DNA of 64,000 bases, taken from assembly GCF_038396765.1 (NCBI RefSeq), contig NZ_CP150096.1:4199001-4263000 (forward strand), in the 5' to 3' direction. How positions within the stretch are numbered: the stretch's first letter is position 1; every line of letters begins with the position of its first letter. This stretch comes from Chitinophaga caseinilytica (GTDB lineage Bacteria; Bacteroidota; Bacteroidia; Chitinophagales; Chitinophagaceae). This document shows positions 1-64,000 of the stretch, piece after piece. The position numbers and the translations under genes are program-made. The notes below the pieces were generated by a model. It was given only the letters and a program-made list of their open reading frames with translations, was not told the DNA's origin and did not search any database.

Positions 1-793
1 TAGCGGCGGGAGTGTGCAAACGCTGTGGAGCTGTACGCGCGCATTTTTTGACTACCGGGGTAAAGCACCTGCAAGCACTACGCCGGCGGACATCCTGGCT
101 TTTTACGAGCACCTGCAGGTATGCCCGCTGCGGCGTGGAGAAGGGGTGTTGAGCGGCAAGATGGTGGACCATTACCTGTACAGCCTGCGGGTGTTTTTTG
201 ACTGGCAGCAGGCGGTGGGCCTGGTGCTGGCGCATCCCATGAGTGGGTTGCAACTGCGGCGGCTGGGTGGTGGCCAGCGGCTCCCGCTATCGGTGGCGGA
301 GATTACCGCGCTGTTCGATGTTGCCCACCATGAGCGGGAGCAGGCAGCGCTGCACCTGCTCTATAGCTGCGGCCTGCGGCGCAGCGAGGCGGTGCTACTG
401 GGGCCCGGTGACGTGTGGCCGGAGCGTGGTGTGCTGTATGTGCGCCGTGGCAAGGGCGCCCGCCGGCGGGTGGTGCCGCTGGCGAGCCGCGCGGCGGCAA
501 GCCTGGGAACTTACCTGCGCTGGCTGGCGGTGCTGTTGCCGGGTGGTTCACCGCGGCTGCTGGTCGGTAGCCGTGCCCAGGCAATGACGGGCGACCGCCT
601 TTGCGAGCTGGTAAAGGAGTTGGGTGAGCGCGCGGAACTGGAAACGGTGGTAACGCCGCACCGGCTGCGCCACTCCATCGCCACGCACCTGCTGGCGCGG
701 GGCATGTCGCTGGAACAGGTGCGGGATTTTTTAGGTCACCGCCATGCGGATACCACGCAGCTCTACGCACACCCGCAAAACCCTGGCTTATGA
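1..793 (+). CDS. Tyrosine recombinase A, XerC/D-like (5' truncated by window), copy A
   Basis: Site-specific recombinase of the phage-integrase family, expected to cut and rejoin DNA through a 3'-phosphotyrosine link. Only the last 264 residues are in the window; the complete copy at 9570-10424 has 284. In that numbering the catalytic set is complete: Arg147 (in CGLRR), Lys172 in the beta-hairpin, His241 and Arg244 (HRLR), His267 (LGH) and the nucleophile Tyr276 (QLYAH). An N-terminal SAM-like DNA-binding domain covers about residues 1-100. Its stop overlaps the start of the next recombinase by 4 nt, so the two are translationally coupled. Position 1 is the third base of a codon; the frame starts at base 2. 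Confidence 0.93.
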   Translation, partial: SGGSVQTLWSCTRAFFDYRGKAPASTTPADILAFYEHLQVCPLRRGEGVLSGKMVDHYLYSLRVFFDWQQAVGLVLAHPMSGLQLRRLGGGQRLPLSVAEITALFDVAHHEREQAALHLLYSCGLRRSEAVLLGPGDVWPERGVLYVRRGKGARRRVVPLASRAAASLGTYLRWLAVLLPGGSPRLLVGSRAQAMTGDRLCELVKELGERAELETVVTPHRLRHSIATHLLARGMSLEQVRDFLGHRHADTTQLYAHPQNPGL

Positions 794-1641
794 CGCTGGA
801 CGCCTACCTGCAATCGCGTTACGCCGCCTCCACGGCCGAGGCCTACGGGCGTGAGATCGCCGCTTACCTGTTTGGGTATCGCGGTGCTGACGGTGCTGGT
901 TATGGGGATGTGGTGCAATGGCTGGGCGTAGTGCGCAGCCGCTACGGCAACGCGTCTACGCTCAACGGGATGTTATGCGCGGTGAAGGCGTATTACGGCT
1001 GGCTGGTGGCCACTGGCGTGCGTGCGGACAATCCTGCCAAAAGGATCCGTTTGCGGGACGTGCGCAGCCGGGACATCCAGTTGCAGGACCTGCTGGCGCC
1101 TGCGGAGCTGGAAGCGTTGCTGCCGGCAAATGGTAAAAAGGGGCGTTATACGGCGCTGGCTTACCGCGACCGGGTGTTGGTGAGTCTTTTGATCTATCAG
1201 GCCTTAAAACCGGCAGAAATCGCCACACTCCGCATAACGGATATCGACCTGGAGAGCGGGACGGTGTTTACTGCCGGCACGGTATCAACTCACGCGCGGC
1301 GGCTTCCCTTGCAGGCGGCACAGGTGCTTTTGCTTTACGCCTACCTCCGGGAAATCCGCCCGCGGTTGGGCAAAGGCGCTGCCAGCGACCGGTTGCTGCT
1401 GGGGCTGCGGGGCAAGCCGATGGCGGCGGCAGATATCGTCAAGCACGTGTTGCGGCACTACCCGGTGAGCGCGCAGCGGATCCGCCAGAGCGTCATTGCC
1501 AACAAGCTGAAAGCCGGTGAGGGACTGGCTGCGGTGCAGGTGTTTGCGGGACACAAGTACCCGTCGAGCACGGAGCGTTACCGGCAGAGCTGTGATGGTG
1601 AGCTGGCCGCGGCTGTAGCAGCCTATCATCCGATGGGATAG
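790..1641 (+). CDS. Tyrosine recombinase B, catalytically degenerate partner, copy A
   Basis: A 283-aa integrase-family protein encoded directly after recombinase A, with a 4-nt ATGA overlap. The fold is kept (N-terminal SAM-like domain, C-terminal catalytic domain, AGH at 253-255, Tyr264). The first catalytic Arg is replaced by Lys140 (ALKPAE in place of GLRRSE), and the His of the HxxR box is Gln229 (QRIR), while Arg232 remains. Such changes usually weaken or abolish cleavage, so it may be a structural or regulatory partner of A, as in paired-recombinase transposons. That role is inference. A second copy lies at 10421-11272. Confidence 0.88.
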   Translation: MTLDAYLQSRYAASTAEAYGREIAAYLFGYRGADGAGYGDVVQWLGVVRSRYGNASTLNGMLCAVKAYYGWLVATGVRADNPAKRIRLRDVRSRDIQLQDLLAPAELEALLPANGKKGRYTALAYRDRVLVSLLIYQALKPAEIATLRITDIDLESGTVFTAGTVSTHARRLPLQAAQVLLLYAYLREIRPRLGKGAASDRLLLGLRGKPMAAADIVKHVLRHYPVSAQRIRQSVIANKLKAGEGLAAVQVFAGHKYPSSTERYRQSCDGELAAAVAAYHPMG

Positions 1642-1705
1642 AGAATGAACAGAATGAACGGGGGCGTTGCCCTATTGTATTGTTAACTTCAAATCGAACC
1701 CTAAA

Positions 1706-2335
1706 ATGGAAATCAAGTTGAGTAAGCTGAAAAAGACAAAAATCGAGGCACGGCAGGACGTGCACGAGATTATGCAGCTGTTGCTGCGGCGGGAACAGAA
1801 GGTTGACCGCAACCGGGAGCACCTGTGGGTGCTGGGACTGTCGGCAGACAATACGATCCTTTTGATCGAGCTGGTGAGCATGGGCTCGGTGACGCGCACG
1901 ATTGCCGAGCCGATGGAGATCTACAGCCTGGCGCTGCAAAAGCGCAGCGTGAAAATTATCCTGGTACACAATCATCCGAGCGGCTTGCTGAAGCCTTCCG
2001 CTGCTGATAAGGACATGACGGACCGGATGATCCAGTGCGGCCGGCTGCTGCATGTTCCGGTGGAGGACCATTACATTATCAGCGAAAAGGGATATTACAG
2101 CTTTGCGCAGGACGGCCTGCTGGCGGAGCTGGAACGGAGCGAAAAATACCTGCTGGATTATGAGCTGGAAGCCCGGGCGCGGGATCAGGGCAAGGAGATC
2201 GGCGTCAAGGCTGGTGCGCGAGAACAGGCAAAGCAGATAGCCCGGCAGATGAAGGCAAAAGGCTATACGGTTAATGAGATCATGGAACTTACGGGATTAG
2301 GCAAGGCAGCTGTCCAGCGGTTGAAAGTGAAGTAA
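1706..2335 (+). CDS. radC: RadC-family JAMM protein with C-terminal HTH-like tail, copy A
   Basis: RadC/JAB-domain protein of 209 aa. The JAMM metal-binding residues are present: Glu55, His88-x-His90-Pro-Ser-Gly and Asp101. RadC proteins are common on mobile elements but their biochemical role is unsettled. The chosen ATG at 1706 (MEIKLSKLKK) is supported by the diverged homologue at 17528, which starts at the same residue; an in-frame ATG at 1667 is less likely. Residues from about 185 (KGYTVNEIMELTGLGKAAV) look like a helix-turn-helix tail of the kind seen on Rpn/transposase-type proteins, which is unusual for RadC. It follows the recombinase pair by about 64 nt. Confidence 0.92.
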   Translation: MEIKLSKLKKTKIEARQDVHEIMQLLLRREQKVDRNREHLWVLGLSADNTILLIELVSMGSVTRTIAEPMEIYSLALQKRSVKIILVHNHPSGLLKPSAADKDMTDRMIQCGRLLHVPVEDHYIISEKGYYSFAQDGLLAELERSEKYLLDYELEARARDQGKEIGVKAGAREQAKQIARQMKAKGYTVNEIMELTGLGKAAVQRLKVK

Positions 2336-2343
2336 AGGCCCCG

Positions 2344-2400
2344 TGGAGCTGGCGGGAATCGAACCCGCGTCCAAAAATTAGGATTCGAACCTGCGACCGC
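2344..2400 (-). other. tmRNA 3' end joined to a tRNA 3'-half remnant (attachment-site scar), copy A
   Basis: Read on the minus strand, about 2371-2344 reproduces the T-arm and acceptor end of a bacterial tmRNA (GGTTCGATTCCC within GCGGG/CCCGC, then AGCTCCA). Directly upstream on the same strand is a second T-arm (GCAGGTTCGAATCCT) with flanking sequence like the 3' half of an ordinary tRNA. Neither has a 5' half or a CCA end, so both are fragments. Tyrosine recombinases often integrate at the 3' ends of tRNA and tmRNA genes, so this most likely marks past or present att sites. It begins 9 nt after the radC stop. Confidence 0.75.
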
Positions 2401-2557
2401 CTTAAAACCTGATTTTTTTATAGGAAAGCCAAGCCAGTGCAAGGCTTGCGGTCGCCCATATGGCGTCAGAGAGTAGGTTAATGAAGATGTCGTTGATCGC
2501 CTCCATGATCGTGAAATTACTGAAATCTCCTGTCCGGGCAAAATGCGGGCGTCACAT

Positions 2558-2626
2558 CACCAGGCGGTAAACAGGCGCGCATGGTGCTCCCGGCAACGGA
2601 GTGGCCAGCCTGTTTACCGCCTGGTG
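2558..2626. repeat. 19-bp perfect inverted repeat (hairpin), copy A
   Basis: Arms at 2558-2576 and 2608-2626 are exact reverse complements (CACCAGGCGGTAAACAGGC), separated by 31 nt. There is no run of T after it, so it is not a typical terminator. It sits just downstream of the tmRNA/tRNA scar and could be a recombinase or replication-protein site. No gene is recognised between the radC stop and about 3168. Confidence 0.85.
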
Positions 2627-3167
2627 GTGCGCCAAGACGATCCTGCTGCCGGGCTTTGTACTGCCGTCGCCGTTCGCGGCAGGTCATGCACTGCAGTTTG
2701 TCCAGGTTCCACCGCTATCCGCTTCCATCCACTCGCTCCCGCCACCTTCACCGCCATGCCTTGGCGGCCACGGGGGCGGGAGCGCGGCACGCGCGTAGCC
2801 ACCGTAGGGCGGCAAGGCGGGCAGGTGGCGGACAAAGTGGGCGGCGTAGGGCTGCGACCGAAGGAAGCAGACCGGGAGCAGCCCGAGCGCAGGCAAAAGG
2901 GAAGGGCGGTTCGGGGATTACTGGCAGGGAGGGGCTGGCCCTTGCCTTTTGCCGGAGTGAGACAGCTTTACCTGCGTAAGTGCTGAGGGGCGTTATGCGT
3001 CAGCGGGGAATGTTGAACGTACTTCTGACAAGTTAGCACCCCAAGCATATGCTGCAATCCAATGCATGGAAAACGAGTTGTAACAGATGTGACAGGATTA
3101 CAGTGCTTCCTGCATTGGCATGGAATATGCAAACATTGCGTGTTGCAAAAAAAGCAACACATGAAAT

Positions 3168-3365
3168 ATGTATAAAGATTATAAAGTCTACCAGGACTAT
3201 AACTTGGAGATTCTGATAAGCAATGTCAATACCGCGCTGGATGAGGGTTGGGTTCCTGTAGGGGGCATATCGACAACACAAGCACTACTGAATGAGAATT
3301 ACGAATCTGATGCGAAGGGAAAACCGATGATGTTGTATACTCAAGCCGTTGCAAGGCCTCTGTAG
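3168..3365 (+). CDS. DUF1737 domain protein, copy A
   Basis: A 65-aa protein that matches the DUF1737 pattern as I remember it: a Tyr-Lys-Val start, a central LxxxVNxxLxEGWxPVGGIS segment (here about residues 15-35), and an aromatic/Ala-rich end with LYTQAVARP. Function of the family is unknown. It has its own intergenic space and a strong terminator about 105 nt downstream. It is enclosed by the 225-bp inverted repeats, so it may be the cargo of that structure. A second copy is at 12799-12996. Confidence 0.7.
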   Translation: MYKDYKVYQDYNLEILISNVNTALDEGWVPVGGISTTQALLNENYESDAKGKPMMLYTQAVARPL

Positions 3366-3469
3366 TAGAAGAGAGTAGTTTGGTATGATAATACTTTTTA
3401 GTTTTGAATAAGTGAAGTTGAAACTGTGAAAATACTGATATCCAGAGATTAGATTTAATTCAAACGATA

Positions 3470-3506
3470 GCGCCTTTAAGAGCACCCGCTTTTAAAGGCG
3501 CTTTTT
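3470..3506 (+). terminator. Rho-independent terminator after the DUF1737 gene, copy A
   Basis: Stem GCGCCTTTA/TAAAGGCGC with a short loop, followed by five T. Confidence 0.85.
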
Positions 3507-3582
3507 ATGTTCATCATCATTGGATGGATGCCAACTCCTCGTCTACTGATTAAGAGTCAGCTGCGCCTTTGCCCTGGGAAAT

Positions 3583-3596
3583 CCCCCCCCCCCCCC
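3583..3596. repeat. Poly-C tract (C14), copy A
   Basis: Fourteen consecutive C. The other copy has twelve (13214-13225) although the flanks are identical. The tract is non-coding, just left of the second inverted-repeat arm. It may be a true slippage site or a sequencing or assembly artefact. Confidence 0.8.
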
Positions 3597-3929
3597 ACAC
3601 CCCGTTTACTTACACTGTTCCCTACTTACTAAAAAGGAAACGCGGTCTCACTGCGGGTAAAAGGCAGGGCTTGCCCTTTAGCAGCGAGCCCTTGTGCAGC
3701 CCTTCCTTTTACCCTTCGTTCGGGCAGCTCCCGGTCTTTGCGCGAAGCGCGCAAATCCCTCCTCTGCCCATTTAGTCCGCCACCTGCCGGCGGCGGCGCC
3801 CGGCCGGTAGCTCCGTGCTCGCTAAAGCTCACACTCCCGCTCCCGTGTTCGCCGCCGCATGGCGGTGGGTGGCGGTAAGCGGTCAGGCATCAACTCACTC
3901 TTTTTTTACTACTTAAAATTTTACTGAAG

Positions 3930-4145
3930 ATGGAACTGTTATGGTTTATGAATCCCTCCCTGGGAGCGGATTACGGTACGTTTTATTGTGTGGTGTGCGG
4001 GGATGCGTTCTATTACTCGCCGCGCCTGACGTGTCATTGCAACCGTTGTGCTATGCGGGAGCTGGCGGCGCTGGAGCGTTCGGAGGCGGATGCGGGGCAG
4101 CGGGCAACGTATAGGCGGGCATACGCGATGCTGGAGGAACTGTAG
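3930..4145 (+). CDS. Small zinc-ribbon-like protein, copy A
   Basis: A 71-aa hypothetical protein with cysteine pairs CVVC near residue 21 and CHCNRC near residue 37, a spacing that could bind one zinc ion. The C-terminal 30 residues are predicted helical and rich in Ala, Glu and Arg. No family is recognised. It follows a GC-rich inverted-repeat arm and precedes a convergent 25-bp inverted repeat. Small zinc-ribbon proteins on mobile elements are often DNA-binding, but that is only a guess here. A second copy is at 13559-13774. Confidence 0.6.
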   Translation: MELLWFMNPSLGADYGTFYCVVCGDAFYYSPRLTCHCNRCAMRELAALERSEADAGQRATYRRAYAMLEEL

Positions 4146-4216
4146 TCAGCGGTAGTGCATGGCCTGCCGCGAACGGCGGCATCAGTTCATCGCCCGGCGG
4201 TGGGATGGTCTTGGCG

Positions 4217-4292
4217 CATCATGGGTAAAGCAGGCGGCCGGCGCTGCCGGTGCCAGGCGCTCCGTAACCGGCCACCTGCTTTACCCATGATG
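4217..4292. repeat. 25-bp inverted repeat between convergent genes, copy A
   Basis: Arms 4217-4241 and 4268-4292 pair over 25 bp with one mismatch (CATCATGGGTAAAGCAGG and its complement), loop 26 nt. It lies between the zinc-ribbon gene (+) and the unknown gene at 4314 (-). A stretch of T follows about 10 nt later, so bidirectional termination is possible. Confidence 0.8.
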
Positions 4293-4313
4293 ATGTAGTT
4301 TTTTTTCAATTGA

Positions 4314-4631
4314 CTAAAGAACAATATTGTGATTGCTGCAATAGTCTTCAATCGTAGAGAATGGAAGAACGCTATCGTCGTGCGTTGGGGTAACGACATA
4401 TATCCTTAAAGGTGTGCCTGCAGGCAGTGCTTTTAAAGCAGCAAGAGTGGCTTGTTTATTAGATAATACATCGTGAATGGAGTGGTCGAAGGGGTTAGAT
4501 GGTGCGATGTCGTTAGCTCTTCTCATAAATGTCTCGAAGAGGCGCTGGTCTTGAGGTCCGATAAAGCTGTAATCTCCTTTTTTGAGGTGGTGTTGCAAGT
4601 TGTCGGCTTGATCTTGTAATTGTTGTAGCAT
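4314..4631 (-). CDS. Hypothetical protein (105 aa), copy A
   Basis: Unrecognised 105-aa protein. The first 20 residues are Gln/Leu-rich and probably coiled-coil, followed by a compact alpha/beta-looking region with PLRIYVVTP near residue 79. There is no signal peptide or membrane segment. It faces the Rhs core junction about 140 nt away, in the opposite direction to the toxin gene. Its place next to an rhs tip could mean an immunity or regulatory role, but nothing in the sequence shows it. Base composition is more AT-rich than the recombinases, as in the cassettes. Second copy at 13943-14260. Confidence 0.6.
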   Translation of the reverse strand: MLQQLQDQADNLQHHLKKGDYSFIGPQDQRLFETFMRRANDIAPSNPFDHSIHDVLSNKQATLAALKALPAGTPLRIYVVTPTHDDSVLPFSTIEDYCSNHNIVL

Positions 4632-4810
4632 ATGATTGTTTTAGTTCAACGAATTTACACACTTGAAAGGAAATCAAATATGACGATGAATCATTATCTT
4701 TAACGGTAGTTCTTTGAGGTAAATATATCTCCTTGGTGCCGCGGTGCTGATGGGAAAAAGTTGTGAGCCATTGAAGGTATGGGTTTAACGGGAAGGAGAA
4801 TGATAATGAG

Positions 4811-5821
4811 GTGAAGGGGGAGGGGATGCAGGTAGACTTCGGCGCCCGTGTGCATGACCCGAGGGTTGGTAGATTCTTATCTCGTGATCCGCTTGCGAAA
4901 AAGTATCCAGGGCAAAGCGATTATGCATACGCAGCGAACAATCCAGTGCGCTTTATTGATGTATATGGGATGGGGCCAGATGATCCGCCACCTTTTTTGC
5001 AAAAGCTAGCTATATATTCCCAGTTTTATATTCGCTTGATGACTCCGCGTCCTAAGGAATGGGGTGAGAATCTGCGAGCGAATGGGCGTATACTTGGTGA
5101 TGCTTCTGGTGCGGTGGCGGCATCGACCTTTGGGATTTTGCAAGGTATGTCACCCTTTCCAAGGAAATCAGCAGAGGAAGTTGGATTATATGGATATGAA
5201 GGATGGTACAATGGCGGTGTTACGGTTGGAGAGAGTGCAGGGCCTGCTACCAGCTTGTTAACGGGTGGTAATAGTGGGCTTTCTCCGAAATTGGCAACGG
5301 CCTCAGGTAGTGCGCAGATCGCGGTGACTAATTCTGCGGCAGTTGCTGCTACGACAACGGCTATTGCATATTCAACAGCGACTAGTAACAGCCAGCCTGA
5401 AGAGCAAGCTGGGTCTGGGGCTTCAGAAAGGAGTGGTACTAATGGAGGTAGTTCAAATGAAGGGGCTAATGGCGGCGGCGGTCCTTATGTGTGGAGAGGG
5501 CTTTCTCGAGAGGACGTAGTGTCAGTTGCGCAGGGAAGAGGGATATCTGCTCGAAGTCCAAACGCAACCAATTCTCCGATCAGCCACGTGGCTGGTAAAA
5601 AAGAAACACAATGGATTTCTACTTCGTTGGATGAAAGCACAGCTAAAGGTAAGTATGGTGAGAATGGATATGTTAAAATTGATCTTTCTAAGGTGGAGTC
5701 TGTGATAGAGTGGATTAATAACGGATTTAATCCTCCAAGAGGGCGTCCTCATAATTATGCAAAGAAAGACCAAGAGGTTTTAATACAGAAACACATTCCT
5801 CAGGAAGCAATAGTAAAATAA
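4811..5821 (+). CDS. Orphan Rhs C-terminus 1: Rhs core end plus ADP-ribosyltransferase-like toxin tip
   Basis: The frame is open from about 4774 (YGFNGKENDNEVK) after an in-frame TGA, so the Rhs N-terminus and YD-repeat shell are missing. Residues 1-55 are the conserved core end (DFGARVHDPRVGRFLSRDP, then AANNPVRFIDVYGMG). Residues 56-220 are a low-complexity Ala/Ser/Gly linker. Residues 221-336 form the tip. Arg229 (YVWRG), Ser270-Thr271-Ser272 and Asp320-Gln321-Glu322 fit the R-S-E pattern of ADP-ribosyltransferases. It may start at GTG 4811 or be silent until recombined with an rhs gene. The next gene begins 5 nt later and is probably its immunity protein. Confidence 0.75.
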   Translation: MKGEGMQVDFGARVHDPRVGRFLSRDPLAKKYPGQSDYAYAANNPVRFIDVYGMGPDDPPPFLQKLAIYSQFYIRLMTPRPKEWGENLRANGRILGDASGAVAASTFGILQGMSPFPRKSAEEVGLYGYEGWYNGGVTVGESAGPATSLLTGGNSGLSPKLATASGSAQIAVTNSAAVAATTTAIAYSTATSNSQPEEQAGSGASERSGTNGGSSNEGANGGGGPYVWRGLSREDVVSVAQGRGISARSPNATNSPISHVAGKKETQWISTSLDESTAKGKYGENGYVKIDLSKVESVIEWINNGFNPPRGRPHNYAKKDQEVLIQKHIPQEAIVK

Positions 5822-5826
5822 AATAT

Positions 5827-6135
5827 ATGGATCAAGCATTAATTGAAGAACTTGATAGATGTTGGGACTACGAAGAGGGGTTCTTTGGTAGGTTGCGACA
5901 AGGCTTCTTTGAAGAGGAGTTGTATCAAAATTTTATAGGGATTTTAAAAAGAATAACGATCAGGACGGAAGAGACAATGATCCCTTATGACTTAGTTCAT
6001 TTGTTGTGGTATGTGCCATTATTTATGGAGTGGCAGCGGGAGAGGGTAGTGCGGGTGATGTCCAATGAGGAATACGAAATTAAGAAGACTAATGTTGAAA
6101 ATGAATTAGAGCGCATTTTTGGAGTTCCGATATGA
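5827..6135 (+). CDS. Putative immunity protein for Rhs tip 1
   Basis: A 102-aa acidic protein, mostly helical, with no signal peptide or membrane segment, so cytoplasmic, as expected for protection against an intracellular ADP-ribosyltransferase. It starts 5 nt after the toxin stop, the usual position of the cognate immunity gene in polymorphic toxin loci. I do not recognise a named immunity family. Composition is AT-rich like the toxin tip and unlike the GC-rich recombinase genes, which supports joint acquisition. A bidirectional terminator follows. Confidence 0.65.
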   Translation: MDQALIEELDRCWDYEEGFFGRLRQGFFEEELYQNFIGILKRITIRTEETMIPYDLVHLLWYVPLFMEWQRERVVRVMSNEEYEIKKTNVENELERIFGVPI

Positions 6136-6150
6136 TTTTTTGGCTTTCAA

Positions 6151-6188
6151 CAATAAAAACGCCGCCTAATTGGGCGGCGTTTTTATTG
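6151..6188. terminator. Bidirectional terminator between the immunity and XRE genes
   Basis: Perfect 16-bp inverted repeat (6151-6166 and 6173-6188) with a 6-nt loop; A-run on the left, T-run on the right, so it can end transcription of both convergent genes. It overlaps the stop of the XRE gene. Confidence 0.92.
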
Positions 6189-6515
6189 TTGCGCTTTTCT
6201 GATTTTGGCGTCGCGGATGTAAGTGTCGATGAGGTCGAACAATACGGTCTTTTTAGGTTCCTCGATCAGTTCGATGTCCTGGAGTCTTTTCAATGTCTTT
6301 TTATCGAACTTGCTGTTAATCCCTTCTCCCACGAGGTAATCGAGTGAAACCCCGAGCGCATCTGCAATCCTCTTGGCAGCGTCGAGGGAGGGCACGGCTT
6401 CTGCGCGCTCGTACTTGCCGATCATGACGCGGGACACGCCGCTGGCGTCCGCGAGGTCTGTTTGTGACCATCCTTTTGCATCTCTAGCATCTGCGATAAT
6501 CTTGCCTGTATTCAT
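6183..6515 (-). CDS. XRE-family HTH transcriptional regulator
   Basis: A 110-aa DNA-binding regulator. Residues about 5-60 form a classic Cro/C1-type HTH (ADARDAKGWSQTDLADASGV, then IGKYERAEAVPSLDAAKRIADAL), and the rest is a short charged tail. It is convergent with the toxin-immunity pair and precedes the primase gene on the other strand. A degenerate copy occupies the same place after cassette 2 (15623-15925), so the regulator is a fixed part of each cassette. It probably controls the cassette or the divergently transcribed primase operon. That is inference. Confidence 0.9.
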   Translation of the reverse strand: MNTGKIIADARDAKGWSQTDLADASGVSRVMIGKYERAEAVPSLDAAKRIADALGVSLDYLVGEGINSKFDKKTLKRLQDIELIEEPKKTVLFDLIDTYIRDAKIRKAQQ

Positions 6516-6679
6516 GTCTTAAAGGATACCGATTTGTTTGTCAGGAGCGGTATTTTACAAATTTATGTAACTAAAGGATAGAAAAAGTGCCGATAGGATT
6601 TGGTTGTTTTGAAGCTATTGGATAGATTTGTATCTGATAGTTACAGGAAAAATATTTTTCCACATCCAAAACCGCCAGC

Positions 6680-7768
6680 ATGGATATATCGGAGATCAAG
6701 CAATCACTCACGCTCGCCCAGGTGCTTACGCACTACGGGCTTAAACCGGACAAGCATGCCCGGCTGCACTGCCCGTTCCATGATGACAAGACGCCGAGCC
6801 TGCAGGTGTACTACAAAACGCAGTCGTGCTATTGCTTCTCATCGAACTGCAAAACCCACGGCAAGGCGCTGGATGTGATCGACTTTGTGATGCACAAGGA
6901 AGGTTTTTCTAAAAGCGAAGCTATCCGTTACTGCCGGGAGCTGATCGGCGGCGCAGTGGCGGCCGCCCCGCTGACCGCCCAGCCGCGCGCGTCCATCCTG
7001 GAAAGAATGTTCACCTACTTTAAGAATGCGGTGCATAACAGTAAACCTGCGCAGGATTACATCCGCAGCCGCGGGCTGGACGTGACGCAGATAGAGGTGG
7101 GTTACAACAGCGGCCAGTTCCACCACGGCCGCCGTAAGGATGACGAGCTGCTGGCGGCTTGCGAGTCCGCCGGGCTGCTGATGGCGTGGGGGACGAACAC
7201 GCGGGAAGGAGGGCAGGCCTATAAAGTGTTCGGCCGTGGCTGCGTGGTGTTCGCGCTGCGCGGCAAGGCCGGAGACATCAAAGGGCTGTACTTCCGATCG
7301 ATCACCAACGACAGCGACCAGCGACATTTTTATTTAAAAGACCGCGCCGGCCTTTATCCATGCTACCCGCAGCCGGACACCCGTCGGCTGATCCTGACGG
7401 AATCCATCATCGACGCGGCCGTATTACTCCAACAGGAAACCATCCGCAAGGAATACACGGTGCTGGCTTGTTACGGTACCAACGGGTTTACGGCAGAGCA
7501 CCGGGAGGCGGTAGTCAGCTTGAGCAACCTGTCTGAAATCATCTTTGCCTTCGACGGCGATGCGGCGGGCAAAGCGGCTACCGAAAAGTACGCGCTACAA
7601 CTGCGCGACCAGTTGCCGGGTGTTGCGCTATCGGTGGTGGCGCTGCCCGACGGTGAAGACCTGGCGAGCCTTGCGGCCGGCCATGATCCGGCGGTGCTGG
7701 AGCACCTGGTTGCCGAGCGACAATCCTTTTTTCTTCAACTGGAAATCCTCCTGAGCCTGCTACTGTAA
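6680..7768 (+). CDS. CHC2 zinc-finger / Toprim primase (probably frame-split from the helicase)
   Basis: DnaG-like primase of a mobile element, expected to make RNA primers for element replication. Residues 28-65 carry the CHC2 zinc ligands Cys31, His34, Cys52 and Cys57. The Toprim domain lies at about 235-330, with the Glu of LILTES and the Asp-x-Asp of FAFDGDAAG. The last 14 residues (after 7732) are unlike the rest. In the -1 frame, translation continues from the T6 run at 7727-7732 through a Pro-rich linker into the helicase at 7855 without a stop. The 362-aa product is probably the N-terminal half of a primase-helicase. Confidence 0.85.
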   Translation: MDISEIKQSLTLAQVLTHYGLKPDKHARLHCPFHDDKTPSLQVYYKTQSCYCFSSNCKTHGKALDVIDFVMHKEGFSKSEAIRYCRELIGGAVAAAPLTAQPRASILERMFTYFKNAVHNSKPAQDYIRSRGLDVTQIEVGYNSGQFHHGRRKDDELLAACESAGLLMAWGTNTREGGQAYKVFGRGCVVFALRGKAGDIKGLYFRSITNDSDQRHFYLKDRAGLYPCYPQPDTRRLILTESIIDAAVLLQQETIRKEYTVLACYGTNGFTAEHREAVVSLSNLSEIIFAFDGDAAGKAATEKYALQLRDQLPGVALSVVALPDGEDLASLAAGHDPAVLEHLVAERQSFFLQLEILLSLLL

Positions 7769-7854
7769 AAGAAGCCAACCCCGTATACGCTCCTCCCATC
7801 CCTTTACCTGTCCCGTCGCATCCGGCTGCCGGCGTACTGGACAGCCGCGATGAT

Positions 7855-9414
7855 ATGCGGCTGCGGTACACGGCGGCCACGGCGGTGTACACGGTGCAGG
7901 GCGGCATCCCCAAAACCGGAGATAGCTTAAAAGTGACGCTGGCCATCGAGCATAAGGGCAGCGGGCAAAAGCGGCGGCACAAGGTGGACCTGTACGAGGA
8001 CAAGCAGGTAGAGCGGCTGGCGCGGGAAGTGAGCGCGCCGCTGGGGCTGGAAGCCGGCACCATCGCCGACGAGCTGCGCAGCCTGGCCGATGCGCTGGAC
8101 GCTTACCGCGACGAGCAGGTAAAAGCAGCGGCGCCACAGGTGGCCAGCTACCCACTGACGGCCGCGGAACGCAGTGCAGCCTTATCGTTCCTGCAGGCGC
8201 CGGATCTACTGCCTCGGTTAAACAATCTTTTGGGCAACACCGGCATCATCGGTGAAGAAAACCCCCGTTTATTCCTGCTGCTGATTGCGCTGAGCCACAA
8301 GATGGCGCACCCCTTGCATGCGCTGATACAGGGCTCGAGCGGCAGCGGCAAGACGCGGCTGCTGCGGCAGATCAGCGACTGCATGCCGCCGGAATCCGTC
8401 ACGCGCCTCACGCGGGTCAGTGATAAAGTTTTATACAACTACCCGGAAACCTACTTTGTCAACCGGCTGCTGTGCCTGGAAGATATCGACGGGCTCAGTG
8501 AAGAAGCGGAGTTCGCGCTGCGCGAGCTGCAAAGCAACGGGGAGTTGAACAGTGCGACGAGCATCAAGCTCGACGATGGCCGCATCACCAGCGGCCAGAA
8601 AACGGTGCGCGGCCCCATCGGTAGCCTTGCCTGCACGACGCGCGGGGAGATCTATGAAGACAACATGAGTCGGGTGTTTTTGGTAGCGGTGGATGAGAGC
8701 GCGGAGCAGACGGCAAAGATCCTGGCCTACCAGAACCGGGTAGCGGCGGGCATTGCGAGCCAGGGGGAGGAGGAGCGGGCGAAGGCACAGGTGCGCAACC
8801 TGGTGCGGGCGCTGGAGCCGCTGGGGGTGGTTAACCCCTTTGCCGGCAAACTGCGTCTACCCCAGCAGGCGCACAAGCTGCGGCGGCTCAACGACCTGTT
8901 TTTGAGCTTTGTGAAAATGGTGGCGCTGGTGCATCAGTACCAGCGGGAGCGCGACCGGGAAGGGCGCGTGGTGGCGGTGGTAAGCGACCTTGCAGCGGCG
9001 GTGGATATCATGTTCGATAGCATTGTGCTAAAGGTGGACGAGCTGGACGGGAGCCTGCGGCAGTTTTACGAGCAGCTGAAATCCTACCTGCAAAAGCAGC
9101 ATGGCAAAGACAGTGAGCGTGCGGTCTTTACGTTACGTGAAATCCGCCATGCGCTGGGCGTGAGCAAAACACAACTGTTCCGGTACGTGAACGACCTTGT
9201 GCGGCTGGAATACGTTCGGATCACCGGCGGTCATGTGAACCGTGGTTTTACCTACCAGGTGTGCTGGTGGGATCATTACACGGGGATGCGCGAGCGGGTG
9301 CGCGCGGAGTTGCTTGCGCAGCTGGATGTACTTGGTGATGAGGGTGCTGGCGTTCCAGGGCTGGAACACCAATGGAACGCCAGTGGAACGCTGGAATCCG
9401 CCACAGTACTGTGA
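7855..9414 (+). CDS. AAA+ helicase-like ATPase (C-terminal half of split primase-helicase)
   Basis: A 519-aa protein (from this ATG) with Walker A GSSGSGKT at about residues 160-167 and Walker B LLCLEDIDG at about 204. A C-terminal winged-helix-like segment (about 420-480) contains TLREIRHALGVSKTQLFRY. Expected to unwind or load at the element origin with the primase. The frame is open back to at least 7723, without a plausible start or ribosome site before 7855, so it may be expressed by slippage at T6, or one T may be missing. Its 3' end overlaps a cluster of TGGAACGCCAG repeats. The recombinases follow 155 nt later. Confidence 0.8.
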   Translation: MRLRYTAATAVYTVQGGIPKTGDSLKVTLAIEHKGSGQKRRHKVDLYEDKQVERLAREVSAPLGLEAGTIADELRSLADALDAYRDEQVKAAAPQVASYPLTAAERSAALSFLQAPDLLPRLNNLLGNTGIIGEENPRLFLLLIALSHKMAHPLHALIQGSSGSGKTRLLRQISDCMPPESVTRLTRVSDKVLYNYPETYFVNRLLCLEDIDGLSEEAEFALRELQSNGELNSATSIKLDDGRITSGQKTVRGPIGSLACTTRGEIYEDNMSRVFLVAVDESAEQTAKILAYQNRVAAGIASQGEEERAKAQVRNLVRALEPLGVVNPFAGKLRLPQQAHKLRRLNDLFLSFVKMVALVHQYQRERDREGRVVAVVSDLAAAVDIMFDSIVLKVDELDGSLRQFYEQLKSYLQKQHGKDSERAVFTLREIRHALGVSKTQLFRYVNDLVRLEYVRITGGHVNRGFTYQVCWWDHYTGMRERVRAELLAQLDVLGDEGAGVPGLEHQWNASGTLESATVL

Positions 9415-9439
9415 AATATGGCTGGCGTTCCAGCGTTCC
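9347..9439. repeat. Iteron-like cluster of TGGAACGCCAG half-sites
   Basis: At least four copies of TGGAACGC(C/T)(A/G)G in both orientations, with degenerate extra half-sites: 9347-9358 (reverse), 9373-9383, 9384-9395 and 9422-9433 (reverse, followed by CGTTCC to 9439). They straddle the helicase stop codon. Clustered half-sites next to a primase-helicase suggest a replication origin or recombinase binding region. Confidence 0.7.
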
Positions 9440-9463
9440 GGGAAATGCTCAAGGCCCTGTTTT

Positions 9464-9495
9464 AAAACGCCATAGCTATAGAAAAACGCCATAGC
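9464..9495. repeat. Two 13-bp direct repeats AAAACGCCATAGC
   Basis: Exact repeats at 9464-9476 and 9483-9495, 19 bp apart (about two helical turns), between the helicase and recombinase A. Candidate operator or recombinase accessory site upstream of the recombinase operon. Confidence 0.7.
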
Positions 9496-9519
9496 GCTAT
9501 CTAATAAGTTTGTTACCCG

Positions 9520-9541
9520 GAGGTAAAAAACCTCTTTTCTT
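9520..9541 (+). terminator. Weak terminator or leader hairpin before recombinase A
   Basis: Stem GAGGT/ACCTC with an A5 loop followed by TTTTCTT. It would separate the primase-helicase transcript from the recombinase operon starting at 9570. Confidence 0.45.
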
Positions 9542-9569
9542 CTTCAACTGATTTTAAACTAAAAAATTT

Positions 9570-10424
9570 ATGGAACAGCTACAAACCGGAACCCTCGCGG
9601 GTTTTAGGGACTACCTGTGCGCGGTGGGCTATAGCGGCGGGAGTGTGCAAACGCTGTGGAGCTGTACGCGCGCATTTTTTGACTACCGGGGTAAAGCACC
9701 TGCAAGCACTACGCCGGCGGACATCCTGGCTTTTTACGAGCACCTGCAGGTATGCCCGCTGCGGCGTGGAGAAGGGGTGTTGAGCGGCAAGATGGTGGAC
9801 CATTACCTGTACAGCCTGCGGGTGTTTTTTGACTGGCAGCAGGCGGTGGGCCTGGTGCTGGCGCATCCCATGAGTGGGTTGCAACTGCGGCGGCTGGGTG
9901 GTGGCCAGCGGCTCCCGCTATCGGTGGCGGAGATTACCGCGCTGTTCGATGTTGCCCACCATGAGCGGGAGCAGGCAGCGCTGCACCTGCTCTATAGCTG
10001 CGGCCTGCGGCGCAGCGAGGCGGTGCTACTGGGGCCCGGTGACGTGTGGCCGGAGCGTGGTGTGCTGTATGTGCGCCGTGGCAAGGGCGCCCGCCGGCGG
10101 GTGGTGCCGCTGGCGAGCCGCGCGGCGGCAAGCCTGGGAACTTACCTGCGCTGGCTGGCGGTGCTGTTGCCGGGTGGTTCACCGCGGCTGCTGGTCGGTA
10201 GCCGTGCCCAGGCAATGACGGGCGACCGCCTTTGCGAGCTGGTAAAGGAGTTGGGTGAGCGCGCGGAACTGGAAACGGTGGTAACGCCGCACCGGCTGCG
10301 CCACTCCATCGCCACGCACCTGCTGGCGCGGGGCATGTCGCTGGAACAGGTGCGGGATTTTTTAGGTCACCGCCATGCGGATACCACGCAGCTCTACGCA
10401 CACCCGCAAAACCCTGGCTTATGA
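9570..10424 (+). CDS. Tyrosine recombinase A, complete, copy B
   Basis: Complete 284-aa integrase-family recombinase, identical over the shared part to the truncated gene at 1-793. All catalytic residues are present (Arg147, Lys172, His241, Arg244, His267, Tyr276). The ATG at 9570 is preceded by an AT-rich leader that follows the two AAAACGCCATAGC repeats and a small hairpin, so this looks like the promoter end of the recombinase-radC operon. The 4-nt overlap with recombinase B indicates coupled translation. It probably mediates integration or excision of the element. Confidence 0.95.
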   Translation: MEQLQTGTLAGFRDYLCAVGYSGGSVQTLWSCTRAFFDYRGKAPASTTPADILAFYEHLQVCPLRRGEGVLSGKMVDHYLYSLRVFFDWQQAVGLVLAHPMSGLQLRRLGGGQRLPLSVAEITALFDVAHHEREQAALHLLYSCGLRRSEAVLLGPGDVWPERGVLYVRRGKGARRRVVPLASRAAASLGTYLRWLAVLLPGGSPRLLVGSRAQAMTGDRLCELVKELGERAELETVVTPHRLRHSIATHLLARGMSLEQVRDFLGHRHADTTQLYAHPQNPGL

Positions 10425-11272
10425 CGCTGGACGCCTACCTGCAATCGCGTTACGCCGCCTCCACGGCCGAGGCCTACGGGCGTGAGATCGCCGCTTACCT
10501 GTTTGGGTATCGCGGTGCTGACGGTGCTGGTTATGGGGATGTGGTGCAATGGCTGGGCGTAGTGCGCAGCCGCTACGGCAACGCGTCTACGCTCAACGGG
10601 ATGTTATGCGCGGTGAAGGCGTATTACGGCTGGCTGGTGGCCACTGGCGTGCGTGCGGACAATCCTGCCAAAAGGATCCGTTTGCGGGACGTGCGCAGCC
10701 GGGACATCCAGTTGCAGGACCTGCTGGCGCCTGCGGAGCTGGAAGCGTTGCTGCCGGCAAATGGTAAAAAGGGGCGTTATACGGCGCTGGCTTACCGCGA
10801 CCGGGTGTTGGTGAGTCTTTTGATCTATCAGGCCTTAAAACCGGCAGAAATCGCCACACTCCGCATAACGGATATCGACCTGGAGAGCGGGACGGTGTTT
10901 ACTGCCGGCACGGTATCAACTCACGCGCGGCGGCTTCCCTTGCAGGCGGCACAGGTGCTTTTGCTTTACGCCTACCTCCGGGAAATCCGCCCGCGGTTGG
11001 GCAAAGGCGCTGCCAGCGACCGGTTGCTGCTGGGGCTGCGGGGCAAGCCGATGGCGGCGGCAGATATCGTCAAGCACGTGTTGCGGCACTACCCGGTGAG
11101 CGCGCAGCGGATCCGCCAGAGCGTCATTGCCAACAAGCTGAAAGCCGGTGAGGGACTGGCTGCGGTGCAGGTGTTTGCGGGACACAAGTACCCGTCGAGC
11201 ACGGAGCGTTACCGGCAGAGCTGTGATGGTGAGCTGGCCGCGGCTGTAGCAGCCTATCATCCGATGGGATAG
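10421..11272 (+). CDS. Tyrosine recombinase B, degenerate partner, copy B
   Basis: Identical 283-aa product to 790-1641. Lys140 and Gln229 stand where catalytic Arg and His are expected, with Arg232, His255 and Tyr264 retained. It overlaps recombinase A by 4 nt. That the degenerate residues are the same in both copies fits either a recent duplication or selection for a non-catalytic partner, and the sequence alone cannot separate these. Confidence 0.88.
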   Translation: MTLDAYLQSRYAASTAEAYGREIAAYLFGYRGADGAGYGDVVQWLGVVRSRYGNASTLNGMLCAVKAYYGWLVATGVRADNPAKRIRLRDVRSRDIQLQDLLAPAELEALLPANGKKGRYTALAYRDRVLVSLLIYQALKPAEIATLRITDIDLESGTVFTAGTVSTHARRLPLQAAQVLLLYAYLREIRPRLGKGAASDRLLLGLRGKPMAAADIVKHVLRHYPVSAQRIRQSVIANKLKAGEGLAAVQVFAGHKYPSSTERYRQSCDGELAAAVAAYHPMG

Positions 11273-11336
11273 AGAATGAACAGAATGAACGGGGGCGTTG
11301 CCCTATTGTATTGTTAACTTCAAATCGAACCCTAAA

Positions 11337-11966
11337 ATGGAAATCAAGTTGAGTAAGCTGAAAAAGACAAAAATCGAGGCACGGCAGGACGTGCACGAGA
11401 TTATGCAGCTGTTGCTGCGGCGGGAACAGAAGGTTGACCGCAACCGGGAGCACCTGTGGGTGCTGGGACTGTCGGCAGACAATACGATCCTTTTGATCGA
11501 GCTGGTGAGCATGGGCTCGGTGACGCGCACGATTGCCGAGCCGATGGAGATCTACAGCCTGGCGCTGCAAAAGCGCAGCGTGAAAATTATCCTGGTACAC
11601 AATCATCCGAGCGGCTTGCTGAAGCCTTCCGCTGCTGATAAGGACATGACGGACCGGATGATCCAGTGCGGCCGGCTGCTGCATGTTCCGGTGGAGGACC
11701 ATTACATTATCAGCGAAAAGGGATATTACAGCTTTGCGCAGGACGGCCTGCTGGCGGAGCTGGAACGGAGCGAAAAATACCTGCTGGATTATGAGCTGGA
11801 AGCCCGGGCGCGGGATCAGGGCAAGGAGATCGGCGTCAAGGCTGGTGCGCGAGAACAGGCAAAGCAGATAGCCCGGCAGATGAAGGCAAAAGGCTATACG
11901 GTTAATGAGATCATGGAACTTACGGGATTAGGCAAGGCAGCTGTCCAGCGGTTGAAAGTGAAGTAA
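11337..11966 (+). CDS. radC: RadC-family JAMM protein with HTH-like tail, copy B
   Basis: Identical to the copy at 1706-2335 (209 aa). JAMM residues Glu55, His88, His90 and Asp101 are intact. Start chosen at 11337 by comparison with the diverged RadC at 17528. It lies about 64 nt after recombinase B and 9 nt before the tmRNA/tRNA scar, so the order recombinase A, recombinase B, RadC, att-like scar is the same in both copies. Confidence 0.92.
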   Translation: MEIKLSKLKKTKIEARQDVHEIMQLLLRREQKVDRNREHLWVLGLSADNTILLIELVSMGSVTRTIAEPMEIYSLALQKRSVKIILVHNHPSGLLKPSAADKDMTDRMIQCGRLLHVPVEDHYIISEKGYYSFAQDGLLAELERSEKYLLDYELEARARDQGKEIGVKAGAREQAKQIARQMKAKGYTVNEIMELTGLGKAAVQRLKVK

Positions 11967-11974
11967 AGGCCCCG

Positions 11975-12031
11975 TGGAGCTGGCGGGAATCGAACCCGCG
12001 TCCAAAAATTAGGATTCGAACCTGCGACCGC
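11975..12031 (-). other. tmRNA/tRNA 3'-end scar, copy B
   Basis: Same minus-strand T-arm and acceptor fragment of tmRNA, joined to a tRNA 3'-half remnant, as at 2344-2400. No full tmRNA or matching tRNA gene is present in the window. Confidence 0.75.
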
Positions 12032-12188
12032 CTTAAAACCTGATTTTTTTATAGGAAAGCCAAGCCAGTGCAAGGCTTGCGGTCGCCCATATGGCGTCAG
12101 AGAGTAGGTTAATGAAGATGTCGTTGATCGCCTCCATGATCGTGAAATTACTGAAATCTCCTGTCCGGGCAAAATGCGGGCGTCACAT

Positions 12189-12257
12189 CACCAGGCGGTA
12201 AACAGGCGCGCATGGTGCTCCCGGCAACGGAGTGGCCAGCCTGTTTACCGCCTGGTG
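12189..12257. repeat. 19-bp perfect inverted repeat, copy B
   Basis: Same hairpin as 2558-2626: arms 12189-12207 and 12239-12257. Confidence 0.85.
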
Positions 12258-12798
12258 GTGCGCCAAGACGATCCTGCTGCCGGGCTTTGTACTGCCGTCG
12301 CCGTTCGCGGCAGGTCATGCACTGCAGTTTGTCCAGGTTCCACCGCTATCCGCTTCCATCCACTCGCTCCCGCCACCTTCACCGCCATGCCTTGGCGGCC
12401 ACGGGGGCGGGAGCGCGGCACGCGCGTAGCCACCGTAGGGCGGCAAGGCGGGCAGGTGGCGGACAAAGTGGGCGGCGTAGGGCTGCGACCGAAGGAAGCA
12501 GACCGGGAGCAGCCCGAGCGCAGGCAAAAGGGAAGGGCGGTTCGGGGATTACTGGCAGGGAGGGGCTGGCCCTTGCCTTTTGCCGGAGTGAGACAGCTTT
12601 ACCTGCGTAAGTGCTGAGGGGCGTTATGCGTCAGCGGGGAATGTTGAACGTACTTCTGACAAGTTAGCACCCCAAGCATATGCTGCAATCCAATGCATGG
12701 AAAACGAGTTGTAACAGATGTGACAGGATTACAGTGCTTCCTGCATTGGCATGGAATATGCAAACATTGCGTGTTGCAAAAAAAGCAACACATGAAAT

Positions 12799-12996
12799 AT
12801 GTATAAAGATTATAAAGTCTACCAGGACTATAACTTGGAGATTCTGATAAGCAATGTCAATACCGCGCTGGATGAGGGTTGGGTTCCTGTAGGGGGCATA
12901 TCGACAACACAAGCACTACTGAATGAGAATTACGAATCTGATGCGAAGGGAAAACCGATGATGTTGTATACTCAAGCCGTTGCAAGGCCTCTGTAG
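12799..12996 (+). CDS. DUF1737 domain protein, copy B
   Basis: Identical 65-aa product to 3168-3365. It is enclosed by the inverted-repeat arms and followed by its own terminator at 13101-13137. Function unknown. Confidence 0.7.
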   Translation: MYKDYKVYQDYNLEILISNVNTALDEGWVPVGGISTTQALLNENYESDAKGKPMMLYTQAVARPL

Positions 12997-13100
12997 TAGA
13001 AGAGAGTAGTTTGGTATGATAATACTTTTTAGTTTTGAATAAGTGAAGTTGAAACTGTGAAAATACTGATATCCAGAGATTAGATTTAATTCAAACGATA

Positions 13101-13137
13101 GCGCCTTTAAGAGCACCCGCTTTTAAAGGCGCTTTTT
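13101..13137 (+). terminator. Rho-independent terminator after the DUF1737 gene, copy B
   Basis: Same stem GCGCCTTTA/TAAAGGCGC and T5 tail as in copy A. Confidence 0.85.
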
Positions 13138-13213
13138 ATGTTCATCATCATTGGATGGATGCCAACTCCTCGTCTACTGATTAAGAGTCAGCTGCGCCTT
13201 TGCCCTGGGAAAT

Positions 13214-13225
13214 CCCCCCCCCCCC
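13214..13225. repeat. Poly-C tract (C12), copy B
   Basis: Twelve C against fourteen in copy A. This is the only indel found between the two copies. Confidence 0.8.
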
Positions 13226-13558
13226 ACACCCCGTTTACTTACACTGTTCCCTACTTACTAAAAAGGAAACGCGGTCTCACTGCGGGTAAAAGGCAGGGCT
13301 TGCCCTTTAGCAGCGAGCCCTTGTGCAGCCCTTCCTTTTACCCTTCGTTCGGGCAGCTCCCGGTCTTTGCGCGAAGCGCGCAAATCCCTCCTCTGCCCAT
13401 TTAGTCCGCCACCTGCCGGCGGCGGCGCCCGGCCGGTAGCTCCGTGCTCGCTAAAGCTCACACTCCCGCTCCCGTGTTCGCCGCCGCATGGCGGTGGGTG
13501 GCGGTAAGCGGTCAGGCATCAACTCACTCTTTTTTTACTACTTAAAATTTTACTGAAG

Positions 13559-13774
13559 ATGGAACTGTTATGGTTTATGAATCCCTCCCTGGGAGCGGAT
13601 TACGGTACGTTTTATTGTGTGGTGTGCGGGGATGCGTTCTATTACTCGCCGCGCCTGACGTGTCATTGCAACCGTTGTGCTATGCGGGAGCTGGCGGCGC
13701 TGGAGCGTTCGGAGGCGGATGCGGGGCAGCGGGCAACGTATAGGCGGGCATACGCGATGCTGGAGGAACTGTAG
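13559..13774 (+). CDS. Small zinc-ribbon-like protein, copy B
   Basis: Identical 71-aa product to 3930-4145, with the CVVC and CHCNRC cysteine pairs. Unknown function. Confidence 0.6.
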   Translation: MELLWFMNPSLGADYGTFYCVVCGDAFYYSPRLTCHCNRCAMRELAALERSEADAGQRATYRRAYAMLEEL

Positions 13775-13845
13775 TCAGCGGTAGTGCATGGCCTGCCGCG
13801 AACGGCGGCATCAGTTCATCGCCCGGCGGTGGGATGGTCTTGGCG

Positions 13846-13921
13846 CATCATGGGTAAAGCAGGCGGCCGGCGCTGCCGGTGCCAGGCGCTCCGTAACCGG
13901 CCACCTGCTTTACCCATGATG
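13846..13921. repeat. 25-bp inverted repeat, copy B
   Basis: Arms 13846-13870 and 13897-13921, same as 4217-4292. Confidence 0.8.
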
Positions 13922-13942
13922 ATGTAGTTTTTTTTCAATTGA

Positions 13943-14260
13943 CTAAAGAACAATATTGTGATTGCTGCAATAGTCTTCAATCGTAGAGAATGGAAGAACG
14001 CTATCGTCGTGCGTTGGGGTAACGACATATATCCTTAAAGGTGTGCCTGCAGGCAGTGCTTTTAAAGCAGCAAGAGTGGCTTGTTTATTAGATAATACAT
14101 CGTGAATGGAGTGGTCGAAGGGGTTAGATGGTGCGATGTCGTTAGCTCTTCTCATAAATGTCTCGAAGAGGCGCTGGTCTTGAGGTCCGATAAAGCTGTA
14201 ATCTCCTTTTTTGAGGTGGTGTTGCAAGTTGTCGGCTTGATCTTGTAATTGTTGTAGCAT
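13943..14260 (-). CDS. Hypothetical protein (105 aa), copy B
   Basis: Identical to the product of 4314-4631. It faces the second Rhs core junction. No family recognised. Confidence 0.6.
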   Translation of the reverse strand: MLQQLQDQADNLQHHLKKGDYSFIGPQDQRLFETFMRRANDIAPSNPFDHSIHDVLSNKQATLAALKALPAGTPLRIYVVTPTHDDSVLPFSTIEDYCSNHNIVL

Positions 14261-14475
14261 ATGATTGTTTTAGTTCAACGAATTTACACACTTGAAAGGA
14301 AATCAAATATGACGATGAATCATTATCTTTAACGGTAGTTCTTTGAGGTAAATATATCTCCTTGGTGCCGCGGTGCTGATGGGAAAAAGTTGTGAGCCAT
14401 TGAAGGTATGGGTTTAATGGGAAGGAGAATGATAATGAGGTAAAGGGTGTTGAAGGAAGCCAGCAGGATTATGGG

Positions 14476-15372
14476 ATGAGGATTTATGATCCGAGGATTG
14501 CGAAGTTCTTGAGTGTGGATCCTTATACTAAAAGTTTTGCTTGGTTTTCGCCTTACCAATTTGCAGGAAATACCCCAGTTGCGGCAATAGACTTAGATGG
14601 AGGGGAGCAAAAAATTATGATTCATTGGACAAATGTGAACGGAGAGATCACTAAAACAAAAATTATAAAATCTGATTTTAGCAGAGTTAATGAATTGTAT
14701 AATTCGTTAAAAAACGGATTGAATACAAGTACAACATATGATCTAGAGGGAACTAAATTTAATGCTAATAATGCTGCTTTTTCATTGGGGTTTGAGGCAT
14801 ATAAAAAAGGTTCTCCGCATCCTCGTGGCTGGTTTGGAGGAGTTACAAGGCCTAATGGTGGAGAATTAGTCTTCACAATAAAGACAGACCTTGCTAATAA
14901 ACAGAGTGTGGATATAAAGTTTTATGATATTCCTCTTAATAAGACGGAAGTAATAGCGGATGCCTTACGTGGAGTATCCTCAATTGCAACTTTTACTGGA
15001 GATCGAATTGAAGAGTTTGGGTACGTAGTTTCATTATTTCCAGGTGCCCAAGAAATCGGGTTGCCTTTAATTGGAATAGGGAAAACAATATCAGCTGCAG
15101 GAGATGGTGTGGATATTGGGGCTGATTTATTGGAAGGGAAGACCAAAAATGCAATGATAAAGGCTGGCGCTGCCGGCCTTGGAGCGGCTGCAGGACCTTT
15201 AGCTAACAAAATACCTTTTAAGAATCAATTGTCGAATGAAGTTATAGATACTTATTTGGGAAGAGGTTTAGGAGCTATTAAAGATGGTGTAATTGATAAT
15301 AATCACCCGGATGTAGAGGAGTCTAATACATTGAATATAAAAATAGAAACGAAGGAGAACAAAAAGGAGTAA
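14476..15372 (+). CDS. Orphan Rhs C-terminus 2: Rhs core end plus unrecognised toxin tip
   Basis: As with cassette 1, the frame opens after a TGA just before YGFNGKENDNEVK (about 14403), and the first ATG is at 14476. Residues 1-42 are the core end (MRIYDPRIAKFLSVDP, then FAGNTPVAAIDLDGGE). The following 256 residues include a glycine/alanine-rich pre-toxin helix region (about 190-245, KTISAAGDGVDIGADLLEG), common in bacteroidal Rhs proteins. I do not recognise a catalytic domain. The partner encoded 4 nt later is a membrane protein, which suggests a tip acting at the membrane. It lacks the Rhs shell, so it is a silent or displaced tip unless fused by recombination. Confidence 0.7.
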   Translation: MRIYDPRIAKFLSVDPYTKSFAWFSPYQFAGNTPVAAIDLDGGEQKIMIHWTNVNGEITKTKIIKSDFSRVNELYNSLKNGLNTSTTYDLEGTKFNANNAAFSLGFEAYKKGSPHPRGWFGGVTRPNGGELVFTIKTDLANKQSVDIKFYDIPLNKTEVIADALRGVSSIATFTGDRIEEFGYVVSLFPGAQEIGLPLIGIGKTISAAGDGVDIGADLLEGKTKNAMIKAGAAGLGAAAGPLANKIPFKNQLSNEVIDTYLGRGLGAIKDGVIDNNHPDVEESNTLNIKIETKENKKE

Positions 15373-15376
15373 AATT

Positions 15377-15544
15377 ATGAATAATATTATTATTGGTATA
15401 CTTATCGTAATAGTTGGAGGTTATTTTATTTATTGGGGGATAACCTATCAAGCCAAGGTGAATTCTATTAATAGTATAAAACCTCGACTGATTATTGCTG
15501 GATTAATTGGGCTCATGGTTGGTTTGTATTTAATATTTAAATAA
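15377..15544 (+). CDS. Small two-helix membrane protein, putative immunity protein for Rhs tip 2
   Basis: A 55-aa protein made almost entirely of two hydrophobic helices (about residues 4-24 and 37-54) joined by a short polar loop with Lys and Gln. It has an unusually good ribosome site for this phylum (AGGAG, 8 nt before ATG), and the ATG comes 4 nt after the toxin stop. Position and size fit an inner-membrane immunity protein against a membrane-active toxin. The function is inferred from position only. Confidence 0.6.
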   Translation: MNNIIIGILIVIVGGYFIYWGITYQAKVNSINSIKPRLIIAGLIGLMVGLYLIFK

Positions 15545-15577
15545 CATTTTATGAAAAAATGCGATAAAACTAAGTAT

Positions 15578-15607
15578 TGTAAAACACCCAATTTAAGGTG
15601 CTTTTTA
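15578..15607 (+). terminator. Weak or decayed terminator after cassette 2
   Basis: Imperfect stem around CACC/GGTG followed by CTTTTTATT. It occupies the place of the strong bidirectional terminator after cassette 1. Confidence 0.4.
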
Positions 15608-15622
15608 TTTGTTGTGTCTTAC

Positions 15623-15925
15623 TTATTTTGGCATCACGAATGTAGGTCTCGATAGGTCAAAGACGTTTGTATTTTGGGGATCCTCATTCAGTTCGGTGTC
15701 CTGGAATTTTCTGATGGTCTTTTTGTCGAACTTATCCTCGACGGGAGAATCTAGCGATATTCCTAAAACATTTGCAATCTTCTTGGCGGCATCGAGAAAT
15801 TGCACGGCTTCAGATCACTTGTACTTACCGATCAGAACGCGGGATACGCCGCTAGCATTCGCGAAGTCAGTCTGTGACCATCCTTTTGCATCTCTAGCAT
15901 CTGCGATAATCTTGCCTGTTATACC
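15623..15925 (-). pseudogene. Degenerate XRE-family regulator
   Basis: Minus-strand remnant of the regulator at 6183-6515. Matching runs include TGKIIADARDAKGWSQTD, ASGVSRVLIGKYK, LDAAKKIANVLGISLD and KFDKKTIRKFQDTEL. The start ATG is lost, a TGA follows IGKYK, and the tail is altered. The intact gene sits in the same place and orientation behind cassette 1, so this is evidence for a repeated module toxin tip - immunity - XRE. Confidence 0.85.
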
Positions 15926-16223
15926 TGTCGCAATTGCGCCAGGAATTAATGGCTCATAAAAAGAAGAATCAATTTACGAGATCCTCTACCAAAGGAGGTG
16001 TAAACGCGACTAAACATTTTAAAGGATTGAATAATGTCAATTTAAATAGTGAAAAAAGGAGATAAGCCTAATCCAATCCAGCGAAAAGATGCTCAAAGTA
16101 GAAACGGTAGCGCCGAAAGGAAGAAAGGAGCTAGTATTTTACATCTGAAAGAATAAGAAAGCTCAGAAACATAAAAGCATAGTTTCTATTTGTATAAACA
16201 AAATAATTTGGGATAAAAGAATC
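15926..16223. other. AT-rich region without a recognised gene
   Basis: No convincing reading frame. Probably debris of a decayed unit where the primase would be expected. Confidence 0.5.
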
Positions 16224-16391
16224 GTGGATTATATAATTTCTTGTACAGAATTCGAATTTGAATTTATGGAGGTTGATGTCTACGGCTTTGGAATTAAGAA
16301 CAAAACAATCAAGATTTCATCTCGTGTTGCGATAGAACTCGGTGATCAATATAATAAAAGCTTAGAATTGTTGTTTTCAGGATCAGAATAA
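16224..16391 (+). CDS. Short hypothetical ORF (55 aa), doubtful
   Basis: GTG-initiated frame encoding a Phe/Glu/Ile-rich peptide (VDYIISCTEFEFEFMEVDVY at the start). The frame is open upstream for about 24 codons without a good start, so it may be the 3' end of a broken gene. No homologue recognised. The AT-rich composition matches the cassette regions. Confidence 0.3.
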   Translation: MDYIISCTEFEFEFMEVDVYGFGIKNKTIKISSRVAIELGDQYNKSLELLFSGSE

Positions 16392-16544
16392 ATTAGAAAG
16401 GCAAAGGGAAGATACACACAAGATTCAACGGACCATTTGTACAAGAAGTAGAGTATTGAAATGATATAATGTATCGAATGAATACAATTAACTTAGATAA
16501 CAGAAGATTGTTTTGAATCTTGAAACAATTCGGTTAAGGCATAT

Positions 16545-17099
16545 TTAATCTTGTATATTAAATCCAAAAGTTTCACTTAAGTAGTTTTGAAGTGATTCTA
16601 GGTTGGAAATTCGCACTATTATTCCCTTGTTCCTGTCTATTAAAGCAAGTTTGTATCCTAAGTCAAGTAATTGTTTTGCATTCAAAAGGCCGCCGCATGT
16701 TTTGCTTGGCCGGAATAGCGGAGACATTTCAATCCATACGTTTGAAACAAAAGCATCACGCTGATCAATAAAGATTCCGAGTTGTTCAAACCCAAAAGCA
16801 ACCGTATTTAATTTGGCGTAATGACTTGTGCCGTAGCCTAGTGATACATGGCTGTGGTAGTTAAATGCAATGGGATGTAATCTTTTAGTAACATTATTGT
16901 TTTCTATACGAGCTTCACGTAATGGTATAATGCTTTCCTGTCGGATAGTATTGACTTGAAACCCATAGGGAAAGTGATCTGTTTTGGGCGTTTTTTCTAC
17001 GTCTGCCAGTACTTTAAAGTAGTTTTGCTCAGTAACTGGTTCAATCTGGCTGTAAAAATCTTCATGAACGCAAATAGATACTGGTATGGTCGAATTAAT
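16545..17099 (-). pseudogene. Start-less ORF of 185 codons, probably 5'-truncated gene
   Basis: The minus-strand frame from 17099 down to a TAA at 16545 is open for 184 residues but has no ATG, GTG or TTG in its first half; the first ATG (16727) would leave only 60 residues. The translated segment looks like a real protein (balanced composition, PFRPSK-type motif as SPLFRPSKTCGGLLNAKQL, then GYKLALIDRNKGIIVRISN). It is probably an N-terminally truncated gene, possibly an immunity or effector remnant. No family recognised. Confidence 0.45.
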
Positions 17100-17527
17100 T
17101 TAATTTATCGCGTAGTTGTTTGGGCATCCATCTAGACTTTTAGTGTGATCACTCTGCAGTGGCCTGTTTATTTGATAAATTGAATGTCAGCTTCAAGAAA
17201 GTATAAATTCGGATTGTAAAATTGATTGTGGTAGCCACGATGAAGTTATGTGTAGACTGTTTTTTTAGAACACAAAAATAGCTATTATGCTTCAGATAAT
17301 GTTGGTTTAATTCAATAATATGAAAAGCGCATGAATACGAAAAGGAATTTTTTGTTGCATTAGGTGAGTTGCGGGAGGATAAGTTAAGTGCTTCAAGTTT
17401 TGAGTGGCAGTAATGTGGTTAGGCGATGAAATAGATAGTATTCGATATTGCTACCATTCATTAAAAATGAATAAAATGAACTACTGCCGTTTATCCTTGT
17501 TGTTCTAACTTCAAGGGAAACGCTAAA
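17100..17527. other. AT-rich intergenic region
   Basis: No gene seen. The last 90 bases resemble the leader of the other radC copies (AATGAATAAAATGAAC here, GAATGAACAGAATGAAC there), which supports common descent of the three radC loci. Confidence 0.5.
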
Positions 17528-18163
17528 ATGGAAATCCGATTGAGTAAACTGAAGAAAGTAAAGATCGAAGCCCGGCAAGACGTTCACGAGATCATGCGGA
17601 TGCTGCTTCGGCGCGAACAGAAGATTGACCGGAACCGGGAGCACCTGTGGGTGCTGGGCCTCGCGGCGGATAATGCGATCCTGCTGATCGAGTTGGTGAG
17701 CATGGGCTCCGTGACGAGCACCATCGCCGAGCCGATGGAAATCTACAGCCTGGCATTGCAGAAGCGTAGTGTGAAGATCATCATTGTTCACAATCATCCC
17801 AGCGGGCTGCTGAAGCCCTCCGCCGCCGACCGTGAAATGACGGACCGGATGATCCAGTGCGGCCGGTTATTGAAGGTGCCGGTGCTGGATCATTTCATCA
17901 TCAGCGACAAAGGCTATTACAGCTTTGCGGAAGATGGGCTGTTGGCGGAGCTGGAAAAGAGTACCAAGTACATGCTGGAGTACGAGCTAAAGGCGCTTGG
18001 AGTTAAAGAAGGCAAGGAAGCCGGCCACAAAGCAGGCTTGAATGATAAAGCCCGAGAAATGGCGCGCATCATGAAAGCGAAAGGCTACGCAGTAAAGGAA
18101 ATTATGGAATTGACCGGCCTCAGCAAACCAGTCATCCAGCGGCTTAAATCAAAAGACACTTAG
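17528..18163 (+). CDS. radC: RadC-family JAMM protein with HTH-like tail, diverged third copy
   Basis: A 211-aa homologue of the radC genes at 1706 and 11337, clearly diverged but with the same layout: JAMM residues intact (HNHPSG, then Asp 11 residues after the second His) and a C-terminal HTH-like segment (KGYAVKEIMELTGLSKPVI). No recombinase pair precedes it, and no scar or DUF1737 region follows. With the dead XRE gene it looks like the surviving part of an older, third unit of the array. Confidence 0.9.
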   Translation: MEIRLSKLKKVKIEARQDVHEIMRMLLRREQKIDRNREHLWVLGLAADNAILLIELVSMGSVTSTIAEPMEIYSLALQKRSVKIIIVHNHPSGLLKPSAADREMTDRMIQCGRLLKVPVLDHFIISDKGYYSFAEDGLLAELEKSTKYMLEYELKALGVKEGKEAGHKAGLNDKAREMARIMKAKGYAVKEIMELTGLSKPVIQRLKSKDT

Positions 18164-18499
18164 CGTTATTTGCCTGGTGAATGAATCATGTCAGATTGAA
18201 TTGAATTTGGTGATTTTGAGAGTCATTCATCCGCAAGGGCAGGCCAGGGTCTTCGAAGTTTGTTGCCGATGCCATATGCCTGTAAGACAGGGTTCAAACA
18301 TGTAGTAAAAAAGCGTCTAGTAACCTCGCGCAGTCGCCATATCAGTTTCCTCACTTCTCCCGATTTATCATGCATTCTAAACAACTCCAACATCTTTGTA
18401 TCCCGGGCGGAATATGTTGCCCCCAATTCTCCTGATTCATAAGGTTCAAAATACCTCATGTATTATGGCCCCCTCAGTTCCCCAAAATTCACCCAGCTT
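18164..18499. other. Intergenic region at the right edge of the island
   Basis: No supported gene. Short frames exist on both strands here but none resembles a known protein, and they overlap each other. The island-to-chromosome boundary is probably near here. Confidence 0.4.
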
Positions 18500-19282
18500 T
18501 CAAAACACCTCCAACACCTTCGCCCCACCCGCATATTTCCGTCCCTTCAGCTCGCCCGACCCATCCGGCATTCCCATCTCAATCCCCACCGCCACTATCA
18601 AGGAAGCATCGGCCAGAACAGGCACATCCAGCGATAGCTGCAAATCAAATCCCTCCGCCCGCGCATCCCGATGCTGCCATGCCGATACCTTCCGATCCCA
18701 GGCAGGCGCAACCGCCGGCTCAAACAGTTCTTTACGATATACAATATCTCCCATCATCGCCAGATAGACAACAAACCGGTAAAACGGCAACTTCCAGGGC
18801 AGGCTCAGATTGATGTCGGGCATAATAGCAGGGAAGGAGAGCGTAACCGTACCTGCTGCCCGGTTTGCCGACGCGGTAACCGGATGTTGTAACAAGTTGT
18901 CAAAAGGATGCTCCTTATTGAAATTGAACCCTCGCAGCAACGCCTTATTGGCCGACAAACAGACACCTCTTTCCCCACGAGGGCGCTCGGCATCCCGCAG
19001 CTGGATTTCCTTCGCCAGTTTCACGAGCCGCCCGGTATAGTTCGGGTCGGCGATTTGCCGGAAAGCTATCATCGGCCGGCGTACCGACGCCGCAAACAGG
19101 TTGCAGGCCTTGAATTCCGCATTGTTCTCCCGGGTCCGTGCAAATTTGCCATCTGTTTTGATGCGTTCTTTGGAAGGCCCGTTGCACCGGCGCATGATAA
19201 TCTTGTCAGTTCCTTTCCTGCGGTAATAGACGAATTCGCCCAATCTTCCGGTGACTTCCATGGTCGATTCTACAATAGCCAT
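18500..19282 (-). CDS. Conserved hypothetical protein (260 aa) of Bacteroidota
   Basis: Soluble 260-aa protein without signal peptide. The N-terminus (VTGRLGEFVYYRRKGTDKI, then a Gly-Pro-Ser-Lys-Glu-Arg-Ile-Lys-Thr-Asp segment and FARTRENNAEFKA) has a pattern I have seen in hypothetical proteins of Chitinophaga relatives, where it recurs in several paralogues per genome. The function is unknown. The C-terminal half looks like beta-strands. It stands alone, with about 200 nt upstream to the next gene. Confidence 0.75.
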   Translation of the reverse strand: MAIVESTMEVTGRLGEFVYYRRKGTDKIIMRRCNGPSKERIKTDGKFARTRENNAEFKACNLFAASVRRPMIAFRQIADPNYTGRLVKLAKEIQLRDAERPRGERGVCLSANKALLRGFNFNKEHPFDNLLQHPVTASANRAAGTVTLSFPAIMPDINLSLPWKLPFYRFVVYLAMMGDIVYRKELFEPAVAPAWDRKVSAWQHRDARAEGFDLQLSLDVPVLADASLIVAVGIEMGMPDGSGELKGRKYAGGAKVLEVF

Positions 19283-19479
19283 AGATTATGCTTATTTGGG
19301 GTTACGGTTATGATATGCTGACTATAACAGGCTATTGCATAGAATGTTTAACGGGTTTAAGCCGGCTTTTTAAAGAGGCGACTTAAACCCGTCTTAAATT
19401 CGGGATATACCCGGCTTAAACCCGGCTCATATATGCCGGAGAACTTCTCCAGGCATACCCTGATCCGGCAATTGGAAAC

Positions 19480-22365
19480 CTATTCCTCCTGGATCACCAA
19501 CGCATTCAGGTACCCGAACGCGCCATTGGCCGTCAAAGAAGGTGCGTGCACCGAAAGATTGATCTTCCCGTTCGCGTCCGGCGAAATGCCTGTCCGCACT
19601 TCCTCGAGAGTAGTGTTGTTGAAGGCGTTCATCAAAATCTCGGCACCGCCGTTGATCCGCCATGCGCCATATCGCGGCGCCGCAGCGGAGTTGTTGCGCG
19701 ATGCGTAGAACTTCAGCTTGTAGGTCTTGGCGGGGTTCAGTCCGGTAAGGATGAGGTTGTCCATCCCTGTCGCCCATTTCAGGCTGTAGTTGAACCAGTA
19801 ACCCTTCAGCGCGATATCCGGGATCACGCCGGTATTGTTGCCGGTGGTGGTACCGTCTATGTCGGAGGCGCTGTTGCTGGCGAAGGGGGCCCAGAATTCA
19901 GGCGTGGGACTGAGGTTGTCGATCGTCCAGCTGGTAGCGGGGTCGGTGATCGTGATACGCTGGGAGTGCGGCGAGCCGTAGACGTTCAGCCATCCGGGAA
20001 TGGGCTGCACCGCCGTTTTGCTGAAGTGGATGCGCAGCGTTTTCAGTCCACCGTTGTTTGGGAACACATTCACGGTGGAAGTGCCTTTGTAGGTTTTGCC
20101 GCCGCCCGTGCCGGTTACGCGGAATACATACGTGCCGTTCGTCAGCGCCGAAATGTTGGCGGTGGCCGACGTGGCGTTGGCGATAGTGGCGGTTCCCGGG
20201 CCAGACACCTGCTCCCAGCTATACGTGGTTACCACGGCACCATTGATGGGCGTACCCGTCAGCTGCAGGGTACTGAGCGTGGTGGTGGTATCGCGGAGGC
20301 GGATCTGCGGTACCGCAGGCAAGGGGCCTACCACACCGATATCGACGAGACTGACATGCGCGAACGTACCGGTGCCGCCTACACGCATGGTAATATCCAC
20401 CGAATCCACACCGGTTACACCGTTGAATTTGATGGCCTGCTGATAGTTGGGCGTGCCTGCGGTGGGGTATTTCGTTTCCACCGACTGTGCCGTTTCCCAG
20501 CCTTCGTTGCCGATCCGGGCCTGCAGCGTACGTTGGGCCGTGTTATCGTCCAGCCGCGCGCCCCAGATCTTGATGTAATATTTATTGGTAGGCACCATTC
20601 CTTTGATGCGGAGTACGATGCCGTTGGGGTTCAGTGACGAGTGGATGAACACGTTGTCATACAGGGCCTGCTGCGGATAATCGCCAACGGGAACGGTAAA
20701 GCCGTTGTAGTTGATGGCCTTCGTCTGGGAAGTCCCGAACGAGCCGGTGGGTGAGCCGATGAACTGGAGGCTCATGTCGGTGATCTCGTTGGTGGTGGTG
20801 CGCATGTCCGGGAACGACGCGTTGGCCGCAAAGCCTTCCACGCCGCCTACGCCAAACCAGTTATTCCAGAACTTGCCCCATCCGTCGGGCGAAGGCGAAG
20901 GCCGGCCGTCGGGCTGGTTGGAGCCGTTGAGCGTGGTGGTGCCGTCGCCGCCGAGGTCGGTCAGCAGGCGGTAGGTGTAATCGTTCACACCCGGCAATGG
21001 ATCGGGCTCGCTGAGCGTGGCAACGGGCGACCAGGGCGTGAACGTCCCGTTTTTCATCTCGGCCCTTACCCGGAAATAAACTTTAGCGGTGTTGTAGCGG
21101 TTGTACACGGATTTCACCACGTTGGCATCCGCCTGCTGCGCGAAGGGCGCCCAGGTGGTCTGGTTCACCGATGAATCGATGTGGTACTTCTTCACGCCGG
21201 TAATGGATTGGAAATAACCCAGCCAGCGGTCGAACAGGCGGTCGGCGATAAACTGGTTGCCGGCGGCGGTGAGGTGGATGCCATCTCCGTTATTGTAAGC
21301 AGGCAGGATGGAGGCGATAGTCGAAGGGTCTACGAGATCGCTGAACCCTTCCACATACCGGTCGGGCCATGCGCTGCGGATACTGTCGGCCAACTGCTTC
21401 AGCATTTGTTGCTGGGCGCTGTTGTAGTTGGTACGCGGTTGCGTGGTCTCGAAAAACGCGGTGATGCCGTTGCGCTGCGCAATGCTGTCTACCTTTCGGA
21501 GGTTTTGCATGCTTTGCGCTACCGTCATGCCAGACGATGGGTCGTTGGAGGGAAGGGAAACGAACAGCATGTCGGGCCGCAACTGTACGGCGGTCTCGAT
21601 GTTCTGTCCGGATACGCCGCCGTCTTCCAGCGGCAGGATGTCTTTGGTGCTGTATCCCGGCACGGCGAGGTTGGTCCAGGCATGCGCGGAAGTATTGTTG
21701 GTGAGCCAGGTGGAGATCTTATCGCCCAGGCGGTTCGGGGCGGAAAGCCCGGTACCCGCGAGGGTGGAGGAGCCGAGCCCTACCACCTTCGGACTGAGGA
21801 ACAGCGTTTTGGCATTCGTTGCCCAGCGCAGCGTAAAGGTATTGTTGCCGTTGTCGGTGGCGCCGGGCAGTAGCCGCAGGGTAGACGCGGAGGGTGTGCT
21901 GCCGCCGCCGTCTGTGGCGCCGTTTACGGACAGGTCGAGGCCGTAAATGGCTTCGATAAAAATAATATCGTTCGCCTGCAGGGCAGGGCGGAAGGTGATC
22001 CTCCCGGCCGATGCGTCCACGATTACGCCGTTGGTGCCGTCTCGATATTGGAGCAGGCCGTTGCGCATGACTTTGATAGTGTGGTTGACGAGGCTGGCGT
22101 TTTGGTAGACGGAGTCACCCGCGGCCGGGTAACCCGCCGCGCCTGTTTTGAACTGGATGCTTTTGCCCAGCTGCTGGAATACGGTGGCGCCGTTGCCGGT
22201 ATTGTACAGGTAACCGTTTACGTCTTTCGACTTGTTGCGGAGCACGAGCTCGGCGTTCATGATCTTCACGGAGTCGGGGTCCAGCTTCAGCGGGGCGCCT
22301 TGCGCCAGGAGGGACGAACAGGGAAAGAGGAGCGGGATAAACAATAGAGGTTTCAATCGTCTCAT
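19480..22365 (-). CDS. Secreted SGNH/GDSL hydrolase with PKD-type domain, multidomain
   Basis: A 961-aa exported protein. Signal peptide at about 1-21 (LLFIPLLFPCSSLLAQ). Residues 28-145 are a module shared with the next gene upstream. The SGNH esterase domain at about 190-385 has block I Gly198-Ser-Ser200, Asn274 (LPSND) and the Asp361-x-x-His364 pair; family members deacetylate or cleave esters of carbohydrates. A middle region (about 480-690) looks like a carbohydrate-binding beta-sandwich, a PKD-like domain follows at about 695-775, and another beta-rich domain ends the protein. I see no clear sorting domain. It starts 9 nt after the 169-aa gene, so the two form an operon. Confidence 0.85.
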   Translation of the reverse strand: MRRLKPLLFIPLLFPCSSLLAQGAPLKLDPDSVKIMNAELVLRNKSKDVNGYLYNTGNGATVFQQLGKSIQFKTGAAGYPAAGDSVYQNASLVNHTIKVMRNGLLQYRDGTNGVIVDASAGRITFRPALQANDIIFIEAIYGLDLSVNGATDGGGSTPSASTLRLLPGATDNGNNTFTLRWATNAKTLFLSPKVVGLGSSTLAGTGLSAPNRLGDKISTWLTNNTSAHAWTNLAVPGYSTKDILPLEDGGVSGQNIETAVQLRPDMLFVSLPSNDPSSGMTVAQSMQNLRKVDSIAQRNGITAFFETTQPRTNYNSAQQQMLKQLADSIRSAWPDRYVEGFSDLVDPSTIASILPAYNNGDGIHLTAAGNQFIADRLFDRWLGYFQSITGVKKYHIDSSVNQTTWAPFAQQADANVVKSVYNRYNTAKVYFRVRAEMKNGTFTPWSPVATLSEPDPLPGVNDYTYRLLTDLGGDGTTTLNGSNQPDGRPSPSPDGWGKFWNNWFGVGGVEGFAANASFPDMRTTTNEITDMSLQFIGSPTGSFGTSQTKAINYNGFTVPVGDYPQQALYDNVFIHSSLNPNGIVLRIKGMVPTNKYYIKIWGARLDDNTAQRTLQARIGNEGWETAQSVETKYPTAGTPNYQQAIKFNGVTGVDSVDITMRVGGTGTFAHVSLVDIGVVGPLPAVPQIRLRDTTTTLSTLQLTGTPINGAVVTTYSWEQVSGPGTATIANATSATANISALTNGTYVFRVTGTGGGKTYKGTSTVNVFPNNGGLKTLRIHFSKTAVQPIPGWLNVYGSPHSQRITITDPATSWTIDNLSPTPEFWAPFASNSASDIDGTTTGNNTGVIPDIALKGYWFNYSLKWATGMDNLILTGLNPAKTYKLKFYASRNNSAAAPRYGAWRINGGAEILMNAFNNTTLEEVRTGISPDANGKINLSVHAPSLTANGAFGYLNALVIQEE

Positions 22366-22374
22366 GTCGGGGAA

Positions 22375-22884
22375 TTATTGGCGGTGAAGTGTTTGGTGAA
22401 TGAATTTTCTTTCGAGGGCGTATGCGTCTTGCTGGAAGAAAACAGGCAGGAAGCTGAAATCCCTGGCGTGGAAGGCTTCCAGGTAAATCTTCTCTGCAGG
22501 GGCGAGCGCCGGCCTGAAGAGGATCTTGCCCAGCGAAGTGTCTACCAAAGTGCTGTCCGGGCAAGTGGTGCAAACGAGCAGTCCGTTCCGCCAAATCTTG
22601 ACGTACCGGCCTTTCCAGGCCGCGTTGGTGTACACGGAATCGCCGGCCTGGGGGAACCCGGCGGTGCCCACAGTGAATTGCAGGGCGTTGCCGATGGATT
22701 TAAAACTGGTTTTCCCGTTGCCGGTGTTGACGAGGTAGCCGTTTACGTTCCGCGTGGCGTTGCGGACAACGAGCTCCATGCCGGTCGCCTTCACGCTGTC
22801 GCGGTTAACGCCGAAGGATTGCTGGGCTTTGAGGGATGGGAGGGTTACACAGCAAGCGGCTGTGAAAACAATTTGCTTCAACAT
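22375..22884 (-). CDS. Secreted paralogue of the N-terminal module of the SGNH protein
   Basis: A 169-aa protein with signal peptide (MLKQIVFTAACCVTLPSLKAQ) and one domain. It aligns along its length with residues 28-145 of the downstream SGNH hydrolase: DSVKATGMELVVRNATRNVNG here, DSVKIMNAELVLRNKSKDVNG there, then YLVNTGNG, QAGDSVYTNA and GKILFRPAL with matching counterparts. A free-standing copy beside the fused copy suggests a substrate- or partner-binding module. Family name not known to me. Confidence 0.75.
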   Translation of the reverse strand: MLKQIVFTAACCVTLPSLKAQQSFGVNRDSVKATGMELVVRNATRNVNGYLVNTGNGKTSFKSIGNALQFTVGTAGFPQAGDSVYTNAAWKGRYVKIWRNGLLVCTTCPDSTLVDTSLGKILFRPALAPAEKIYLEAFHARDFSFLPVFFQQDAYALERKFIHQTLHRQ

Positions 22885-23189
22885 AGAATTGCATTTTCGA
22901 AAGTGTCTAATGTAGATCAGGGTGCATATCCGGAAGAGGTATTACAAAGTGCTAGGCACAGGTCCGGTTAACGCGGAGTTATTGGGTTCGGTTCATGGCT
23001 AAGGTTTGCGCAAGCGCGGTTTTTCGGAAGGGGATAACCGGGCCTGCAGGTACGGGATAATAATGTTATGAAGCCGAAAATAAGAAAAATTGATTGATTT
23101 TCAAGGGTTCTTTTTTGTAAAATTTAAGCAGGAATCTCCTTTCAGGGAGCCATGTTTTGACGGGGCGTAAATACTAATTATATTGAAGG
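22885..23189. other. Intergenic region
   Basis: No gene seen. It must hold the promoter of the 22884 gene on the minus strand, but no clear TAnnTTTG box was found. Confidence 0.4.
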
Positions 23190-23309
23190 ATGGCAATTCG
23201 GTTGAAGCTGAACGGACGGGTGGATGTGAAAATCTATCAAAAGGAATTAATGGCCTGCGACTGGTTTCATATCCCTCCTGATGAAATAGTCATCAAGAAT
23301 TTAATGTAG
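23190..23309 (+). CDS. Short hypothetical ORF (39 aa), doubtful
   Basis: ATG-initiated 39-codon frame (MAIRLKLNGRVDVKIYQKEL, then WFHIPPDEIVIKNLM), 45 nt before the DUF4279 gene. The amphipathic, protein-like composition is suggestive, but it could be a fragment of a lost gene. Confidence 0.3.
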   Translation: MAIRLKLNGRVDVKIYQKELMACDWFHIPPDEIVIKNLM

Positions 23310-23354
23310 ATATTGTTTGGTATCGCAGGCCCCTCCTCAAAAACTACTTAGCAA

Positions 23355-23777
23355 ATGGACAAAGTTTCAATCGCGCTGAAGTATTCAAAATTTTCTGATT
23401 CTATAGAAGATATATCTAATGAATTGGTATTGGTACCGACTGATTCAAATGTAAAAGGGGAAAGATATTCGCTCAAATCCCATGATGGGAGGATTGAAAA
23501 ACAGTATCAGTATAACTATTGGGAATATCGATTCGTGATTGAAACAGATGTATGGATACAAACAATTGCCAATTCATTCGTTGATGAAGTTGTTGAGCCC
23601 AGGAAGGAGCAGCTGAAGCGCATTGCTTCGAATGGGCAATTAGAGTTCTTTATTAGCGCGGAATTATATGGCATGGCCAACCCCGGTTTTCACTTTGAAA
23701 AGGAAACAATTGCATTGCTGGCTTATATTGGGGCGGAAATTGATATAGATCTTTACAATTTCACAGCGAAGGGTTAG
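23355..23777 (+). CDS. DUF4279 family protein
   Basis: A 140-aa soluble protein that fits the DUF4279 pattern: N-terminal beta-strand with alternating hydrophobics, central WEYRFVIETD, FHFEKETIALLAYIGAEIDIDLYNF at the C-terminus. Members are often found beside polymorphic toxins and are suspected immunity proteins. Here it heads a run of three small cytoplasmic proteins with no toxin beside them, so it could be an orphan immunity gene. Confidence 0.7.
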   Translation: MDKVSIALKYSKFSDSIEDISNELVLVPTDSNVKGERYSLKSHDGRIEKQYQYNYWEYRFVIETDVWIQTIANSFVDEVVEPRKEQLKRIASNGQLEFFISAELYGMANPGFHFEKETIALLAYIGAEIDIDLYNFTAKG

Positions 23778-23809
23778 CAAGCACGCCACCTTACACCCAA
23801 ACTACCGTA

Positions 23810-24091
23810 ATGAAAAAGAAGAGCCCCTGGATAGATGTTATCATCAAAGTACTAAACGGCGAAAAGAATATCGCGTCCCCGTTCGATGCACAGGGGACAA
23901 TCGAAAGTTTCTTTGTGGTCGTTATAAAGGAAGAACGCCTCGGCTGGGGCCGAATATGGTGTTCAGCCACACGCAGAGGCATCCATTTATGCAGAATGGT
24001 GGTGCCGGACAACGTCCATTATTTTTATGATGAAGAAGCAAACGCAGCCTGCAATAATTTGCCGGAAATTACACTGGAGGATTTTACCTGA
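23810..24091 (+). CDS. Hypothetical protein (93 aa)
   Basis: A 93-aa soluble protein 32 nt after the DUF4279 gene. The central strand IESFFVVVIKEERLGWGRIWC is followed by a Cys-containing hydrophobic run and an acidic end. No family recognised; the pattern (about 90 aa, no signal, in a run with a DUF4279 gene) resembles immunity-type genes. Confidence 0.5.
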   Translation: MKKKSPWIDVIIKVLNGEKNIASPFDAQGTIESFFVVVIKEERLGWGRIWCSATRRGIHLCRMVVPDNVHYFYDEEANAACNNLPEITLEDFT

Positions 24092-24153
24092 CTACTATAT
24101 TATTTTTGTTCGTCGAAACAACTGAAAGACGAAAACAATTGAATACGCTGATT

Positions 24154-24816
24154 ATGAATGATGTAATCAATATGAATACGGGGCTGGATGTAGCCGGCCT
24201 GGAAGAGGAAGACGCCCTCGCTCTGGAGGGCTCCTTCAAAGCCATACTTAAATACGGCCCGGAGATTGTAACCGATACATCCATCTCCAGTACAATTTTA
24301 GCAAAGCTTATAGAAAACCGCCTGTTCAACAGCCGGGCTACGGTCCGCATCGTAAATTCTTTCCGGTTGCAAAAGGAGGCGTTCGATTATTTCATCCTCC
24401 AGGTGGAGATCGATCACGGTTTCAGGGATTCGAAGAAGAACGGAAATACAAACCGGGATAGGGAATACCAAATCTGGGGCTACGGGAAATCGCGGATCGC
24501 ATTCGGGGATGTACTGCTGCGGAGACTGGCATTCGTGGATAAACTGCTCAACCGGTTTACCTCCGGGCGGATCAAATTCGATTACTCTCCAGCATTTAAC
24601 GCGAAATATTACCTTATTTCTGCTGGAAAGGATTTGATTTTGAAGCATTTTGAACCACCATTCGTGGCGGCAGTCGCCCAATCAGATGAGCTCATCATGT
24701 TGGTGAATGGGGAGGATGTCATCATTGGTTTTCCCGTAATTATTAACGATCAGAATACAGTAACGCTTCAAAAGATTATGTCCTCGGCCAGTTTTCTGGC
24801 AAAATCAATGATGTAG
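24154..24816 (+). CDS. Hypothetical protein (220 aa)
   Basis: Start ATG at 24154 (MNDVINMNTGLD); an in-frame TTG at 24106 is less likely. Unrecognised soluble protein with an acidic N-terminus and an aromatic/basic middle (FKAILKYGPEI, then SRATVRIVNSFRLQKEAFDYF). The C-terminus (DELIMLVNGEDVIIGFPVII) is strand-rich. It follows two small unknown genes on the same strand. Confidence 0.55.
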   Translation: MNDVINMNTGLDVAGLEEEDALALEGSFKAILKYGPEIVTDTSISSTILAKLIENRLFNSRATVRIVNSFRLQKEAFDYFILQVEIDHGFRDSKKNGNTNRDREYQIWGYGKSRIAFGDVLLRRLAFVDKLLNRFTSGRIKFDYSPAFNAKYYLISAGKDLILKHFEPPFVAAVAQSDELIMLVNGEDVIIGFPVIINDQNTVTLQKIMSSASFLAKSMM

Positions 24817-25241
24817 ATTTTGATCTTATCCTGCTAAGCCAAAAGGCGTCCGCGCGCTTGCAATTGCACGTAGGGTCATGGCTGAAAAAATCCCGGCGCT
24901 GCACCCACACCGCCACAAAAATCTTTTAAATTTTTTTCGGGAAGGAGAGCGGCAAACATTTTAATCCGTCTACCCTCAACCCATCGTTCCACACTGCATT
25001 TGACTCACTTAAACATATATATATAATTATATATTAAGCTTATAATCAATGCGTTCGTAGGTCATGACGTTTTGAAATATAAGAATTAACCATATATTTA
25101 CACCGCGGTTTACCTATACCGACTACCTATGCAAACTGAACGTCCGACGAAGCCCTTGACGCCGCCTGAATTTTGGCGCCCATTGCCAGCGGATGGCCTT
25201 TTGCCCCGGCAGACAGCAACGAACACTTAACAGACAATCGT
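24817..25241. other. Intergenic region
   Basis: No gene. It includes an alternating AT stretch around 25014-25035 that would melt easily and probably carries the promoter of the following operon. Confidence 0.45.
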
Positions 25242-25721
25242 ATGGATATTATTGCGTACCAGGACTTTCACGCCATTCGCCTGAGCGATTTTTACGATGG
25301 TCCTGATTACCAGGAAGTGGAAGATTATGATTTCATGGGGGAAATTTGGGTAGGAGAGCTGTGCGGCTTCAACACCTTCCTGCGACCGGTTTCCATCCCC
25401 GATGAAACCCGCGCCATTTCACTCGACTTTACAAAAGATCACGACGGCATGGCCATGCGCGTCCTCGAAGCACTGCAACTCCCGCTGCCGGCCAATTGCT
25501 CGCAGGCGCAAATGACCTCCATCCTCGGAGATCCCAAAAAAGTCGTGAAACTGGCGAAAGACACCGTCACCATGGACTTCATCATCGGCGACCGCTTCCG
25601 CTATTCACTGTCCTGCACGATCCACCAGCAAAACGGGCTCATGTACCTCGACGTGGTGAACGAAACCGGCGTTCTTCAAAAAACTCCCAAAAAGAAAAAA
25701 ACCAAAGAAGAAAAGATATAA
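25242..25721 (+). CDS. Hypothetical protein (159 aa)
   Basis: Soluble acidic protein from ATG 25242 (MDIIAYQDFHAIRLSDFYDG); an upstream in-frame start at 25173 is improbable. The C-terminus is a lysine-rich tail (KTPKKKKTKEEK). The middle (TSILGDPKKVVKLAKDTVTM) resembles a segment of phage/toxin-associated immunity proteins, but no family is claimed. It is 21 nt before the coiled-coil/barrel gene and may share its transcript. Confidence 0.5.
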   Translation: MDIIAYQDFHAIRLSDFYDGPDYQEVEDYDFMGEIWVGELCGFNTFLRPVSIPDETRAISLDFTKDHDGMAMRVLEALQLPLPANCSQAQMTSILGDPKKVVKLAKDTVTMDFIIGDRFRYSLSCTIHQQNGLMYLDVVNETGVLQKTPKKKKTKEEKI

Positions 25722-25742
25722 CTTTCGTATAAATCTATTTTC

Positions 25743-27176
25743 GTGCGAAGCTATACCTTATTCCTTGTTTGTTTACTGTCCCTGCCTGCCAGCGTTGCAG
25801 CGCAGGACAGTCTGCTGGCCAAAGCACAGGCAATGCCCGAAAAATATCTGCAACAGGTCACCGGTAAATCGAAAAAATACGAACGTCAGGTAGAAAAACG
25901 TACCCGGCAAGCGCTCGACCGGATGATGCGGCAGGAGAAAAAGCTTCAGGCCAAACTGATGAAGGCGGACTCCCTGGCCGCTAAAAACCTCTTCACCGGT
26001 TCGCTGGACTCTATGCGTAACCTGCAAGCCCGGCTCAGCAGTAAAACGCAGGCAGCAACCCGTTTACTCAATGGGCAAACCGGCGGCTACCTGGACACGC
26101 TCACAAATACCCTCGGGTTCCTCAAAGACGCAAAAGGCCTGCTCGGCAAAGCCGGCGATGTGAAAGGAAAACTCGGTAAATCGATCGAACAGGTGAAGTC
26201 GCTGCAAGACAAGCTGAAACAGGCCGAACAAGTCCGCAACTACATCCGCGAGCGCCGGAACCTCCTCAAATCCCAACTGGGCCAGTATGCCAACATGACC
26301 AAAGACCTCCAGAAAATCAACAAGGAGGCTTACTATTACGCCCAGCAACTCAAGGAATATCAGTCCGTTTTCAGTGACCGTAAAAAAGCGGAAGCCAAAG
26401 CCATGGAACTACTCCAGAAACTACCGGCGTATAAAGATTTCATGGCCCGCAATACGCAGATCGCGCGGTTGTTCAACCTCGCTGCTGCAGGTGGCGGCAA
26501 CGTGGAGCAGCAGCTCGAAGGGTTGCAGACCCGGTCGCAGGTGGAGCGCCTGATCCAGGAGCGCCTGGGCGGCGGCGGGCCCAATGCCTCGCAAGCCATC
26601 CGCCAGCAAATGAATGCCGCACGGTCGCAGATGGACGAACTGAAAAAGAACTTCCCCGATCTCGATAACGCCGCCGAAATGCCAGACTTCAAGCCCAATG
26701 AAATGAAAACCCAAAGCTTCATTTCCCGGCTGGAGTTCGGCGCCAACGTTCAGTTCCAACGCTCCAACCAGTTCTTCCCCTCCACGGGTGATTTTGCCGG
26801 GCAAGTCGGTTACCGCTTCAGTAAAAACGGGATCGTGGGGATGGGAGCGTCTTATAAACTGGGCATGGGAACGGGTTTCAATAATATCCGGTTTTCGCAC
26901 CAGGGCATGGGCGTTCGCTCGTTCGCGGATTATAAACTAAAAGGGACATTTTTCGTCAACGGCGGTTTCGAATACAATTACAACGCCGCCTTTGTCAACC
27001 CCAACCAACTGGCCAACGCCAAAGTCTGGACACGCAGCGCCTTGCTGGGTATCGCCAAAAAATACAAGATCAATAATAAGCTGAAGGGAAATATGACCCT
27101 CCTGTACGATTTCCTCCACAATAGCCAGGTTCCCCGCACCGATCCGGTGAAATTCAGGGTGGGATATAATTTTTAG
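25743..27176 (+). CDS. Exported coiled-coil protein with C-terminal beta-barrel-like domain
   Basis: A 477-aa protein starting at GTG 25743. Signal peptide at about 1-20 (VCLLSLPASVAAQ), then about 300 residues of Lys/Gln/Leu-rich helices with heptad patterns (about 30-310). The C-terminal 150 residues alternate hydrophobic and polar residues and end in VGYNF, a Phe-terminated beta-barrel signature. This suggests an outer-membrane barrel with a periplasmic coiled coil. No family name known to me. Confidence 0.6.
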   Translation: MRSYTLFLVCLLSLPASVAAQDSLLAKAQAMPEKYLQQVTGKSKKYERQVEKRTRQALDRMMRQEKKLQAKLMKADSLAAKNLFTGSLDSMRNLQARLSSKTQAATRLLNGQTGGYLDTLTNTLGFLKDAKGLLGKAGDVKGKLGKSIEQVKSLQDKLKQAEQVRNYIRERRNLLKSQLGQYANMTKDLQKINKEAYYYAQQLKEYQSVFSDRKKAEAKAMELLQKLPAYKDFMARNTQIARLFNLAAAGGGNVEQQLEGLQTRSQVERLIQERLGGGGPNASQAIRQQMNAARSQMDELKKNFPDLDNAAEMPDFKPNEMKTQSFISRLEFGANVQFQRSNQFFPSTGDFAGQVGYRFSKNGIVGMGASYKLGMGTGFNNIRFSHQGMGVRSFADYKLKGTFFVNGGFEYNYNAAFVNPNQLANAKVWTRSALLGIAKKYKINNKLKGNMTLLYDFLHNSQVPRTDPVKFRVGYNF

Positions 27177-27196
27177 CCGGTTTACACAAAAGTATT

Positions 27197-27236
27197 TACC
27201 GCCAGTTGGAGCTTCCAATCGGCGGTATTTTCATTT
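27197..27236 (+). terminator. Terminator after the coiled-coil/barrel gene
   Basis: Stem TACCGCC/GGCGGTA with a 17-nt loop, followed by TTTTCATTTT. Confidence 0.75.
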
Positions 27237-27527
27237 TAATTCAATTAAATAATATAAATACATATATGAAGTATTTGAAGTGATATTATAGTAAAATTCA
27301 ATCAATACTTAATAAAAATTGAAAAATGATGGATATGCAGTTAAAAATTAAGATTTAGACCAGGAAAAAGTTATTTTTATAGCGACAGACGTGAAAACGA
27401 GTAAGTGATGATTAAAAATCCCTTACCTGGATGGCCGGGGGCGGGGAGACCGGCGGCGACCCAACTTGCATGTATGTGAAAGCAGCCGGCGCTTCCTGCC
27501 TCAGGCCACTACAATCAAAGCCGTGCC
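27237..27527. other. AT-rich intergenic region
   Basis: No gene recognised. It separates the barrel gene from the MoeA-like gene and should hold the latter's promoter. Confidence 0.45.
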
Positions 27528-28376
27528 ATGATCAGTGTGACTGCCGCCATACAACAGATTGCCGCCTGCCGGACCACCTGGGGCAAAACTTCCGTCCCCA
27601 TCACGGAAGCCTCCGGCAAAGTGATCACCGAATTTACACCGCCCGAAGGCCCATCTGCTACATTGCCCGCTCCGGGAACTATGCTGACCAGCCGCCACCT
27701 CGCCACCATGTCCCAATCGGGTATCACGCAGGTTTCGGTGTATATGCCGCCGTCGGTAGTCTTTATCGGAGTTGGGGAAAGTGAGGGCGGCATCAATAAG
27801 CTCACGGTGGAAGGGACATTGACGGATTACGGGATCGCCCTGCGCGAAAGCGCCACCATTCCCGCCGCATCGCCTGGCATGCAAAAACTGGTGGAAGCTT
27901 CGCTGGATGCGGATTTGCTGGTACTTTGCGGCGACATTTCCCCCAAAACGTTCTTCGAAGCCGGGGTGGAACAGGTGTTCAGTAAGGTAAAAGCACATCC
28001 CTGCCAGGCGTTCTGGTTCGGGTACAGTCCTACGAAAACACGCATCATGCTCATGCCTTCGAACCCCTTCGCCGTACAGGTATCGGCCAAACTTTTCCTG
28101 GAATCCTACATCCGCGCCTGCTGGAACATGAAGCCCATCCGGCCCCTGCTGCTCCCGTACGCCGAACATCGCTCGCCGGCCGTGGGGCAGGACGAATACG
28201 TTCCGGCGGCCATGGTACACCGGAATGGACTGAAGGTGCGCGCCATTTCGTTTTCCGGCAAAACCGATATCCGGGAGGCAGCGCAGGCGGAAGGCTTCCT
28301 GTGCCACAGCGCTGAGCATGGCAGCCTGGAACCCTCGTCGCTGGTGCCTTTCTATCCCTGGAACCACCTGGCCTGA
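27528..28376 (+). CDS. MoeA-like molybdopterin protein, divergent and short
   Basis: A 282-aa protein against about 400 aa for MoeA, which inserts molybdate into molybdopterin. Similar features, matched by eye: an early SVTAAIQQIAACRTTWGKTSVPITEASGKV, a strand of VFIGVGESEGG in place of the GDEL-type loop, LVLCGDISPKT in place of the GGVSVG-type loop, and MLMPSNPFAVQVSAKLFLESYI in place of the FGLPGNP segment. The key GGVSVG glycine loop is altered, so catalysis is doubtful. No other cofactor gene is nearby. Confidence 0.55.
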   Translation: MISVTAAIQQIAACRTTWGKTSVPITEASGKVITEFTPPEGPSATLPAPGTMLTSRHLATMSQSGITQVSVYMPPSVVFIGVGESEGGINKLTVEGTLTDYGIALRESATIPAASPGMQKLVEASLDADLLVLCGDISPKTFFEAGVEQVFSKVKAHPCQAFWFGYSPTKTRIMLMPSNPFAVQVSAKLFLESYIRACWNMKPIRPLLLPYAEHRSPAVGQDEYVPAAMVHRNGLKVRAISFSGKTDIREAAQAEGFLCHSAEHGSLEPSSLVPFYPWNHLA

Positions 28377-28407
28377 ATTCACTTTCCCATCACAAATCCC
28401 CTAAAAG

Positions 28408-28455
28408 CCGCAACCCGTCACACATCGCGGATCGCTGATGCATAACGGGTTGCGG
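28408..28455. terminator. Hairpin between convergent genes
   Basis: Arms CCGCAACCCGT (28408-28418) and ACGGGTTGCGG (28445-28455) pair perfectly over 11 bp. It lies between the MoeA-like (+) and PorP (-) genes. No long T run, so termination strength is uncertain. Confidence 0.55.
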
Positions 28456-28476
28456 GGTATTTCCTGTAATTGTTGC

Positions 28477-29382
28477 TTAACTGAAAAGGCGCACTTTGAT
28501 ACCCAATCCAAAGTTGCCGCCGTATGCGTCCAGTCCCGAGCGCTGGTTCGTGTAGCTCGCCTGCACCTGGATGGAATTCTTGAACTGGAAGCCCACACCG
28601 CCGGTCACGGCTTTGTTGGAATGGTACAACCCGAACACGTTTACCATATTCCGGGCAAAGCTCACACGGGCGCCGGCATCCACCACGCTGTTGGAATTCA
28701 GCATGGGCCGGAAGCTGATGAGCGGCTCGATGGAGGAAATCTTGTAGCTGCGGGTGCCGAATTTGTAAGACGCGGTCACCGCGAAAGTCGACTGGCCGCG
28801 GGGCTCCTTTTCGTCGATGTTCTTCAAGGTACGCGTCACATTCGGCATGGCGGCCTGCAGGGTGAGGGCGCCGTTCGTATAGGCGATGCCGAGATCGAGG
28901 CCCATGGCGTTTTTGTAGCCTTCATAGCCCTCGAGGGCTTTGGCTTCGGGCGTTCCGGGCTTCACGTGTTCCGCACGCTTGTTGTCGAGCGATACGCTGG
29001 CGCCGATATGGAGGAATTCGGTATTGTCTTCGTTGAGGGAAGTGTGGTACGCATAAGACATGGCCACACGGGTTTGCTTCAGCGGGCCGGCCTGGTCGTT
29101 GAACACGGTAAGACCAACGCCGAGGGTGCGACAAACCTGGTAATCGCCGGTCAAAGCGAACGAAACGGGCGCGCCATCGGTTTCTTTCCAGGCTTTGCGG
29201 TAGCCCATGCTCAGGCTGAGGCCGGTATCCGCACCCGCGAGGGCCGGGTTGCCGAGGTACCTGTTTTCAAAATATTGCTGGGGGAGCGGATCTTGCTGAT
29301 CGAAAATGCGCTGCGCCTGCACGGCCACCGGCAGTACAAGGGTCAGCAATAAAAGGCAGAATTGGGTAGAGATGTGCTTCAT
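28477..29382 (-). CDS. PorP/SprF family outer-membrane protein (T9SS-associated)
   Basis: A 301-aa protein with signal peptide (LLLTLVLPVAVQAQ, about 1-24) and a PorP/SprF-type barrel: start QDPLPQQYFENRYLGNPALAG, then SMGYRKAWKETDGAPVSF, and a C-terminal FGLGIKVRLFS ending. Family members insert in the outer membrane and help anchor type IX secretion cargo or gliding adhesins. There is no SprE/PorK cluster nearby, so it is a solitary paralogue. A good promoter (29447-29477) precedes it. Confidence 0.88.
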   Translation of the reverse strand: MKHISTQFCLLLLTLVLPVAVQAQRIFDQQDPLPQQYFENRYLGNPALAGADTGLSLSMGYRKAWKETDGAPVSFALTGDYQVCRTLGVGLTVFNDQAGPLKQTRVAMSYAYHTSLNEDNTEFLHIGASVSLDNKRAEHVKPGTPEAKALEGYEGYKNAMGLDLGIAYTNGALTLQAAMPNVTRTLKNIDEKEPRGQSTFAVTASYKFGTRSYKISSIEPLISFRPMLNSNSVVDAGARVSFARNMVNVFGLYHSNKAVTGGVGFQFKNSIQVQASYTNQRSGLDAYGGNFGLGIKVRLFS

Positions 29383-29796
29383 CTGCGTTCGTTTGGGTAC
29401 AGGAATAATGTTCTCAGTATCATCCGGGACAATTTACCCCGGACGACAAATATAGTATTAATGCTTAATTGAACAAAAACATGAATATGAAAAAGGGGTA
29501 ATGAAACCCGCTATGGGGGCTATTTTGGGGCGGTTTGACAATCTACGTGAATTGAAAGCAAATTGGCATTACATATTGAAATTCAATACTATAACATTTT
29601 CTCAATAGGATACACAATTAAAAATAAAAAATATGTAAAAAAATTTCCGAGTGAAAGGGGAGAAACGGTCGTGGAACAGATAATCGATTGGAGTAAAATG
29701 TGAAGCTGGGGAAGGAAAGGGCGCATCAAGCCCTTCACGAAATCGAATCCCGGCAGGGCCGGCCATCATAAACCAGCCCTGTCGGGATCATATATT
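29383..29796. other. Intergenic region holding the PorP promoter and a TamA-end hairpin
   Basis: Contains the minus-strand promoter listed separately, a 5-bp leader hairpin at 29425-29443, and a hairpin at about 29746-29790 (CCCGGCAGGGC / GCCCTGTCGGG) behind the TamA-like gene. No gene seen. Confidence 0.5.
29447..29477 (-). promoter_or_regulatory. Bacteroidota-type promoter of the PorP gene
   Basis: On the minus strand TTTG (29474-29477) is followed after 19 nt by TATATTTG (29454-29447). This matches the -33 TTTG and -7 TAnnTTTG consensus with usual spacing. The leader is about 60 nt. Confidence 0.7.
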
Positions 29797-32112
29797 TTAG
29801 AAAGGATAACCGATCGCGATGTTGAGGATCAGGTTTTCTTTCCGCCATTTGCTGTCACCGATATCGATGGCATCCGGCAGCCAGAGGAACCCTTTCTGGA
29901 AAACGGGCTTCCGTAACGGGAACGCCACATCGAACCGGACAAGGAGGATAGACGCGTCGATGCGCAGGCCCAGCCCCGAGCCCACCGCAATTTCCTTGTA
30001 AAACCGGTTCATCGCAAACACCTGCTCCTGGTTTTCCGGCTTGGCCCTGCCCAGCCAGATGTTGCCCGCATCCACGAAAGCCGCCAGCTCTATCAACTGC
30101 TGCACCTTATACCGTAACTCGGAGTTGAATTCCAGCTTCACGTCGCCCGCGGCATTGGCCAACAGCAGGTTCGTGCTTTTGGGATCAGGTGGACTCTTGG
30201 CGCCGGGGCCCAGCGTCCTCGCCCTGAAAGCCCGGATACTGTTACTACCACCCGTGAAGAATTGCTTGATGAAGGGCAGCGTTGCCGGCTGGGTGGGATC
30301 AGACACGTATTTCCCATAAGCATAGCCATACCCCAGGAAAAGCCGGTTCACCCAGCGGAGGTTGTTCGCCAATCGCCAGTAATGCCGCCCGTCTGCGCTC
30401 AACCGGACGTACTGCGCAAAATCCTGCCTGAACACCTGCTTCGTGCCGTCTTCCTGTTTGGTAGCGATCAGTCCCGCAAGGTTACCTGCCACGTCTATAT
30501 TGAACTGACCGAAAAAGGAATGATACCTGAACGGGTCCTGGTTATTGTAAGTCAGCGTGTAATTGCTGCCGAGAATGAACTGTTTGGCGATGGATTGCTT
30601 GAGCGCGGGGTCCAGTTCCTGCTGTACCTTGAACGTGTCAGACAGGTTGCTGGGCAATGTATACGTGATCGCAATAGGATAGAGGGTATGGTCGAGGAAT
30701 TTGGTCTGTTTCCAGATATACCCGTATTGCGCCGTCATGGCGTTCAGCGTGTACATATTGGGCCGCCGCAGCAGTTCGTACCCCAGGCTCACCCGCGTGC
30801 GTGGCACATACGGCGTGCGGGGATTGAAGCGGATGAACGGTGTATAGAACCTCGGCATCGTGAGCGCCACTTCCGCGTTCAGGCTATATGCGTTGGTGGA
30901 ATAGGTTTGCGTCTTGCCGCCTACCTGCGTTTCAAAACCGCCGCCCAGGTTGATTTCCAGGATATTCGCCTTCTTCTGCAGGTTCCTGTTGCGCGCGGAG
31001 ATCTTCACCTGGCTGCCCACGAACCCGTTCGATTTGGACGTGCCGCTTACTTCGAACTGCAACGACCGCTTCGGATACGGCGTCAGGTAAAAACGCGCGG
31101 CCAGGAGGGAACTGTCGCGCAGCGGCCGGAAATTCCCGCGGACGAACTTGAACGCGCCCAGGTTCACGAGGCGCTGCAATGTAATATTATGCGAACTGAT
31201 GCGGTACAAGCTGTCTTCCTGCAAAAACACGGAACGGTCGAATACGATGGGTTTGAACAATGAATCGGGGTCCACGACTTTATACCCGCCGTAATCCCGC
31301 GCCTGAACGGATTTCAGGGTGCTGTCGCGCGTGAGGTCGTAGTTCGGGAACACTTCCACCGACCGCATCCAGTATTGCCGCAACGCGGTAGAAGGCGTGC
31401 CGGGCTTCACTTTCACGTATAAATCCACCTGTCCCTTCAACGTACTGTCTACCTGCACGATCATATAATCCGGCGTGAAGTAATAAAACCCTTCTTCCTT
31501 CAGGTTATTATGTATCCGCTCGCGCTCGCCCTTGATCCGGTCAAGACTATAGAAATCATTGGGTTTCAGGAGCGTTTCCTTCGCCATTTGGATAATCAGT
31601 TTACTGATCACGCCCGTATCGGTATCGAACCGCACGCGGTGGATGGTATACCGGTGATTGGGCTCCACCGTCAACCGGAGACTGGCTTTTTTCCTGCCCT
31701 GGTTGCGAATGGAATCGTCGACCATCACCTGGAAATACCCGTTGTCTTCCAGATAACTTTCCACGATGTTCGTGATCCTTTTCGGCCGTACCTGGCTCAG
31801 CAGCACGGGCGCCTCGCCCCATTTGTTCCGCAGGAGGTGATTGAGCCCCTTGCCCTTGGGCTCGTTGCCAAGATTGTACAGCCACAGCTTGAAGGGCATG
31901 CCGAGGAATTTGCGGTTGGGGGACGGGCGCACCCGTTCGTTGATGCCCGACTGGATTGTAGAGATATCTTTCGGACGGTCTTTCTTCGGCTGCTTCCAGG
32001 TAACGTCATGCCCGGTATACAGCCGGTCGCCTTCCGGCACCGTTCGGGTAGTGGAGCAGGCCTGCAGCAAAACGAGCCCTATGGCGAGGATGCGGATCTG
32101 TCTGATGGTCAT
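29797..32112 (-). CDS. tamA: TamA-like Omp85 outer-membrane assembly protein
   Basis: A 771-aa Omp85/BamA-family protein. Lipoprotein-type signal with Cys19 (LVLLQACSTT), then POTRA-like repeats (about 50-330) and a C-terminal 16-strand barrel (about 330-771) ending in LNIAIGYPF. In Bacteroidota this pairs with TamB to move proteins or lipids into the outer membrane. It overlaps the tamB stop by 4 nt on the same strand, so the two are coupled. A lipobox on a TamA-type protein is unusual in Proteobacteria but common in this phylum. Confidence 0.85.
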   Translation of the reverse strand: MTIRQIRILAIGLVLLQACSTTRTVPEGDRLYTGHDVTWKQPKKDRPKDISTIQSGINERVRPSPNRKFLGMPFKLWLYNLGNEPKGKGLNHLLRNKWGEAPVLLSQVRPKRITNIVESYLEDNGYFQVMVDDSIRNQGRKKASLRLTVEPNHRYTIHRVRFDTDTGVISKLIIQMAKETLLKPNDFYSLDRIKGERERIHNNLKEEGFYYFTPDYMIVQVDSTLKGQVDLYVKVKPGTPSTALRQYWMRSVEVFPNYDLTRDSTLKSVQARDYGGYKVVDPDSLFKPIVFDRSVFLQEDSLYRISSHNITLQRLVNLGAFKFVRGNFRPLRDSSLLAARFYLTPYPKRSLQFEVSGTSKSNGFVGSQVKISARNRNLQKKANILEINLGGGFETQVGGKTQTYSTNAYSLNAEVALTMPRFYTPFIRFNPRTPYVPRTRVSLGYELLRRPNMYTLNAMTAQYGYIWKQTKFLDHTLYPIAITYTLPSNLSDTFKVQQELDPALKQSIAKQFILGSNYTLTYNNQDPFRYHSFFGQFNIDVAGNLAGLIATKQEDGTKQVFRQDFAQYVRLSADGRHYWRLANNLRWVNRLFLGYGYAYGKYVSDPTQPATLPFIKQFFTGGSNSIRAFRARTLGPGAKSPPDPKSTNLLLANAAGDVKLEFNSELRYKVQQLIELAAFVDAGNIWLGRAKPENQEQVFAMNRFYKEIAVGSGLGLRIDASILLVRFDVAFPLRKPVFQKGFLWLPDAIDIGDSKWRKENLILNIAIGYPF

Positions 32113-35100
32113 TGGTCTCTCAGTTTTTTCGTCTTGGTCTTTTTGGCCTGTTTACCGAGTATTTCGCGGAATTCGTTGTAATCCATGATCAGCATGAAAG
32201 TGAGCCCCGTTTCCACGACCTGCCCCTGGATAACGGTTTCCGTAAGGTTCCGCTGATAGGCGCGGACGCGGTACCGCCCGTCTTCGGTGAGCTTGTATTC
32301 GGCAGACATGTCGCCGATGATGGAACTGGCATTCTGTCCCTGCGTCTGCGCACCGGAAATGCCGATGTTGGAGCCCACGCTAACGGTCAGCCGGTCGTTG
32401 AACAGGCGTTTGGACACATCTACCTTCAGGTTCGTGGCTTCTTCCCTGGAACCTGCATCGTTGTAGGCCCTTTCGCTTTCGAGGTCGAAGTTGATGTCTA
32501 CCCCTTTAATGAGGCTGCCCGCCAGGTTATTGAGCTGTTGGGAAAGGATCTTGCTCACGGAGCTCCGCGCGATGTCTTCCGCCGGGTTGCCGCCACTGCT
32601 GAGGCTTTCGAAAGGATTGTCGGAAATGAACCGGTTGAGGACGAGCAGGCCCATCACCTGTTTGTTCAGCTCCGATTGTACCTGGTTGATCTGTTTGATA
32701 CGGGTGTACACGACGCCGTTCAGCACGCCCTGTTCCTTTTCGGGCATGTCCAGCTCAAACGCGATGTCGGGCTTGAGCAGCTCGCCGGTAATCTTGAGGT
32801 ATACATACACGGGCACCTTCTGCCGGTAGCGATTGGTGTTGGTTTTATCGTTTTCCATGGCGTCTTGCACAAGGTCGCCGGCCACGGGGTTCGTTTCGTA
32901 CCGCGCAGTGATATTGACGTCCGCGCTCATGGGGTCGCCGGTCCAGATGATGGTGCTTCCCTTCACGATCTGGAATTCGCGCTTGATGAGCTGGTTGAGC
33001 GACATGGCATATTTCCCTTCATTGATCTCGTACCGGCCGGTGAGGCTCATTTTGCTGGAGGGGTCCATCGTGAGGTTGAGCGAGGCGGTACCTTTTACTT
33101 CGAGGTAGTCGCCGTTAGACTGGTCGATGATGAGTTTCATGGTGGATTCCGGCGTCACTTCCACGTCGGCGCTCACCACGAAGCCCTTCAGGCCCGTTAC
33201 GCGGGCGAGGGTGTCGGGTTTGGGCCGCAGCGTCGTGTCCAGCCACATGGCCGGGTCGATGAACTGGACTACGCCCGCCCGGTCGGCAATGCCCGGTTCT
33301 TCCTCGGGGATCATCACCGTTACCATGGATTTTTCGCGGAGCTTCAGTTTCATCTGTACCCTCGGCAGATCGAGCGTACCGCGGATCTGGGCCGTCACGT
33401 CCACGAAGGCCGGCCCATAATAGAACTGATCTTTATTTTTCGGGTCTTGCGGCCCCAGCGCCTGGAAGTTTTCGGCGGTAAGGTCGAGGTTGAGGTTGAA
33501 GGATTCGTAATCTTTCGTTCGGATATCCCCGGTAATGACGGCCTCGTTGCCGGAACTGTCGGCCACCACGAATTTGTTGAACTTGACGCCGGTCTCATCG
33601 AGCGTCAGGTCTTCAGACGGCAGCCGCATGATGCTGTTGATCATCGAAATGCGGCCAGACACCTTTTCGAAATGCATGGCGCCCCGGATCTCGGGCTTGT
33701 CCATCGTGCCGCGCAACGTTGCATTGCCGGTCAGGTAGCCGTTCATCTCCGTGACGTTGCCGAACGTCAACGGCTGTATGCTTTTCATATTGAGCTTGGT
33801 GATATCCAGCTTCAGGTCCATGGCATCGGCATAAGTGCCGCTCACGCGCAGGTCGTTGTCGTTCCCCTGGCCCTTCAGCGTAGCATCGAGCACCACGGCT
33901 TTCTCCGCGTTGGTATTGGCCGTCAGCGCCAGCCTGCCGAGGGAGGAGCCCATCACGGCAAGACTGTCGATCGTCAATTTACCGTCGATCAGCGGCGTTT
34001 TCTCGATGTCGCTGACGGTAATGCTGCCGTTGCTGATCCCTTCCGCCAGGGCGGTATCGGTTTCCACCAGCGAGGTCACCGTGCTCAGCCTGAAATCTTT
34101 CAGCAAAACGGTCAGATCGGGCAGCAGCGCGCCCTGCGCCAGGGGAGCGGAAGTGATCTTCAGTTCCTGCGCCCCCCGCTGCAGGCCGATGTCGGCAAAA
34201 GCCACGCCGCCATGGAGGACCAGCACTTTATTGTCGCCGCTCACGTTCCAGGCCTGCCGGTTCAGCAGCAGGTCTTTTTTGAGGGATATCAGCAAACTGT
34301 CTTTCAATCCATACTGTACCAGGCCGCCGAGTTTATACCTGGGCGTACTCCGCCGGCCCATGACGAGGTCCCAGTCCAGGAGGCCGTTGGCGGCAGACAC
34401 GTCCAGCCGCGTGCGGCCCAATGGAATCTGCGGGTGCCGCAGTCGTCCGAGCAGCACATCGGCGGCCATTTTGCTGGTATCCACGCTCACATTGGCCAGG
34501 AGGGTATCCACGCGGAAGGAGTCGTACCGCATGCCGGGTATGGAAATATTGGCGAAAAGCAGGCTGCTGTCGGTATCCATCCGGCCGGTCAGCGTCACGG
34601 GCTTGCGCAGTTCGATATCGGGGAGGAGCTTCGCCAGGGATTTCGGGACCACGATGCTGCCGTTGAAGCTCAGCCACTGGCTTTCGGCTTTTTTCAAAGT
34701 TTTGGTGGCCGCTGCGGCTTCGAGGTGCCGCGTTACCATGTCGGTGGCGGCCGTGGCGAAGGTTTGGTAATTGAAGTCGCCCCGCGCGGTGAGGAACCCG
34801 AATGGCCCGGTGAGGTCTATTTTCTGTAAACCTTCTTCCACACTGGCTTTGAGCAGGATGGAGTCGAGCATGTACAGGTCGTTTCCGTCTGCGATCTGGA
34901 TTTTGGAGATGGCCGCGTAGCCGTCCAGTTTCCGGGGGCTCAGGTTGGCGACTTCAGCTTCCAGGCAGGTTTTGATGGTCATGGGGCTGCTGGTCCAATT
35001 GGTGGCGAGGAGGTCGAGCTTGTCGAGGTCCGCGCGCAGCGCGATGTCCGGGTGCAGGGTATCGAGCCGTCCGCGCAGGTCGAAGCGGGCCTGGGCATTG

Positions 35101-37127
35101 GGGTCGCGGATGCTGCCCTTGGCGCCGTAGGCTCCGCCGATAAGGGTGGCGTCGAGCAGTATGTTTTGGTAGGTATAACGGTTATAGGTAAACGACGTGA
35201 TGTTGACGCCCGCCTTGATATTGGCTTTGTTCGGGTCGGTCCCTTTACCGTTGGCGGTTACCTTGCCGGAGAGGTTCCCCATCGCCGTATCTCCCAAAAT
35301 CCGTCCCGCCTGGAGGTTGCGCGTGTCGAGCGAAAGCTGGTAGCGGATCTTGTCCATATCCATGAAATCGGCCACTTCACCGCGAACGTTGGCGTTGCCC
35401 ATGTCCGTTTTGATGGCGAGGTCGGGCTTCAGCAGCTGCATGCCGCCGCGGATGCTTCCGTCCACATCCAGCCGGGCCGGCAATTGCATCCCTGCGGGCA
35501 AAGTTCCCGGCGGCAGCCAGGAAAGCAGTCCTGCGCGGGAGGAACGGAGCGTAAGGGTCGTGATGTCTGCGCCCATTTTGTCGGGATCGGCAACCTGGTA
35601 GGCGTCTCCTTTAATATAGAGGTAATTTTTGTCGTTGTCCTTCACCTCGATGCCGGGAATCTCCAGCTTGGCGAGGCTCCCGCCCAGCTTGCCTTTCAGG
35701 TCGATCCGTTTTTTCCATAGCGGGGCCAGGGACGGGTTGCTGCGCATATCGGGCACAAAGAAAAGGGCTTCTTTCAGGGCCAGTTGCGAGGGCTTGACGT
35801 CGGCCGTTACCCGTATGAGCTCGGGGTGGGCCGACAGCGCGTCCCACGAAGGGGTAAAGAGCTGGAGGTCCGCGTTCACCTGGCTTTCGCCGGTTTGGAG
35901 GATGAAATCCTTCAGCTGTGCTTCCTGCGGTGTATAACGCACCTGGCCGCGGAGGCGCTTCAGTTCCAGGCCGCTCTGCTCTTTGAGGGATGCGTCGCGC
36001 ACCGTGAGGAGGGTGCTGTCCGCACTATAATATATATTACCGGCATCGAGATGGAGGTCTTTGAGGGCGAGGTAGTTATAATCCACCGCCTGCTGGAAGC
36101 CCAGTCGCTTGGCGGTATGATTGTTCATCGAGAAATCGGTCTGGCGGACGGTCACCTGTCCGGCGATGACGCGCCAGGTATTGGGGGAGCTGCTGTCTGG
36201 CGGAGCCGTGGTCGTATCCATCGCCTGGCGCATGTCCAGGCTGGCCGTTGTTTTTTCCAGGGTCAGTTCTTCGGCGTTGATGAGCGTTTCGAGGAGGTTG
36301 AACCGCATCTTGCGGAGTTCCAGCTTGCCGAGGGTGCCGGTCGTCTCCAGTCCGCTGCTTTCATCCGAATACAGCCAGCGGGTATTTTTGATGAGCAATT
36401 GGCGGACGGCCATATTGAACGCGGTGGACGAGGTGTCTGCCACCGGCGGGCCGGGAACGTGGGCAACGGGCCGGAACAGCTGGCGGATGTCGGCGTCCAG
36501 ACCGTCGACCTCGAAATTTTTCAGGGTGTACAAACCATTTTCGGGCTGGAGCGTGTCTGGCGAAGCGGCGAGCTTTCCCAGTTGAACGTTGGCGAGCATG
36601 CCGCCGAGGCTGTCGAGGAAGCGGACGTGTATCCGCTCCAGTTGCACCGAGCCGATGTTGTACCGCAGCGTGGTGCCGGTTTCTTCGATGAGGGTGTCTT
36701 CTTTCGCGCCGGGCGAGCTGAACGCATCGATGACGAACTGGTAGTTGAACGCAGAATCGTGCAGTGGACGGTACACGTTCACCACGGCGTCTTCCCAGCG
36801 CAGGGTATGTACGCTGAGGTTGTTGCGCAGGAGGGAGAGGAGGTTGTATTTGACGGACAATTCACCGCTGGAGAGCAATGTATCTTTCCGTTCGTCTTCG
36901 ACATACACGTCGGTGAGCTTGATGGCATTCCACCAGGAGAAGCGAAGGCCGCCGATGCGGACGTTCGTTTTTAGCTGCTCCTGCAGGTACGATTCGGCTT
37001 TTCCGCGCATAAAATTCTGTACCGGCGGTAATTGCAACAGCAGCAGCAACACCACGGGCAACAAAATGATCGTCAGCACAATTCCTATAATCCAGCGAAA
37101 TATCTTCTTCCGGCGGGGGGTAGTCAC
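32109..37127 (-). CDS. tamB: TamB-type translocation and assembly module protein
   Basis: A 1672-aa protein with one N-terminal transmembrane helix (about residues 9-33, IIGIVLTIILLPVVLLLLL) and long beta-helical repeats of AsmA/TamB type (VNIGGLRFSWWNAIKLTDVYVED start, many GXXXVXGXX motifs). The C-terminal DUF490/TamB domain is at about 1250-1640. It bridges inner and outer membranes and works with TamA. The overlap of 4 nt with tamA gives the order tamB then tamA in transcription. A TATTTTTG box lies upstream at 37192-37199. Confidence 0.88.
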   Translation of the reverse strand: MTTPRRKKIFRWIIGIVLTIILLPVVLLLLLQLPPVQNFMRGKAESYLQEQLKTNVRIGGLRFSWWNAIKLTDVYVEDERKDTLLSSGELSVKYNLLSLLRNNLSVHTLRWEDAVVNVYRPLHDSAFNYQFVIDAFSSPGAKEDTLIEETGTTLRYNIGSVQLERIHVRFLDSLGGMLANVQLGKLAASPDTLQPENGLYTLKNFEVDGLDADIRQLFRPVAHVPGPPVADTSSTAFNMAVRQLLIKNTRWLYSDESSGLETTGTLGKLELRKMRFNLLETLINAEELTLEKTTASLDMRQAMDTTTAPPDSSSPNTWRVIAGQVTVRQTDFSMNNHTAKRLGFQQAVDYNYLALKDLHLDAGNIYYSADSTLLTVRDASLKEQSGLELKRLRGQVRYTPQEAQLKDFILQTGESQVNADLQLFTPSWDALSAHPELIRVTADVKPSQLALKEALFFVPDMRSNPSLAPLWKKRIDLKGKLGGSLAKLEIPGIEVKDNDKNYLYIKGDAYQVADPDKMGADITTLTLRSSRAGLLSWLPPGTLPAGMQLPARLDVDGSIRGGMQLLKPDLAIKTDMGNANVRGEVADFMDMDKIRYQLSLDTRNLQAGRILGDTAMGNLSGKVTANGKGTDPNKANIKAGVNITSFTYNRYTYQNILLDATLIGGAYGAKGSIRDPNAQARFDLRGRLDTLHPDIALRADLDKLDLLATNWTSSPMTIKTCLEAEVANLSPRKLDGYAAISKIQIADGNDLYMLDSILLKASVEEGLQKIDLTGPFGFLTARGDFNYQTFATAATDMVTRHLEAAAATKTLKKAESQWLSFNGSIVVPKSLAKLLPDIELRKPVTLTGRMDTDSSLLFANISIPGMRYDSFRVDTLLANVSVDTSKMAADVLLGRLRHPQIPLGRTRLDVSAANGLLDWDLVMGRRSTPRYKLGGLVQYGLKDSLLISLKKDLLLNRQAWNVSGDNKVLVLHGGVAFADIGLQRGAQELKITSAPLAQGALLPDLTVLLKDFRLSTVTSLVETDTALAEGISNGSITVSDIEKTPLIDGKLTIDSLAVMGSSLGRLALTANTNAEKAVVLDATLKGQGNDNDLRVSGTYADAMDLKLDITKLNMKSIQPLTFGNVTEMNGYLTGNATLRGTMDKPEIRGAMHFEKVSGRISMINSIMRLPSEDLTLDETGVKFNKFVVADSSGNEAVITGDIRTKDYESFNLNLDLTAENFQALGPQDPKNKDQFYYGPAFVDVTAQIRGTLDLPRVQMKLKLREKSMVTVMIPEEEPGIADRAGVVQFIDPAMWLDTTLRPKPDTLARVTGLKGFVVSADVEVTPESTMKLIIDQSNGDYLEVKGTASLNLTMDPSSKMSLTGRYEINEGKYAMSLNQLIKREFQIVKGSTIIWTGDPMSADVNITARYETNPVAGDLVQDAMENDKTNTNRYRQKVPVYVYLKITGELLKPDIAFELDMPEKEQGVLNGVVYTRIKQINQVQSELNKQVMGLLVLNRFISDNPFESLSSGGNPAEDIARSSVSKILSQQLNNLAGSLIKGVDINFDLESERAYNDAGSREEATNLKVDVSKRLFNDRLTVSVGSNIGISGAQTQGQNASSIIGDMSAEYKLTEDGRYRVRAYQRNLTETVIQGQVVETGLTFMLIMDYNEFREILGKQAKKTKTKKLRDQ

Positions 37128-37191
37128 GTATTAATTACAGTTTTATATGGTGAAAGGTTAAACAATGCTGCTTCAAATTCCATACCTGCGG

Positions 37192-37199
37192 CAAAAATA
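37192..37199 (-). promoter_or_regulatory. Putative -7 box of the tamB-tamA operon
   Basis: TATTTTTG on the minus strand fits TAnnTTTG. It is 65 nt from the tamB start; no good TTTG -33 box is visible. Confidence 0.4.
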
Positions 37200-37368
37200 A
37201 GGGAATAAACCCTTCGCCAAGGCGGGAAGGATTGTAAATCATATATATATAATTGTAATGAAAGAGAAAAAATGTATAATTTCGTGCCCGGTTGTGTATG
37301 AATCCGGATACTTTTTTGCCGGTTTGTGTCGTTGTTATAGATCAGTCACCCGTAAAAACCTTATCACA

Positions 37369-38214
37369 TTGAAAAGAATCACCGGCATTGTATTATTGCT
37401 TGCTGCCCCTTTTGTTTCCAAATCACAGGACTGGCATATCGGAGGAACCGCCGGGATCAGCAACTACAACGGCGATCTCACGGAGAAGCGCGTTGATTTT
37501 ACGACCACAGGGCCTATGATCGGGCTATTGGTGAAGCGGGACGTGAACCGTTGGCTCACTTTGCGCGGGGGCTTTACTTTCGGCCTGATCAAGGCGGATG
37601 ATAAGAACAATTCGGAGGCGTCGCTCAAGGCGCGTAACCTCAGCTTCCGTTCGCCCATTTGGGAAGGTCATCTCGGGGCGGAACTGAATATCCTGGATAT
37701 AGACGACAGAGGGTTTACGCCCTATGTTTTCGGCGGCGTGGCGTTGTTCAGTTTTTATCCGACGGCGAAAGATTCTTCCGGCGCCCGCGTGCCTTTGCGC
37801 CGCCTGAGCACGGAAGGGCAGGGCTTGCCGCAATATCCCGAGCGCGGTGGCCAATATGCTTTGCACCAGATTTCCATCCCATTCGGGGTGGGTTTCAAGT
37901 ATTTACTGACCGACCGCTTTACCATCGGCTTCGAGCTGGGATTGCGGCCCACTTTCACCGATTACCTCGACGATGTGAGTACCACTTATGTCGATTATAA
38001 TACCCTGCTGGCCGAAAGGGGGCAGACGGCGGTGGACTGGGCCTGGCGGGGCGATGAAGTGCATGGCGGCTCCTATCCGCTGGACGGCGCCAAGCGGGGC
38101 TCGGCGAAGTATAAGGACTGGTATACCTTTACCGGTATCACTTTCCTCTATCGCCTTGGCGGTAGTTCCGGCGGGCACCGCAGCACAAATTTTTCGAAAT
38201 GTTTCCGCATGTAA
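37369..38214 (+). CDS. DUF6089 (PorG-like) outer-membrane protein
   Basis: About 281 aa from TTG 37369, which gives a clean signal peptide (KRITGIVLLLAAPFVSKSQ). The start at 37258 would add an odd Cys-rich leader. The mature part begins DWHIGGTAGISNYNGDLTEKR, the DUF6089/PorG signature GxSxYxGDL, followed by an 8-strand barrel with FEL and FLYRLG endings. PorG proteins belong to type IX secretion/gliding complexes. It is divergent from tamB, with a terminator after it. Confidence 0.78.
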   Translation: MKRITGIVLLLAAPFVSKSQDWHIGGTAGISNYNGDLTEKRVDFTTTGPMIGLLVKRDVNRWLTLRGGFTFGLIKADDKNNSEASLKARNLSFRSPIWEGHLGAELNILDIDDRGFTPYVFGGVALFSFYPTAKDSSGARVPLRRLSTEGQGLPQYPERGGQYALHQISIPFGVGFKYLLTDRFTIGFELGLRPTFTDYLDDVSTTYVDYNTLLAERGQTAVDWAWRGDEVHGGSYPLDGAKRGSAKYKDWYTFTGITFLYRLGGSSGGHRSTNFSKCFRM

Positions 38215-38289
38215 GATATTTTGGCACGATGGTTGCATAATGTTACGCACATAACATAGCCCCCAATCAAGTCCAAATAGAATAAAGTA

Positions 38290-38320
38290 AAAGACCGTCT
38301 TTCGTGACGGTCTTTTTTTT
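38290..38320 (+). terminator. Terminator after the DUF6089 gene
   Basis: Stem AAAGACCGTC/GACGGTCTTT with a short loop and T8. Confidence 0.92.
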
Positions 38321-38503
38321 GTGCTTTTTTTTGGGAAGGATGGAAGAAAGAAAAATGGATGTTGTTGTGAAACTTAGCTGTGTAGCGGGTTTGGGGAGAA
38401 AATTCTACATTGGCATGCTTTTGGTTTTACAGGTATCAAGTTCGGCAACCGCCCAGATCAAAAGGGGATGAACGGACCCATATCAATCTAAAACCAGCGA
38501 GCT

Positions 38504-38851
38504 ATGAAAAAGCTAATCCTCTTGACGCTCCTCCTTGGAGCAGCTTATGCCACACAAGCACAGCATGGAAGGCACGACAGAGATTCCCGTTACGAAAGAG
38601 ATTATCGCCGGCATGACGACGATTGTGACGATGACGATCGCCGCGGCAGAGGCCGTGGGCATTACAAGAAAAACAAACACGTTCATTACGACAGGCACCA
38701 TCACCATGATTATTATCGATATGAGCGATACGAGCGCCGCCCGGAAAGGGTTGTAGTGGTACGGCCACGCTACCCGTTCCCTCCGCCGCCCCCGCCCATT
38801 CCGCTTCCTCCGAGGCCCAGGGTATCTGGCGTGATCGTGTTCGGACATTAA
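38504..38851 (+). CDS. Small secreted His/Asp/Arg-rich protein
   Basis: A 115-aa protein: signal peptide (MKKLILLTLLLGAAYATQAQ), then a mature part extremely rich in His, Asp, Arg and Tyr (about 21-75), a proline run near 92-104 (PFPPPPPPIPLPPRP) and the end GVIVFGH. His/Asp runs could bind metal ions or anions, but no family is known to me. It has its own terminator downstream. Confidence 0.8.
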   Translation: MKKLILLTLLLGAAYATQAQHGRHDRDSRYERDYRRHDDDCDDDDRRGRGRGHYKKNKHVHYDRHHHHDYYRYERYERRPERVVVVRPRYPFPPPPPPIPLPPRPRVSGVIVFGH

Positions 38852-38886
38852 TTTTGTAATCTTTTGTTGTCACAATAATGTACCGC

Positions 38887-38917
38887 AAAAAGGCTCCGGT
38901 TCTCCGGAGCTTTTTTT
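38887..38917 (+). terminator. Terminator after the His/Asp-rich gene
   Basis: Stem AGGCTCCGG/CCGGAGCTT with T7. Confidence 0.85.
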
Positions 38918-38971
38918 ATGCCCCTTCCCGCGAAAATCATTATGTTGCCCTTTCATTCAATACCCGGAATT

Positions 38972-41900
38972 ATGCGAAGAAGGGATTTTCTCAGAAGCTC
39001 GGTCATCACCGCCACAGGCCTCCTCGTCTGGCCATCGTTGAGCCGTGCGGGTGAAGGGAACGACGCGCCCGACGAGCGCGGGTTCCTGCATCCGCCAGCC
39101 GGCTTTCGGCCGCAGGTTTTCTGGATGTGGCTCAACGGGAATATTTCAGCAGAAGGCATCACCAAAGACCTCGAATCCATGGCCGCCATGGGCATCGGCG
39201 GCGCCATCCTGTTCAATGTGGAAGCGGCGGCGCCGCGCGGGCCGGTAGATATGGGGAGCCAGACATGGCGCAACATGGTGCTGCACACCCTGCGCGAAGC
39301 GGAGCGCCTCGGCCTGGAAATCACCCTGCATCATTCCGCGGGGTTTTCGGGAACGGGAGGGATGTTCGTGGAGCCGCACCAGGCCATGCAGCAAATCGTT
39401 TGGCGCTCCGTGCCGGCAACGCCCCGTCAGCAACAATATCAACTCCCGCAACCTTTCACCAAACTCGGTTATTATCGCGATATCGCCGTGCTCGCGTTTC
39501 CGGAAGCGCCCGCTCCGCCGGTAACTTCCTTTTCGCGTAACGGGCAACGGGAGAACGGGGAGATCCTGCAAAACCAAAACCCCGAATCTGCCATCCGCTT
39601 CGAAAGCACCGATGTGCTGGAATTCGGGTTCGCGGAAGAAAGCGAATTCCGGTCGGTCACCTGCTGGCGCCGGCCGGAACCTCCGGCAGACGTCTACAAT
39701 GGCCCGCCCGACAACCCGCCCACCTTCCGGCTGGAAAGCTCTACAGACGGCGAGCACTTTTCCCCCGTATGTTCCATCACCATGCCGCAACTCCGGAAAA
39801 TGAACGCGCCCGGCGCCGCGGTGTTTCCTTCGGTGAAAGCGAAATTTTTCAGGCTGCGCACCAATACAAGCACCTGGTTGTCGGGCCTTGAATGGCATAC
39901 TCATGCCGGCGTACAGAACTGGCCCGGGAAAGCGAATTTCTATCAGCACGTACCTGCCAACACGAAAAATCCAGAAACGGCAGCCGGTATCGATCCCGAT
40001 ACGATCATCGACCTTTCGCAACACCTGCAACCCGATAGCTCCCTCCGCTGGTCGCCGCCTTCGGGTAACTGGACGGTCTTGCGGATAGGGTTCACGCCCA
40101 CCGGGCAGTTAGGCGCTTCCCAACCCGATGCCGCAACGGGCCTCGTGCTTGATACTTTCAGCCGCGCGGCGCTCCGCGATTGGCTGACGAAAATGGACGA
40201 TTATCTTTTTTCATCATTACAAAATATGCCTGCTTTCCGCGGCATCGAAATCGACAGCTGGGAAGTGGGCGTGCAAAACTGGACGGCGCGCATGCCGGAC
40301 GATTTCCTTGCGCAGCGCCGTTACCCGCTCCTAAAATGGCTGCCGGCGCTGACGGGCCGCATTGTGAAGGATGCAGACGCCACGAACGCGTTCCTGTCAG
40401 ATTTCCGCCGCACGCAGGCCACGCTGGTAGCCACGGAATATTACGGCGGTTTTAAGGATTTCTGTGTGTCGAAAGGATGGCATTTGTGGGGAGAACCTTA
40501 TGGCGACGGAATGTTCGACAGCCTGCAGATCGCCGCGCCGCTCGATGTGCCGATGGGGGAATTCTGGACACGGTATGCGCCGGGCTCCATGAACACCATC
40601 GCCGTGGCACTTTCAGCGGGGCATGTGATGGGAAAGCGCGTCATCGGCGCGGAAGCCTTTACGGGTTTGCCCGAAACTTCGCGGTGGACTGACTATCCCT
40701 ATTCCCTCAAAATCCAGGGCGATCATTTCATGGCGATGGGCATCAACCGGCTGGTATTCCATACGATGGTGCATCAGCCTTTCGCGCACGGGGCGCCCGG
40801 GTTTTCGATGGCGCATTTTGGTAGCCATTTCGACAGGACCAATACCTGGTCGCCCTTTGCCTATGGCTGGACGAAGTACCTGTCCCGCACCCAATACATG
40901 CTTCAGCAGGGACATTACGCCGCCGATTTCGTGTTTTTCAAAGGCGAAGAGCCTTCCGCCACCATTCCCGACATCGATCACGTTTCGCCCAACCGGCCAA
41001 CGGGTTACGGTGCGGACGTCATGGGTCCGGACGCGCTTTTCTCCGATATCCGCATCGAAAACAACCGGATTATTTTCCCCGGCGGCATGACGTATAAAGT
41101 GATGGTGATGATACAGCTGAACAGGGTTTCGCTGCCGGTGCTGGAACGCCTGAAAATTTTAGTGGAAGCGGGGATGTGGCTGGCCGTCAATGAAAAACCC
41201 GAAGCGCCGCCGGGCCTCGGTGGTGATGTGGCTGCCCTGCGCACGGCGGCAGATGACCTTTGGGGCGATCTTGACGGGAAAACGGTGACCGAACGAAAGC
41301 TGGGCAAGGGGATGGTGTTCCGCGGAAAGCTGCTTGCCGACATCATCGGGTTGCCGGCGGATTTCAGTTACACGGCTGTCCGTAGCGATGCGGCCATCCG
41401 GTTTACGCACCGGCAAACGGACGAGATGGATATTTACTTCGTCAGCAACCGGTTGCGGCGTCACGAACGGATCAAGGCGGAATTCAGGGTGAAAGGAAGG
41501 CAACCGGAATTGTGGAACGCGGAAGACGGCAGCGTGGCAGATGCGGTGATGTTTGAAGAAACGGAGCACGGTATTCGGTTGCCGATGGGATTTACGCCCG
41601 GGGGATCGTGGCTGGTCGTTTTCAGGAAGCCGATTCGCGTGAAAGGCGCAACGGTGTTGAAGATGGACGGAATGGTGCTGACCAATACTTCGGCAGACAC
41701 CGCACCTGGTCTTCGCCAGTTTGCATCGGTCAGGAATACATTTTCCATCGAGATCTGGATCAGGCCGGATACGATCGCCATGCCGGGGAAAGGGTATGTG
41801 GTGTTCCCGGCGGAAGGCGGGGATATCGGTGGAAGCAAATGCGCTTGTGTCGGCATCGCAGCAGGCCAGCAGATGGTACGCGTTTGCGAACGTATAAAAG

Positions 41901-42874
41901 GCGCGGCGTACTTCGCGAAAGACGTGCTGACCGTTCAGCAACCGATTTCCGGCTGGACGCATGTGGTAGTCGTCTATCAAAACGGCGCCCCTTCCATCTA
42001 CCTCAACGGAAAGCTCGCCGGACAAGCGCCTGCGAGCGGAAACTCCGTGATCCCGGGTCTGGGAACGAAACCTACGGGTGAGCTCTATTCCAGTGTATTT
42101 GAAGGGAACGCAACTGATCCGAAATTGTACCGCGAAGCCCTTGGCGCAAAAAAAATAGCGGCGCTTTTTGCCGCGAAGCTCCCGCCCCCGGCGCTTCCGG
42201 AAATAATCCGTCTTAACCGGCAGCAAAACCGACTGACAGCATTGGTGTGGCGGAATGGCCTTTATGCGCTGGATGGAAGGGAAATCGTCGTAAAGGATAA
42301 ATGTTCGGTGTTGCCTGTGAAGGGTGCCTGGCGGGTGCAGTTTGAACGGGGAAGGGGCGCGCCGGCGGAGATACAGCTTCCCGAATTAACATCGTTGCAC
42401 CGGCATAAGGATTTTAACGTCCGTCATTTTTCAGGGGTGGCAACTTATGAAAAGCGTATCGGAATTCCGGCGTCGATTTTACAAAAAGGGAAGCGGGTTT
42501 TCCTCGATTTGGGACGGGTGGAAGTGGTGGCGCAGGTGGAGGTGAACGGGAAGGATGCGGGCCTGTGCTGGAAAGAGCCTTTCCGGCTCGATGTGACGCC
42601 GTTGCTGATAGTGGGAGAAAACCGGCTGCGCATCCGTGTGGCAACGCTTTGGCCGAACCGCCAGGTGGGCGATGCGCATCTGCCGAAAGAAAATACATTC
42701 AACTCCGCCAATTACATGACGGTGCTTCCTGCATGGTGGACGGGCAACGCGGAGAATCCCGGGCGCCGGGTTACCATTTCCACCTGGGATAATTACCTGC
42801 CCGGGGATCCGCTGCTGGAATCCGGTCTGGTAGGCCCGGTGCGGATGTTGGTGGCCTGGGAATGGGAGGGTTGA
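38972..42874 (+). CDS. GH106-type alpha-L-rhamnosidase with inserted LamG-like domain
   Basis: About 1300 aa. The start at 38972 (MRRRDFLRSSVITATGLLVW) gives a twin-arginine signal; the longer frame from 38918 would mask it. The N-terminal half carries a GH106-like module (PQVFWMWLNGNISAEGITKDL, then HHSAGFSGTGGMFVEP, IEIDSWEVGVQNW and HLWGEPYGDG). A LamG/concanavalin-like domain (about 900-1065, FSIEIWIRPDT and WTHVVVVYQNG) sits before a C-terminal jelly-roll (about 1160-1290). It acts on rhamnose-containing polysaccharides such as rhamnogalacturonan. Catalytic Glu residues are not assigned. It is flanked by non-coding DNA, not by a polysaccharide utilisation locus. Confidence 0.82.
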   Translation: MRRRDFLRSSVITATGLLVWPSLSRAGEGNDAPDERGFLHPPAGFRPQVFWMWLNGNISAEGITKDLESMAAMGIGGAILFNVEAAAPRGPVDMGSQTWRNMVLHTLREAERLGLEITLHHSAGFSGTGGMFVEPHQAMQQIVWRSVPATPRQQQYQLPQPFTKLGYYRDIAVLAFPEAPAPPVTSFSRNGQRENGEILQNQNPESAIRFESTDVLEFGFAEESEFRSVTCWRRPEPPADVYNGPPDNPPTFRLESSTDGEHFSPVCSITMPQLRKMNAPGAAVFPSVKAKFFRLRTNTSTWLSGLEWHTHAGVQNWPGKANFYQHVPANTKNPETAAGIDPDTIIDLSQHLQPDSSLRWSPPSGNWTVLRIGFTPTGQLGASQPDAATGLVLDTFSRAALRDWLTKMDDYLFSSLQNMPAFRGIEIDSWEVGVQNWTARMPDDFLAQRRYPLLKWLPALTGRIVKDADATNAFLSDFRRTQATLVATEYYGGFKDFCVSKGWHLWGEPYGDGMFDSLQIAAPLDVPMGEFWTRYAPGSMNTIAVALSAGHVMGKRVIGAEAFTGLPETSRWTDYPYSLKIQGDHFMAMGINRLVFHTMVHQPFAHGAPGFSMAHFGSHFDRTNTWSPFAYGWTKYLSRTQYMLQQGHYAADFVFFKGEEPSATIPDIDHVSPNRPTGYGADVMGPDALFSDIRIENNRIIFPGGMTYKVMVMIQLNRVSLPVLERLKILVEAGMWLAVNEKPEAPPGLGGDVAALRTAADDLWGDLDGKTVTERKLGKGMVFRGKLLADIIGLPADFSYTAVRSDAAIRFTHRQTDEMDIYFVSNRLRRHERIKAEFRVKGRQPELWNAEDGSVADAVMFEETEHGIRLPMGFTPGGSWLVVFRKPIRVKGATVLKMDGMVLTNTSADTAPGLRQFASVRNTFSIEIWIRPDTIAMPGKGYVVFPAEGGDIGGSKCACVGIAAGQQMVRVCERIKGAAYFAKDVLTVQQPISGWTHVVVVYQNGAPSIYLNGKLAGQAPASGNSVIPGLGTKPTGELYSSVFEGNATDPKLYREALGAKKIAALFAAKLPPPALPEIIRLNRQQNRLTALVWRNGLYALDGREIVVKDKCSVLPVKGAWRVQFERGRGAPAEIQLPELTSLHRHKDFNVRHFSGVATYEKRIGIPASILQKGKRVFLDLGRVEVVAQVEVNGKDAGLCWKEPFRLDVTPLLIVGENRLRIRVATLWPNRQVGDAHLPKENTFNSANYMTVLPAWWTGNAENPGRRVTISTWDNYLPGDPLLESGLVGPVRMLVAWEWEG

Positions 42875-43430
42875 TCGCGTGTTTGATAGCGGAAGACGGG
42901 CGGTTGTATATATCAGGTGCCGTTCAAAACACACAAACATGACAGCTATAAATATGTCAGCCCTTTCGTTTTTTGAATGTATTTTCTCACTACTTTTGAT
43001 TCGTTGATGCTTCTATCACGGGCATCGGCAAAAGGGGGCCAGGCAAGTGGCTGCCGACAATTCCAGATCCAGAAAGATATTTTTTTTAACCCAATTGTTG
43101 TATAAACCCAAAGAAGTGATTTCGAGTTAATAGTTTAATAGTGTTTGCCTTTGTGCAACATATTTCTGAACTGCTTTCCACTTACATCGCACAAGAACTA
43201 AACCGCCGGCTGTTTATCCGGCAGGCGGTTTGGTTTCCCATAATCAAAGCATTTTTGTGGGCGGGGTAACATTTTTGCCGGGCGTATGCCGGGCATATGT
43301 TGGGCATCCAGTGTGCCGGAGTGCGGCGAACTGGGAAAAGTATTTTTGGAAAATCATGGACGGGGTAACATGATTGCCGGGCGAGTTCTGCGCTTGCAGT
43401 GTGCTGGAGTGCGACATAAGCAGGAGGTTG
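42875..43430. repeat. Intergenic region with a duplicated GC-rich motif
   Basis: No gene. Around 43262-43330 and 43371-43425 a block recurs imperfectly: GGGGTAACAT, TTGCCGGGCG and a later CAGTGTG(C/T)(C/T)GGAGTGCG. The two blocks are about 110 nt apart. Function unknown. Confidence 0.5.
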
Positions 43431-43436
43431 TGGGAA

Positions 43437-43466
43437 AAGAAAAGGCGCCGTTGTAGCGGCGCCTAG
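43437..43466 (-). terminator. Terminator of the prfC gene
   Basis: Read on the minus strand: stem GGCGCCGCTAC/GGCGCC around a short loop, then TTTTCTTTT. Confidence 0.7.
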
Positions 43467-43679
43467 TTATGTAGTTTGTTGAAACTTCGCGTACGTGTTG
43501 GAGTGATGCTTTAGCTACCTTTTGCTTTGAAGCTTCTTCGGCAACCAGTTATTGATTTAGGTCAGCGAAGGTTTGTTTCGGCTTTGGTGCTTAGGCAGCT
43601 TTTTACTTTGCAGATGCTTCGATAGTTCGTTCGTGCAAAGTTGAAAGCGCAATTACTTTTTACGGAATTGCGGCTGCGA

Positions 43680-45263
43680 TTACTTATGTATCTCCGAAGT
43701 GAAATGGAACTCGATATCGGGATTGTTGGCCCGTTCGGTATTGAGGTACCATTCTGATTGCGCAAGGTACACGAGGTGACCGTCTTTATCCTGCACTACG
43801 TTGGCGCCTTTGAAGCGGGTGAATTCTTCCAGCTTCTTTTTATCGCCGGTGATCCAGCAGGCTTTGTAGAAGGGCAGTGTATTGAACTGGCAGGAAGCGC
43901 CGTATTCCTGGAGCAGGCGGTATTGGATTACTTCGAACTGGAGGTCGCCCACGCAGCCAATGATCTTGCGGTTGCCGTTGTGTTGGGTGAAAAGCTGGGC
44001 CACGCCTTCGTCGGTCAGCTGGGAAATTCCTTTCTCCAGTTGCTTGGTTTTCATGGGGTCTTTGTTCACCAGTTCCTTAAACAGTTCAGGCGAGAAGCTG
44101 GGGATACCGGTGAAGAAGAAGTTTTCTCCTTCGGTGAGCGTATCGCCGATCTTGAAGTTGCCGGTATCGAAAAGGCCCACCACATCGCCGGGGAACGCGT
44201 CGTCCACGATGTTCTTTTCCCGCGCCAGGAAGCTGTAGGGGTTGGCGAAGCGCACGTCTTTGTCGAGCCGTACGTGGTGGAAATATTTATTCCGCTCGAA
44301 CCGTCCGGAGCATACGCGCAAGAACGCGATACGGTCTCTGTGCCGGGGATCGAGGTTGGCGTGTATCTTGAAAATGAAGCCGGAGAACTTGTCTTCCGTG
44401 GCTTTCACTTCACGGGTGCTGGCTTCACGGTCGCGCGGGATAGGGGCGATGTCTACGAAAGTATCCAGGAGGTCTTTGACCCCGAAGTTGTTCACGGCAG
44501 AGCCGAAGAACACGGGGGCCAGTTTGCCTTCCAGGTAGGGTTGCGCGTCGAAGGTATCGTAAACGCCTTCGATCAGTTCCACGTCGTTGCGCAGCTGCGC
44601 GGCGTCCGTGGCGCTGAAAAGCTCGTCGATCCGCGGGCTGGTCAGATCGGCCAGCGGCACGATATCTTCGTCGGTAGCCTTGCGGTTGGCCGCGAAGGAA
44701 ACGAAGCTTTTGTCGTACAGGTTGTATACGCCCTTGAAATCCTTGCCGCCGTTGATGGGCCAGCTGAGGGGGCGTACGCGGATGTTGAGCAGTTCTTCCA
44801 GCTCATCGAGCAGGTCGAAAGGGTTTTTACCGTCGCGGTCGAGCTTGTTGACGAAGATGATCACGGGCGTGTCGCGCATGCGGCAGACTTCCATGAGCTT
44901 CTTGGTCTGTTCTTCCACGCCTTTCACGCAGTCGATCACCAGTACAACGCTGTCGACCGCCGTGAGGGTACGGTAAGTATCTTCGGCGAAGTCTTTGTGA
45001 CCGGGGGTATCGAGGAGGTTAATGAGAATGTCCCGGTATTCGAACGTCATTACGGAGGTGGCAACGGAGATACCGCGCTGCCGTTCGATCTCCATGAAGT
45101 CGGAAGTGGTGTGTTTTTTTATCTTGTTGGATTTCACCGCGCCTGCCGTCTGGATGGCCCCGCCGAAGAGCAGGAACTTCTCCGTGAGGGTGGTTTTACC
45201 GGCGTCAGGGTGGGCGATGATCGCGAATGTTTTCCTTTTATTGATCTCGTTGATGTACTTCAT
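43680..45263 (-). CDS. prfC: Peptide chain release factor 3 (RF3)
   Basis: A 527-aa translational GTPase that recycles RF1 and RF2 after peptide release. G-motifs: P-loop [13 protein letters not shown] (about 18-30), RGISVATSV (G2), DTPGHKDF (G3, about 85), [11 protein letters not shown] (G4). The C-terminal domains resemble RF3 ([14 protein letters not shown]). Start ATG at 45263. The -7 box TACCTTTG at 45288-45281 is 18 nt upstream. Divergent from the permease gene. Confidence 0.95.
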
Positions 45264-45280
45264 CGTTTAATAAATGGCTG

Positions 45281-45288
45281 CAAAGGTA
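45281..45288 (-). promoter_or_regulatory. Putative -7 box of prfC
   Basis: TACCTTTG on the minus strand, exact TAnnTTTG match, 17 nt before the start codon. A -33 TTTG is not evident. Confidence 0.5.
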
Positions 45289-45354
45289 CATTTTTCCGGG
45301 AAAAAGGAGCGCCTTCGAGGCGGATGGCATTGGTTTATATGTTATTTTTGGTTT

Positions 45355-46608
45355 ATGCTATCATCGCTCAAGATATTTTGGAACAGTCTGAAAATGGCCC
45401 TGCAGGAGCTGCGGGTCAATAAGCTGCGGACTTTCCTGTCGCTGCTGGGCATTACCATCGGCATTTTCTGCATCATCGCGGTACTGACGGTGACGGAGAG
45501 TATGGAGACTTCCATCCGGAAAGACCTTAACTCGCTGGGCACCAACGTGATCTATGTCGAAAAGTGGCCTTGGGACGGCGGGGGTGAATGGTGGCAGTAT
45601 GTGAACCGCCCGCAGCCCAAATTCCAGGAAGTCCGCCAGGTCAAAGACAAAGTAGGCTCCGCAGATGCCGTCACTTTCACTTTTTCCACCAGCGGCCGGA
45701 AAGTGGAGTTCGGGTCGGACTATATGGACCAGGTAGCCCTCATCGCCACATCGGCCGATCTTGACAAGATGCAGACCATCGAACTGGCGGCCGGGCGGTA
45801 TTTTAGTCCCTCCGAATTCAACAGCAGTTCCAACGCCGTAGTGCTGGGCTGGAACATCGCCGACGGGCTTTTCGGCAACGTGGACGCTGCCGTGGGCAAG
45901 GAGATCCGCGTATCCAGCCGGAAGTGCCGGGTGATCGGGGTACTGAAACGGAAAGGGGACAGCATGATCGGCGGGGTGCTGAACGACGATTGTGTGCTCA
46001 TGAACTACCTCTACGCCCGTACGATCGTGGACGAGCGGAACTGGAATACGAATACGACCATATTGGTCCGTTCTGCTGACGGTATCCCCACCGCGCAGCT
46101 GAAAGACGACCTCACGGGGGCCATGCGGGCCATCCGGCGGTTGAAACCGGCAGACGGGAACGATTTTGCCCTGAACGAGATCACCACGGTGCAGGGGGAA
46201 CTCACCACGCTCTTTACCTACATCAACGCCGGCGGCTGGATGATCGCAGCATTCGCGTTGCTGGTGGGCGGTTTCGGGATCGCGAACATCATGTTCGTGA
46301 CAGTAAAGGAAAGAACGAATATCATCGGCCTGAAAAAGGCCATAGGCGCCCGCCCGGGCGTCATATTGACGGAATTCCTCATCGAGTCCATGATCCTTTG
46401 CATGGTAGGCGGTGGCCTGGGGCTGCTATTCGTCTACGGGGGCGCCCTGATCGCCAGGAACATGTTCAGCTCCTTCCAGATCGGGCTTTCGATCGGCAAT
46501 ATCATCCTCGGGTTTTCCATTTCCGGGATCGTGGGGATCATTGCCGGGTTCATTCCCGCTTACACCGCCAGCAAGCTCGACCCAGTTGTGGCGATCAGGA
46601 GCAATTGA
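45355..46608 (+). CDS. ABC transporter permease, MacB/FtsX type
   Basis: About 417 aa from ATG 45355 (MLSSLKIFWNSLKMALQELRVNK); the longer frame at 45274 has no start signal. Helix 1 (about 24-45, FLSLLGITIGIFCIIAVLTV), then a periplasmic MacB_PCD domain (about 50-280), then three helices near 300-410 (WMIAAFALLVGGFGIANIMFV, KKAIGARPGVILTEFLIES, SIGNIILGFSISGIVGIIAGF). It is an FtsX/MacB-type exporter or lipoprotein transport permease; no ATPase gene is adjacent, so the partner is elsewhere. A TATTTTTG box at 45343-45350 lies only 5 nt before the start. Confidence 0.88.
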   Translation: MLSSLKIFWNSLKMALQELRVNKLRTFLSLLGITIGIFCIIAVLTVTESMETSIRKDLNSLGTNVIYVEKWPWDGGGEWWQYVNRPQPKFQEVRQVKDKVGSADAVTFTFSTSGRKVEFGSDYMDQVALIATSADLDKMQTIELAAGRYFSPSEFNSSSNAVVLGWNIADGLFGNVDAAVGKEIRVSSRKCRVIGVLKRKGDSMIGGVLNDDCVLMNYLYARTIVDERNWNTNTTILVRSADGIPTAQLKDDLTGAMRAIRRLKPADGNDFALNEITTVQGELTTLFTYINAGGWMIAAFALLVGGFGIANIMFVTVKERTNIIGLKKAIGARPGVILTEFLIESMILCMVGGGLGLLFVYGGALIARNMFSSFQIGLSIGNIILGFSISGIVGIIAGFIPAYTASKLDPVVAIRSN

Positions 46609-46672
46609 CGATTTCCGGAAATCTCCAATGTGCCGCGTTATTGAACCGACGGCAAAAATCAGCATTTCAGTC

Positions 46673-46912
46673 ATGAATCAGTTGAATCCCATTGCGATGA
46701 AATTAGCGGAGTTAAAAAAACTTGAAAAGAAGGACTGCATCTTCCTGGAAGATGTTGATCCCATTTTCCGGGACGACCTGCAAACATTCATCATCGGAGA
46801 AACGATGACTTTGAAGGACGGGAAACTGATCATTCATCGTAGCCTGTTTCGAAGATGGCTTCAAAAAATCCAAACCGAAGGGTTAGATCACAAGAAAGAC
46901 GCTACAACATGA
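46673..46912 (+). CDS. Small helical protein upstream of and overlapping fic
   Basis: A 79-aa soluble protein (start ATG 46673). It is hydrophilic and helical, with charged ends, and has no signal. Its stop overlaps the fic start by 4 nt (ATGA), so the two are translated together. Position suggests an antitoxin-like or accessory partner of the Fic protein. No family recognised. Confidence 0.6.
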   Translation: MNQLNPIAMKLAELKKLEKKDCIFLEDVDPIFRDDLQTFIIGETMTLKDGKLIIHRSLFRRWLQKIQTEGLDHKKDATT

Positions 46913-47718
46913 CTACTGAAAAATTCGAAAAGATCAATTCGCTGAAAAACCGCATTGATAGTCTTAACGATATGAAGGAATGGGATGATTCGTTTATCGA
47001 AATGGTAAAAACGGACTTCACCTATAACTCCAACAAGCTTGAAGGAAATGCGCTCACTTTCGGACAGACGATTGCGGCATTGAAGGATCTTGTTACACCA
47101 GGGAGCCACGCTTCGAGCGACATACTGGACGTGATAAATCATCAGGAAATTTTGGACGTCGTATTCGATAATCACCGCACGGAAAAGATATCCGTTGAAA
47201 ACATCCTGCAACTCCATAAAGTCTTGATGAAATACATCGTTCAATGGGAAGACGACGGTCATTACAGTCCCGGACGTTTTAAAATGTTCGAGAACGCGAC
47301 CATGCTGAGCGGTGGTAAAATTTATCGATATTTACCTCCTGCCGAAGTGCCGGATGCGATGGAAGCCCTCGTGACTGCCATCAATCACCAACTTACCGGG
47401 GTAGATTATGCTGATATCAACCGGCATCCGCTTACGATAGCCACCCGATTTCATCAACAGTTTCTCGATATTCATCCGTTTAGCGACGGCAATGGCAGGA
47501 TAGCCCGGATTTTCGTAAACCTGATACTGCTGAAAACCGGTTTTCCGCCAATTTTCATTAAGGAAGTTGACCGGAAAACATATCTCCACCTGTTCGAGCT
47601 ATCCCAAAAGGATATCCTTCCCATGCAGGAATTTTTTGCCGACAAACTCCTTGAAAGCCTGGACGTTAAGTTGGATTTCGTGCTCCAGGCGATCCAGTCC
47701 GGCGAAACGGCTGCATAG
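46909..47718 (+). CDS. fic: Class II Fic protein (AMP-transferase type)
   Basis: A 269-aa Fic-domain protein. The Fic motif HPFSDGNGR is at residues 189-197, as expected for an AMP- or NMP-transferase using the His as general base. An N-terminal inhibitory motif of the [S/T]xxxE[G/N] type is at 41-46 (SNKLEG), so it is class II, self-inhibited. Fic proteins AMPylate target proteins; substrates are unknown here. It is preceded by the 79-aa gene with a 4-nt overlap. Confidence 0.92.
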   Translation: MTTEKFEKINSLKNRIDSLNDMKEWDDSFIEMVKTDFTYNSNKLEGNALTFGQTIAALKDLVTPGSHASSDILDVINHQEILDVVFDNHRTEKISVENILQLHKVLMKYIVQWEDDGHYSPGRFKMFENATMLSGGKIYRYLPPAEVPDAMEALVTAINHQLTGVDYADINRHPLTIATRFHQQFLDIHPFSDGNGRIARIFVNLILLKTGFPPIFIKEVDRKTYLHLFELSQKDILPMQEFFADKLLESLDVKLDFVLQAIQSGETAA

Positions 47719-47770
47719 CCATCCCGGGTTGCAGCTTCCTTCTTTGGCACACCAATTGCCTTCCCCTCCA

Positions 47771-47778
47771 TATCTTTG
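47771..47778 (+). promoter_or_regulatory. Putative -7 box of the DUF4197 gene
   Basis: TATCTTTG fits TAnnTTTG, 20 nt before the start codon. TTTG at 47743-47746 lies 24 nt upstream, a little far for a -33 box. Confidence 0.5.
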
Positions 47779-47798
47779 CACGCAATTCAAATCAACCG

Positions 47799-48524
47799 AT
47801 GAAACACATATTCCTTGCCGGCGCCCTTTGCATGACGCTCTTTTCGGGATGCGAGACCACTCAACAGATCCTCAGTACGCTGCCCACTACCACAACCACC
47901 GGTCAGCCCAACAGTTTCCAGATCGCCGCAGGCCTCAAAGAAGCCCTCAGCATAGGTGCCCAGAATTCCGCCAGCCGCCTTTCCGCGCCCAACGGGTTCT
48001 TCGCCAACGCCATGCTCAAAATCCTCATGCCCCCCGAAGCGCAGAAAGTGGAATCCACCCTCCGCAACCTCGGCATGGGCAACGTTGTCGATAAAGCCAT
48101 CCTCGCCATGAACCGCGGTGCCGAAGAAGCCGCCAAATCAGCTGCGCCCATCTTCGTGAACGCCATCAAACAAATGTCCATCACCGACGCTATCGGTATC
48201 CTCCGCGGGGGCGACTTCGCCGCTACCAACTATTTCAAGCAAAAAACCACTTCAGCCCTCACCACCGCCTTCAGCCCCGTGATCAACAACGCCCTGAAGA
48301 AAGTAGACGCCACCAAATATTGGGCAGACGTATTCACCGTCTATAACAAATTCTCCAAAACACCCGTCAATACCGACCTTACCGCCTACGTCACCGAACG
48401 CGCCATCAACGGCATCTTCCATGAAGTAGGAGCGGAGGAACAAAAAATCCGTAAAGACCCCGCCGCCCGCGTCACCGAGCTCCTCAAAACAGTCTTCGGC
48501 AGCTCGCTGGCCCAGAACAAATAA
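47799..48524 (+). CDS. DUF4197 lipoprotein
   Basis: A 241-aa protein with a lipobox (FSGC, Cys18) after a short hydrophobic signal. The DUF4197 domain is at about 40-240, with conserved pattern LKEALSIGAQNS, then YFKQKTTSAL, YVTERAINGIF. Function of the family is unknown. Single gene with a good -7 box and a terminator. Confidence 0.88.
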   Translation: MKHIFLAGALCMTLFSGCETTQQILSTLPTTTTTGQPNSFQIAAGLKEALSIGAQNSASRLSAPNGFFANAMLKILMPPEAQKVESTLRNLGMGNVVDKAILAMNRGAEEAAKSAAPIFVNAIKQMSITDAIGILRGGDFAATNYFKQKTTSALTTAFSPVINNALKKVDATKYWADVFTVYNKFSKTPVNTDLTAYVTERAINGIFHEVGAEEQKIRKDPAARVTELLKTVFGSSLAQNK

Positions 48525-48543
48525 TCACTTGCCCGTCGAAAAT

Positions 48544-48590
48544 AGCCATGGCCCGCCCGAACGGCCGTTCCCGCAGGCCATGGCCTTTTT
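48544..48590 (+). terminator. Terminator after the DUF4197 gene
   Basis: Stem CCATGGCC/GGCCATGG with a long loop, followed by CCTTTTTAT. Confidence 0.7.
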
Positions 48591-48648
48591 ATATAATGGT
48601 TTAGGTGCATGTGTGCCGGCAGGGCATGCATTTCCGGTGGTTTTCGCG

Positions 48649-48656
48649 TAACTTTG
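48649..48656 (+). promoter_or_regulatory. Putative -7 box of tsaD
   Basis: TAACTTTG fits TAnnTTTG and ends 7 nt before the start codon, so the mRNA would be almost leaderless. Confidence 0.45.
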
Positions 48657-48663
48657 CGGACTT

Positions 48664-49671
48664 ATGCCGGTTAACATACTTGCCATAGAATCTTCCTGCG
48701 ACGATACCAGCGCAGCCGTCATCTCCGACGGGACCATCCTGTCCAACGTCATCGCCGGACAGGCCGTTCACCAACAATACGGCGGGGTAGTGCCCGAACT
48801 GGCTTCCCGCGCCCACCAGGAAAACATCGTTCCGGTGGTAGACCTGGCACTGAAGAAAGCCGGCATGCAGCCGGAAGACCTCAGCGCCATCGCATTCACG
48901 CAAAGCCCCGGCCTCATCGGCTCGCTGCTGGTCGGCAGTTGCTTTGCCAAGTCGATGGCCCTGGCGCTCGATCTCCCGCTGATCGGCGTTCACCATATGC
49001 AGGCGCACGTGCTCGCCAATTTCATCGACGATCCCAAACCGGCCTTTCCCTGCCTTTGCCTCACCGTTTCAGGCGGCCATACGCAGATCGTGCTGGTAGA
49101 CGGGCCGCTGCAAATGAAAGTCATCGGCGAAACGCTCGACGACGCCGCCGGCGAAGCGTTCGATAAATCCGCCAAACTCCTCGGCCTGCCGTACCCCGGC
49201 GGCCCGCTGGTCGACAGATACGCCAAAGAAGGCAATCCCAAAGCCTACCGGTTCCCCGAGCCGCAGATCCCCGGCCTGGATTTCAGCTTTTCCGGCCTTA
49301 AAACGTCGATCCTGTATTTCCTGCAGGAAAACACGGCGAAAGACCCGGCATTCGTGGAAACCCACCTGGCCGATATCTGCGCGTCCATCCAGCACCGCAT
49401 CGTCACGATTCTCACGAACAAGCTCGCGAAAGCAGCGCAGGAAACGGGGATCACGGAGATTTGCATCGCCGGCGGCGTAAGCGCCAATTCCGGGCTGCGC
49501 AATGCCCTGGAGGCGCTCGGCAAGCAAAATGGCTGGAATGTCTACATCCCGCAGTTCCAGTATTGTACGGACAATGCCGCCATGATCGCCATGACGGCGC
49601 ATTACAAATACCTCGCCGGGGCTTTCAGTCCTGCGGATACCGTTCCCACGGCCCGCGCGGCATTCGAATAA
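48664..49671 (+). CDS. tsaD: tRNA N6-adenosine threonylcarbamoyltransferase TsaD
   Basis: A 335-aa Kae1/TsaD protein, which transfers threonylcarbamoyl to A37 of ANN-decoding tRNAs. Motifs: N-terminal ILAIESSCDDTSAAV; metal-binding His111-x-x-x-His115 (HHMQAH); SGGHTQ; FDKSAKLLGLPYPGGP; and the GGVSANSGLR loop. Length and order are normal. The next gene, trmN6, starts 7 nt later on the same strand. Confidence 0.97.
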   Translation: MPVNILAIESSCDDTSAAVISDGTILSNVIAGQAVHQQYGGVVPELASRAHQENIVPVVDLALKKAGMQPEDLSAIAFTQSPGLIGSLLVGSCFAKSMALALDLPLIGVHHMQAHVLANFIDDPKPAFPCLCLTVSGGHTQIVLVDGPLQMKVIGETLDDAAGEAFDKSAKLLGLPYPGGPLVDRYAKEGNPKAYRFPEPQIPGLDFSFSGLKTSILYFLQENTAKDPAFVETHLADICASIQHRIVTILTNKLAKAAQETGITEICIAGGVSANSGLRNALEALGKQNGWNVYIPQFQYCTDNAAMIAMTAHYKYLAGAFSPADTVPTARAAFE

Positions 49672-49678
49672 GCGAAAC

Positions 49679-50392
49679 ATGGGGAATTCCTGGTTCCAGT
49701 TCAAGCAGTTCAGGGTAGAGCAGGCCGGCAGCGCCATGAAAGTCTGTACCGACGCGTGCATTCAAGGCGCGTGGACGGCCGCCAGCCTCCAATCGCGCCC
49801 GCCCTCCCGCGTGCTGGACATCGGCACCGGAACAGGCCTCCTCAGCCTGATGCTCGCCCAGGTAACACCGGCAATCATCGACGCCGTGGAACTGGACACC
49901 GCCGCAGCCGCACAAGCCATCGCCAATTTCGCCGGATCGCCCTGGAACACCCGGCTCCACGGCCTGCAATCCGACATCCGGACATTTTCCAGCCCAGAAA
50001 CCTACGATTTCATCATCACCAATCCGCCGTTTTTCCAGAACGACCTTCGCGGCCCCGATGCCCGGCGCACCGCTGCGATGCATACCGCTACGCTGGGATA
50101 CGCTGACCTGCTCGATGCCATCGCAAGATTGCTGTCGCCCGGAGGCAGCTTTTCGATTTTGCTGCCGTACGCGGAGTTCCGGATTTTCCAGGAACTTGCC
50201 AAGGCGCAAGGCCATTCCCTCCGCGCACTCCTCGACATACAACAGTCGCCCGCACATGCGCCCTTTCGTTCGGTCGGCATCTTCGGAAAAGGCGACGCAC
50301 AACCCGCCGAAACGCTTGTCATCCACGACGAACACCGGCAATATACCCCCGCGTTTTCCGCACTGCTGCAGCCTTTCTATCTCTATCTCTGA
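49679..50392 (+). CDS. trmN6: tRNA1(Val) A37 N6-methyltransferase TrmN6
   Basis: A 237-aa SAM-dependent methyltransferase. Motif I LDIGTGTGLLSLML at about 43-56; catalytic NPPF motif at 115-118; YfiC-type N-terminus (FKQFRVEQAGSAMKVCTDA). It methylates A37 of tRNA-Val. It sits directly behind tsaD, so two genes acting on tRNA position 37 form an operon. Confidence 0.9.
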   Translation: MGNSWFQFKQFRVEQAGSAMKVCTDACIQGAWTAASLQSRPPSRVLDIGTGTGLLSLMLAQVTPAIIDAVELDTAAAAQAIANFAGSPWNTRLHGLQSDIRTFSSPETYDFIITNPPFFQNDLRGPDARRTAAMHTATLGYADLLDAIARLLSPGGSFSILLPYAEFRIFQELAKAQGHSLRALLDIQQSPAHAPFRSVGIFGKGDAQPAETLVIHDEHRQYTPAFSALLQPFYLYL

Positions 50393-50474
50393 CTGCTGCC
50401 GGCTTCCTGAAACAAATTGACGAGATTTAGAAACGGATCGACGAACGCCGCGCCGGCTTCATGCTGTATTTTGA

Positions 50475-52520
50475 ATGATGAAATTCCACGTCATGAAACT
50501 AGCATTGTCTTTGATCGCCCTGCTGAACCTATATTTTGCCAAAGCGCAAACGGTTGACCCGACTATTAACAGTAAGATGAAAGTAACCTGGCCCGCCGGA
50601 AATTCCCGGACCGGCAAAGTCGTTTTCAACCTGGCGCCCGGCCATCCGCTTTTCCAGGAAATTTCCCTCGACGGCAAACGTATCGCTGCACAGGCTGACC
50701 CGGTTTTTGTCGTAAGCGTGGGAAGGAGAGACCTGCTATCCCAAAACCGCTGGAACATCTTTTTCGATAAAGTACCCGAAAGGCCCTTCCAGAGCCATGT
50801 TCTGACGATCAGGAAAACCAACGCGGCAGTAAGAACGGAAGGCAGCAGGACGATCGTCACCATCGGGCCCATATCCGCAGAAACCTTCGAAGGCAACCTG
50901 GAAATCACGTTCTATCACGGCAGCCCGCTCTTCAACGTGGCGGCCGTTGTTTCCACCCAAACAGACGCCAAGGCGATCGTGTTCGATGCCGGTTTTACAA
51001 GCGCATCGAAAGACTGGCAAACTTTTTCATGGATCAATACCGGTGATTCGCTCATACGCGCAAATGCTGCAAAAGCGGACACCGCCCGCAACGTTGCCGT
51101 GAAATATCGTGCCATCGCGGCTTCCGGGAAACAGGGCACGTTGGCCGTATTTCCTCCGCCGCACCAGTATTTCTATCCGCTGGACGAAGCCTTCAACCTC
51201 CGGTTCACCTGGTTTGGCAAAGGTTACCGCGGATTGGTGCCGGGAAACGGGATCGGCATCCGGCAGGAATTGCAGGGCGACAAGCGCTTCGTTCCCTGGT
51301 TCAACGCGCCGCCAGGCACGCAGCAACGCATGAACTTTTTCTGTCTGCTCGATACAGAAAGCGAAACGGCGGCCTTTGCCGCGGTAAAACGGTATACGCA
51401 TAACGACCGGTACGTTCCGCTGCCGGGATTCAAAACGATGTCGAGCCATTTCCATAACGAATTCGTCATGAAAGTGATGCTGGCGGGGAAACCGGTGCCG
51501 GAACGGCCGGAGTTCGTGGACGTGTTCAAACGGCTGGGCGTAGACATTGTGCACCTGGCGGAATTCCATTATACCGCCGATCCCAAAGGGCCGGACGAAA
51601 AGCGGCTCCCGCAGCTGAAAGCGCTGTTCGAACTTTGTGAAAAGCAGTCGGATAAGGATTTCCTGCTGTTGCCGGGAGAAGAGCCCAACGAGTTTTTCGG
51701 AGGGCATTGGCTGAATATTTTTCCGCGGCCGGTATATTGGGTGATGTCGCGCCGGGAACAGACGCCCTATGTCGAAGACCGGCCAGGCTTCGGCAAAGTG
51801 TACCACATCGGCAATACATCCGAAATGCTGCAACTGCTCAAAGATGAAAGCGGTCTGGCCTGGACGGCGCATCCGCGTACGAAAGGCTCCGTCAACACAC
51901 CGGACATCTACAACCATGAAGCTTTTTTTCAGTCAGACAGGTTCATGGGCGCAGCGTGGAAAGCCATGCCCGCCGACCTTTCCGAGCCGCGTCTCGGCAG
52001 GCGGGTGCTCGATCTGCTCGACGATATGAATAACTGGGGAACGCGGAAAACGGTCATCGCCGAAGCCGACCTTTTTACCATTACGCCCGACAATGAAATG
52101 TACGCCCACATGAACGTCAATTACCTCATGCTCGACAAACTGCCGGCGTACCAGGACAGCTGGTTGCCCATCCTGGACGCCATGCAATACGGGCGGTTTT
52201 TCAGTACCACGGGCGAGGTGCTCATGCCGTCTCTGCGGATCAACGGTCGCATTTCCGGCGACAGCCTGCAACTGCCCGCAAACGGGCTTGCGGAGATCGC
52301 GTTGCGCCTGCGCTGGACGTTCCCCATGCAGTTCATTGAAATTATTTCTGGCGACGGGAAAGCGGTGTTCCGGGAGCGGATCGAACTTTCTTATACGGAG
52401 GCTTTCGGCGACAGGGAATTCCGGCTGGAAGCGAAACTCGCCGGCCGCAAATGGGTGCGCGTAGAAGCCTGGGACGTGGCGGTGAACGGTGCTTTCAGCC
52501 AAACGTTTTACATCCGCTGA
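50475..52520 (+). CDS. Exported CehA/McbA-like PHP-type metallohydrolase
   Basis: A 681-aa protein with signal peptide (MKLALSLIALLNLYFAKAQ) and beta-sandwich N-terminal region (about 30-330). The PHP-type metal-binding segments are at about 330-520: SHFHNEF (HxH), AEFHY, PGEEPNEFFGGHW and WTAHPRT. Family members hydrolyse phosphate or ester bonds; the substrate is unknown. It is monocistronic and meets the HxlR gene end to end at about 52525. Confidence 0.6.
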   Translation: MMKFHVMKLALSLIALLNLYFAKAQTVDPTINSKMKVTWPAGNSRTGKVVFNLAPGHPLFQEISLDGKRIAAQADPVFVVSVGRRDLLSQNRWNIFFDKVPERPFQSHVLTIRKTNAAVRTEGSRTIVTIGPISAETFEGNLEITFYHGSPLFNVAAVVSTQTDAKAIVFDAGFTSASKDWQTFSWINTGDSLIRANAAKADTARNVAVKYRAIAASGKQGTLAVFPPPHQYFYPLDEAFNLRFTWFGKGYRGLVPGNGIGIRQELQGDKRFVPWFNAPPGTQQRMNFFCLLDTESETAAFAAVKRYTHNDRYVPLPGFKTMSSHFHNEFVMKVMLAGKPVPERPEFVDVFKRLGVDIVHLAEFHYTADPKGPDEKRLPQLKALFELCEKQSDKDFLLLPGEEPNEFFGGHWLNIFPRPVYWVMSRREQTPYVEDRPGFGKVYHIGNTSEMLQLLKDESGLAWTAHPRTKGSVNTPDIYNHEAFFQSDRFMGAAWKAMPADLSEPRLGRRVLDLLDDMNNWGTRKTVIAEADLFTITPDNEMYAHMNVNYLMLDKLPAYQDSWLPILDAMQYGRFFSTTGEVLMPSLRINGRISGDSLQLPANGLAEIALRLRWTFPMQFIEIISGDGKAVFRERIELSYTEAFGDREFRLEAKLAGRKWVRVEAWDVAVNGAFSQTFYIR

Positions 52521-52527
52521 CAGCAGT

Positions 52528-52821
52528 TCAGGACTGTTCTGCCTGCGCCCGGTGATAATTGGCGACTGCCCAGGCCTGGAGCGCCTGCATCACCGGTTTG
52601 AGCGCGAGCCCTTTTTCCGTGAGCGAGTATTCGACGGTGGGAGGCACGGTGGGATGGGGTTTCCGCGAAATGATCTTCCGCTCTTCCAGCTCCTTCACCG
52701 TTCTGGCCAGCATGCGCGTGTTGATGCCTGGCACCGCGCGCTCCAGTTCCCCGAATCGCAACACTCCGCTCATCAATGCGTTGATGACAGACATCGTCCA
52801 TTTACCGGAAAGGAGGTCCAT
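52528..52821 (-). CDS. HxlR-family HTH regulator, 5' end displaced by an A7 tract
   Basis: A 97-aa HxlR-type winged-helix protein (MDLLSGKWTMSVINALMSG, FGELERAVPGINTRMLARTV, VEYSLTEKGLALKPV). HxlR proteins usually begin about 20 residues earlier with a redox-sensing Cys-Pro. The frame shows that region (PEPCPFQES) upstream of ATG 52821 but has no start codon there. A proper ATG at 52877 lies in another frame, and one additional A in the A7 run (plus-strand T7 at 52850-52856) would join them. So the gene is either frameshifted, read by slippage, or mis-sequenced. Confidence 0.8.
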   Translation of the reverse strand: MDLLSGKWTMSVINALMSGVLRFGELERAVPGINTRMLARTVKELEERKIISRKPHPTVPPTVEYSLTEKGLALKPVMQALQAWAVANYHRAQAEQS

Positions 52822-52971
52822 GGACTCCTGGAACGGACAAGGCTCCGGATTTTTTTCTGCGTGAGCGGTGCTGCCATGCTGAATGCTTTACTTGTTGTCA
52901 GTAGCTGACAAGTTTGCCAGTACTTTTCAAATGTACGGCATCGCATTAACTTAGCGGTCAAACGCCGTTAT

Positions 52972-53385
52972 ATGACCGTGGATCTTATCGAACAATTCAT
53001 TATACAAAACCTGCCCGACACCACCCGCCTCGAGCATGGCGGTTATATTTTTTATTTCTATTCGACGGATCAGATGCTTCCCTTCGTAAGCATCGCCATT
53101 GCTGACAATGAATACGATCATGTGTCGGAATTGAGCAGGGAAGGGGTGTTCAGGGTGAATATCGGTGTGTTGAAGGAAACGTTCGCCGGGATGTTCCCCG
53201 AGCCTTCCGCCGAATGGGACTACGCCGTGCTCGACCGGTTCCTGCCGCATCCGCATTACGCCGCGCAGCATTATATCTGTATTCTCAACCCGGAAGGAGA
53301 AAACGCGGAGACAACCTGCAGGTTGATGGAAGAGGCCTGGATCATCGCGAAGCGGCGGTTTGAGAAGAAACACCCGCAGGGATAG
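52972..53385 (+). CDS. DUF6194 family protein
   Basis: A 137-aa soluble protein matching the DUF6194 pattern: LIEQFIIQNLP, GGYIFYFY, PFVSIAIADNEYDHVSEL, FRVNIGVLKETFAGMF, YAVLDRFLPHPHYAAQHYICILNP. Function unknown. It is divergent from the HxlR gene with about 95 nt between, so the regulator may control it. HxlR-type regulators often control the divergent neighbour. Confidence 0.8.
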   Translation: MTVDLIEQFIIQNLPDTTRLEHGGYIFYFYSTDQMLPFVSIAIADNEYDHVSELSREGVFRVNIGVLKETFAGMFPEPSAEWDYAVLDRFLPHPHYAAQHYICILNPEGENAETTCRLMEEAWIIAKRRFEKKHPQG

Positions 53386-53398
53386 GCGGGAAACGCGA

Positions 53399-53430
53399 CC
53401 GTCCTGCCACGGGCAATGCGGGCAGGACGG
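53399..53430. terminator. Hairpin between convergent genes
   Basis: Arms CCGTCCTGCC and GGCAGGACGG pair over 10 bp. Lies between DUF6194 (+) and the FkbM-like gene (-). No clear T tail. Confidence 0.6.
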
Positions 53431-53453
53431 CCGGAATATTGTTGTTATGCCGA

Positions 53454-54284
53454 TCAAACGAAATGGATCGGGATGTCTTTCTTTTGCGGATTGTTGGGAA
53501 AGTCGAGCTGCGGAACGGGATAGGATTCGTCTTCATGAACGATATCCGACTCCTGGAGCACGGTTTTCCTGACCAGCGTGAGCTCCAGCACATCGGGGAT
53601 GAGCACGTCGTTGGTGCCGCTACCGGAAAACTCGTAGGAATAGAACGTATCGCCATAGTTGTTGCCATGCACGTGGATGAGCGTGAACTCCCGTTCCAGG
53701 AGCCGCAGGATGCTTTCCACTTCGCGCAGCCTGTTTTTCAGGTCGTGAAACTCGAAGATCAGCTGGTTGACGCGGCCGAGGCAGGCCAGGAACTTCGGAT
53801 GATCGAGCAGCCCGTATTCCCCGCCTTCGATATCGATTTTCAGCAGCACGTTTTCGTCGAAGAGGCGGTATTGTTTCATGTGCTGTTCCAGCGAATTGTA
53901 TTTACCGTTCTTTTCCGGCGCTATGCCTTCGTCTACGAACACGATGTTCCTTTCATTGAGCTCCGTCAGTTTCTTTTTCCATTTTTTGGCGGTGGACAGG
54001 TATCTTTTAGCCTTCCGGAAGCGGAAGGAGATCATCAGTTTCGCGAAATGCCGCATGTTCACGTATTCGCCGTTGAACATGGTGGGGTCGAACATGAGGA
54101 CGGGTTTGCCGGTGCGGGAGTTGAAATCTTCTTCGAACGAGGTTTCCCAACCAACGCCGTAAGTCAGGAGCCGGTCGGTGTGCTGGATCGCTTTCTCGTA
54201 CACAACGTAACCTCCATCGTGATTTCTACCCAATCGGATCTTGTTTTTGACGTGGACGGGCGATAGGAATTTAATTTTGCTCAT
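53454..54284 (-). CDS. FkbM-like methyltransferase
   Basis: About 276 aa from ATG 54284 (MSKIKFLSPVHVKN); the longer frame at 54344 adds a weak leader. SAM-binding signs: LTYGVGWETSFEEDF (motif I region, atypical) and the FkbM-typical KIDIEGGEYGLLDHP near residue 165. The family methylates sugars or related groups. It may act on a surface polysaccharide. It stands alone. Confidence 0.55.
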   Translation of the reverse strand: MSKIKFLSPVHVKNKIRLGRNHDGGYVVYEKAIQHTDRLLTYGVGWETSFEEDFNSRTGKPVLMFDPTMFNGEYVNMRHFAKLMISFRFRKAKRYLSTAKKWKKKLTELNERNIVFVDEGIAPEKNGKYNSLEQHMKQYRLFDENVLLKIDIEGGEYGLLDHPKFLACLGRVNQLIFEFHDLKNRLREVESILRLLEREFTLIHVHGNNYGDTFYSYEFSGSGTNDVLIPDVLELTLVRKTVLQESDIVHEDESYPVPQLDFPNNPQKKDIPIHFV

Positions 54285-54545
54285 ATGCGGCTGTTTCAGG
54301 TCTTTCACTTGTTTTGGTTGCCAGTTTGCGCCTCCGTTCCCCACGGCTGCTCTCGGTTCAAATCCAGGTCGGGCGTTAGATAAGCAGAGCCGGGATCGTG
54401 CCGGCGGATAACAATATCTGAAATAAATGCCGGATTACCCAGTAATTTGACGGGTTATTGTAGTCAGGCCGTATTCCTGATCAGCTAAGGCCATCGTTCT
54501 TGACCGAATTGCTTAACTTGAGTGGCAACAAACAAATGCCATCCC

Positions 54546-55103
54546 ATGAGAAAACTCATTTTCGCCATCAATATGACCCTGGACGGTTGTTGTTCCCATA
54601 CCAAAGGAACTCCGGGCGTGGAGGTACATGAATACTTTACGGCGCTTTTAGGGGAAGTCGATCTGATGGTATACGGTCGGATCACTTATGAATTGATGGT
54701 GCCTTTCTGGCCGGATATCGCAAAAAGCAATGTGGCGCCCACGAAGTTTATGCTCGATTTCGCAAAAGCGTTCGACGCAATCCCGAAAGTCGTTTTCTCC
54801 CGGACGCTGGAGCGTGTAGACGACCATAATTCCCGCCTCGCCAAAACCGACCTGGCCACGGAAATAACCCGGTTGAAGAACGAGCCCGGCAAAGGCATCC
54901 TGGCCGGCGGTGTTGCGTTGTCTGCTGAATTGCTGGAGCTGGGACTGGTGGATGAGTTTATCGTGGTGATACACCCGGTGGTGGCAGGAGCGGGGAGACG
55001 CCTGTTCGATACCGCGCAACTGCCGGATCAAATGGCTTTGAAGCTGGAGGAAACGAGGACCCTGGAATCGGGGCACGTGGTGTTGCGGTACAGCAAACTT
55101 TAG
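54546..55103 (+). CDS. Dihydrofolate-reductase-like (RibD C-terminal domain) protein
   Basis: A 185-aa protein from ATG 54546 (MRKLIFAINMTLDGCCSHTKG). Signs: FAINMTLDG, YGRITYELM, KGILAGGVALSAELLELGLVDEF and VVIHPVVAGAGRRLF, typical of the RibD-C/YwjB type NADPH-dependent reductases. Substrate unknown. A terminator follows. Confidence 0.88.
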   Translation: MRKLIFAINMTLDGCCSHTKGTPGVEVHEYFTALLGEVDLMVYGRITYELMVPFWPDIAKSNVAPTKFMLDFAKAFDAIPKVVFSRTLERVDDHNSRLAKTDLATEITRLKNEPGKGILAGGVALSAELLELGLVDEFIVVIHPVVAGAGRRLFDTAQLPDQMALKLEETRTLESGHVVLRYSKL

Positions 55104-55120
55104 CAGGGAACAGATATTGT

Positions 55121-55157
55121 AAAAGGCCCCGGGGATAAACGCCCGGGGCTTTTTTAG
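55121..55157. terminator. Bidirectional-type terminator
   Basis: GGCCCCGGG/CCCGGGGC stem with an A4 start and a T6 tail. It could serve both the reductase (+) and the dehydrogenase (-). Confidence 0.85.
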
Positions 55158-55172
55158 TATCTGGAATGGCCG

Positions 55173-56384
55173 TTACTCGTTCCCCTCCGCATACGCCTTC
55201 ATGTAGACATAACGGTCGGTGAGGTGGCCGTTGGCCACGATGGTCGCTTTTTGGATCATTTCGCTGCCGCCGTTCACCAGGTCGTCGAACACATATTTCA
55301 TCAGGTGGTCGCCGAAGAACTGGGATGCATCGCGTGGGAGCTCGTTGGGAAGGTTGCCGACACACATCATGGTGACGCCTTCCTTATCGTAAGGTGCGAT
55401 CCTGTCGCGGTTGGTGCGGTGAACGCCGTACACGGGGTCTTCTATGGTAGCGTCTCCCAGGTTGCAGGGTACGGAACCGCCCTGGTCGTCGGTAATATCG
55501 GCGATCACCTGGATGCGGAAATTCTCCTTCGCCAGGTCGTCCCAGGTAAACAGCGGCGCAATATCCTGGTCCCAGTAAATCCCGTTCATGAGCACGTCCG
55601 AACAGGTGACGTAGGGCAGGAATTTGCAGTCGTACTGTTCAGGATGGGCGTGGAAATCGTCCCGGCTGTACGTTTTGTCTGAGCGGCGGAGGTATAGTTC
55701 GCCCGCTTTCAGCTGGGTGTAGACCGGGTAGGCGTATTCGTTGATGAGGAATTCGTCGGGCGGGATGTATTTGATGCCCAGGAGCCCCATCACTTCCAGG
55801 ATGCCCGCTGTCACGCGGCCGGAACCGGTGGTCACGATCTTGACGGGCGGGAGCTTCACGCCGAAATAATGGGTGATCAGCTCCTGGAAGTCGTGGCATT
55901 CGTATACCCGCTTGAAATCGAACAGGCCCGTCCGCCGTCCGTATTCCAGCAGGCCGTTATGCGCGCCTACGACGCCGGCGAAGAACCCGAACCCGAGGAT
56001 GCGCTGCCCGTCGGGATGCACGAGGCATTCGTAATCGATGAGCGAGATGTTGCGTTCCAGGATGGTTTGCAGCATTTCGCGGTTCTGGGGCTGGAGTTTT
56101 TTGGTATGCGAAAAGAAAAGGTACGTTTTTCCGGGGATGAGCCTGTCTTTCGGTACTTCCTTGATGCCGAGCAGGATGTCGCAGTGCGACAGGTCTTCAG
56201 CAACATCGATACCGGCGGCGCGGTATTCATCGTCTTTGAAGGCACGGTGCGGCGAGGGCTGCACGGTGATCTGCACGGTGGGGTAACGGGAAAGGATCCA
56301 CTGGCATTGCTGCGGGGTGAACGCGACGCGGTTATCTTGCGGAATTTTCTCTTCACGGATCAGTCCGATTTGAATGGAAGCCAT
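55173..56384 (-). CDS. Saccharopine/alanine dehydrogenase-like NAD(P) enzyme
   Basis: A 403-aa protein of the AlaDH/PNT to saccharopine dehydrogenase type. The N-terminal AlaDh_PNT-like domain starts IGLIREEKIPQDNRVAFTP, followed by CDILLGIKEVP and YLFFSHT. The NAD-binding region is near 185-205 (VKIVTTGSGRVTAGILEVM), where a Gly-rich loop of the form G-x-G-x-V replaces the normal G-x-G-x-x-G. C-terminal part: IADITDDQGGSVPCN. Probable L-lysine-forming saccharopine dehydrogenase. The exact substrate is not shown by the sequence. Confidence 0.65.
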   Translation of the reverse strand: MASIQIGLIREEKIPQDNRVAFTPQQCQWILSRYPTVQITVQPSPHRAFKDDEYRAAGIDVAEDLSHCDILLGIKEVPKDRLIPGKTYLFFSHTKKLQPQNREMLQTILERNISLIDYECLVHPDGQRILGFGFFAGVVGAHNGLLEYGRRTGLFDFKRVYECHDFQELITHYFGVKLPPVKIVTTGSGRVTAGILEVMGLLGIKYIPPDEFLINEYAYPVYTQLKAGELYLRRSDKTYSRDDFHAHPEQYDCKFLPYVTCSDVLMNGIYWDQDIAPLFTWDDLAKENFRIQVIADITDDQGGSVPCNLGDATIEDPVYGVHRTNRDRIAPYDKEGVTMMCVGNLPNELPRDASQFFGDHLMKYVFDDLVNGGSEMIQKATIVANGHLTDRYVYMKAYAEGNE

Positions 56385-56426
56385 GATTGTTTATTGGTGT
56401 TTGGATCGAATGCTGCAACATTACTG

Positions 56427-56434
56427 TAAATTTG
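56427..56434 (+). promoter_or_regulatory. Putative -7 box of the 56452 gene
   Basis: TAAATTTG, 17 nt before the start codon. TTTG at 56400-56403 is 23 nt upstream, acceptable but long for a -33 box. Confidence 0.45.
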
Positions 56435-56451
56435 CTTTTTTGCAAAATCAG

Positions 56452-56787
56452 ATGGAGGTACTGAAACGATTCGAGGGGCTGATGGGCCCCGGAGAGAAAT
56501 ACCCGTTGCCGGAAATATTCATGTCGGAGATGCTGGAACTGAACAGCCAGTTGTTCGAACTGGAAAATTGCGGGGACGAAGCGGCGGTGCTGCAATTGGG
56601 CAGCAGGATTTCCGGGTGGATGCAGCACCTGGCGGAAGACGTGGAGCCCGCGCTGGCAGCCTTTGAGAACAGCCGCGCCAGCCAGGGGCAAATCACCCTG
56701 CTGAAAGAATGTTTCATCAAGCTAAAATATTTATTGCGGATTCAACAAAGAATTTCTACATTTGCAACCCGCGATAAGGCTTCATAA
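56452..56787 (+). CDS. Hypothetical protein (111 aa)
   Basis: Unrecognised 111-aa helical protein (MEVLKRFEGLMGPGEKYPLP; ASQGQITLLKECFIKLKYLL). No signal or membrane segment. It is divergent from the dehydrogenase and directly precedes the tRNA-Leu gene. The start at 56452 is chosen for the -7 box; an in-frame start at 56410 is possible. Confidence 0.6.
   Translation: MEVLKRFEGLMGPGEKYPLPEIFMSEMLELNSQLFELENCGDEAAVLQLGSRISGWMQHLAEDVEPALAAFENSRASQGQITLLKECFIKLKYLLRIQQRISTFATRDKAS
56757..56764 (+). promoter_or_regulatory. Putative -7 box of tRNA-Leu
   Basis: TACATTTG, 34 nt before the tRNA start, lying inside the end of the preceding gene. Confidence 0.45.
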
Positions 56788-56798
56788 CCCGGTCGCAT

Positions 56799-56885
56799 GC
56801 CCAGATGGCGGAATTGGTAGACGCGCTAGACTCAAAATCTTGTTTCGGCAACGGAGTGCAGGTTCGATTCCTGTTCTGGGCACCA
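56799..56885 (+). tRNA. tRNA-Leu (anticodon CAA)
   Basis: Class II tRNA with acceptor GCCCAGA/TCTGGGC, D-arm with GGTAG, anticodon loop CTCAAAA (CAA reads UUG), long variable arm (TGTTTCGGCAACGG) and T-arm GGTTCGATTCC. CCA is encoded. A terminator follows at once. Confidence 0.95.
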
Positions 56886-56889
56886 AAAA

Positions 56890-56923
56890 AAGCCTGATAT
56901 CCTTCGAGATGTCAGGCTTTTTT
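56890..56923 (+). terminator. Terminator after tRNA-Leu
   Basis: Stem AGCCTGAYAT/RTGTCAGGCT with a TTTTTT tail. Confidence 0.88.
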
Positions 56924-57045
56924 CATGGCATGTGATCCAATCCATTTTCGCCACATCATCCCTTCTCATTTTACCCGACTATCATCGTTCGAAAGAAATT
57001 TTCAATTCGGATCACCGATCAGTTTGTATGCCTTAATTTTATACC

Positions 57046-57939
57046 ATGCACAAGCGGGAAGACATTTCAGGCTTTTATGAACGGATCCACTACCTGGCTC
57101 CGGATAAGATCGCGGCAGACAAGCCGCATATCAATGTTTTTGAACGCGCCTCCTGCATCAACGCCACGCCGTTCCGCCGGCGGGATTATTATAAAGTGAC
57201 GCTGATCCTGGGAACGGGAAGGCTCGATTACGCCCATCAATCCATCTACATCGACCGCCCCGCGCTCGTGTTCTCCAACCCCATGATCCCTTACAACTGG
57301 ATACCCGACCCAACGGAACAGGGCGGCTGGTTTTGTATTTTCAACCAGGCCTTCATCCGGCAGCGGGAAAGCCTGCTGACCCACCTGCCCATGTTCCAGA
57401 CCGAAACGGATAAGGTATTTTTCCCCGATGCAGGCAGCGTAGCCGAGATCGCGGCTTTCTTTACCGCCATGATGCGCGAAAATGCGGAGCATTATATCCA
57501 CAAAGATGATATTCTGCGCAACTATCTCCACCTCATCGTGCACCACGCGCTAAAATTGAAACCCGCCGGGAATTACGACCGCGACCTGAACGCCGCCGCC
57601 AGGATAACCGGATTGTTCCTGGAGCTCCTGGACCGGCAATTCCCCATCGGATCACGCCGGCATGAACTGCAGCTCCGGTCCGCAAAAGACTTCGCCCGGC
57701 AACTGTCCCTGCATACCAACCACCTCAACAGGATGGTCAAGGATTTTACCGGGAAAACAACGACGGAACACATTGCCGCCAGGATTCTCCTGGAAGCCAA
57801 CGACCTGCTACTCAACACGGATTGGCCGGTTTCCGAGATCGGCTACTGCCTTGGGTTCCAGTATCCCGGGTATTTCAATAGCTTTTATAAAAAGCACACC
57901 GGCGCCACGCCAAATGCCCTCCGGAAACATGCTGTTTGA
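57046..57939 (+). CDS. AraC-family transcriptional regulator
   Basis: A 297-aa regulator. The N-terminal cupin-like sensor (about 1-180) is followed by two HTH motifs in the last 100 residues: FARQLSLHTNHLNRMVKDFTG and WPVSEIGYCLGFQYPGYFN. The last HTH ends in the typical FYKKHTGATPNALRK. Ligand unknown. The next gene on the same strand, an NTF2-like protein, starts 84 nt later and may be in its transcript or under its control. Confidence 0.9.
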   Translation: MHKREDISGFYERIHYLAPDKIAADKPHINVFERASCINATPFRRRDYYKVTLILGTGRLDYAHQSIYIDRPALVFSNPMIPYNWIPDPTEQGGWFCIFNQAFIRQRESLLTHLPMFQTETDKVFFPDAGSVAEIAAFFTAMMRENAEHYIHKDDILRNYLHLIVHHALKLKPAGNYDRDLNAAARITGLFLELLDRQFPIGSRRHELQLRSAKDFARQLSLHTNHLNRMVKDFTGKTTTEHIAARILLEANDLLLNTDWPVSEIGYCLGFQYPGYFNSFYKKHTGATPNALRKHAV

Positions 57940-58023
57940 ATTGTAGAAGTATCCGATTGAAAAGTCGCATCGTATCATCGCCCGCCTGCCTAATTTCGCT
58001 GCATCAACGCAAAAGCCTGACAT

Positions 58024-58404
58024 ATGGAAACTACAGCAAACAAGTCTGCGATCGAAGCGGAAATACAGTCCATCCTCCTTCCCATAAACGATTACCTGGA
58101 AGGCCGCCCGGCCAAAGACACCGAACGGCTCCGGCGCGCCTTTCATCCGGATGCTTTCATTAGAATGGTGGTAGACGGAAAATTGGCCGCGTGGACCGTC
58201 CCCCAGTACCTCGATGCGGTCGCCAATGCCCCTGTTCAGGAATGCCTGCCGGAAATGCTCAGCTATTCATGGGATGGGGATACCGCATCCGCGCTGGTAC
58301 AATTGATTTTCCCCACGTTCCGGTTTATAGACCGGTTCAACCTCGTGAAGTTAGACGGGAAATGGCTGCTGATGGACAAACTTTCCTATCGCCAGCCGAT
58401 TTAG
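58024..58404 (+). CDS. NTF2-like (SnoaL-type) protein
   Basis: A 126-aa cytoplasmic protein with the NTF2-like fold signature: IEAEIQSILLPINDYLEGRPA, AFHPDAFIRMV, YLDAVAN, and FRFIDRFNLVKLDGKWLLMDKL. Usually binds small molecules or acts as an isomerase. The location behind the AraC gene suggests a joint function. A terminator is at 58517-58543. Confidence 0.82.
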   Translation: METTANKSAIEAEIQSILLPINDYLEGRPAKDTERLRRAFHPDAFIRMVVDGKLAAWTVPQYLDAVANAPVQECLPEMLSYSWDGDTASALVQLIFPTFRFIDRFNLVKLDGKWLLMDKLSYRQPI

Positions 58405-58516
58405 CAGCGATTCCGGATAATATTATATGATGGGTTTTGGCCCATCGGCAACGAAACGGGAACGGTTTACCTTCGGGCCTTAATTTGGCACAAAAAACGT
58501 TTCCAAAAACTGATGG

Positions 58517-58543
58517 AGCCGGGCAGTCCTGCCCGGCTTTTTT
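58517..58543 (+). terminator. Terminator after the NTF2-like gene
   Basis: Stem AGCCGGGCAG/CTGCCCGGCT with T6. Confidence 0.88.
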
Positions 58544-58765
58544 ATGCCCCGACTCGAGCGCCGGAGGATGCCCCGGCGGGAGGGGCGCCCCATTCACCGG
58601 GTTAAAAATCACCCCCTTTTAAACAATCCCGCCACCTAATGCGTTGATTCCTATGATTTGAGATACGACCGGAACCTACGAATACACCCGTGTTACCCGA
58701 AAGATTGCCCCGTTTAGGCCGGTTCCGGTCAGGTTAAAGCAAACGAATCCAATCCTGTTAGTCGT
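58544..58765. other. Intergenic region before the DUF11 gene
   Basis: Presumably holds the promoter of the DUF11 gene, but no clear TAnnTTTG box is visible. No gene. Confidence 0.4.
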
Positions 58766-61700
58766 ATGGCGAGAATGTTACGTATCCTGAAACTTAGTGT
58801 TCCCTCCCGCGCCAAGTTGCCGGGTTTCTTGTCCGCCGCCCTCCGGACCTTGCTGCCTGCCGCGGTATTGCTGGCTTTGTCCGGCATGGTGCGGGGACAG
58901 TCGTGTACCGGCTCCCTGGGCGACCCGGTTTTCCTGGAAACCTTCGGTACGGCGCCTTCCACCGCCCGGCCTTCGCTGGGGCCCGCGCTTCCGGCGGGGA
59001 TGACCACCTACATCCAGTATTATCCCGGTTTGGGGGGCAGGCCCATGGGGCCGTACCCCGGGCAGTACGTGATCAGTAACACCACAAGGGGGTACAACAA
59101 CACCTATTTCGTTGACCGGCCAGACCATACCACGGGCGATTTTACCGGCCGCTGTATGGTGGTAGACGCGGAAGCTACGCCGGGCAGATTCTACGAGCGC
59201 ACGATCACAGGGCTTTGCGCAGGTACCACTTTCGAGTTTTCTGCCTGGATCATGAACATCAACCCCAGCAGGGGCGTAGCTAACCCGAGCCTCCGCTTCG
59301 ATATCATGGATGCGAACAACCCCAACGGCACCCCGCTCACGCAGGTGTCTACCGGGCAGGTAGCGTACCAGGCGCCCGGGACCTGGGTGCGGCTGGCGGG
59401 CCTTTTCCAGATGCCGTCTACCACCAGCTCCATCATCCTCCGTATTTACAGCAACACGCCGAACAGCAATGGGAACGATCTTGCGCTGGACGATATCGCC
59501 TTCGCCGCCTGCGGCCCCCCGATCACCTTCAGCCAGGGCGCGGGAACGGTTTGCGCCGGCGGAAATACCAGTGTGAACGTTTCGCTGCCCGCGGGCAGCT
59601 ATTCGTCGTATTACTTCCAGCTGCAACGCAGACAGTTAGGCACCAGCAACTGGGAAAACATAGGCACCGTCATAAACAACGGCGCCAGCAATCAGCGTTC
59701 ATTCCCCATTGCCAATGCGCAGGCAGGCTTTGAATACAGGGTGGAAGCCGCTGGCGGACAGGCGGAGATCAATAATGCCAATTGCCGCGTAGTGTCCGAC
59801 CCGCTGGAAGTGAAAGTGATCGATTACACCGTCGCCATTTCGGGGAATTCCCCGGTTTGTTATAATACCGCCGCTACGCTTACGGCCACCGTTACGCCGA
59901 AAGCAGGAACGGGAACCCCAACCACCGGGTTCACCTATGTCTGGGAATCGAGCCCCGCAGGCGCCAATAACTGGTCTGTAATGACCGGCCAAACCGGGCC
60001 TACGCTCAATACCGGCGCACTTACCGAGCCCCGCGACTACCGCGTGACCGCTTCGGTTGCCGGGTGCCAGGGCGACGGGGTTTCCAATATTTATACCGTA
60101 AATGTGGAGCGGGAGCTCGCAATGACGGTAGGTACCCTCGCAGATATTTGCCAGGGCGTTACTTCCGTTAACCTTCCTTATACGATACTTTCCGGCAACC
60201 CGGACCGATATTCCATCACAACTACCAACCTGCCCGGGTTTCAGGCCGTAACGCTGGCCAATCTGCCGGCGTCGCCCATCCCCGTGGCCATTCCCGCCGG
60301 AACGGCACCAGGCACTTATAACTTTACGATCCTATTCAATAAATCGGGCGTCAATTGCAATTCGCCCGTTTATCCCTTCTCGCTCACCGTTTCCGCACCC
60401 CCTTCGCCGGCTTTGGCCGGGCCTGATCAGGAGCTATGCGCGGTAACGTCTACCCCGATGGCGGCCACTCCGCCCGCGGTAGGACAAGGCACCTGGACGA
60501 TGGTGAGCGGCCCTACCAACGTTACTTTCAGCGATCCGAACAGCGCCACGGCAACGGTTTCCGGACTGGTGCCGGGGGCTTACGTTTTACGCTGGACGGT
60601 CGCCAATGGGGGATGCCCGCCGGTATCCGACGATGTCACGATCGGGATCGAAGCGCAGCCAACGCCTGCGAACGCAGGCCCCGACCAGACGCAGTACAAT
60701 TCGGGAACATTCGTCAACCAGGCCAATAACCCCACGAACGGAGCAGGAACCTGGACCGTCATCAGCGGCAACGCCAGCCTGGGAGATATCCATGATCCCT
60801 TCACCACGGCCCTTCTTACGCCAAACACGAGCGCCACGCTGGTGTGGACGGTCGCCAACAACAATTGCCCGCCGTCTACAGACACGGTGGTCCTGCGGTT
60901 TGTGTCGCAGGCAGATATCCAGATCGAAAAAACGGTGGTGGAAAGCGGGCCGTATATCGCCGGGCAGGATTTCTCCTACAGGATCGTGGTGCGCAACGCC
61001 GGACCGAGCAACGACCCGGCGGTGTTCATCCGCGACGATCTTCCCGCGGCTTTCATTCCCGCAAACATACATGTGACGGCTACCGGATCGGCCGCGATAC
61101 TCAATAACCAGTCTACGGGCCGGTCGATCGTCGTGAATGCGGATATTCCCGTAGGTGCGTCTACGATCGAGATTTTGGTGGAAGGGAAGATCGACCCCGG
61201 ATTTGAAGGAGACCTTACCAATACGGCTACGGCTACTTCGCCCGACATTCCGGACCCGGACGGTGCTTCCAGCACGGTGACGGTGCCGGTGGTGCGGCGG
61301 CCATTCTTCGAGGTGCTGAAACGTGCGCCTTCATCGACGGTTGCGGGCGAGGAGATCTCGTTCGGGGTGCGGGTTGGCAATACCGGTTTGGGCAATGCGG
61401 AAAATACGGTCTTCACCGATGTGATCTCCACGAAAATGAGTAACGTGCGCTGGTCGGCGGTGGCCACCGGAAAGGTGAGCATCGTTTCGGGCGCCACGGG
61501 AACGGGGAGCACGGTGAGCGTTACAGCGAATTATCCTGCCGGCGATACCGGGCATTTATATGTGACGGTTACCGGTACGGTGAATTCGGATGCAACGGGA
61601 ACGATCGAAAACACGGGAACGGCTACACCTTCCGAGCCAACGGTGGGGCCCTCGCAATCCAATACCACATCCACGCTTATTATCAGCAGCCCGGGATTGC

Positions 61701-64000
61701 TGATCGACAAGTCTGGCCCCGCAAGCCATACGGCCATAGCGGGCGGCCCCATCAGCTACACGATCGTGGTGGTGAATAATGGCCCGAGCGATGCGGTGAA
61801 CACCGTCATTACGGATAACGTGCCTCCCGAGATTTCGCAGGTGCAGTGGACGGCCACCGCAGAAGGGGCCGCATCCATTACAGGCAGCAATTCAGGTACG
61901 GGCAATGCGGTTAGGTTGACGGGGAATTTCCCGGCCGGCAGCTCCAACCGTATCGTGATCCGTATAAACGGCACCGTGAGTCCCGATTTTGCGGAGACGC
62001 TCTCCAACACGGCTACGGCCACACCTTCGGAAGCGGGCGCAGACCCGGTTTCGGACGTCGAATCCACCGTGGTTTCCAAAGATGTGGACCTGACGATCGT
62101 GAAAGCCGGGCCGGCATTCGCGGTGGCGGGTGAACAGATCGCTTATACCATCACCGTATCCAATACCGGCATTTCCAATTCTTCCAACTCAGTCATCCAC
62201 GACCTGCTGCCCGCCGGCCTATCCAATGGCAGCTGGACGGCCACCGTTACACAAGGCACGGCGGTGATCGTTAGCGGCGCCTCCGGATCGGGAAATACCA
62301 TCGACGTGACGGCCAACATGAACGCAGGCTCCACGATCACGATCATTGTGCATGCCACCATCGTTCCCGGCGCCACCGGCGTTATCCGCAACACATCCAC
62401 GGTAACGCCTTCCGAGCCGGGCACTTCGCCGGTTACGTCTAACGAAGTGGTGACGGAATTGACTTCCCGCGCAACGCTGACGATCGATAAATCCGGGCCA
62501 GACAATGCTTCTGCCGGCGATCAGATCACCTATGTCATTACGGTCGGCAATGCCGGACCGAGCAATGCACGGAATATTACGGTAACAGACGTGGTACCGG
62601 CTTCGATTACGCGCGCCACCTGGTTTGCCGTAACGTCGGGCAATGCGATCATCACCAGTTCGCCCACCGGAACGGGTAATAATATTTCATTGACGGCCAA
62701 CATCGATGCAGGGCAGAGCAACCTGATCCGGATCACCGTCAACGGTACGATCAGTCCCGATTTCGACGGTACCATCATCAACACGGCCATCGTGACGCCG
62801 TCGGGCACCTCCAGCACAGGCGATACTTCCACCAAAGTCACGACCGTTCAGCGGACACCCGTGCTCGGGATTATCAAATCCGCGGTAGACACGGTTTTGG
62901 CGGGAGACAGCATCATTTACAATATCGAAGTCTTTAATACCAGCAACGCTTCGGCGCAGAATGTAGTGATTACGGACGTAGTGCCCGCATCGATCAGTGG
63001 TGTGAGCTGGACGGCCACCCGCAGCGGACTGGCAACGGTTACCAGCGGCGCCACAGGAACAGGGAATAATGTTTCGGTGACGGCCAACATCCCGGCGGGC
63101 CGGGTACACCGCATCCTCATCACGGTGAAAGGGAAAACGAATCCCGCAATATCCGGGCAGATCCAGAACATCGCCACGGCAACGCCTTCAGAGCCGGGCG
63201 CTTCCGCCGTTTCCGATACGGCAACGGTAGTGGTGCAGCGCATCCCGGAACTGATCATCCAGAAAACCGGGCCGGCTAAATTATCGGCCGGAGAGCAGAT
63301 CGTTTATACCGTAAGCGTCCGCAACAATTCACCGTCTGACGCACAAAACGTTTCGATCACTGACCTCATTCCCGCACCGGTGACCAATGTTAGCTGGACG
63401 GCAGTGGGACAGGGTTCGGCCACGATACTCGGCGGTGCTTCCGGTACGGGGAATACTTTGGCTGTGCAGGCCAACATCCCGGGCGGCAATTCGGCCGGCA
63501 ACGTGGTGCTGATCACGGTTACCGGCATCGTGGACCCGCTGTTCAGCGGCAGCTTCACCAACACCGCAACGGCAACACCAACAGAGCCGGATGCAAAGCC
63601 GGTCACCTCGCAGCAGGTAACCACCACCGTCACCCGCGAAACATCGGTAAGAGTACGGAAGAACGGCCCTGCGACTGCGGCGGCCGGGGAAACGATCAGT
63701 TACACATTGATCGTGACCAATGGCGGCCCATCGGCCGTGAAAGAGGTGCAGATCACCGACGCGCTGAATGCCGTTCTGACGAACACGGCCTGGTTCGCCA
63801 CCGCAACGGGCGGCGCAACCATCACAGCTGGCGCTACGGGAACGGGGAACAGTCTGCTGGTGAAAGGCAGCATCCCCGCGGTACAGGGAATGATCACCAT
63901 CAACATCACGGGCTCCATTCGCCCGGATGCAACGATCGATACGATCCGCAATTTCGCGGTAGCGGTTTCTGACGAAGCCCCCGGCAAACCGGTGAACTCG
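58766..64000 (+). CDS. Large DUF11-repeat surface protein (3' truncated by window)
   Basis: The frame is open from ATG 58766 to the window end (1745 codons) without a stop. Long signal region at about 10-50 (SAALRTLLPAAVLLALSGMVRG). Residues about 50-260 are a beta-rich N-terminal domain (FEFSAWIMNINPSRG; LALDDIAFAACG), followed by Ig-like and SprB-type modules. From about residue 716 (codon near 60915) come eight tandem DUF11 repeats of about 130 aa, each starting with an LxIxKxGP motif and AGEQIxY; starts are near 60915, 61308, 61698, 62090, 62478, 62868, 63251 and 63650. Such proteins are T9SS-exported adhesins; the C-terminal sorting domain would lie outside the window. Confidence 0.9.
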   Translation, partial: MARMLRILKLSVPSRAKLPGFLSAALRTLLPAAVLLALSGMVRGQSCTGSLGDPVFLETFGTAPSTARPSLGPALPAGMTTYIQYYPGLGGRPMGPYPGQYVISNTTRGYNNTYFVDRPDHTTGDFTGRCMVVDAEATPGRFYERTITGLCAGTTFEFSAWIMNINPSRGVANPSLRFDIMDANNPNGTPLTQVSTGQVAYQAPGTWVRLAGLFQMPSTTSSIILRIYSNTPNSNGNDLALDDIAFAACGPPITFSQGAGTVCAGGNTSVNVSLPAGSYSSYYFQLQRRQLGTSNWENIGTVINNGASNQRSFPIANAQAGFEYRVEAAGGQAEINNANCRVVSDPLEVKVIDYTVAISGNSPVCYNTAATLTATVTPKAGTGTPTTGFTYVWESSPAGANNWSVMTGQTGPTLNTGALTEPRDYRVTASVAGCQGDGVSNIYTVNVERELAMTVGTLADICQGVTSVNLPYTILSGNPDRYSITTTNLPGFQAVTLANLPASPIPVAIPAGTAPGTYNFTILFNKSGVNCNSPVYPFSLTVSAPPSPALAGPDQELCAVTSTPMAATPPAVGQGTWTMVSGPTNVTFSDPNSATATVSGLVPGAYVLRWTVANGGCPPVSDDVTIGIEAQPTPANAGPDQTQYNSGTFVNQANNPTNGAGTWTVISGNASLGDIHDPFTTALLTPNTSATLVWTVANNNCPPSTDTVVLRFVSQADIQIEKTVVESGPYIAGQDFSYRIVVRNAGPSNDPAVFIRDDLPAAFIPANIHVTATGSAAILNNQSTGRSIVVNADIPVGASTIEILVEGKIDPGFEGDLTNTATATSPDIPDPDGASSTVTVPVVRRPFFEVLKRAPSSTVAGEEISFGVRVGNTGLGNAENTVFTDVISTKMSNVRWSAVATGKVSIVSGATGTGSTVSVTANYPAGDTGHLYVTVTGTVNSDATGTIENTGTATPSEPTVGPSQSNTTSTLIISSPGLLIDKSGPASHTAIAGGPISYTIVVVNNGPSDAVNTVITDNVPPEISQVQWTATAEGAASITGSNSGTGNAVRLTGNFPAGSSNRIVIRINGTVSPDFAETLSNTATATPSEAGADPVSDVESTVVSKDVDLTIVKAGPAFAVAGEQIAYTITVSNTGISNSSNSVIHDLLPAGLSNGSWTATVTQGTAVIVSGASGSGNTIDVTANMNAGSTITIIVHATIVPGATGVIRNTSTVTPSEPGTSPVTSNEVVTELTSRATLTIDKSGPDNASAGDQITYVITVGNAGPSNARNITVTDVVPASITRATWFAVTSGNAIITSSPTGTGNNISLTANIDAGQSNLIRITVNGTISPDFDGTIINTAIVTPSGTSSTGDTSTKVTTVQRTPVLGIIKSAVDTVLAGDSIIYNIEVFNTSNASAQNVVITDVVPASISGVSWTATRSGLATVTSGATGTGNNVSVTANIPAGRVHRILITVKGKTNPAISGQIQNIATATPSEPGASAVSDTATVVVQRIPELIIQKTGPAKLSAGEQIVYTVSVRNNSPSDAQNVSITDLIPAPVTNVSWTAVGQGSATILGGASGTGNTLAVQANIPGGNSAGNVVLITVTGIVDPLFSGSFTNTATATPTEPDAKPVTSQQVTTTVTRETSVRVRKNGPATAAAGETISYTLIVTNGGPSAVKEVQITDALNAVLTNTAWFATATGGATITAGATGTGNSLLVKGSIPAVQGMITINITGSIRPDATIDTIRNFAVAVSDEAPGKPVNS

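What the first reader, a model, noticed from the sequence alone, without database searches (positions are those of the whole stretch)
1..15925. Tandem 9.6-kb units: integrase-primase element arrayed with Rhs toxin tip cassettes
Seen: two near-identical segments of at least 4.8 kb (recombinase pair, RadC, att-like scar, inverted repeat) repeat with a 9.63-kb period. Each ends a few codons inside an Rhs core, then a different toxin tip, immunity gene and inverted XRE gene follow. Between the copies sits a primase-helicase. Known: bacterial Rhs proteins change tips by recombination in the conserved core, and orphan tips often lie behind the full gene. Inference: here an integrating, self-replicating element carries or reshuffles tips, and homologous recombination between the copies could excise a circle of about 9.63 kb with one cassette.
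Basis: partly seen in the sequence, partly recalled or inferred. Interest (0 to 1): 0.87.

Follow-up and report, generated by a model that had tools for sequence, protein, structure and literature searches.

The report
Mobile element that swaps toxin tips
A small self-contained mobile DNA element appears to insert itself at one exact spot inside giant bacterial toxin genes and to bring along a new toxin end with its antidote, which would explain how bacteria keep changing their weapons.

Summary
The repeat is real, but its unit is the whole 9,631 bp and starts left of the window: tip, small (immunity-type) gene, inverted XRE gene, primase-helicase, two tyrosine recombinases, RadC, noncoding end. 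Each boundary is DNA for the codons YGFNGKE, the end of the Rhs core. Left and right junctions share an 8-bp block in 19 of 20 comparable elements. A search with the helicase alone gave 62 named loci; an Rhs core end lies 1.6-3.8 kb upstream of the primase in 51 of 55 assessable elements. Elements stack in arrays of up to four; corresponding loci in other species hold none, one or more. The site variant follows the recombinase tree. Distant relatives sit at CdiA/FHA-type genes, and an 11.3-kb circular plasmid consists of two such tip units. Best reading: a site-specific integrative element that delivers an in-frame toxin tip and immunity gene to a resident Rhs core and pushes the old tip downstream. 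Recombination, excision and toxicity are inferred. The window's own core is out of frame at the junction and its primase-helicase gene is split.

The parts
1..4775 (+). Right-hand part of element copy A; its left part (tip1, small gene, XRE, primase-helicase, start of Int1) lies left of the window to position -4855
4776..14404 (+). Element copy B, 9,629 bp from attachment site to attachment site
4776..4788 (+). Attachment-site repeat GGTATGGGTTTAA between copies A and B
14405..14417 (+). Attachment-site repeat between copy B and tip2
4708..4717 (+). Element-end signal AGTTCTTTGA, copy A
   Evidence: 22 of 24 element ends, 0 of 34 core junctions
14337..14346 (+). Element-end signal AGTTCTTTGA, copy B
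4811..5821 (+). tip1: Rhs core end plus variable C-terminus (336 aa)
   Evidence: TIGR03696 42.7 bits, cut-off 32.5; only a weak DUF7587 hit in Pfam; toxicity untested
5827..6135 (+). Small gene behind tip1, proposed immunity gene
   Evidence: position only; no Pfam or PHROGs family
6183..6515 (-). XRE-type regulator, inverted
   Evidence: HTH_3
6680..7768 (+). Primase part (CHC2 zinc finger, Toprim)
   Evidence: fused to the helicase part in 114 of the 120 best homologues (at least 700 aa)
7855..9414 (+). Helicase-like ATPase part
   Evidence: weak AAA-type hits; PF27228 precomputed
9570..10424 (+). Int1, tyrosine recombinase with full catalytic set
10421..11272 (+). Int2, partly degenerate tyrosine recombinase
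11298..11966 (+). RadC-type protein, found only in the closest relatives
11967..14336 (+). Noncoding element end with inverted repeats (for example 13846-13870 / 13897-13921)
   Evidence: no Rfam match
790..1641 (+). Int2 of copy A
1667..2335 (+). RadC of copy A
14476..15372 (+). tip2, displaced tip
   Evidence: TIGR03696 30.0 bits, just under the cut-off
15377..15544 (+). Small hydrophobic ORF behind tip2, possible immunity gene
   Evidence: untested
15769..15929 (-). XRE relic
   Evidence: 84% over 161 bp
17528..18163 (+). RadC of a decayed older element
   Evidence: 82% to the unit's RadC

Best explanation
Two tandem copies of an integrative element specialised on polymorphic-toxin genes. 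Its attachment site is the DNA of the conserved end of the Rhs core (codons Y-G-F-N-G-K-E). One end of the element is the start of a toxin tip, in frame with that codon string; the other is a noncoding end with AGTTCTTTGA about 67 bp before the site. Shown: anatomy, direct repeats, recurrence at Rhs core ends across Bacteroidota, arrays, different occupancy of corresponding loci, tracking of the site variant by the recombinase. Inferred: Int1, with the partly degenerate Int2, recombines the site of an excised circle with the core-end site. This fuses the resident core to the element's tip, brings its immunity gene, and moves the old tip downstream, where its frame stays open but has no core. 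Primase-helicase lets the circle copy itself, which may be why identical copies stack in tandem. Excising the first unit would reconnect an older tip. XRE may keep the element silent. The array is thus an integron-like stack in which each cassette brings its own recombinases.
For: 51 of 55 assessable elements, found with the helicase alone, have an Rhs core end upstream of the primase, and 28 of 36 have the motif again behind Int2, six more by eye. Shared 8-bp block at both junctions in 19 of 20. Element-end signal 22 of 24 against 0 of 34 core junctions. Core frame open at least 200 codons into 23 of 42 first sites (7 more run open off the held DNA); behind elements at most 98 codons upstream, yet 41 of 46 tips open for 200 codons or more. 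Arrays, corresponding loci with different occupancy, 101 clusters among 116 tips, site class on the Int1 tree 5 changes against 14.5, intact Int1 catalytic set, circle-like contigs and a circular plasmid of two tip units in a distant relative.
Against: No recombination, excision or toxicity shown; no reads. The window's core is out of frame with the motif and its primase-helicase is split, so this array may be dead. 12 of 42 first sites have a stop within 200 codons upstream, among them L052, L084, L087 and L089; L050, L053 and L081 carry the element-end signal and are probably array-internal. L059 (first element), L051 and L078 lack an Rhs end on one side. Tip arrays also exist without mobile genes, many with long core repeats that fit homologous recombination, so the element is not the only route. 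The motif profile was built from some of the same loci. GGG-TTT codons are also common at element-free cores, so codon conservation is no proof.
Confidence: 0.83

Rival explanations
1. Tips are exchanged by homologous recombination in the core; the recombinase-primase module is a passenger that happens to sit between tips.
For: Element-free genomes of the genus have tip arrays; in L188, L176 and L185 the repeats reach at least 70 bp into the core. Literature model of 2009.
Against: At element junctions with different tips the shared block is as short as 8-16 bp (G326, L049, L069, G336). A constant element end with a fixed signal lies at the site. The site class follows the recombinase.
Confidence: 0.1
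2. The recombinases act only in place, as an expression switch that deletes or reorders tips, and the element does not move between cells.
For: Arrays of different tips behind one core; no relaxase or conjugation gene among the unit's ORFs in Pfam.
Against: Relatives in many families and on plasmids, 101 tip clusters, occupancy differs between species.
Confidence: 0.15
3. The tandem copy in this window is an assembly artefact; the element is single-copy here.
For: The copies differ only in a C run.
Against: Single-contig chromosome; seven further near-identical tandem pairs from six other genomes; two plasmid records with the same tandem layout. Assembly trouble in those cannot be excluded either.
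Confidence: 0.1

Closest known systems
Rhs C-terminal tip displacement (Jackson et al. 2009, PMC2935791; passages and first part of the Discussion)
   Same: A new tip joins the core, the old tip stays downstream; a circular carrier is proposed.
   Different: [quoted passage not shown] here each unit carries recombinases, a short site and a primase.
Integrons and gene cassettes (from memory)
   Same: Arrays of exchangeable units at one site; Int1 is nearest to XerC/XerD/XerA and matches integron integrases more weakly.
   Different: Every unit brings its own recombinases and primase, and the site lies inside a coding sequence; folded attC-like sites were not tested.
Integrative elements with a tyrosine recombinase (from memory; GInts seen only as a search listing, PMC5385486)
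   Same: Direct-repeat attachment sites, recombinase next to one end.
   Different: The cargo is an in-frame replacement end for the host gene with a new function.
rAID immunity arrays of Bacteroidales (PMC12247911, passages only)
   Same: Tyrosine recombinase linked to interbacterial-antagonism genes in Bacteroidota.
   Different: rAID arrays hold orphan immunity genes; here tip and immunity-type gene travel together and join a delivery core.

Membership tests
Polymorphic toxin / Rhs system | Rhs-associated core domain followed by a variable C-terminus | tested here: met
   TIGR03696 in tip1 above and tip2 just under the cut-off, 101 clusters of 116 tips. The window's 2,699-aa core ORF matches only weak YD and DUF6443 models.
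Polymorphic toxin / Rhs system | Toxic tip neutralised by the neighbouring immunity protein | not testable with these tools
   Needs expression experiments.
Integrative element with tyrosine recombinase | Recombinase with catalytic residues | tested here: met
   Int1 R-K-H-R-H-Y in 71-72 of 72 rows; Int2 incomplete.
Integrative element with tyrosine recombinase | Short direct repeats at both ends | tested here: met
   19 of 20 comparable elements.
Integrative element with tyrosine recombinase | Excised circular form | tested here: inconclusive
   Terminal overlaps in L055, L075, L077 fit circle or tandem; circular plasmid in a distant relative.
Conjugative or mobilizable element (ICE/IME) | Relaxase, coupling or transfer genes | tested here: not met
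   None among the ten proteins of the window scanned with Pfam; oriT not tested.
Prophage or phage satellite | Structural genes or viral relatives | tested here: not met
   No structural family; no relative in viral contigs or phages.
Integron | Cassettes without own integrase, served by one IntI | tested here: not met
   Units in the mapped arrays mostly carry their own Int1 and Int2.
Integron | Folded attC sites | not tested
   No folding of the sites was run.
rAID | Recombinase upstream of co-directional orphan immunity genes | tested here: not met
   Here recombinases lie behind tip, immunity-type gene and inverted XRE.

The most novel reading that the evidence does not exclude
A cross-phylum class of self-replicating tip elements. 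Primase-helicase and XerC-type recombinases insert toxin C-termini in frame into delivery genes of several unrelated kinds (Rhs in Bacteroidota and Enterobacterales, CdiA/FHA in Proteobacteria), live as free circles between hosts, build integron-like arrays whose first unit is the expressed weapon, and also mobilise short tip cassettes that keep only the element ends. They would be the missing agent of polymorphic-toxin tip exchange.
Probability: 0.5. Interest if true: 0.93.

Novelty: new variant of a known kind. Interest (0 to 1): 0.88.

Why it matters
Tip exchange in Rhs weapons has been described since at least 2009, but its agent was open. [quoted passage not shown] Here is a widespread module with recombinases, site, primase, tip and immunity-type gene in one unit, found in 22 of 60 genomes searched in the genus and 27 of 294 in the family, the window's own included. 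It makes tip exchange directly testable, predicts where new tips enter, and gives a sequence tag for finding toxin-immunity pairs. Each part is of a known kind; an element whose cargo is an in-frame replacement end of a host gene is, to my knowledge, not described. Ten paper searches listed no paper that describes it; I saw only the listed titles (up to 20 per search, of up to 168 matches) and passages of seven papers. Most subscription journals and preprints are not in that library.

Tried and rejected
Phage or satellite origin: no relatives in viral contigs with the single query or the alignment (few peptide patterns, so distant ones may be missed), none in phages. Known RNA in the noncoding end: no Rfam match in 4000-18000. 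Defence system: PADLOC hits only through primase and ATPase. A corresponding locus without any cassette was not found: G344 (L123) lacks the mobile genes but has a tip and XRE. AGTTCTTTGA as a general sequence: it also occurs 177-186 bp before the motif inside several cores (about ten cases), so the element end may descend from a core; within 120 bp of the motif it was seen at 22 of 24 element ends, 7 of 34 other orphan sites and 0 of 34 core junctions. Of those seven, L050, L053 and L081 lie at contig starts of elements; L178, L179, L182 and L186 are tip cassettes in genomes without a helicase hit. Codon conservation (GGG-TTT) as proof of a site: rejected, because element-free cores show it too. 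A search centred on the Enterobacterales plasmid failed.
Full report
WHAT IS THERE. The window is part of a 6.52-Mb single-contig genome whose nearest named relatives are Chitinophaga. Segments 1-4788 and 9632-14417 are identical but for two bases in a C run. Sequence fetched from the left shows that the repeat is longer than the window: the helicase occurs twice, and a 9,631-bp unit starts at window position -4855 and repeats at 4776. The unit reads: tip1 (336 aa), small gene (102 aa), inverted XRE gene, primase part, helicase part, Int1, Int2, RadC, about 2.4 kb without convincing genes. Left of it lies a 2,699-aa ORF (L012 6084-14183), the large Rhs-like gene; it matches known models only weakly (DUF6443, one YD repeat). 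The Rhs assignment rests on TIGR03696 in tip1 and, just under the cut-off, in tip2, and on clearer relatives.

THE JUNCTIONS. Three junctions exist: core|site|tip1, element end|site|tip1, element end|site|tip2. All share GGTATGGGTTTAA, part of the codons Y-G-F-N-G-K-E. They are the only three exact matches to the degenerate pattern in the chromosome. Behind tip2 follow an XRE relic and a third RadC, remains of an older unit.

RELATIVES WERE FOUND WITHOUT USING RHS. The helicase alone was searched in one genome for each of 84,980 species: 62 loci, in many families of Bacteroidota; two MAG records carry other phylum labels and are probably misplaced contigs. 55 elements in 51 loci could be judged on the left: 51 have an Rhs core end 1,635-3,801 bp upstream of the primase (43 by a motif profile, 6 by TIGR03696 above cut-off, 2 below it). 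The four misses are L059 (first element; T9SS sorting-tail genes lie to its left), L067 (core-like text by eye), the second copy in L070 and a contig end in L095. On the right, 28 of 36 have the motif by profile; six more (L062, L063, L067, L070, L077, L079) show a core-like start by eye; L051 and L078 do not. Of 68 motif hits in the named loci 67 lie on the element's strand. The profile was trained on some of the same loci, so TIGR03696 and the strand bias are the cleaner controls. In the window's genus 22 of 60 genomes searched have the helicase, in its family 27 of 294.

SITE-SPECIFIC SIGNATURE. In 19 of 20 comparable elements of the GF class the identical block between left and right junction contains the same 8 positions, TATGGGTT (TTTGGGTT in L057); in L050 one of them differs. 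Eight base pairs is a usual spacer for tyrosine recombinases (from memory) and very short for homologous recombination. Where the tips on both sides are related or identical the block runs on into the tip. Element ends of this class carry AGTTCTTTGA within 120 bp before the site in 22 of 24 cases, 17 of them 65-69 bp away; core junctions 0 of 34; other orphan sites 7 of 34 (without the duplicate loci G311 and G315). In the second class five ends (in G295, G305, G324) have it at 106-107 bp; no such site was seen for G296, G304, G338 and G348. Some element ends look like shortened core sequence (L187).

READING FRAME. Of 42 sites with an element ahead and none within 5 kb behind, 23 have at least 200 codons open upstream into the site and on into the tip; 7 run open off the held DNA; 12 have a stop (the window, L050, L051, L052, L053, two in L056, L081, L084, L087, L089, the second in L092). 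L050, L053 and L081 carry the element-end signal, so they are probably array-internal. Of 46 sites behind an element none has more than 98 codons open upstream, while 41 have at least 200 open downstream. That is what insertion at one codon string should give: the new tip fused, the old tip kept but cut off.

ARRAYS AND OCCUPANCY. G300 (single contig) has four elements in a row and two further tips; G326 has two elements with different tips and a third tip followed by a truncated primase (its first helicase frame is also interrupted); L048 and L096 hold two different elements. Eight tandem pairs compared are 99.8-100% identical. One locus can be followed by its core family (46-49% protein identity) and by the 961-aa gene on its right (54-84%): G344 has core, tip and XRE but no primase, helicase or recombinase hit in the 20 kb held; L044 has one element; the window two; G326 two and the truncated third. 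In G344 the 961-aa gene is inverted. Of 116 tips of at least 200 aa the last 120 residues fall into 101 clusters, tandem duplicates included.

RECOMBINASE AND TARGET GO TOGETHER. A second class in the same genus (helicase about 36% identical) sits at another version of the core end (K-Y-N-G-K-E-L-Q type). Of 71 Int1 sequences 55 had a motif to label. On a tree of 49 of them (six tandem copies dropped; 46 labelled, 3 unclear) the site class changes 5 times against 14.5 in shuffles, none of 500 as low (quick method, some long branches). Both classes occur within Chitinophaga, so host alone does not explain it; near copies help clustering. Int1 keeps all six catalytic residues in 71-72 of 72 rows. 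Int2 keeps Arg232, His255 and Tyr264 in 72-73 of 73 rows but has no conserved first Arg and mostly lacks the His of HxxR, so the pair looks asymmetric.

CIRCLES. L055 is an 8,006-bp contig with a 141-bp exact terminal overlap, the k-mer size in its name; L075 starts exactly at the site and overlaps itself by 299 bp; L077 by 75 bp. These fit circles or tandem arrays. In Lonsdalea populi an 11,289-bp circular plasmid consists of two units: two nuclease-type tips, each beginning with the last 28-29 positions of TIGR03696 (22.6 and 23.1 bits, under the cut-off of 32.5), small genes, SymE, XRE, a full primase with XerC, and a shorter second primase frame. It is only 28.6% identical in the helicase part: a relative in layout, not a copy.

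BEYOND RHS. Further plasmid relatives with 28-31% identity: an Enterobacter hemagglutinin-repeat gene with PT-VENN, then small gene, XRE, primase, XerC; a Paraburkholderia FHA gene (DUF637) followed by the same module and by an orphan tip (Tox-ART-HYD1) that begins with the same pre-toxin segment (24- and 20-bp exact repeats); a Janthinobacterium RHS-repeat gene, where no repeat longer than 10 bp was found, and in the Enterobacter stretch none longer than 12 bp. Two Bacteroidota plasmids carry the Rhs type in tandem. Seven plasmid records were opened out of 27 matched, one (Caballeronia) without annotation; the choice was not random.

MECHANISM. Best reading: the circle's site recombines with the core-end site of a resident gene, so the core gains a new tip and its antidote and the former tip waits behind the element. 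Removing units would reconnect older tips. Shown is the comparative pattern; catalysis, excision, replication, transfer between cells, toxicity and immunity are inferred. The window's own array may be silent: the core frame breaks just before the site, and the primase-helicase gene, at least 700 aa long in 114 of the 120 best homologues, is split in both copies. Whether these breaks are real or sequencing errors cannot be told here. Tip arrays without mobile genes in 15 of the 16 regions taken from the genus (chosen by core similarity, L187 has the module; several show one tip only) show that the element is not the only route; in L188, L176 and L185 long core repeats fit homologous recombination.

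LITERATURE. Jackson et al. 2009 (passages; Discussion part 1 of 2) describe tip displacement and need a circular carrier; [quoted passage not shown] Zhang et al. 2012 (PMC3482391) has no integrase or primase hits in the first 300,000 characters held. rAID (PMC12247911), Ornithobacterium tip arrays (PMC6421346, PMC13183296) and the TANFOR paper (PMC7073777) were seen as passages. Ten searches listed no paper that describes such an element.

Noticed in passing
window 6680-9414 (and the first copy left of the window): Primase and helicase are two ORFs in both copies, whereas 114 of the 120 best homologues are single proteins of 700 aa or more.
   Followed up: partly
left of the window, about -4880 to -4855: The large core ORF and the core-end motif are in different frames (6 codons open before the motif), next to a run of G.
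   Followed up: partly
window 10421-11272: Int2 keeps Arg232, His255 and Tyr264 but not the first catalytic Arg or the His of HxxR; a conserved half-degenerate partner of Int1.
   Followed up: partly
L188 (genus genome G294): Eight core-end sites in 20 kb without mobile genes; the repeats reach at least 70 bp into the core.
   Followed up: partly
L178 5866, L179 2735, L182 3594, L186 3351: Tip cassettes without mobile genes that still carry the element-end signal; possible non-autonomous cassettes.
   Followed up: partly
L095 and L098 (Apibacter muscae): Contig names give coverage 678 for the short element contig and 221 for a larger one: about three copies, or replicating circles.
   Followed up: no
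L070 and L079: The shared end seems to lie a little further on, at the codons for V/I-D-P-L, a possible third site class.
   Followed up: no
L193, L194: The gammaproteobacterial versions add DinJ/RelE-type toxin-antitoxin genes behind XerC.
   Followed up: no
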